The position numbers and the translations under genes are program-made. This document shows, in pieces, positions 1 through 23,364 of a DNA stretch of 23,364 nucleotides. The DNA is from a virus: the IMG/VR virus record IMGVR_UViG_3300021091_005544, positions 1 to 23,364 of that record, one strand, 5' to 3'. The notes below the pieces were generated by a model. It worked only from the letters and a program-made list of their open reading frames with translations. It searched no databases and was not told the DNA's origin. Position 1 is the first letter of the stretch. Each line of letters starts with the position of its first letter.

Positions 1-2760
1 ATTATTATTAATTGAGTAAATTTCAGGATAAATAATCTTTTTATTTGTTGCGCTTAATTCAGGATACAGAACAGTTTTACAAAAATATAGATTATTTAAT
101 TGTTCATCAAACCAAACAGTTGAAAAGTGCTCAAATTTTTTATTATTGCCTCTGTAAAAGAATGCATTAGATTTAGTAACATTCTCTATGATATTAGTAT
201 TATAATCAAATTTTAACTTATCAAATACAAGGTAGTTTTCTGTTTCTAATTGAATTGTATCGTAAAATACATCTATGTTTATCAATTTATACTCTAGTTC
301 AGATAAAATATCTGTAGTGTAAGTAAGGAACAGGCCACTTAAAGCTTGTGAAAGAGGAAGGATTTGTAAGCTATTTATATCTCTAAAATAACAATCGCCA
401 AATTCTTTATATTTTACCTCATATATAGATTTTTTATAAGAAGAGCCAGATATACCTTCAATTACTCTGGTATCTCTGTTAGGTAACTTATAATTTAAGA
501 AATTATTTTTTTCCGAATAAGTAACATTTCTAGATGCAACAATATCTCCGCAAGGCTGTACGCCTCTCACTAAAAATCTACCACCTTCGACGCTTTTTAC
601 TGCAGTAAAATACGGAGTAAACGTAAAAAAAGGTAAGTTTTCAAAATTAGGTCGGTATCCAGGTCCGGTGGGGGATGCCCCACACTCAATTAAAGCATTA
701 TAATATAAATCATCTGTTTGAGCATTATAAGAAGGTAAATCTGAACTTACATCTGGTAGTACTACCCCGCCTTTACCAAATAACTCTACACTATCATAGG
801 TATTACAAATATATATCGTTTCTAAAGTATCACTACAAAACGTTTCTGGTTGAAATCTGTATGAAATAATTGGTGTTATTGTGCCAGAGAGGGCAAATAA
901 GGGAATTCCCATATTATAATATTGTGCAGACAGAGGATTCACCCCCGTTAAAGTGTCAGCTCGTGTAAAGTACCCCGTGCCCGGTGGAATATTAGTAGTC
1001 GTCTTTAAAATAACGCCGGAGTAATTTTTATCCGGGTCTACTTCTGTCCAATCAAAATTATATCCGGATACATTATCATAAAACGTATAGCCGTCTAAAA
1101 TTTTGCAATATTTTATACCGCCATCACCTCCTGGATTAAATGTATTGGATAACTTTTTAGAGGGGTGAATGCTTTTATATAAGCTGTAGTTGTTGCCGTA
1201 GATGTCTGTTTTAAATGTTACTAATGTTTTGTTTAAAGAGAATAATTTTTCTAATCTTTCTCCTATAGGAAAATAATTTTTAGGTACAATAGGAAAAACA
1301 TCTTCGTTAGCCCAAATAGATCTTATATCGCCTTTAAAAAAGTCTTGAGCATCAACAAATCTTGATTGTCCTTGATTTGTATACTGTAAAGTTTGTTCTC
1401 TGCCCTCATAAGCTCTATATATTTGCTGGTAGGGGCTAGTGTCACTTTCACCAAACATATATTGATTAGAAAAATCTACTTTATTAAGATAATTTTTTTC
1501 TAAAATTAATAAAGGATATTTAAATTCTTCTTGTGATAACCCTGAAACGTTTCCAAATTTAGATGGATCCGGAAAAACGTACAGTGTATTTGCACTTAAA
1601 GAGGAATAATCTACAGCTGTATCTATGCCAAAACAATTAAAGTTTGAAATTCCTAATTTATCTGGCTTAAAAAATAACCCCAGTTGTTTTGCAGTTTTAG
1701 TATAGCTTAATTCTGGTATTGCTGCTACAGCGGGATATCTCTTATTAAGATAGTTTGCAAACGGATTATTTGCTATAGCTAACACCCCAGAAGCAATACT
1801 AGTTTTAGTTGAACCGGTAGATAGATAGTAAAAGTCTGTACCAATAAATTTTTTAAGCTGCAGTTGCTCTATGTTAATGTTTAAATTTGATGCTTGATCA
1901 TTATTAACTGTATTTATAAAATCACTATCTTTTAAAAGATTTAAATCAGAAGGACTGACTTGTGGCGTAATACTAAAATTATTATCCCCTAGTTCTAATA
2001 AAAAGAAAGGATAAGAAGTAATTGCAGCCACTATTGATTGGTTTAAATCGATTTGAATTAACGGATCAATATTGTATTTGTTATAATCAAAATATTCACT
2101 TCTTATACCAGTTGCATTATACGTAGAAGCGGGTTTATTGTAACTTACATCAAGATAAGATGGATATAAATCATAGAGGTCTTCTATTTCTATTACTAAA
2201 TTATTTCGTATGTTTGATAAAGATAGTGAAAGAGTGCGTATAAAGTCAGTAAGGTCTTCTGTTTCTAAAGATTTAGAGATTTCATTATATACTAGTTTCT
2301 CTATACCGTAGTTTGATCCTTTTAAACTATATCTAAGTTGTGAAGTACCTACATCATCTCTTAATGTACTGTAATAAAGACATATTTCTTTTATTTTCTG
2401 GGCAAAAAAAGGAATAGCAACAGCAAGATCTTTAGAGTTTGTAAAATCAATGTTTTGAAGCCATCTTTTTTCATCAGAAGAAGTATAGGTTAAAACTATT
2501 TCATTTATTAAAGAAACATACATTTGTTTTATTATGTCTTCGCTTGAAGAAGTACTTACATTTTTAGATGTATACCAATTGTTAAGATAAGATTGATATC
2601 TGGTTAAAAAATCGTTAGCGTTTGTAAAAAGTGTATTGTTGTATTTTAACCATTCTTTAAAGGTTAATGGCTCTGTTTGATCAATAGGAAATTCTAATTT
2701 TTCAGAAGAAGTAATAGAATTAGAAAGTCTCTCGTCTGTGTATCTACTTGAATCTAACAT
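1..2760 (-). CDS. Large virion structural protein, probable baseplate/tail periphery (3' end off the window)
   Basis: An ATG at 2760-2758 opens a frame with no stop across 920 codons to the left edge, checked codon by codon, so the C-terminus is missing. I do not recognise a named domain. The N-terminal ~200 residues look mostly helical and charged (LTFKEWLKYNNTLF near the start, then SLKGSNYGIEKLVYNEI). The rest is rich in Asn, Tyr, Ser and Gly with short beta-like stretches, as in phage baseplate and fibre proteins. The start lies 8 bases after the stop of the 1155-residue gene, and an ATTAAATA motif sits five bases before the ATG. Its place after gp25, gp6 and the 1155-residue wedge-like gene suggests a peripheral baseplate component, perhaps a counterpart of the large T4 wedge proteins, but this rests on context only. 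The coding call is firm; the role is inferred. Confidence 0.85.
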   Translation of the reverse strand, partial: MLDSSRYTDERLSNSITSSEKLEFPIDQTEPLTFKEWLKYNNTLFTNANDFLTRYQSYLNNWYTSKNVSTSSSEDIIKQMYVSLINEIVLTYTSSDEKRWLQNIDFTNSKDLAVAIPFFAQKIKEICLYYSTLRDDVGTSQLRYSLKGSNYGIEKLVYNEISKSLETEDLTDFIRTLSLSLSNIRNNLVIEIEDLYDLYPSYLDVSYNKPASTYNATGIRSEYFDYNKYNIDPLIQIDLNQSIVAAITSYPFFLLELGDNNFSITPQVSPSDLNLLKDSDFINTVNNDQASNLNINIEQLQLKKFIGTDFYYLSTGSTKTSIASGVLAIANNPFANYLNKRYPAVAAIPELSYTKTAKQLGLFFKPDKLGISNFNCFGIDTAVDYSSLSANTLYVFPDPSKFGNVSGLSQEEFKYPLLILEKNYLNKVDFSNQYMFGESDTSPYQQIYRAYEGREQTLQYTNQGQSRFVDAQDFFKGDIRSIWANEDVFPIVPKNYFPIGERLEKLFSLNKTLVTFKTDIYGNNYSLYKSIHPSKKLSNTFNPGGDGGIKYCKILDGYTFYDNVSGYNFDWTEVDPDKNYSGVILKTTTNIPPGTGYFTRADTLTGVNPLSAQYYNMGIPLFALSGTITPIISYRFQPETFCSDTLETIYICNTYDSVELFGKGGVVLPDVSSDLPSYNAQTDDLYYNALIECGASPTGPGYRPNFENLPFFTFTPYFTAVKSVEGGRFLVRGVQPCGDIVASRNVTYSEKNNFLNYKLPNRDTRVIEGISGSSYKKSIYEVKYKEFGDCYFRDINSLQILPLSQALSGLFLTYTTDILSELEYKLINIDVFYDTIQLETENYLVFDKLKFDYNTNIIENVTKSNAFFYRGNNKKFEHFSTVWFDEQLNNLYFCKTVLYPELSATNKKIIYPEIYSINNN

Positions 2761-2765
2761 TTAAA

Positions 2766-2773
2766 TATTTAAT
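2766..2773 (-). promoter_or_regulatory. Late-promoter-like element ATTAAATA before the left-edge gene
   Basis: The minus strand reads ATTAAATA five bases before the ATG at 2760. It overlaps the TAA stop of the 1155-residue gene. TAAATA is exact but the first two bases depart from TATAAATA. Confidence 0.4.
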
Positions 2774-5700
2774 TGTTGTATACTAAGTCGCTAGCACTTA
2801 AAAACAAGCGAAGTCCTTTAGTAAGATCGTAGCTTATCATATTTTGCATAATACCGTTGTCTTTACTCCAGTCTTTAAAAGAGCTATTAGTAAATGAAAG
2901 AGTTGTTAATGGGTTACTCCAATCTATTATATTTTCTTTAAAAGAATTTTCATATTGTGGTATGTAAGTAAAGAAGCTATAATAATCTGAAATTCTATCT
3001 CCAGACAGAGATCTAGGAGCTACTAATCCCCACCCCCAATCATAAGAAAAAGAAGAAAGTGAAACCGGTATACCGAACGGAATATAGCTGTTATTGGATG
3101 ATAATATTTCTACATTGTTTATTAACAAAAAAGTATCTGAAAACTTTTCATACGCTACAATAGGTATTCCTGAAGAAATAGAGCTTGTAAGAGTAGATAG
3201 TTGAGTACCTAAATTTTTATTTGTACTTAGCCCGTAATTTTCAAATTGAAGATTAAATTTATTTCTTTCCCCCCATAACTTTTTATGCTTAATAGACAAT
3301 ATGTTTATTAATCTAGTAAGCTGTGGAGGAAATGGATAATTATATTGCTCAAACTGAACAGATAACTCTTTACATAACGATAAAAGCTGATCTAAGTTAC
3401 TCGTATCTACATCTACATGATTAGAAACATAGTTGGCAATTTTTTCATAAACCGTTTTACCTAATTCGTACGGTTGAGAAGAGATATTTCCTACTATAGT
3501 TCCAAGAAAATTATTGAAGAAAACGTATTTGTCTTCTAAGCTTTCACTTAGAATTAAGGATTTGTAATATGCTTCTGAATCAAAGTCTTCATTAACTTTA
3601 GATATATTATATTCTCCCTCTAGAGGGTAAAGGTTAAAAAGATTAGATTCACCTGTAAGCACTCTTACGGTATTACTACTATCAATATATTTATTTAACC
3701 ATCTGCTTCCTAACCAATCTCCATACGCTTGAAATGACTTTTCTTCAAATGTTGATACGGGGTTTTCTAAACTTGAACCAGGCATTACGAGATCTATGTA
3801 AGGCACCTCTTCAATGGGCTTAGGTGCTTCTGTTGCATCAATAAAATATATTTTTTTATCAAAATTATTAATAGCCCATATAAAGGAAGAAGTATCACAT
3901 GCGATACCTCCAAAGCTTTGAATGTAATTAGTGTTATTAGCAGACCCTGCAATATAATTTGTTTGCGCTCTTGTAGCACCGTCTATTTTTGTAAGGGTGT
4001 GTCTGTCTTGTGCTACCCATGCATTTTGTTGGCCGTCGACAGCAATATTACCAATAAGCTTAAATCCTGATAACGGATATCCGGGTACAATATTACCATC
4101 GGTATCGTATTTGTATAGATAATCATTTCTAGCTGTTAATGCTTTTGCTGAAGTAGTTAAATTATAGGTTGTAAGCCATACAAATCTGTTTCTATCAATA
4201 CATAGTTCTACCGGTGAGTGTAAGGTGGGAAATGTAACTGTTTTAAGAATATTACCATTAGTATCATATTTTACTAAAAAGTTAGATACTGGATGTGTAT
4301 AGGTGATCCAAATATTATTATTAATATCAGCATCTATACTGGCTGGTAAAAGTAAGTTTTCGCCTGCAAATCCTTGTAGCTGAGGCAAATTATAATCGGA
4401 ACTTAAATTATATACTATATTGCTTGTATTTGGATAAGCTATAGCCTTTATAAAGCCAGATGTTCTATCAATTTTGACTGCTGATACTGCATCAAACAAC
4501 GCTATCCACAAATCGCTATTACCATCCATTACGATACTACCCGGAGCTGCACTGCTGAGTATAGGCGATCTTAAATCTGTATAGTAATAAGCCTGGTTAA
4601 TAGCATCGTAACCAGGATAACTAGATAAAGAAAATGCAGATAATATATTTCCATTACTATCAAATTTAAATAAGTTGTCAGTAGTGCCATCAGCAAACCA
4701 GGTTAGATAATCACTGCCAAAAATTGATCCTGAAGGTGCTACTTGAATAGAATAAACATTTCTATTTTCATAGTTATAAAAGAATTTACCGCTTGCAGAA
4801 GTGGTAAAATCTAAATAACCTTTACAATAATCATAAATTTGTAAGTTAAAAAATCTTAACAACACATTGAACTGAGGAACTGCTATCCACCCTATAAGAC
4901 TATCTTTAGGAAAGTTAATTGGGTCTTGTACTACCATTGATGCGGTTAAAGAAACGTTAATAGCGGTTTCTTGTGGGACAAAGTAGCCTTTAAAAAACGC
5001 ACCTATTGATTGAGGTGCATCAGGAGTAAAATCTTCATAAAAATCTACCGCTGTAAAGGGTTCAATGCCGGTTTCAGTATGTTTAATTAATCCAAATTTT
5101 AAATCATAACTAGTTAGTCCTGAGTAAGCTGTGTTTACTGTAGACGAATACAGAGGGGGATAGGTTTTTGTTGTAAAATTTTCGTTATCTTTCATTTTTA
5201 CAACAAAAGGAATTTGCGTATTTTCCCAGCTTATTTTAGGTATATCAAATTTAGTAGAAGAAAGTGTGCCTTCACCGTCAATACCAGTAGTAGAAATTGA
5301 TAAGTTTTGAGCTGGGTTATGACGCACTTTAATAATAGGCAAAACTGCAGGTTTAAGCATTTGAAACCCATAAGGTGGATACTCTAAATATTCATAAGCA
5401 TTATTGTAAAAAGCATATTTGTCTTCAAATTTAGAGCTGTCTAAAGTTGCAAATAAAAAGGTAGGGAATTCCCGAGACGTAAAGTTTTTAGCTCTATCAT
5501 CTACATAGTAAAATGTGCAAGAGCCGGTAGTACCCGCAAAAACGCTATTATTATCTTCTTTGTTACAAATTTGAAGTTCTTTATTTTCATTTATTTTACA
5601 GTATATTTCTGTATTAGAGGTTATTTGTTGTCTAATAGGTCTATACTCCGATTCACTGCCAATTTGTACCTTCTCTACAAACCTGCTTAATGCTCTTAAA

Positions 5701-6236
5701 TGTGACCATTTATCATCAAAAAAATTATCAACGTTTAGATAATCGCCTGCAGCACCTGAGGCATATAAATTAACTGTATATCCGATGCCGCTTAAAGCAT
5801 TATAAGATTGCCAACTAGTTTGTCTGTTAACAGTTAAGGGATCGTTAATTTTACTAGCAGGTACATCATAAATAAATTTTTTATAATCTTCAAATACTAA
5901 CTGATCGTAAATAAAATTATAAATGTTAACTGTAGGCTGATAAGAGCTTTCAAATGAATTACCAAACTTATCATATATAGTAAGTTTTGGACTATAATTG
6001 CCTGGCCACTTATATTGATGGGTTGCTGTTAAATCCGTTGAATATGTACCGTCTCCAAAATCCCACATTACTTTTTTATTAGAAATATTAGATCTCTCAA
6101 TAGGCACAAAAGAGACTACAAAATCAGGAGCAAACGTTAATGGGGTATTAGGTAATGTGTAAGAAGAAAGCTTTTCATTTCCAGTGTAATCGCGTACGCT
6201 GAAGTAAACGTATTTGTAATTTAGCTGATTAGCCAT
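2769..6236 (-). CDS. Large baseplate-wedge-like protein with PKD domain and six-bladed beta-propeller
   Basis: A 1155-residue protein. Residues about 35-100 form a PKD-like immunoglobulin fold, with the signature WDFGDGTYS (58-66) followed by HQYKWPGNYSPKLTIYD (73-89). Residues about 495-801 hold six repeats of the NHL/Vgb-like propeller pattern: an aromatic strand (WFADG 513, LWIAL 576, IWITY 642, VWLTT 687, AWVAQ 739, IWAIN 787) followed by a K-F/Y/I-D-x-N/D-G-N turn. The remaining ~350 residues show no domain I know and include a helical part near 940-1010. No signal peptide is seen. The ATG overlaps the gp6 stop by one base (TAATG), with GGAG six bases before the start. Position directly after gp6 matches T4 gp7, so it may replace gp7 as a wedge protein. 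The PKD and propeller folds commonly bind proteins or glycans, so an adhesive role is possible. Domain calls are fairly firm; function is inferred. Confidence 0.85.
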   Translation of the reverse strand: MANQLNYKYVYFSVRDYTGNEKLSSYTLPNTPLTFAPDFVVSFVPIERSNISNKKVMWDFGDGTYSTDLTATHQYKWPGNYSPKLTIYDKFGNSFESSYQPTVNIYNFIYDQLVFEDYKKFIYDVPASKINDPLTVNRQTSWQSYNALSGIGYTVNLYASGAAGDYLNVDNFFDDKWSHLRALSRFVEKVQIGSESEYRPIRQQITSNTEIYCKINENKELQICNKEDNNSVFAGTTGSCTFYYVDDRAKNFTSREFPTFLFATLDSSKFEDKYAFYNNAYEYLEYPPYGFQMLKPAVLPIIKVRHNPAQNLSISTTGIDGEGTLSSTKFDIPKISWENTQIPFVVKMKDNENFTTKTYPPLYSSTVNTAYSGLTSYDLKFGLIKHTETGIEPFTAVDFYEDFTPDAPQSIGAFFKGYFVPQETAINVSLTASMVVQDPINFPKDSLIGWIAVPQFNVLLRFFNLQIYDYCKGYLDFTTSASGKFFYNYENRNVYSIQVAPSGSIFGSDYLTWFADGTTDNLFKFDSNGNILSAFSLSSYPGYDAINQAYYYTDLRSPILSSAAPGSIVMDGNSDLWIALFDAVSAVKIDRTSGFIKAIAYPNTSNIVYNLSSDYNLPQLQGFAGENLLLPASIDADINNNIWITYTHPVSNFLVKYDTNGNILKTVTFPTLHSPVELCIDRNRFVWLTTYNLTTSAKALTARNDYLYKYDTDGNIVPGYPLSGFKLIGNIAVDGQQNAWVAQDRHTLTKIDGATRAQTNYIAGSANNTNYIQSFGGIACDTSSFIWAINNFDKKIYFIDATEAPKPIEEVPYIDLVMPGSSLENPVSTFEEKSFQAYGDWLGSRWLNKYIDSSNTVRVLTGESNLFNLYPLEGEYNISKVNEDFDSEAYYKSLILSESLEDKYVFFNNFLGTIVGNISSQPYELGKTVYEKIANYVSNHVDVDTSNLDQLLSLCKELSVQFEQYNYPFPPQLTRLINILSIKHKKLWGERNKFNLQFENYGLSTNKNLGTQLSTLTSSISSGIPIVAYEKFSDTFLLINNVEILSSNNSYIPFGIPVSLSSFSYDWGWGLVAPRSLSGDRISDYYSFFTYIPQYENSFKENIIDWSNPLTTLSFTNSSFKDWSKDNGIMQNMISYDLTKGLRLFLSASDLVYNN

Positions 6237-8092
6237 TAAAACTCCGACTGTAATACTTGTATGGAGGGTGTTTCTACTATAATTTTATCAGCAAAATCTA
6301 AAGGATTATTTAAAAAAGGAAATTTAAAATATGGGAGTTGAAGATCTTGGGTTGTAATAGTGATATCATTGAAGGGGTAAACAGGATTATATATCAATAA
6401 ACTAATACCAGGTACTCGAATTGTAGTGTTACCCTGTTTTCGTATTGTATTAATTTCAGTAATACCCTCTAATGCAAATATTTGGTTGGTAATTTCACCG
6501 AAATTAATAAGTTTGCCTAAATTGTCCTCAGAAGTTGAAAAATAAGAAGCAATTATATTTTTTATAGAGTCTTTTAAAGATTCAGGATTGCGTTTAGCGG
6601 TAATTTCTCTAGTAATTTCAAGATATGTAGTGTTGCTTATTTCTGGAGTTAACTCCTCCCCTGGTCTAGCTACTCCTAAATCAACTGCAACATATACTGG
6701 ATCATTAACAATAATTTCTGCAGTTGTTAATTTTACTTGCTGCAAATCATTTAAGAGAAGTTGTTTTTGAGCTGCATTTAAATAGTTTGCTCTTGTAGTG
6801 AGTGAAGTCAGCTTTTCTAGTCTCGGTACCGCATAAATGTATATATTGTTAAAATTGCAAGAATCAGAAAATTTTACTTGATTAAATAAAACTCTACTTT
6901 GCTGATTTGGATTATCAACACCTAAATCGAAATAGTACTTTAAGTGCCCGGAGATGTAATCCCAATTATTAACGGCTTGAGTTGAAGAAATAATATTGCT
7001 GTAATTTTTAGCTATGTAGTTAGTAAAGTCCTCTGATGTAATTAACCTATATTGGCTTCTAAAAGAATTAATAGCATTAGTTTTAATATCACTTACAGTT
7101 TCAATATCTACAAACTTAGTCGAAGCATCTACGTTAGAAAACGATACATTACTCACTTGAGAGCTGTTTATTAAATTTAAATTGTTAGGTATAACATCTG
7201 TTTTAATAGAATTAAATTGAGGTGTATTAAAGAAAAATAATCTATTGTTATCAAGAACACCGGGGCCGACTTCTCCTGTAGTACCGTTCGATTTAATATA
7301 GTAAATAGCTACGTTATCACCTTGACTTAATTTTTTACCAGTTACGTTATTACCAAACTTAATTTCATATCTTTGATTCTCATTTAATCTTATTTCGTAT
7401 TTTTGAGAATTAGATTTTTCTAAAAATAAAGACTGAGTGGGCTCCCATTTGGACCAAACTGGTGTAGATAATGTATTATCTCTTACATAGACATCAATAT
7501 TAAAGTGATCTATAATTGCATTTGCACCGTTAGGATCAGTAACAGTGACAGTTAAGACTTCAAAAGGCTCACCTGTAGATGTATATATTGGATATTCATT
7601 ATAAATTCCTTGATAAAGTAAATTATTTTCTTGTAGATCAGTCAATACTTCAGATGAAGATAAATTTTTTGAAAAAGTTACATCCTTATTAAATGTATAA
7701 TTAATACCATTTACTGTAAAATATGAATATCTTGGTATTGTATAAATATTAATTGGTAGCCCGTCAGAGGCAGTAGCTAAGAAAGATAGTATTGAAGTCT
7801 GATACCCTATAGGATTGTAGCTAATTAATTTTACTATCTTGTTTATATTTTCATAAAGCTCGGCAGTAGTAAAAGTACTCTCAGAGCTCGTTCTATTAAG
7901 GTAAAACATAAGGACATGATAAGAATACGCAATCACATCTATAACGGAAGATATGTTACTGCCTTCAAAGTTTTGATCTGTAAAGTAGTTTTTACTATTT
8001 AACCTAGCATTTATTAAGCTCTTTAGACTTAATGCATCGAACGCTACATAACCTGTAGGTGTTAAATCAAAATTGTTAAATGTTGTTGCCAT
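6236..8092 (-). CDS. 6: Baseplate wedge protein, gp6/baseplate-J-like
   Basis: A 618-residue protein, close to the 660 residues of T4 gp6. The N-terminus (residues 15-120) has the family pattern: a short lead, SLKSLINARLNSKNYFTDQNFEGSN, then a helix (VIDVIAYSYHVLMFYLNRTSSE) and an ENINKIVKLISYNPIGYQTS segment, which I recognise from T4-like gp6 proteins. The middle is beta-rich and the second half holds the baseplate-J-type stretch beginning SEDFTNYIAKNYSNIISS. In T4, gp6 dimers join neighbouring wedges into the ring around the hub and rearrange on sheath contraction. The gene sits between gp25 (its stop is two bases before this ATG) and the 1155-residue wedge-like gene, the usual 25-6-7 order. 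The start has no clear Shine-Dalgarno; coupling to the upstream gene is likely. Confidence 0.9.
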   Translation of the reverse strand: MATTFNNFDLTPTGYVAFDALSLKSLINARLNSKNYFTDQNFEGSNISSVIDVIAYSYHVLMFYLNRTSSESTFTTAELYENINKIVKLISYNPIGYQTSILSFLATASDGLPINIYTIPRYSYFTVNGINYTFNKDVTFSKNLSSSEVLTDLQENNLLYQGIYNEYPIYTSTGEPFEVLTVTVTDPNGANAIIDHFNIDVYVRDNTLSTPVWSKWEPTQSLFLEKSNSQKYEIRLNENQRYEIKFGNNVTGKKLSQGDNVAIYYIKSNGTTGEVGPGVLDNNRLFFFNTPQFNSIKTDVIPNNLNLINSSQVSNVSFSNVDASTKFVDIETVSDIKTNAINSFRSQYRLITSEDFTNYIAKNYSNIISSTQAVNNWDYISGHLKYYFDLGVDNPNQQSRVLFNQVKFSDSCNFNNIYIYAVPRLEKLTSLTTRANYLNAAQKQLLLNDLQQVKLTTAEIIVNDPVYVAVDLGVARPGEELTPEISNTTYLEITREITAKRNPESLKDSIKNIIASYFSTSEDNLGKLINFGEITNQIFALEGITEINTIRKQGNTTIRVPGISLLIYNPVYPFNDITITTQDLQLPYFKFPFLNNPLDFADKIIVETPSIQVLQSEF

Positions 8093-8094
8093 AA

Positions 8095-8577
8095 TTAGTT
8101 ATTAAAAAAGAATCCTGAATTACTTAATGTACCTACCAGTTTAAAACTAGTAGAAGCATTAATACTTACCAGGCCTAAGGTTAGAGTTATATTATATTGT
8201 TGATTTACTTCGTCTACCTCTACGTTTACGTTCTGTACTACTACTCTGGGTTCAAATTTTGATATAGATTGTACTATTTCATTACCAATATTAAGCGCTT
8301 GTACTTCAGTTACTCTATTAAAAAGATATTTCTGTAAATTTACACCAAAATACGGATTTAAAATACGTTGGCCGGGGGTAGTATTAAGTAGATTAAAAAT
8401 TGAATTTCTAATAGCTGCATAATCATAATCAATCTTTATATCCTTAATTTCTTTTCTTTTAAGTAGCTCATTGTTTTTAGTATAATCAAACTCCAAGTCT
8501 AGCTTTAAGTCAGTATAAGTGAACTTACTTTGCGGTTTTTCTTGTTGAGCAACAGATTCTATTTTAATAGTAGCCAC
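8095..8577 (-). CDS. 25: Baseplate wedge protein, gp25-like (GPW/gp25 family)
   Basis: A 160-residue protein slightly longer than T4 gp25 (132). It shows the family core: AIRNSIFNLLNTTPGQRILNP (55-75) then YFGVNLQKYLF, with an acidic-helix region NIGNEIVQSISKFEPRVVVQNVNV (96-119) and a final pair of beta strands. In contractile tails gp25-family proteins form part of the wedge core beside gp6 and template the start of sheath polymerisation. The start is GTG at 8577-8575; an in-frame stop lies 19-21 bases upstream with no ATG between, so GTG is needed. TATAAATA lies exactly five bases before this GTG. The gene is divergent from the plus-strand gene at 8648 and leads into gp6 and the following large genes, so it is probably first in a wedge operon. 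Confidence 0.93.
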   Translation of the reverse strand: MATIKIESVAQQEKPQSKFTYTDLKLDLEFDYTKNNELLKRKEIKDIKIDYDYAAIRNSIFNLLNTTPGQRILNPYFGVNLQKYLFNRVTEVQALNIGNEIVQSISKFEPRVVVQNVNVEVDEVNQQYNITLTLGLVSINASTSFKLVGTLSNSGFFFNN

Positions 8578-8582
8578 GTTAT

Positions 8583-8590
8583 TATTTATA
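8583..8590 (-). promoter_or_regulatory. T4-late-like promoter element TATAAATA before gp25
   Basis: The minus strand reads TATAAATA, identical to the T4 late promoter consensus, five bases before the GTG of gp25. A purine run (AAAAGGG) lies directly upstream. If it works as in T4, transcription would start at about the first base of the start codon. Function is inferred. Confidence 0.65.
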
Positions 8591-8633
8591 CCCTTTTAAT
8601 TCTTTTAAAATCAGTTTTATTAATAGTAGGAAG

Positions 8634-8641
8634 AATAAATA
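8634..8641 (+). promoter_or_regulatory. T4-late-like promoter element AATAAATA before the 202-residue gene
   Basis: AATAAATA lies six bases before the plus-strand ATG at 8648, preceded by AGGAAG. Together with the minus-strand element at 8583-8590 it makes a divergent pair in the 70-base gap 8578-8647. AGGAAG is 14 bases from the ATG, too far for a usual ribosome binding site. Confidence 0.55.
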
Positions 8642-8647
8642 ATTTAA

Positions 8648-9256
8648 ATGAAACGTAATTTTGTCGAGTTATTTGAATCTGCAATGCAAAGGTATACCCT
8701 TGGCGGGCTTCTGGCCGGAGATGTAGTTGTTTTTAGAGAAGGTGCATTTAGTGATCCTTGGTATAAAGGCTTAGGAGAAAACACTAAAGAAAAGATTCAG
8801 TCCATGGTAAATAGTGGATTAAACTTGAGAGTAACTAACATTAAAAACGTATTACCAGCTGTACAAGGTGCTGGTAACACAGATTATACCGGTACAGACT
8901 TTAATGTGGATATAACGTCTGAAATAGCTCCTGGAAGATATATGGATTTTGTTACTGTTCCTGGTAGGATGATTCAACCTAAAAGCTCTTATCCTAATCT
9001 GCCGGAAGTTCCTGAAGTGTTTAAAAAAGATGATCCTGCTAGAAAAGCTTTTATAAAGCCTAAGAAAGTAAAAGATGAAGCTGAAGAGGTACCTTTTATA
9101 ACACCAAAAGATACTAAGTTGTCTGATTTAGGTAATAAGAAGCTCTCTAAAGGTGATCGCGAATTATTAAACACTAATGTTAAGATACCTTCGAGTCCTG
9201 TACAAGGTCAGTCAGATCCCGCTTCTTACACTTACAAATATCTACCTAAGAGATAA
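8648..9256 (+). CDS. Conserved-looking phage protein of unknown function (202 residues)
   Basis: A plus-strand gene within a mostly minus-strand region. The N-terminal half (residues 15-105) looks like a small beta-rich domain: GGLLAGDVVVFREGAF, a short helix ENTKEKIQSMVNSG, then LNLRVTNIKNVLPAVQG and a further strand set ending ITSEIAPGRYMDFVTVPG. I have an impression of similar proteins in T4-like marine phages but cannot name a family. The C-terminal ~85 residues are rich in Lys, Pro, Asp and Ser with little predicted structure. There is no signal peptide or membrane segment. The stop overlaps the end of the clamp-loader gene by 11 bases in convergent orientation. It starts from a probable late promoter shared back to back with gp25, so it is likely made late and could be structural; that is inference. 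Confidence 0.8.
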   Translation: MKRNFVELFESAMQRYTLGGLLAGDVVVFREGAFSDPWYKGLGENTKEKIQSMVNSGLNLRVTNIKNVLPAVQGAGNTDYTGTDFNVDITSEIAPGRYMDFVTVPGRMIQPKSSYPNLPEVPEVFKKDDPARKAFIKPKKVKDEAEEVPFITPKDTKLSDLGNKKLSKGDRELLNTNVKIPSSPVQGQSDPASYTYKYLPKR

Positions 9257-10178
9257 CTTCTGACATCGCTATAAAGCAAGTATAGCAATTAATTTCTTGA
9301 TCAATACAAAAACTACTACGGTAAATATGTTCTGCTAAAAGCAGTAAATATTTTTTCTTGATGTTAATTACTATGTCTTGATTGTCTATAAAATTAAATA
9401 AATTTCTCATTAACGCCACGTAATCGCTATTAAACTGTTGTTCATTTTCAATTAATGCTTTTCTTAAAGTAGTAATGTTTTTAGATTTTATTTGATCGTA
9501 AATAAGCTTTAAAACATCATCGTTAAAATCATCAGAAAGCTTTAATGTACCGTTAGCAGAGGACTTTTGAAGTTCATTAATACATTTACGTAAGTCAGGA
9601 TAAAAAGATTTTATAAATTCCATTAACTTCTGTTTTTCTTCTACAGGTATATTAACTTTTTCAGCTTTAAGAATATAAACGCATCTCTTCACAACACCGT
9701 CCAAAGAGGGTGTTAAATCAAAACCTTGACATCTACTCTGTAAAGCTGTTATAACTTTATGTTTATAGTTAGCAGTGAGGATAAATCTTGTTATTTTAGC
9801 AAATTCTTCTATAGTATTTCTTAAGGCGCGTTGTGCATCTATAGATAGCCCATCAGTCTCGTCTAAAATAATGACTTTAATTTTACCGTCAATGCTCTTT
9901 GTTTGCGCAAAACTAGTAACTTTAGTACGGATAGTATCGATACCGTTTTCATCGCTAGCGTTAATATACAAGTATTGACATTCTAATACTTCATTTACGA
10001 GAATCTTTGCTAAAGTAGTTTTACCAATACCGGGTGTACCGATAAAAAGTAAATTAGGTATTTCTTTTTGCTTTTTATATGATTCAATAATAGCTTTATT
10101 TTTTTCAGATATAGTAAAATCTAAAAGCTGCTTGGGTCTATACTTTTCTACCCATAAATTACTAAAATCAAGATTCAT
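9246..10178 (-). CDS. 44: Sliding-clamp loader ATPase, gp44/RFC-small-subunit-like
   Basis: A 310-residue AAA+ protein, close to the 319 residues of T4 gp44. It opens with the clamp-loader signature LWVEKYRPKQLLDF (8-21), then Walker A GTPGIGKTT (47-55), Walker B VIILDETDG (102-110), a sensor 1 region (FILTANYKHK, Asn at 137) and the arginine-finger SRC motif (148-150). The C-terminal ~130 residues fit the helical collar. In T4, four gp44 subunits with one gp62 load the gp45 clamp onto primed DNA for the replicative polymerase. No gp62, gp45 or polymerase gene is in this window. Its ATG overlaps the dUTPase stop by one base (TAATG), so the two are translationally coupled. Its end overlaps the convergent 202-residue gene. 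The odd point is its position inside a tail-gene region. Confidence 0.93.
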   Translation of the reverse strand: MNLDFSNLWVEKYRPKQLLDFTISEKNKAIIESYKKQKEIPNLLFIGTPGIGKTTLAKILVNEVLECQYLYINASDENGIDTIRTKVTSFAQTKSIDGKIKVIILDETDGLSIDAQRALRNTIEEFAKITRFILTANYKHKVITALQSRCQGFDLTPSLDGVVKRCVYILKAEKVNIPVEEKQKLMEFIKSFYPDLRKCINELQKSSANGTLKLSDDFNDDVLKLIYDQIKSKNITTLRKALIENEQQFNSDYVALMRNLFNFIDNQDIVINIKKKYLLLLAEHIYRSSFCIDQEINCYTCFIAMSEVIS

Positions 10179-10645
10179 TATTTACCGGAAGAGCCAAATC
10201 CTTTTTCACCTCTATCACTAGTCTCTACTTTACCCCATTCTATAGGCATAGAAAAATTAAGATACACTACAAACTGCGCTATTCTATCTCCTATTTTGAT
10301 ATCATAATCTTTATCAGATAGATTATATAGTTTTACCCCAGCGTCACCCCTATATCCACAGTCTATTACACCTGGATGTGCTAGAATACCATGCTTAAAT
10401 CCCATTCCGCTCCTAGATTCTACCTTTACCCAATAACCTTCGGGTATTAAAGCAAATCTTAACCCCACACCCACAACGTTTGATCCTTTAGCCGGTATAA
10501 TCTTGTCTTCTATTGAATAGACATCATATCCTGTATCGGATTCATGGTTTTTAGTAGGTAATTTAGCCAAATCGTGTGTTTTTTCGAATTTTAATACAGG
10601 TAAAAACTGTAAATTCGGATCTAGATCTTTAGATATATTATACAT
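10178..10645 (-). CDS. dut: dUTP diphosphatase (trimeric dUTPase)
   Basis: A 155-residue protein with all five trimeric dUTPase motifs in order: motif 1 SDTGYDVYS (36-44), motif 2 SRSGMGFKHG (78-87), motif 3 GVIDCGYRGDAGVKLYN (92-108; catalytic Asp in VIDCGYRG), motif 4 IGDRIAQFVV (118-127) and the glycine-rich motif 5 RGEKGFGSSGK (145-155). It hydrolyses dUTP to dUMP and pyrophosphate, keeping uracil out of phage DNA and feeding dTMP synthesis. T4 itself uses an unrelated dimeric-type enzyme (gp56), so the trimeric type is a difference from T4. The gene is first in a two-gene unit with the clamp loader. Upstream is a TATAAT box rather than the late-type motif, fitting early expression. Confidence 0.97.
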   Translation of the reverse strand: MYNISKDLDPNLQFLPVLKFEKTHDLAKLPTKNHESDTGYDVYSIEDKIIPAKGSNVVGVGLRFALIPEGYWVKVESRSGMGFKHGILAHPGVIDCGYRGDAGVKLYNLSDKDYDIKIGDRIAQFVVYLNFSMPIEWGKVETSDRGEKGFGSSGK

Positions 10646-10650
10646 ACCTT

Positions 10651-10677
10651 ATTATAATATAAGTTTAATAAAATCAA
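10651..10677 (-). promoter_or_regulatory. Possible sigma70-type promoter for dUTPase-clamp loader
   Basis: The minus strand carries TTGATT (10677-10672), a 15-base spacer and TATAAT (10656-10651), five bases before the dUTPase ATG. The spacer is shorter than the usual 17. AAGG between the box and the ATG is too close to be an ordinary Shine-Dalgarno. It differs from the late-type elements nearby, in line with early or middle expression. Confidence 0.4.
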
Positions 10678-10682
10678 TACTT

Positions 10683-10690
10683 AATAAATA
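10683..10690 (+). promoter_or_regulatory. T4-late-like promoter element AATAAATA before the 154-residue gene
   Basis: AATAAATA lies exactly five bases before the plus-strand ATG at 10696, in the 50-base gap shared with the divergent dUTPase gene. No Shine-Dalgarno is seen between it and the ATG. Function is inferred from the recurrence of this arrangement elsewhere in the window. Confidence 0.6.
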
Positions 10691-10695
10691 ATATT

Positions 10696-11160
10696 ATGAG
10701 TGAAGAACTTAACGAAATGGTAGGTGATTTACTTCAACAGCTTAATGATGCAAATCAGAAAGCAGAACAAGCAAAAAAAGAGTCTAATCCTCTTAAAAAA
10801 GAAGATATGGAAAAATTTGTTATCGAAAAGGCCGGTAAACTAGTAGAAGAAAGCATAGAAGTAGTTTCTAATGTTAAAGAATACATATCTTCTGCACCTG
10901 AAAGCAAAGATGTAGGATCTCTAGCCGAATTAATTGCTGCAACATCTACTGCTATAGAGACTTTAAACAAAATTATTGTTACAGATAAGAAAAATGATAC
11001 TTTAATTAAAGCAAAAGAAATGGATATTTCTTCTAGAAGAGAATTAAAAGAAGCTGATGCTAATCAAAAGCTATTAGCAACAAGAGAACAAGTATTTAAA
11101 ATGTTAATTGATAGTGCTAACAAGAGTGCTAAAATTATAGATATAGAGCCATCAAGCTAA
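10696..11160 (+). CDS. Small helical protein; weak candidate for small terminase subunit
   Basis: A 154-residue, highly charged, almost wholly helical protein. Residues 1-50 form a Gln/Lys/Glu-rich coiled-coil-like lead (LLQQLNDANQKAEQAKKE). Residues 40-100 have alternating helices (KLVEESIEVVSNVKEYI, then SLAELIAATSTAIETLNKII), and residues 105-150 form a further long helix. Size (T4 gp16 is 164 residues) and the central pair of helices recall T4-like small terminase subunits, which bind DNA and regulate the packaging motor. However, no large terminase gene follows, and low-complexity helical proteins can look alike, so the match is weak; a scaffold or assembly factor is equally possible. 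It has its own late-type motif, and its end overlaps the convergent 683-residue hub gene by nine bases. Confidence 0.75.
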   Translation: MSEELNEMVGDLLQQLNDANQKAEQAKKESNPLKKEDMEKFVIEKAGKLVEESIEVVSNVKEYISSAPESKDVGSLAELIAATSTAIETLNKIIVTDKKNDTLIKAKEMDISSRRELKEADANQKLLATREQVFKMLIDSANKSAKIIDIEPSS

Positions 11161-13203
11161 ATTATTGTTTTTGTTCTTACATTCAAAGAATTTTGCGTAA
11201 AAATCTTTCCAAATTTGATTAAACTTAGGCTTGAGATTAGCAAACGTCTTTTTAAAGTCATCAGATTTAGGTAAAGTAATTTTAGGTAGCATTGCTTTAA
11301 GACGTTTGCTTAAAGATTCGGGATCAAAATCTATGTCAGCATTTACTAGAGAGTCAAAATCAATTTCACCAATAGCAGGAAACTTAAAGTCGCATAAAGT
11401 GTTTTTTAAGGCTTCTGCTTTTTCAAGAATAGCCTGTGGATTGGGGTTGCTTAAGTTTGTATTAGTTGCAATTGCGGCTAATTCAGGAAATGACCCCATA
11501 CTAACGGAAGGTAAAGACAGAGGCATATTTAAGTTACCCACGCTTTTAACAGCATCTAAGTTAGTAATAGAGTTAGATAACCCAGATGCATTACCCAAAA
11601 GTTGGGAAGCACCGGGTAACTGTGTGACTCCTGTTTTTTGAGCTGTTAAAGTCAGTCTAGATAAATTAGCATTAGGTAATTGAAGGTTTTGAATAGCCCC
11701 TCTTGCACTAGAAATTGCGGATGTGGCTTTAGAAATAGGTATAACATTAAATGTTCTCTGTTTGTAAGTAAATTTATCATTAATTTCTTTAGTGGTAAGA
11801 GTTGTTTTATTCTGTTGCTTTTGAGCTACCCCCAGCGAATTATCAATCGTTACATTGCTCATTGAATCTTTTAATTTATTCTTGAGAATGTCTAGAGTTT
11901 CATTAGATTTTTCAACAACCATTTCAAAAGAGATATTAGTCATCTGTTGAAGATTGTTATTTGTATAGTTTCTACAATTGTATCCTATCTTATCATTTAT
12001 ATTGCTAAAAAAAGTAATATATTCGTTTGTGTTTTTAAAATCAGATAACAGTTCTAAAACTATCGTTTCTATATTTTTATAAAAATTCTGGTAGAAATAG
12101 TAATCTGTCATTAAATTTAACCCATGAGACTGTGTGGTGTCGCTAATTATACTTGTTGGATCGCTAGTTTTTACTATATTAACTAAGTTGCCTTTCATTA
12201 AAATACTATTTTTAGTAGAAAGCTCATCTATAACACTGCTAGTAGTAGGGCTTAATTTGTTTCTTAAAGAGACGGGAACTACATTTGGCGACCCATAGCT
12301 AAGAGCTACATCGGTTATAGGTGAAACATTATCATCAAATTTGGTTTTTACATTTGCTAGTAACCCAATACTATCACTAGGCTCTGATAACAATGAATCG
12401 TCTTGAATATTTAACTGTGATTTAACAATATCTATAGTAGAGTTTAGTTTTTTATACCAATAAAAAATAAAATCATTATTAAACCCCTTTAAAGCTGTTT
12501 TATCTAGTAGTTCGAAAAATTCTACTAAAGCAGTTACGGGATCACCGCTTTTTCTAGCGTTCCAATAATTAATTGAAGTTTCTAATTGAGGTGTCAAATC
12601 ACCTATTTTTTCTTGTTCTTCATTAGTATCATTATTTGTTTGAACATTACTAGGAATAAAGCTACCATCTGGAGGATAAACAGTAACAGGTAAAACCGGT
12701 TTAGATGTTCTTTCAAATTGAAGCTGCTGGCTGTAAGAATCAAAAAACACATCTACTACAGGCTGACCACCGGTTCTTTGACTAGCTTTACGACTTACTA
12801 CAGCTCCACCGGTATCCATAGCAATAAAACTGTCTCCTAACCCTGGTATAGAAACCCTGCTTCCGTAAGGAATAATGTTTGGGTCAACTGCAACGCTGTA
12901 TCCTTGTCTTAATTTACCGTAGGTATTTGATTGTGAAGCTAATCTTTGAGCAGTATATGGATCTGTGGTAGGTTCATCCGGCGAGTACCCAGTAATTCTA
13001 GCATCTATTTGAAAAGAACCATCTTCTTTAACCCCTGGTAAAGATTGAGGTACTACAGAGTCAGGTGTTTGGCCAGGAGTAGTGTATGTAATACTTCCAA
13101 TTCTAGGTAAAAAATTAGAATATTTCTTTACAAATTCTACAGAATTTGCTATATTAGAATCGACTATCTCGGGATATAGAGTTTTTGTTGATGTCTTTAT
13201 CAT
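11152..13203 (-). CDS. Baseplate hub/tail-lysin protein with N-terminal 3D (Asp-Asp-Asp) cell-wall domain
   Basis: A 683-residue protein. Residues about 66-166 match the 3D domain, a double-psi beta-barrel related to the MltA-type lytic transglycosylase core: ITGYSP (70-75), YSVAVDPNIIPYGSRVSIPG (102-121), FIAMDTGGAV (126-135) and VVDVFFDSYSQQLQF (149-163). Acidic residues are in place at D107, D130 and D151/D155. After a Pro-rich linker (168-190) come helical segments (about 205-270, 340-450), an Asn/Leu/Ser-rich low-complexity stretch (480-570) and a charged C-terminal helical part ending ECKNKNNNLA. It follows the gp27-like hub gene after a single base, the place of gp5 in a T4-like hub, so it probably cuts peptidoglycan during penetration with a fold different from the T4 gp5 lysozyme. 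The 3D domain is seen clearly; enzymatic activity and hub location are inferred. Confidence 0.85.
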   Translation of the reverse strand: MIKTSTKTLYPEIVDSNIANSVEFVKKYSNFLPRIGSITYTTPGQTPDSVVPQSLPGVKEDGSFQIDARITGYSPDEPTTDPYTAQRLASQSNTYGKLRQGYSVAVDPNIIPYGSRVSIPGLGDSFIAMDTGGAVVSRKASQRTGGQPVVDVFFDSYSQQLQFERTSKPVLPVTVYPPDGSFIPSNVQTNNDTNEEQEKIGDLTPQLETSINYWNARKSGDPVTALVEFFELLDKTALKGFNNDFIFYWYKKLNSTIDIVKSQLNIQDDSLLSEPSDSIGLLANVKTKFDDNVSPITDVALSYGSPNVVPVSLRNKLSPTTSSVIDELSTKNSILMKGNLVNIVKTSDPTSIISDTTQSHGLNLMTDYYFYQNFYKNIETIVLELLSDFKNTNEYITFFSNINDKIGYNCRNYTNNNLQQMTNISFEMVVEKSNETLDILKNKLKDSMSNVTIDNSLGVAQKQQNKTTLTTKEINDKFTYKQRTFNVIPISKATSAISSARGAIQNLQLPNANLSRLTLTAQKTGVTQLPGASQLLGNASGLSNSITNLDAVKSVGNLNMPLSLPSVSMGSFPELAAIATNTNLSNPNPQAILEKAEALKNTLCDFKFPAIGEIDFDSLVNADIDFDPESLSKRLKAMLPKITLPKSDDFKKTFANLKPKFNQIWKDFYAKFFECKNKNNNLA

Positions 13204-13204
13204 A

Positions 13205-14761
13205 TTATCTACTGTTAGTATTTAAAAATAAATTATCATAGCTATATGTTTTAACACATCTTAATTCGTTATAATAATCATTACCTTCAAATAAGTGTTT
13301 AACTTCTAAAACAAAATAAACCCCTAAAATTTTACTATCAAAATCACTGTATGCGGTTGCTCCATCCCGGTTTATACCTATAAACCTTCCTGCTTGTCTA
13401 TGAGTCGATCCTGGTATTTTAAATAATACGGTATTATTTAAAAATATATTATTAAAAATAGCCTTATTTCTACCTGCAGCTAAACGTTGGTCTGCATTTG
13501 CTTCAACAACAGCTAAAACATTTTTTACATTTTTTTGCTGCAGTCTGTATTCACCAGGATAAAAATTTAAATATGCGTTGTCATCAGGACATAGCTTATT
13601 AAAAGGCTCTACATAGTTTTTACCATAAACAGATAACACAGACATGATAGTATTACGATCTTGATCTATGTTAAAAGATTTTTCATCAAAATTATAGCTG
13701 TGTACTAAAGTTGTGACAAGATCTTGTTGGGTATATTCGCCAGGCATAGGATCATATACAAAATTACTAATAGTACCGTATTTTCCTAGATATAAAGCAT
13801 TAGGCGGGGTAAAAGACACACTTTCAATTACAAATTCATTATTTACATCAGAATATTCACCTAATTTAAAGGTTTCTAAAAAATACTGACCTATAGATTG
13901 AGAATTTTTAGTAAGTGCCTTTTTAAAATATGTACTAAGGCTTTGTAATGAAAAAGTACCATCGCTTCTACTTTTTCTTAAAAAACCCTGATCAAAATTA
14001 TTATTTGCATCAGAAACATGTCTTGATAAGAGATATTTTAAACAATCAAGACCTTTGAATCTTGCAGGTGAAGAAAAAAATACGGAAGTGCTTCCTGTAT
14101 CAAATTCGTCTTCTTTAAAATAAATTGATAACCCATCATCTTTGTTAAAGAACTCTTCTAAAAAGTGTTTAATAGCAGTTCCAGTAGGTATACTTCTATC
14201 AGCATTAGATAGTGTATTTATTTCTGATTTCTTAATATAGTTAGATGTTGAAAAATAAGCATTTTTATTTCTTAAAATATCATAATGAAGATCCCAAAAA
14301 TATAATTTTTTAAACTTTTCACCAGGTAATTCGCCTGCAATTTCTTCCGTATTATAGATAGAAAACGTAAATAATAATCGAAACGATTTATAAGCCTTTT
14401 CATCGTCGTTTAAATTAAACGGTGTGTCATTTAACTTAGGCATAATATCAATAAATAAATAATCACGTGAATCGCCTCTAAAAATAAAACCTTTATCTGG
14501 AACAAAACTAGATGAAGTTGTTAATTTTTCTCTATTTTTTACATCCGCAATTCTTTCCACCCCATCATATCTATTATTAATAATAATATAACCTTTATGG
14601 TAAAACTCAGTAAATTGATCTTCTATAGAAAGTGAATTTATAGAGGCTATTTTTAATTCTTGATATCTACCATCTGCAGAAACCAACCCCACACTAAAAC
14701 GGTAATTATTACCGTTAATAATGTTTTCAAAATTAGAATCGTAGGCGATAGTATCGGCCAT
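13205..14761 (-). CDS. Probable baseplate central hub protein (gp27-like)
   Basis: A 518-residue, largely beta-strand protein without signal peptide or membrane segment. The N-terminus (residues 15-70) reads as a beta sandwich start: NYRFSVGLVSADGRYQELKIASINSLSIEDQFTEF split by short turns. The C-terminal ~90 residues carry the hub-like order NNTVLFKIPGSTHRQAGRFIG, then ILGVYFVLEVKHLFEGNDYYN and ELRCVKTYSYD, which resembles the closing strands of gp27/gpD-type hub proteins. T4 gp27 (391 residues) forms the trimeric torus that joins tube and spike. The neighbours support this: the gp53-like gene is upstream by three bases and the 3D-domain gene downstream by one base. The insert in the middle is longer than in T4. 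No exact motif defines the family, so the assignment rests on pattern plus context. Confidence 0.75.
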   Translation of the reverse strand: MADTIAYDSNFENIINGNNYRFSVGLVSADGRYQELKIASINSLSIEDQFTEFYHKGYIIINNRYDGVERIADVKNREKLTTSSSFVPDKGFIFRGDSRDYLFIDIMPKLNDTPFNLNDDEKAYKSFRLLFTFSIYNTEEIAGELPGEKFKKLYFWDLHYDILRNKNAYFSTSNYIKKSEINTLSNADRSIPTGTAIKHFLEEFFNKDDGLSIYFKEDEFDTGSTSVFFSSPARFKGLDCLKYLLSRHVSDANNNFDQGFLRKSRSDGTFSLQSLSTYFKKALTKNSQSIGQYFLETFKLGEYSDVNNEFVIESVSFTPPNALYLGKYGTISNFVYDPMPGEYTQQDLVTTLVHSYNFDEKSFNIDQDRNTIMSVLSVYGKNYVEPFNKLCPDDNAYLNFYPGEYRLQQKNVKNVLAVVEANADQRLAAGRNKAIFNNIFLNNTVLFKIPGSTHRQAGRFIGINRDGATAYSDFDSKILGVYFVLEVKHLFEGNDYYNELRCVKTYSYDNLFLNTNSR

Positions 14762-14764
14762 ATA

Positions 14765-15136
14765 TTATTTTAATGCTTGCTTTATCTCATTCAATATGTT
14801 AGGTACATATTGGGGCTTTATTATCTTTAAAACTGTCCCTCTATCAGGAAATTTAACAGGGTTAAATATTTGATTAGTAAGACAAATTAACCACCAGAGT
14901 TCAACAGTTCTGTAAGCATTAAAGCTTATTAATGTCCAAGGGGTCTTTGAATTAATAGATTGATAGTATACATATTCTTCATTTAAATTCTCAGGCATAA
15001 AAACAGATTGTAGTAAATTGTAATAATATTGGTTATTTTTATTAGTATAAACTCTAAATATATTCTCGTATCTTAAATTTTTAAGGACTGGAAGATCTGC
15101 TAATTTATTCTGAAAATTACCTAATGTGCTATTCAT
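14765..15136 (-). CDS. 53: Baseplate wedge protein, gp53-like (LysM-type)
   Basis: A 123-residue protein, shorter than T4 gp53 (196). Residues 20-45 (NLRYENIFRVYTNKNNQYYYN) and the LysM-like C-terminal part at 64-108 are typical of this group: TPWTLISFNAYRTVELWWLI, then CLTNQIFNPVKFPDRGTVLKI. The pattern of Trp-x-Leu-Ile-Ser, a Tyr, WW and a Pro-Gly-like turn before LKII is the LysM fold as used in phage wedges. In T4, gp53 clamps neighbouring wedges around the hub. Unlike most genes here it has a clear Shine-Dalgarno, AGGAAG, six bases before the ATG. It lies one base after the stop of the 435-residue gene. A general LysM-domain tail protein (gpX-like) is the alternative. Confidence 0.85.
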   Translation of the reverse strand: MNSTLGNFQNKLADLPVLKNLRYENIFRVYTNKNNQYYYNLLQSVFMPENLNEEYVYYQSINSKTPWTLISFNAYRTVELWWLICLTNQIFNPVKFPDRGTVLKIIKPQYVPNILNEIKQALK

Positions 15137-15137
15137 G

Positions 15138-16445
15138 TTATCTTCCTAGAGACTGGTTAATAATTAATTGTTCCCGGGCCTGTATAACAGATTCTGCTGC
15201 GGTTTGATCAGAAACACTAGTAGTTACTATGGGAGTATTATTTAAAATTGAATACATAAAGTTTTTAGAGTCGGCAATTAAGCTTTTTAAAGTTATTTTA
15301 ATTACGTAAGCATCAGGAATAATAGTAGTTATTTTCTTACGTATAGGTTGATTAAAAAACCCTATAGTTTCAGTTACTTTATTGTTTAGGAAATTTCTTA
15401 TTAACCCCCCTACTGCATTTCCTACTCCTCCTTGAAATGTCGGTAATGCAGATTCTATATTTAAATTATCTATGTAAGAAAGATCAAAAGTTAATTCTCT
15501 TCTCGATCCTTGAAACTCTATTGCTATACTAGATATGTAACAGAAAGGTAAAAATTTTACCCCGGGTATTTCAACTTGATAGATATTAGGAGGGTCGATT
15601 AAAGCGGTGTTTCGTCTAGCAGGTTTGTTGTTATAGAGTAGAAGAAATAATAATTCCCAGTTTCTTATTACGTCATCAAATGATACAGAACCTGTATTAA
15701 TTAGAGGAAGAGTAAATGAAAGCTCTTCTCCATCTGTATTGTAGCTATAAAATTTAGATTTTTCTACAAAACTTATAGCAGCAGGTCCTCTTAGTATAGC
15801 AGCTGTACTAGCCAGGTCGGTTAATCCATCTGCTGCTTTTTTTAAAATGCCTAAAAACGGATTAGGAGCATCATCAGAAAACGCATTTGATTGCATACCA
15901 GAAAAATTTTCAAAATAAGGCATTATAAATTGCCATCCAGTTGGTTCTGTAATGTAGAGGTTTCTGTAAGGTCTTAAATACGGGTTTTTATCATATATAT
16001 CATTATTGTCTTGAAGAAAATCAAATTTATTTGTAAATTCTGCGGTCTTCTGACCTATACCTGTACTTTCTTCAATAGTTTTAAAAAAATCATTTATATC
16101 ATTTTTTACATCATCTGGTAGTTTATTAATAGCAGCGGTAACTGTTTCTTTAGTCGCTCCGAATGAATATTTTAACTGTGAAATTAAAGCATTAGCCTTT
16201 AATCTTCTTTCAGTAAGAATAATTTTAGGTACCTCTTGTCTGGCTTGAGCTAATTTTGAATAGGTCCAGTAAAAATCAGAAACAACGTCTACTGTAGTAC
16301 CTGTCTGTGCGTAATTTGACGAAGCAATACCTGTTCCTGATTGAGATACATTTGGAGCTACAAGCAACGGAGGATTAACCTCAGCATCACTTAAATTAGA
16401 TGAATCAATTGTTCTGCCTCTAGATATTGAAAATACATGATTCAT
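15138..16445 (-). CDS. Probable baseplate-tail tube protein (gp48/gp54-like)
   Basis: A 435-residue protein. Residues 1-60 are Ser/Asn-rich and probably flexible; residues 60-150 are helical. From about 240 a beta-rich part begins: ELSFTLPLINTGSVSFDD, ALIDPPNIYQVEIPGVKFLP, YISSIAIEFQGSRRELTFDL and, near 375, TIIPDAYVIKITLKSLIADS. The combination of a proline-led PPNIYQVEIPG strand and an IPDAYVIKITLKSL strand resembles the tube-like domain in T4-type gp48 and gp54 proteins, which cap the baseplate and start tube assembly. Its position between the tape measure and the hub/wedge genes fits. An AATAAGTA element, one base off the late motif, sits five bases before the ATG. I am sure it is a gene, only moderately sure of the role. 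Confidence 0.7.
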   Translation of the reverse strand: MNHVFSISRGRTIDSSNLSDAEVNPPLLVAPNVSQSGTGIASSNYAQTGTTVDVVSDFYWTYSKLAQARQEVPKIILTERRLKANALISQLKYSFGATKETVTAAINKLPDDVKNDINDFFKTIEESTGIGQKTAEFTNKFDFLQDNNDIYDKNPYLRPYRNLYITEPTGWQFIMPYFENFSGMQSNAFSDDAPNPFLGILKKAADGLTDLASTAAILRGPAAISFVEKSKFYSYNTDGEELSFTLPLINTGSVSFDDVIRNWELLFLLLYNNKPARRNTALIDPPNIYQVEIPGVKFLPFCYISSIAIEFQGSRRELTFDLSYIDNLNIESALPTFQGGVGNAVGGLIRNFLNNKVTETIGFFNQPIRKKITTIIPDAYVIKITLKSLIADSKNFMYSILNNTPIVTTSVSDQTAAESVIQAREQLIINQSLGR

Positions 16446-16450
16446 AATAA

Positions 16451-16458
16451 TACTTATT
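16451..16458 (-). promoter_or_regulatory. Late-promoter-like element AATAAGTA (one mismatch)
   Basis: The minus strand reads AATAAGTA, then five bases, then the ATG of the 435-residue gene. It differs from AATAAATA at one base but keeps the same distance as the exact copies. It overlaps the stop of the tape-measure gene. Confidence 0.35.
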
Positions 16459-18502
16459 AATAGTTTACAGCTAAGAGACCTCTTCTAAAATCTAAGTTAG
16501 ATTGTGATTTTTGAGTTAAAACCATTTGACTAGAACTGTTATTTACTACTACATTACTACTCGATTGCTCTTTATCTCTAATTTCTTTTAAAGTGCCTAA
16601 ACTTGTATCAGTAAGCTTAGCTTGTTGCTGTTGTACTTTTATAGAATTGTCTAATCTATCTCTAATTTCATTTAGAGAGGTATTTAATTCAAGTATACTG
16701 TCGTTAAGTGTAGTTGTTGATGTATATAAACTATCAAAAACTGCATCTTTGTCAGACATTATTTCTAAAGGTGGTGTTTTTTTAGCTGCAACCTGTACTT
16801 GCTGGGTAGGTATTTCTACCTTCTTTAAATCATTTACATATTTTAAATTACCTAGTTTTTCTAATCCTTTTACATTAGTTATCTGTTCAAGCCCTTTACT
16901 TACAATATTCATCTGATCAATAAATCCTTCACCATACTTTTCTTGCGTAAATGTAGCTATAGCAGTCGACAGCACATTAACATTATCAGCGGCAATCTTT
17001 AATTTTTCACTTTTATCAGCGAATGCAATTATTGATTCTAGAGGCGTTTTACCGTTTACTAGTCTAGTTAAAAATGTACTAGCAGCTGAAGCAACGTTAC
17101 CCCCTGCTTGTGCAACACCGAATGTTGCAACAGCTAAACCTAAAGCAGTTACCGCACCTGCTACTCTAAAAATATGACCGGGATCTTGAGTAATAAGCCA
17201 TTTAAAAGTATCGCTAAATTTAGTAAATACCTTTTCTATTGTGTTTAGAGCCTTAGTGGCTATATCTCTTACAAAATCTATAAGAGTTTTAAATGAATTA
17301 AAAAATTGATCTACAAACGACCTAACGGTTTTAACGGCATCAAGAAGCGTTTCGCCAATTAATGTTGCTAAAGGCTTAATGCTACTAAAAACCGAATCTA
17401 CTATTTTTCTAAAATTTTCGAACGCTGAAACTAAAATTGTTTTAACGTAGGGTGCAATAGTTGTTATCCCATCTATTACTCTTGCTAAAATATCTTTAAG
17501 AGGGGGTATTAATGCTAATAAAATATCTTTTACAGCAGATAAAGTTGGTAAAAAAACATCTTTAAAGGTATTTAAAATTGTGGGAATTTTATCTATTAAG
17601 GAAAGCCCTATTTCCTTTACGTACCCCGCTATTTGCGTTATGTAAGGCATAATTGGCGGTAAATTAGATAAAATGACTTCAGTTAGCTTAGAAATTCCTC
17701 CAAAAAATGAATTTACTATAGTAGGAATATTTGCAACAATATACATAAAAAATTCTTTAATATCTTTTATAATGGGTAATAAAATATCTCCAATAGACTT
17801 TAATACGGGAGGGATATGAGAAAGAATAGTATCTGCTAGTTTAACAATATTTTCTACTACTGTTTGTATAAGCGGTAGAATAACTGTAGACATAGCTTTA
17901 CCTGCGCTTTCGATAGCAGGTGGTAGTACTTTAACTAGAAAATCACCAACTGCAGGCAATGCGTCTTTCATAAATGCAGCAATTTTATCAAGATTTTTAA
18001 GCAATAAAAATATTACAGCTACTCCGCCTACTGCTGCAATAGCTGCTATTAAAACACCCCATATTCCTGCACCTCCTACTAGACCGCCTAAGAAATTACC
18101 AGCTGCTCCTGCCATACCACCGCCTTTTTTACCTCCCCCGGTTGTTTGCATAGCTAATGAACCTGCAACACTCTCTGAAAATACTCTTTTAAGGTTTCTT
18201 AAAACATCTCTAGATACAAATTCTATTCTAACCTTAATTCCATTTTTTTGAAACACTTTTTGATTTTCATCATATAATTCTTTTTGCTTTTTGTTTAGTT
18301 TGTCAAAATTTTTTTCAAATTCTTTTGAGTAGATTTTAGCTATTTCTTTTTGTCTTTCTTTTTCTCTAGGTTGAAGACGGTCTACTTTATTTTTATCTTT
18401 ATTTTTATCTTCTGCTTCAGGCATCTCGTTGTATATAGCATCTAAACGTGAACTAATTTTAGTTAGTTGATCTAGAAATAGCTGAAATTGCTGAGGATCC
18501 AT
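16457..18502 (-). CDS. Tail tape-measure protein
   Basis: A 681-residue protein (T4 gp29 is 590). Order of parts: charged coiled-coil N-terminus (1-110, rich in Lys/Glu/Gln), a Gly-rich stretch (GGGKKGGGMAGAAG, 122-135), a strongly hydrophobic segment at about 145-168 (IWGVLIAAIAAVGGVAVIFLLL), long amphipathic helices with regular proline breaks (185-360), a second hydrophobic part (about 455-490) and a coiled-coil C-terminus with Gln/Ser-rich end. This build is typical of tape measures, which fill the tube lumen, set its length and contact the membrane at DNA delivery. At about 1.5 angstroms per residue, helical packing of 681 residues would suggest a tail near 100 nm; this is only a rule-of-thumb estimate. 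The two gp26/gp51-like genes lie just upstream, as chaperone genes often do. Confidence 0.88.
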   Translation of the reverse strand: MDPQQFQLFLDQLTKISSRLDAIYNEMPEAEDKNKDKNKVDRLQPREKERQKEIAKIYSKEFEKNFDKLNKKQKELYDENQKVFQKNGIKVRIEFVSRDVLRNLKRVFSESVAGSLAMQTTGGGKKGGGMAGAAGNFLGGLVGGAGIWGVLIAAIAAVGGVAVIFLLLKNLDKIAAFMKDALPAVGDFLVKVLPPAIESAGKAMSTVILPLIQTVVENIVKLADTILSHIPPVLKSIGDILLPIIKDIKEFFMYIVANIPTIVNSFFGGISKLTEVILSNLPPIMPYITQIAGYVKEIGLSLIDKIPTILNTFKDVFLPTLSAVKDILLALIPPLKDILARVIDGITTIAPYVKTILVSAFENFRKIVDSVFSSIKPLATLIGETLLDAVKTVRSFVDQFFNSFKTLIDFVRDIATKALNTIEKVFTKFSDTFKWLITQDPGHIFRVAGAVTALGLAVATFGVAQAGGNVASAASTFLTRLVNGKTPLESIIAFADKSEKLKIAADNVNVLSTAIATFTQEKYGEGFIDQMNIVSKGLEQITNVKGLEKLGNLKYVNDLKKVEIPTQQVQVAAKKTPPLEIMSDKDAVFDSLYTSTTTLNDSILELNTSLNEIRDRLDNSIKVQQQQAKLTDTSLGTLKEIRDKEQSSSNVVVNNSSSQMVLTQKSQSNLDFRRGLLAVNY

Positions 18503-18512
18503 AAGCTATTAA

Positions 18513-18520
18513 TACTTATG
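18513..18520 (-). promoter_or_regulatory. Weak late-promoter-like element CATAAGTA before the tape measure
   Basis: The minus strand has CATAAGTA ten bases before the tape-measure ATG in the 38-base gap 18503-18540. It shares ATAAGTA with the element at 16451-16458, but both base identity and spacing depart from the main pattern. Confidence 0.2.
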
Positions 18521-18540
18521 AACAAACTACTTAAATTGCG

Positions 18541-19314
18541 CTATTCTTTTGTAAAAAATGCAGTGTCTAAATTTAAAGTAACTTCTTTATCACCAACAAA
18601 TACTTTAAGAGGCTCGCTTTCTACTTTTCTAATCTTAGCAATACTCTCAATTAATTTAGTGGTTACTGCCATCGGTAAGCTTTCTACAGTTTCAACCTTT
18701 TGATTAATAGAAAGAACATTAAACTTTATTTCATCAATCTTACTATCAACAGTAATTTTAATACTATCAATAAATTTAATAATTTCATAGACATAAACCT
18801 CACCAATTAAATCTTTAACTTTTTCAGAGTCTGCGCTTTTACGAGTTTCTAAAACTTTTTTACATTCTAAATTAATTCTATAATCTTCTTCTAATGAAGG
18901 TACTTTGGTAACAATTTCCAAGTTATCAAAAGTAAGGGTTTCAGAAAGACTTGCTACGTTTACAGGATCTTTTTTACTTAGAGAGTTATTTAAATCTATA
19001 TTAAGCTTTTCTTCTCCATCTGAAATATAGTTAGAACCTAAAGAATTAGTCCTTAATGCAAGCAATATTAAGGGCTTATCTAAAATAGATAGATTACTTT
19101 TAGATTGTAAATTTTCTTTAATTATTTCCGATGTAGCAAGAGAGAATGTAATAGGAGAAAGAATAACATCTAATGCTGTTTTAATAATGCTTTTTTGCTG
19201 TCTTATGGTTAGAGGAACTAGCGCGACTTCAGAATTTAAAGACCGGGCAAAGACATTAACCTTATTAGAAATAGCTATCTGTTTTATTTTGTCTAAAACT
19301 GAATTACTGCTCAC
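18541..19314 (-). CDS. gp26/gp51-like baseplate or tail-assembly protein (second of a tandem pair)
   Basis: A 257-residue soluble protein. Residues 28-80 show the pattern of the T4 gp26/gp51 group (T4_baseplate family): VALVPLTIRQQKSIIKTALD, a Thr/Ser-rich break, a helix ending IIKENL, then LDKPLILLALRTNSLG, where the -LLALR-x-x-S-x-G core is the best clue. The rest is mixed, with a helical middle and a C-terminal VGDKEVTLNLDTAFF. In T4, gp26 and gp51 are needed for central hub assembly. In long-tailed phages generally, genes in this spot encode tape-measure chaperones. The start is GTG at 19314-19312, fixed by an in-frame TAA directly upstream. TATAAATT lies five bases before the GTG. Family placement is from memory of the pattern and should be treated as probable only. 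Confidence 0.7.
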   Translation of the reverse strand: MSSNSVLDKIKQIAISNKVNVFARSLNSEVALVPLTIRQQKSIIKTALDVILSPITFSLATSEIIKENLQSKSNLSILDKPLILLALRTNSLGSNYISDGEEKLNIDLNNSLSKKDPVNVASLSETLTFDNLEIVTKVPSLEEDYRINLECKKVLETRKSADSEKVKDLIGEVYVYEIIKFIDSIKITVDSKIDEIKFNVLSINQKVETVESLPMAVTTKLIESIAKIRKVESEPLKVFVGDKEVTLNLDTAFFTKE

Positions 19315-19319
19315 TTAAT

Positions 19320-19327
19320 AATTTATA
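19320..19327 (-). promoter_or_regulatory. Late-promoter-like element TATAAATT (one mismatch)
   Basis: The minus strand reads TATAAATT, five bases before the GTG of the 257-residue gene, in a 19-base gap. It differs from the T4 late consensus only in the last base and holds the five-base distance. Confidence 0.4.
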
Positions 19328-19333
19328 CGGGGA

Positions 19334-20191
19334 CTATAGTTTTCCAGGGTTAATAGGTATATTAGGTGTTTTTGACTTCTTACTTTGTTCTTCTTGTCTC
19401 TTTATTTCATCCTCAAATAGTCTAATTACCAATAAGTTCTCTGCAAACGTATTGTTGTCTAAGTATTCTGGTGTGTAGTGCAATTTACTTACTAAGATAT
19501 ACTGCATTTCGTAAATATTTGACAAATTAGCTCTAAAAACTAATTTTAAAAGCTCTAATAAAGTACCGTCATATGGATTTAAAACTAACGCCTCATCTAA
19601 TGTTGGTATTTTAAATTCTAAATTTTTAAAACTTTCAACTACTTCATCAAAAAACGTTTTTATTTCAAAAATAACGTTACCGGGTAATGATTCAATTATT
19701 TCATTTTTTAAATTTATTTCAATATCATCAAAATTGTAAGTAGAGTCGTCGATTTTTACACTTTTAATCATTAAATGAGGTAATTCTAAAAAATTCTCAA
19801 TAATAAAATTATTAGGAAGACCGAATATAACTTCTAAATTTTGGTGAGTAATGGTTTTATTAAATATTTGCTTAAAATTTAAACAACTATTTAAAAAATC
19901 AGTAACAGATATCTTTACATTCTGCTTTTTTTGAAACATCTCTAATTCAGGGGAAATACTTACACTTCTAAGCAAAAGTAAACAACAAAATTTATCAAAA
20001 TTAGAAAGTTTGTAATAAAAATTTTTATTCTCTAAATTTTCAAATAAAATATTATTAAAATAATACTCAATAAATTCGTTTTTATCGGATAGGATGTATT
20101 TGTTAAGGTCTTTAAATTGCTTAAAAGACAATTCTTTTATTTTAAGCGATGTTTTTAAAGTAGGTGGCTCAAAATTTAAATAAAATGACAT
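19334..20191 (-). CDS. gp26/gp51-like protein or tail-assembly chaperone (first of a tandem pair)
   Basis: A 285-residue, Phe/Asn/Leu-rich helical protein. Its N-terminal half repeats the layout of the following gene: ELSFKQFKDLNKYILSD (25-41), a helix with FNNILFENL, then FDKFCCLLLLRSVSIS (64-79), lining up with LDKPLILLALRTNSLG of the neighbour. The C-terminal part has IYEMQYILVSKLHYTPEYLD and a Lys/Glu-rich tail ending PINPGKL. The ATG overlaps the stop of the 302-residue tube-associated gene by one base (TAATG). Sitting between tube and tape measure, it occupies the classic tail-chaperone place. Either a hub assembly protein or a tape-measure chaperone would fit; I cannot decide between them. 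Confidence 0.65.
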   Translation of the reverse strand: MSFYLNFEPPTLKTSLKIKELSFKQFKDLNKYILSDKNEFIEYYFNNILFENLENKNFYYKLSNFDKFCCLLLLRSVSISPELEMFQKKQNVKISVTDFLNSCLNFKQIFNKTITHQNLEVIFGLPNNFIIENFLELPHLMIKSVKIDDSTYNFDDIEINLKNEIIESLPGNVIFEIKTFFDEVVESFKNLEFKIPTLDEALVLNPYDGTLLELLKLVFRANLSNIYEMQYILVSKLHYTPEYLDNNTFAENLLVIRLFEDEIKRQEEQSKKSKTPNIPINPGKL

Positions 20192-21099
20192 TATAAGAAC
20201 CCTAAAGGATTTATATTCCCAAGTCCGTTTTGGAAGCTTGTAATTCTAGGAATAGATCCATTAGATATTCTATTAACTATGTCAGCAATAGGCAAGTAAA
20301 GATTGTTTTCTAATGTATAATTAGAATACGTCCACCTTGTGCTGTAAGTGGTTAGCTTTTCATCTGAATAATCTAGTGATTGTTCAGATATTTGAAATGG
20401 CATACAATTAAAAAAGTTAAATACTTTTCTAGGTATCATGGAAATACCTTGGTAGGTTCTGGTATATTCAAGTAAAGTCATATTAACTTTCATATTTCTT
20501 GGGTCTTTATTACCTTGCACATCACCGGGGCGAGCTGCCATACCGAAATGTGATCCTAAAATAACCCAAGGTCTAAGAACAAAATCAACAAATGAAGTGT
20601 TTGTTTCTCTAAACTCAATTACCATTTCCGGTGCTTCAGATAATCTCGGTCCCCCTAGTACCCCGGGTAAGAACCCTCTATTATTATTAATTGAAGCTGT
20701 ACTTACAGCAAATTGTTCTGTGGGTATGGTAATTGCATGTGCAAACAAACACCCTACTATCTTTTGTAAGGGAAAACTATTTAAAATTGCCCGGGCCGTA
20801 TCTATATCAAATCCCTTTTTACTACCATCGGTTCTTTCCAACCCTTGAATGACACTACTTCTTAATGCGGGGGGGTAATTATCTATGACTATAATCCATT
20901 GGGTGGTATTAGGAATCGAGGTAAACCATGATTCCATTTGAACCAAGAAATAATCTCTCGGTGAAATAATTGGTACCCCGGGTATATTAAAACCAAAGAG
21001 ATTTATTGCTTGGGGAGCAAAAGAGGCATTTGTTCCTCTACCTAAATCTGCGAAATTTTGACCGAGTGAATTTAAAGCACTGGTAAACGGGTTGTTCAC
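20191..21099 (-). CDS. Tail-tube-associated or baseplate-tube junction protein (gp54/gp48-like)
   Basis: A 302-residue protein next to the tail tube gene. After a Ser/Asn/Gly-rich N-terminus and GFNIPGVPIISPRDYFLVQM (36-55), the body is beta-rich. Its last ~90 residues read like the tube-fold strands: NMKVNMTLLEYTRTYQGISM, then VFNFFNCMPFQISEQSLDYS and LTTYSTRWTYSNYTL. The phrase of Cys-Met-Pro, a Ser-x-x-x-Leu-Asp-Tyr turn and a terminal T-Y-S strand is shared with many myovirus tube and tube-initiator proteins. T4 gp54 (320 residues) has similar size and begins tube polymerisation. The start is GTG, and TCTAAATA lies five bases before it. A tail terminator or second tube protein is the alternative. 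Confidence 0.7.
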   Translation of the reverse strand: MNNPFTSALNSLGQNFADLGRGTNASFAPQAINLFGFNIPGVPIISPRDYFLVQMESWFTSIPNTTQWIIVIDNYPPALRSSVIQGLERTDGSKKGFDIDTARAILNSFPLQKIVGCLFAHAITIPTEQFAVSTASINNNRGFLPGVLGGPRLSEAPEMVIEFRETNTSFVDFVLRPWVILGSHFGMAARPGDVQGNKDPRNMKVNMTLLEYTRTYQGISMIPRKVFNFFNCMPFQISEQSLDYSDEKLTTYSTRWTYSNYTLENNLYLPIADIVNRISNGSIPRITSFQNGLGNINPLGFL

Positions 21100-21104
21100 C
21101 TAAT

Positions 21105-21112
21105 TATTTAGA
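21105..21112 (-). promoter_or_regulatory. T4-late-like promoter element TCTAAATA before the 302-residue gene
   Basis: The minus strand reads TCTAAATA five bases before the GTG, within the 26-base gap after the tail tube stop. It contains CTAAATA, a variant I recall being proposed for late promoters of T4-like cyanophages. No Shine-Dalgarno lies closer to the start. Confidence 0.55.
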
Positions 21113-21125
21113 TCTAAACTACTAA

Positions 21126-21674
21126 TTAGCTAAGCTTTCTCCAATAATGATAGGAGACAGTAGCAGTAAATTCAATTGTCTCACCGGTACCGGTGGCAAT
21201 ATTATACTGAAGAGGGCCGACATTTCTAACAGAAACACCAACTAGTTGATATTGACCAACGCTGTTTAATTCATTATCTAGCTGAACTAAGTCGATAATA
21301 GCGGTTTGCTTAGGAGAAAAATAATTTCCAGTGGAATTTGCATCATTAAAAATGTCTGTTGACCACTGTTCAAATTTCTGACGGATTTGAGACTGCGCAT
21401 CAGCATAAAATGTCAATTCGTAACCATCACTATTAGGATATGTAGCATTACCGGGTAAGTTAAAGTTTAATCCCATGTATGGAACAGGAACATTAGTAAT
21501 AGAGCGGGCAGGTAAGGTAGCTGTCTTTACATAAACTAGATCGTTTTCATCAAATGTTACGGTGCTTGCACCACCAGTATTAATAGAAAGTACACGAAAA
21601 TTAAAGTCACGTGCAAATTCGCGGGTTGTCGCTACCCTGTAAAAGTCTGTAATTAATTGATTTACGTCTGCCAT
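21126..21674 (-). CDS. 19: Tail tube protein, gp19-like
   Basis: A 182-residue protein, near the 163 residues of T4 gp19. It has the tube layout: N-terminal helix (LITDFYRVATTREFARDFNF, 7-26), a long loop region (NDLVYVKTATLPARSITNVPV, 44-64), NLPGNATYPNSDGYELTFYAD (71-91), a helix (SQIRQKFEQWSTDIF) and closing strands (QLVGVSVRNVGPLQYN, TIEFTATVSYHYWRK). Hexameric rings of this protein stack into the inner tube through which DNA passes. It is directly after the sheath gene (25-base gap), as in T4 (18-19). Its start has AATAAATA five bases upstream. G+C content looks higher than in the baseplate genes, as expected for a very highly expressed gene. Confidence 0.9.
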   Translation of the reverse strand: MADVNQLITDFYRVATTREFARDFNFRVLSINTGGASTVTFDENDLVYVKTATLPARSITNVPVPYMGLNFNLPGNATYPNSDGYELTFYADAQSQIRQKFEQWSTDIFNDANSTGNYFSPKQTAIIDLVQLDNELNSVGQYQLVGVSVRNVGPLQYNIATGTGETIEFTATVSYHYWRKLS

Positions 21675-21679
21675 AAAAT

Positions 21680-21687
21680 TATTTATT
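21680..21687 (-). promoter_or_regulatory. T4-late-like promoter element AATAAATA before the tail tube gene
   Basis: The minus strand reads AATAAATA five bases before the tube ATG, in the 25-base gap between sheath and tube. GAAGGG lies upstream, 14 bases from the ATG. A separate start for the tube would fit its need for many copies. Confidence 0.55.
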
Positions 21688-21699
21688 ACCCTTCACCAT

Positions 21700-23364
21700 T
21701 TATGACACTATCTCCTGGAAGTTTGTTCCGGTTCTAGTAGCATAGAAGTTGCAAAGGATGTACTCTGCTGTTCTTACTGGTTTAATGTAAATGTCAATAA
21801 CTAATGTGTTATCATCTATTACTGCAGGTGTATTATTACGTTCATCACATATGATTAGGTAATCATATATTCCTTGCGTGTTCTTTGCGTTTTCAAACAA
21901 GGGACTGATAGTATTAATAACCTGTGTACGAGTAAAGAGTGTATTGGGTTCGAATACAAAATATTTTAAAGTATCGCGTGTTGCAGATTCGAGATTGAGG
22001 AACAACCTACGAACATTAATTCTATCAAATGCGCTTGGCTTCTTTTGTAAGGTTTTCTGTCCAAAGATTACAAAGCCTTCAGAAGGAAAGAACGCAACAG
22101 GATTAATATTAATCTTATACAATTGATCGCGTTGTTTTTGCTTAGGATAGATAGCTACATCATTTGCACCAACTACCACACCGCGGGAGAACCCAGCCGG
22201 GGCGTACCAAGGTTGATAATTGTTATCGGTCTTAGCCATTGCAGCGGCTGCAAAGCCTGAAAACGGAACCCAGACTTGTTGATCGGTAGCAGCATCTGTT
22301 ACCTGGATACAATTGGCAAACGTACAAGCATAACTTGTATTGTAAGCGGCAAACTGATTCTTTAGCGGCCAATAAATATCATCTGAGAAGCTCATTCCAC
22401 GGATATCTAATGTTTTAACATTTGCACCTTGTACAAATATATTCGAGATAGAATCGAGAACTAAAAGATGATCTTTTCTAGCTTCTGCGAGATTTAAAAG
22501 AGGTTGTACTGCGGCATTATAACGAGTTACTCCTACAGGAAGTGTAGCAGGGTTTTGTACTTTTAATGAATCTACTAGTTCATCAAACGGTGCAGTTTCA
22601 TCAAAGTATGTATATGTAGAAGGATTAAAGGAATTAGCATAAATTGTACCTAACCCGGCTTCTACTGTAATCGTAATTGGATAAAGATCTACGTTATTAA
22701 CTCTTTCTGTGGCATTTGTAAGCTTGAGAGGTAGATTACCAATAATCTTAGTTGCTAAATCTTGATTATCATAGTCACCTAACGGATAAAGAGCTGCTGT
22801 GCTACCTAATGCAGCTAACATAGCTTGAACGCTTGCTTGAGGTGCGCCAACACGGGCTGTATATTCAAGGGCTGTTTCGCCGGCAAGAGGTGTAGCCAAG
22901 TCGTGGCTAAGGAAACGAACCTTTTTATCAGGAATTCCAGAAAGGTTTAACCATGTTGTATCGTTTTTATTAGCAATATATGGGTTAACAATTACCGTGG
23001 TATTAAATGACCCGGCATTGGATTGTTCGATCGAAAAATTAACAGCAGGTCCACCGTTTTCACTATTAATCTGTCTATTCGAATCAAAAGACCCTGTATA
23101 GCTTTCTTGTAAAACATAATCTAAAGCGATTGTATCGGGAGAAAATACAGACTGACGAAGTTTAAATACCCCGATTGCAACGGTATCATCAAATTGATTG
23201 GAGGAAATATCAAAAGAAGGAATATTTTCTAGTACTTCGGAAACTGAACCTTGAACGCCAGTAGAATCCGCACTTAACGTAAAGTTTAGTCTAGTCGAAG
23301 GAACTTCTACGTAGTTACCACCAAAAATGGCAGTTGTTTCATTGTTAATTGTATATACTCTGTT
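21700..23364 (-). CDS. 18: Tail sheath protein, gp18-like (5' end off the window)
   Basis: The frame stays open from the TAA at 21702-21700 to the right edge, giving the C-terminal 554 residues; the true start lies outside. A TTG at 22899 is an internal Leu codon, not the start, because coding continues without a stop through 155 more codons. The C-terminal ~100 residues are a textbook T4-type sheath domain: LKYFVFEPNTLFTRTQVINT, a helix, YDYLIICDERNNTPAVIDDN, then VIDIYIKPVRTAEYI and NFYATRTG at the end. These strands form the mesh that links neighbouring sheath subunits. Sheath contraction drives the tube through the host envelope. T4 gp18 has 659 residues, so perhaps 100 or more are missing here. 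Followed by the tube gene. Confidence 0.97.
   Translation of the reverse strand, partial: NRVYTINNETTAIFGGNYVEVPSTRLNFTLSADSTGVQGSVSEVLENIPSFDISSNQFDDTVAIGVFKLRQSVFSPDTIALDYVLQESYTGSFDSNRQINSENGGPAVNFSIEQSNAGSFNTTVIVNPYIANKNDTTWLNLSGIPDKKVRFLSHDLATPLAGETALEYTARVGAPQASVQAMLAALGSTAALYPLGDYDNQDLATKIIGNLPLKLTNATERVNNVDLYPITITVEAGLGTIYANSFNPSTYTYFDETAPFDELVDSLKVQNPATLPVGVTRYNAAVQPLLNLAEARKDHLLVLDSISNIFVQGANVKTLDIRGMSFSDDIYWPLKNQFAAYNTSYACTFANCIQVTDAATDQQVWVPFSGFAAAAMAKTDNNYQPWYAPAGFSRGVVVGANDVAIYPKQKQRDQLYKININPVAFFPSEGFVIFGQKTLQKKPSAFDRINVRRLFLNLESATRDTLKYFVFEPNTLFTRTQVINTISPLFENAKNTQGIYDYLIICDERNNTPAVIDDNTLVIDIYIKPVRTAEYILCNFYATRTGTNFQEIVS

Follow-up and report, generated by a model that had tools for sequence, protein, structure and literature searches.

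Candidate T4-type late promoters abutting start codons suggest leaderless late mRNAs in a lineage of uncultured T4-like phages

Introduction

Late transcription in phage T4 is a textbook system. The T4 late box occupies positions -13 to -6, transcription starts about one helical turn downstream, and there is no -35 site (PMC2988020). Most middle and late mRNAs of Thermus phage phiYS40 are leaderless (PMC3594737), and in Deinococcus-Thermus the -10 element often adjoins the open reading frame, with leaderless mRNA experimentally demonstrated (PMC12340547). In pelagimyophages, late-promoter prediction was reported to be unsuccessful (PMC7029224). The literature that we searched, with most subscription journals lying outside it, yielded no T4-like phage whose late promoters are joined directly to start codons. 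To our knowledge no such phage has been described.

We analysed a 23,364-base phage fragment from IMG/VR with a GC content of ~31%, here called the window. Comparing its sequence with those of its relatives, our best reading is that it belongs to a monophyletic, widespread lineage of uncultured T4-like phages in which both early and late promoters would lie directly against start codons and the majority of primary mRNAs would be leaderless.

Results

Gene content

The window has 17 complete start codons. Its T4-type tail genes are gp18, gp19, gp25, gp6, a gp53-like gene and a tape-measure candidate, and amid them lie a dUTPase-gp44 pair and two plus-strand genes. The genes used below, with their PHROG matches, are these.

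6236-8092, minus strand: gp6-like baseplate wedge gene (phrog_219, 1.1e-40)
8095-8577, minus strand: gp25-like baseplate wedge gene (phrog_261, 1.5e-24; phrog_43, 1.6e-17)
9246-10178, minus strand: gp44 clamp loader gene, replication class (phrog_168, 4.8e-77)
10178-10645, minus strand: dUTPase gene, early class (phrog_135, 2.8e-44)
20191-21099, minus strand: g21099, conserved tail-region protein with a GTG start (conserved in relatives)
21126-21674, minus strand: gp19-like tail tube gene (phrog_45, 1.7e-20)
21700-23364, minus strand: gp18 tail sheath gene, its start past the contig end (phrog_23, 2.2e-68)

The PHROG search gave no match for g21099, to which no family was assigned. Relatives of the window carry further T4-like genes, namely gp17, gp20, gp21, gp23, gp43, gp41, uvsX and gp46/47. 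By the T4-type tail, baseplate and replication genes recognized in the sequences of window and relatives, the phage is T4-like.

Late boxes in the window

An earlier note on this DNA had reported the hexamer TAAATA ending exactly 5 bases upstream of 5 of the 17 starts (2760, 8577, 10696, 21099 and 21674), a spacing we term gap 5, along with a sixth copy 6 bases before the start at 8648 and one-mismatch forms at gap 5 before the starts at 16445 (TAAGTA) and 19314 (TAAATT). We recovered every one of these at the same coordinates, and likewise the full TATAAATA that the note had described before gp25. The candidate late boxes, identified from sequence, are these.

2766-2773, minus strand: ATTAAATA, 5 bases before the g2760 ATG
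8583-8590, minus strand: TATAAATA, a perfect T4-type late box, 5 bases before the gp25 GTG (start 8577)
8634-8641, plus strand: AATAAATA, 6 bases before the g8648 ATG
10683-10690, plus strand: AATAAATA, 5 bases before the g10696 ATG
16451-16456, minus strand: TAAGTA, a one-mismatch box, 5 bases before the g16445 ATG
19320-19327, minus strand: TATAAATT, a one-mismatch box, 5 bases before the g19314 GTG
21105-21112, minus strand: TCTAAATA, 5 bases before the g21099 GTG (TAAATAATTAG GTG)
21680-21687, minus strand: AATAAATA, 5 bases before the gp19 tail tube ATG

The match to TATAAATA is perfect before gp25 and has one or two mismatches elsewhere. The candidate promoters of gp25 and g8648 stand back to back in the divergent gap 8578-8647. 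Five of 17 starts with the hexamer at one fixed place has a P of ~2e-11, taking a TAAATA frequency of 0.0013 per position per strand, which bears out the claim that base composition alone is not responsible. As a word TAAATA shows no excess in the window (61 occurrences versus 77.5 expected), so what is special is where the hexamer stands, not how often it occurs. Before g2760 the TAA of the box also serves the upstream gene as its stop codon, an explanation that does not extend to the other five boxes. None of the six TAAATA-bearing starts has a Shine-Dalgarno sequence at normal distance, as had been stated.

The box is mostly missing where a gene abuts the stop before it, both in the window and in relatives (22/254 with a box, versus 75/194 at strand switches). 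The gp6-like gene, directly after gp25, lacks a box; gp44, whose start overlaps the dUTPase stop, has none at gap 4-8.

Conservation and placing in relatives

A search of IMG/VR with gp19 found 411 relatives, and relatives come from both lakes and the sea. Upstream sequences were compared for 80 of the 411; in those listed, TAAATA stands 5 to 7 bases before the start, most often as TAAATAATTTT ATG. Nearly all of 64 g21099 homologues have TAAATAATTAG GTG or a near match to it, with the same box and gap. In both sets the stretch between the upstream stop and the box varies widely in sequence and length. Counterparts of g16445 have TAAGTA or TAAATA near the same place in most of 28 relatives, and gp25 homologues of the clade have the box at gap 5-7 in 6/7. 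Summed over 20 longer relatives, ATAAATANNNNNRTG had 260 matches, against 28 for the reversed control.

For a genome-wide test we combined the window with seven long relatives (60-162 kb), giving 8 contigs and 826 starts. The gene caller was simple, based on codon usage and blind to upstream sequence, and it misplaces some starts. TAAATA preceded 133 starts at gap 5, 58 at gap 6 and 23 at gap 7, with 0-11 at other gaps. At gap 5 it was the commonest of all hexamers at any position, about 90 times a background of ~1.5; the enrichment anchored at start codons thus extends beyond the window. A count independent of gene calling (TAAATA, a given gap, and an ATG or GTG that begins a frame of 80 codons or more) gave 9-33 gap-5 instances per relative across all seven, and few at other gaps. 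Only 27 of the 214 boxes in this wider set reuse the upstream stop codon. In the controls T4, P-SSM2, S-PM2, single-cell phage AG-345-L05 and Pseudoalteromonas phage XG4, the box lies mainly ~19-33 bases upstream.

More distant contigs were reached through gp23 (70-80% identity), which has at least about 600 matches in IMG/VR. Three of them (G050, G052 and G054) have the same promoter placing, while in a fourth (G053) it is looser, with boxes over gaps 5-10. In a tree of gp17 the lineage of the window forms one clade (100/100) on a long stem.

Candidate early promoters and the predicted transcription start

The early genes have TTGA-N17-TATAAT upstream, the -10 element peaking six bases before the start. 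A -35 was counted as TTGACA-like at 4 or more of 6 matches; on that count early-type genes have one at spacer 16-18 in 39/69, against 6, 8 and 15 of 69 at control spacers. In the window the element belongs to the dUTPase.

10651-10656, minus strand: TATAAT, probable sigma70 -10 element, 5 bases before the dUTPase ATG (from sequence)

Its TTGATT partner, at 10672-10677, is imperfect, with a spacer of 15; in a relative (G013), TTGATT and TATAAT at gap 6 precede a gene that shares the dUTPase start motif. The late baseplate cluster encloses the early-class dUTPase-gp44 unit (9246-10645), which has a TATAAT box to itself and is flanked by the two plus-strand genes bearing late boxes.

Given the T4 box at -13 to -6, gap 5 would put +1 on the start codon, assuming the start position of T4. 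A sigma70 -10 element at gap 6 sets +1 on the start codon. The two promoter classes would therefore obey the same rule by different distances. On sequence evidence, the case that the late promoters are placed for leaderless mRNA is strong; the case that the early promoters are too rests on somewhat weaker evidence.

Start codon identity was also examined. TTG starts number 0/303 among promoter-type genes and 10/523 among others, all starts beside promoters being ATG or GTG; absence of TTG is what a purine at +1 would require. GTG is commoner at gap 5 (41/133) than at gaps 6-7 (4/81; P = 2e-6), in counts that include many orthologues; by family the figures are 18/58 and 4/46.

The alternative that survives best is that these are late promoters whose start slips or lies slightly upstream, so that the mRNAs would carry a short leader, roughly 1-8 bases long. 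Indeed, gaps 6 and 7 are frequent (58 and 23, versus 133), promoters of HTVC008M-like gp25 genes stand at gaps 5, 6 and 8, and the looser contig spreads over a range. We nonetheless think it unlikely, as gap 5 is a sharp mode at the exact T4 late +1 and the sigma70 boxes peak at their own equivalent, gap 6.

Late boxes follow gene class

With genes assigned to classes through their similarity to proteins of T4 and HTVC008M, the box occurs at 35/77 structural genes versus 1/67 replication and nucleotide genes (Fisher, 6e-11). Counted by gene family the figures are 10/15 and 1/13 (P = 0.002). The phoH gene has the box in 6/6. It is missing from gp4, gp6 and gp14, as expected of downstream operon genes. 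Many genes are flanked by neither promoter type, partly because the simple caller misplaced their starts. Late boxes have no conserved -35 partner: TTGACA-like sequences at spacer 16-18 precede 37/214 late-type genes, compared with 21-32/214 at control spacers. Positions -20 to -1 in lineage contigs have no peak of G, hence no visible Shine-Dalgarno signal; T4 and HTVC008M have such a peak.

These counts bear on a second alternative, in which TAAATA is an A/T-rich translation-initiation signal for a host that does without Shine-Dalgarno sequences, and promoters lie elsewhere. Such a signal would suit a box that abuts start codons, a lineage lacking Shine-Dalgarno signals, and phages that in most cases encode a bS21-like ribosomal protein (see below). 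But a general translation signal should not depend on gene class, and the single box among 67 replication and nucleotide genes of the same phages, together with the scarcity at abutting genes relative to strand switches, argues against one. The sequence is moreover that of the T4 late box, and what early genes bear at the corresponding distance is another box, one paired with a -35. We regard this explanation as very improbable.

A third explanation attributes the pattern to chance, to base composition or to stop codons (a TAA with an A/T-rich gap after it). It can appeal to the low GC content and the one window box that overlaps a TAA stop, but is next to impossible given the P value in the window, the ~90-fold peak at one position over 826 starts, the few boxes that reuse a stop, the spacing kept though upstream spacers differ, the lack of the pattern in the A/T-rich T4-like phages P-SSM2, XG4 and AG-345-L05, and the enrichment at gap 5 in further contigs.

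Of the two readings that the earlier note had offered, T4-type late promoters giving leaderless mRNA is well supported by the sequences, through class specificity, the missing -35, the exact distance and a gp55-type sigma. A translation-start signal is disfavoured; replication genes lack the box and bear sigma70 -35 and -10 elements at the matching distance. The note had overlooked that early genes are arranged likewise, that the major capsid gene is exceptional, and that the arrangement is lineage-wide.

Late transcription apparatus

The late sigma and coactivator genes that the earlier note had looked to were sought in 15 long relatives, and one of the two was found. Matches to gp55 (phrog_234) occur in 11/15, with e-values of ~1e-26 to 1e-29, and also in G050 and G051; the window itself, being a fragment, contains none. 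The gp33 coactivator (phrog_254) was found in 0/15, in a search for a short family that gave no control match either. The gp45 clamp is weakly matched, in three contigs at 1e-5 to 1e-7, with phrog_223 in 1/15. Undetected gp33 and weakly recognized gp45 suggest that the late apparatus has diverged.

Stop-codon recoding was considered because coding density is low in G018 and the gp55 match of two contigs contains a TGA. It is not supported, as homologous alignments contain almost no in-frame stops.

Exceptions

The major capsid gene, gp23, has no adjoining box but a conserved leader of roughly 90 nt, in which a small hairpin (TGAGG...CCTGAA) is followed by an invariant GGTCGACA ~25 bases before the ATG. 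The leader was seen in 37/62 distinct upstream sequences (for example L262:1411-1503, L284:172-264 and L273:1411-1503). Pair changes in the hairpin concentrate on one pair. Rfam gave nothing at gathering level in the window, and near gp23 only weak matches below the cut-off, none of them at the leader.

Before gp17 the box or its TAAGTA variant lies 9-11 bases away. Terminase frames of 922-927 aa (G011, L043) and 733-736 aa (L006, L007) were noted, versus ~570 in relatives; the long frames possibly contain an intein or other insert.

Host and translation factors

A bS21-like ribosomal protein of ~70 aa is encoded in 10/15 contigs (for example G005:84906-85037 and G017:82041-82163). No phage-encoded IF3 was found in lineage contigs. 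We mention as a speculation, itself doubtful, that nearly the whole genome is expressed through leaderless mRNAs, that the bS21-like protein joins the 30S subunits of the host and promotes initiation on leaderless messages without a Shine-Dalgarno sequence, and that the capsid mRNA alone, with its structured leader, follows a different translation rule.

Several leads to the host were followed. Early promoters of the TTGA/TATAAT kind are unlike Bacteroidota promoters. A Bacteroidota host, suggested by the view that lake phages with bS21 infect Bacteroidetes (PMC9723584), therefore fits poorly. Alignment of gp19 against 84,980 genomes found no relative and thus no host lead. A sugar epimerase in G013 has best matches of only 42-44% (Pelagibacteraceae, Actinomycetota), not decisive for host. 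With a crude pattern, TATAAT-N6-ATG was not enriched in SAR11 genomes. In Babelota (TM6; G028 and relatives) it exceeded the reversed control in many genomes (23 versus 3, 32 versus 8), which suggests that leaderless transcripts are frequent there; as an indication of host it is only a hint.

A tRNA with anticodon CAT is conserved in 6/7 long relatives (G018, G017, G013, G005, G001 and G011). An initiator type was considered and rejected, since the anticodon loop, judged by eye, resembles tRNA-Ile2 instead; the tRNA is probably of that type. At L098:3285-5254 (contig G013), two neighbouring proteins match LCIB_C_CA, which is limiting-CO2-inducible and carbonic-anhydrase-like.

Discussion

Weighing these patterns, we consider it likely that T4-type late promoters are fused to start codons in this lineage and yield leaderless late mRNAs, and that early promoters follow the same rule. 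TAAATA would be the core of a T4-type late box (TATAAATA, -13 to -6), used as a promoter by host RNA polymerase carrying the phage gp55-type sigma. Each late promoter would have moved against its gene until +1 fell on the start codon's first base (gap 5) or one or two bases ahead of that codon (gaps 6 and 7). Late mRNAs would then have their 5' ends exactly at AUG or GUG and be translated leaderless, without a Shine-Dalgarno sequence, in a host that presumably tolerates or prefers such messages. Early and replication genes would use host sigma70 promoters (TTGA-N17-TATAAT), the -10 mostly six bases before the start. Downstream operon genes, which overlap or abut their neighbours, are probably translated by coupling or re-initiation.

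If this is true, one element sets both the transcription and the translation start across a large lineage, and spacing predicts gene starts exactly. It would also point to hosts that mostly initiate on leaderless mRNAs. Late promoters placed in this way would escape a promoter search built on ordinary leaders.

Comparison with known systems

Thermus phage phiYS40 offers a likeness as a lytic phage with mostly leaderless middle and late mRNAs; it is a Thermus phage, whereas the late promoter of the present lineage is T4-type and would need a gp55 sigma. Deinococcus-Thermus, with a TANNNT -10 a few bases before the open reading frame, shares the logic of the lineage's early promoters. That system concerns cellular genes of one phylum and was established by experiment; ours concerns a phage lineage with two promoter classes, known from sequence alone.

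T4 late promoters (TATAAATA, with gp55, gp33 and gp45; PMC2988020) have the same 8-base box, also lack a -35 and likewise stand before structural genes. In T4 the box lies ~23-29 bases before the start with a Shine-Dalgarno sequence between; in the lineage the distance is 5-7 bases and there is none. The lineage encodes a homologue of gp55, while gp33 was not found and gp45 has diverged. Cyanophage late promoters (NATAAATA; S-PM2, P-SSM2; PMC2984593) again have the same box upstream of late genes, but ~19-30 bases away, unlike the lineage.

In Mosig and Melnitz the box is mostly at ordinary distance, and short gaps are few (gap 5 before Mosig gp3, gap 8 before gp25). The gp17 tree places HTVC008M beside these two and apart from the window's clade, on long branches that leave the deep placing unsure. 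Pelagibacter phage HTVC008M itself has the box at gap 5 before some of its late genes (NC_020484: 13944-16007, 18392-18916, 19456-20607, 31132-31575 and 75830-76432), and ATAAATAGTnnn ATG at gap 5 precedes its tape measure, gp2, gp48, gp25 and gp3 genes; gap 5 was counted at 8 called starts and 12 open frames. Among its marine relatives the gp25 box stands at gap 5 (36), 6 (20) or 8 (16), in 72/80 contigs. The difference from the window's lineage is that only a subset of late genes is so arranged, with gp18, gp19, gp20 and gp23 keeping Shine-Dalgarno leaders. HTVC008M is an isolate on a cultured host, and in it the arrangement is directly testable.
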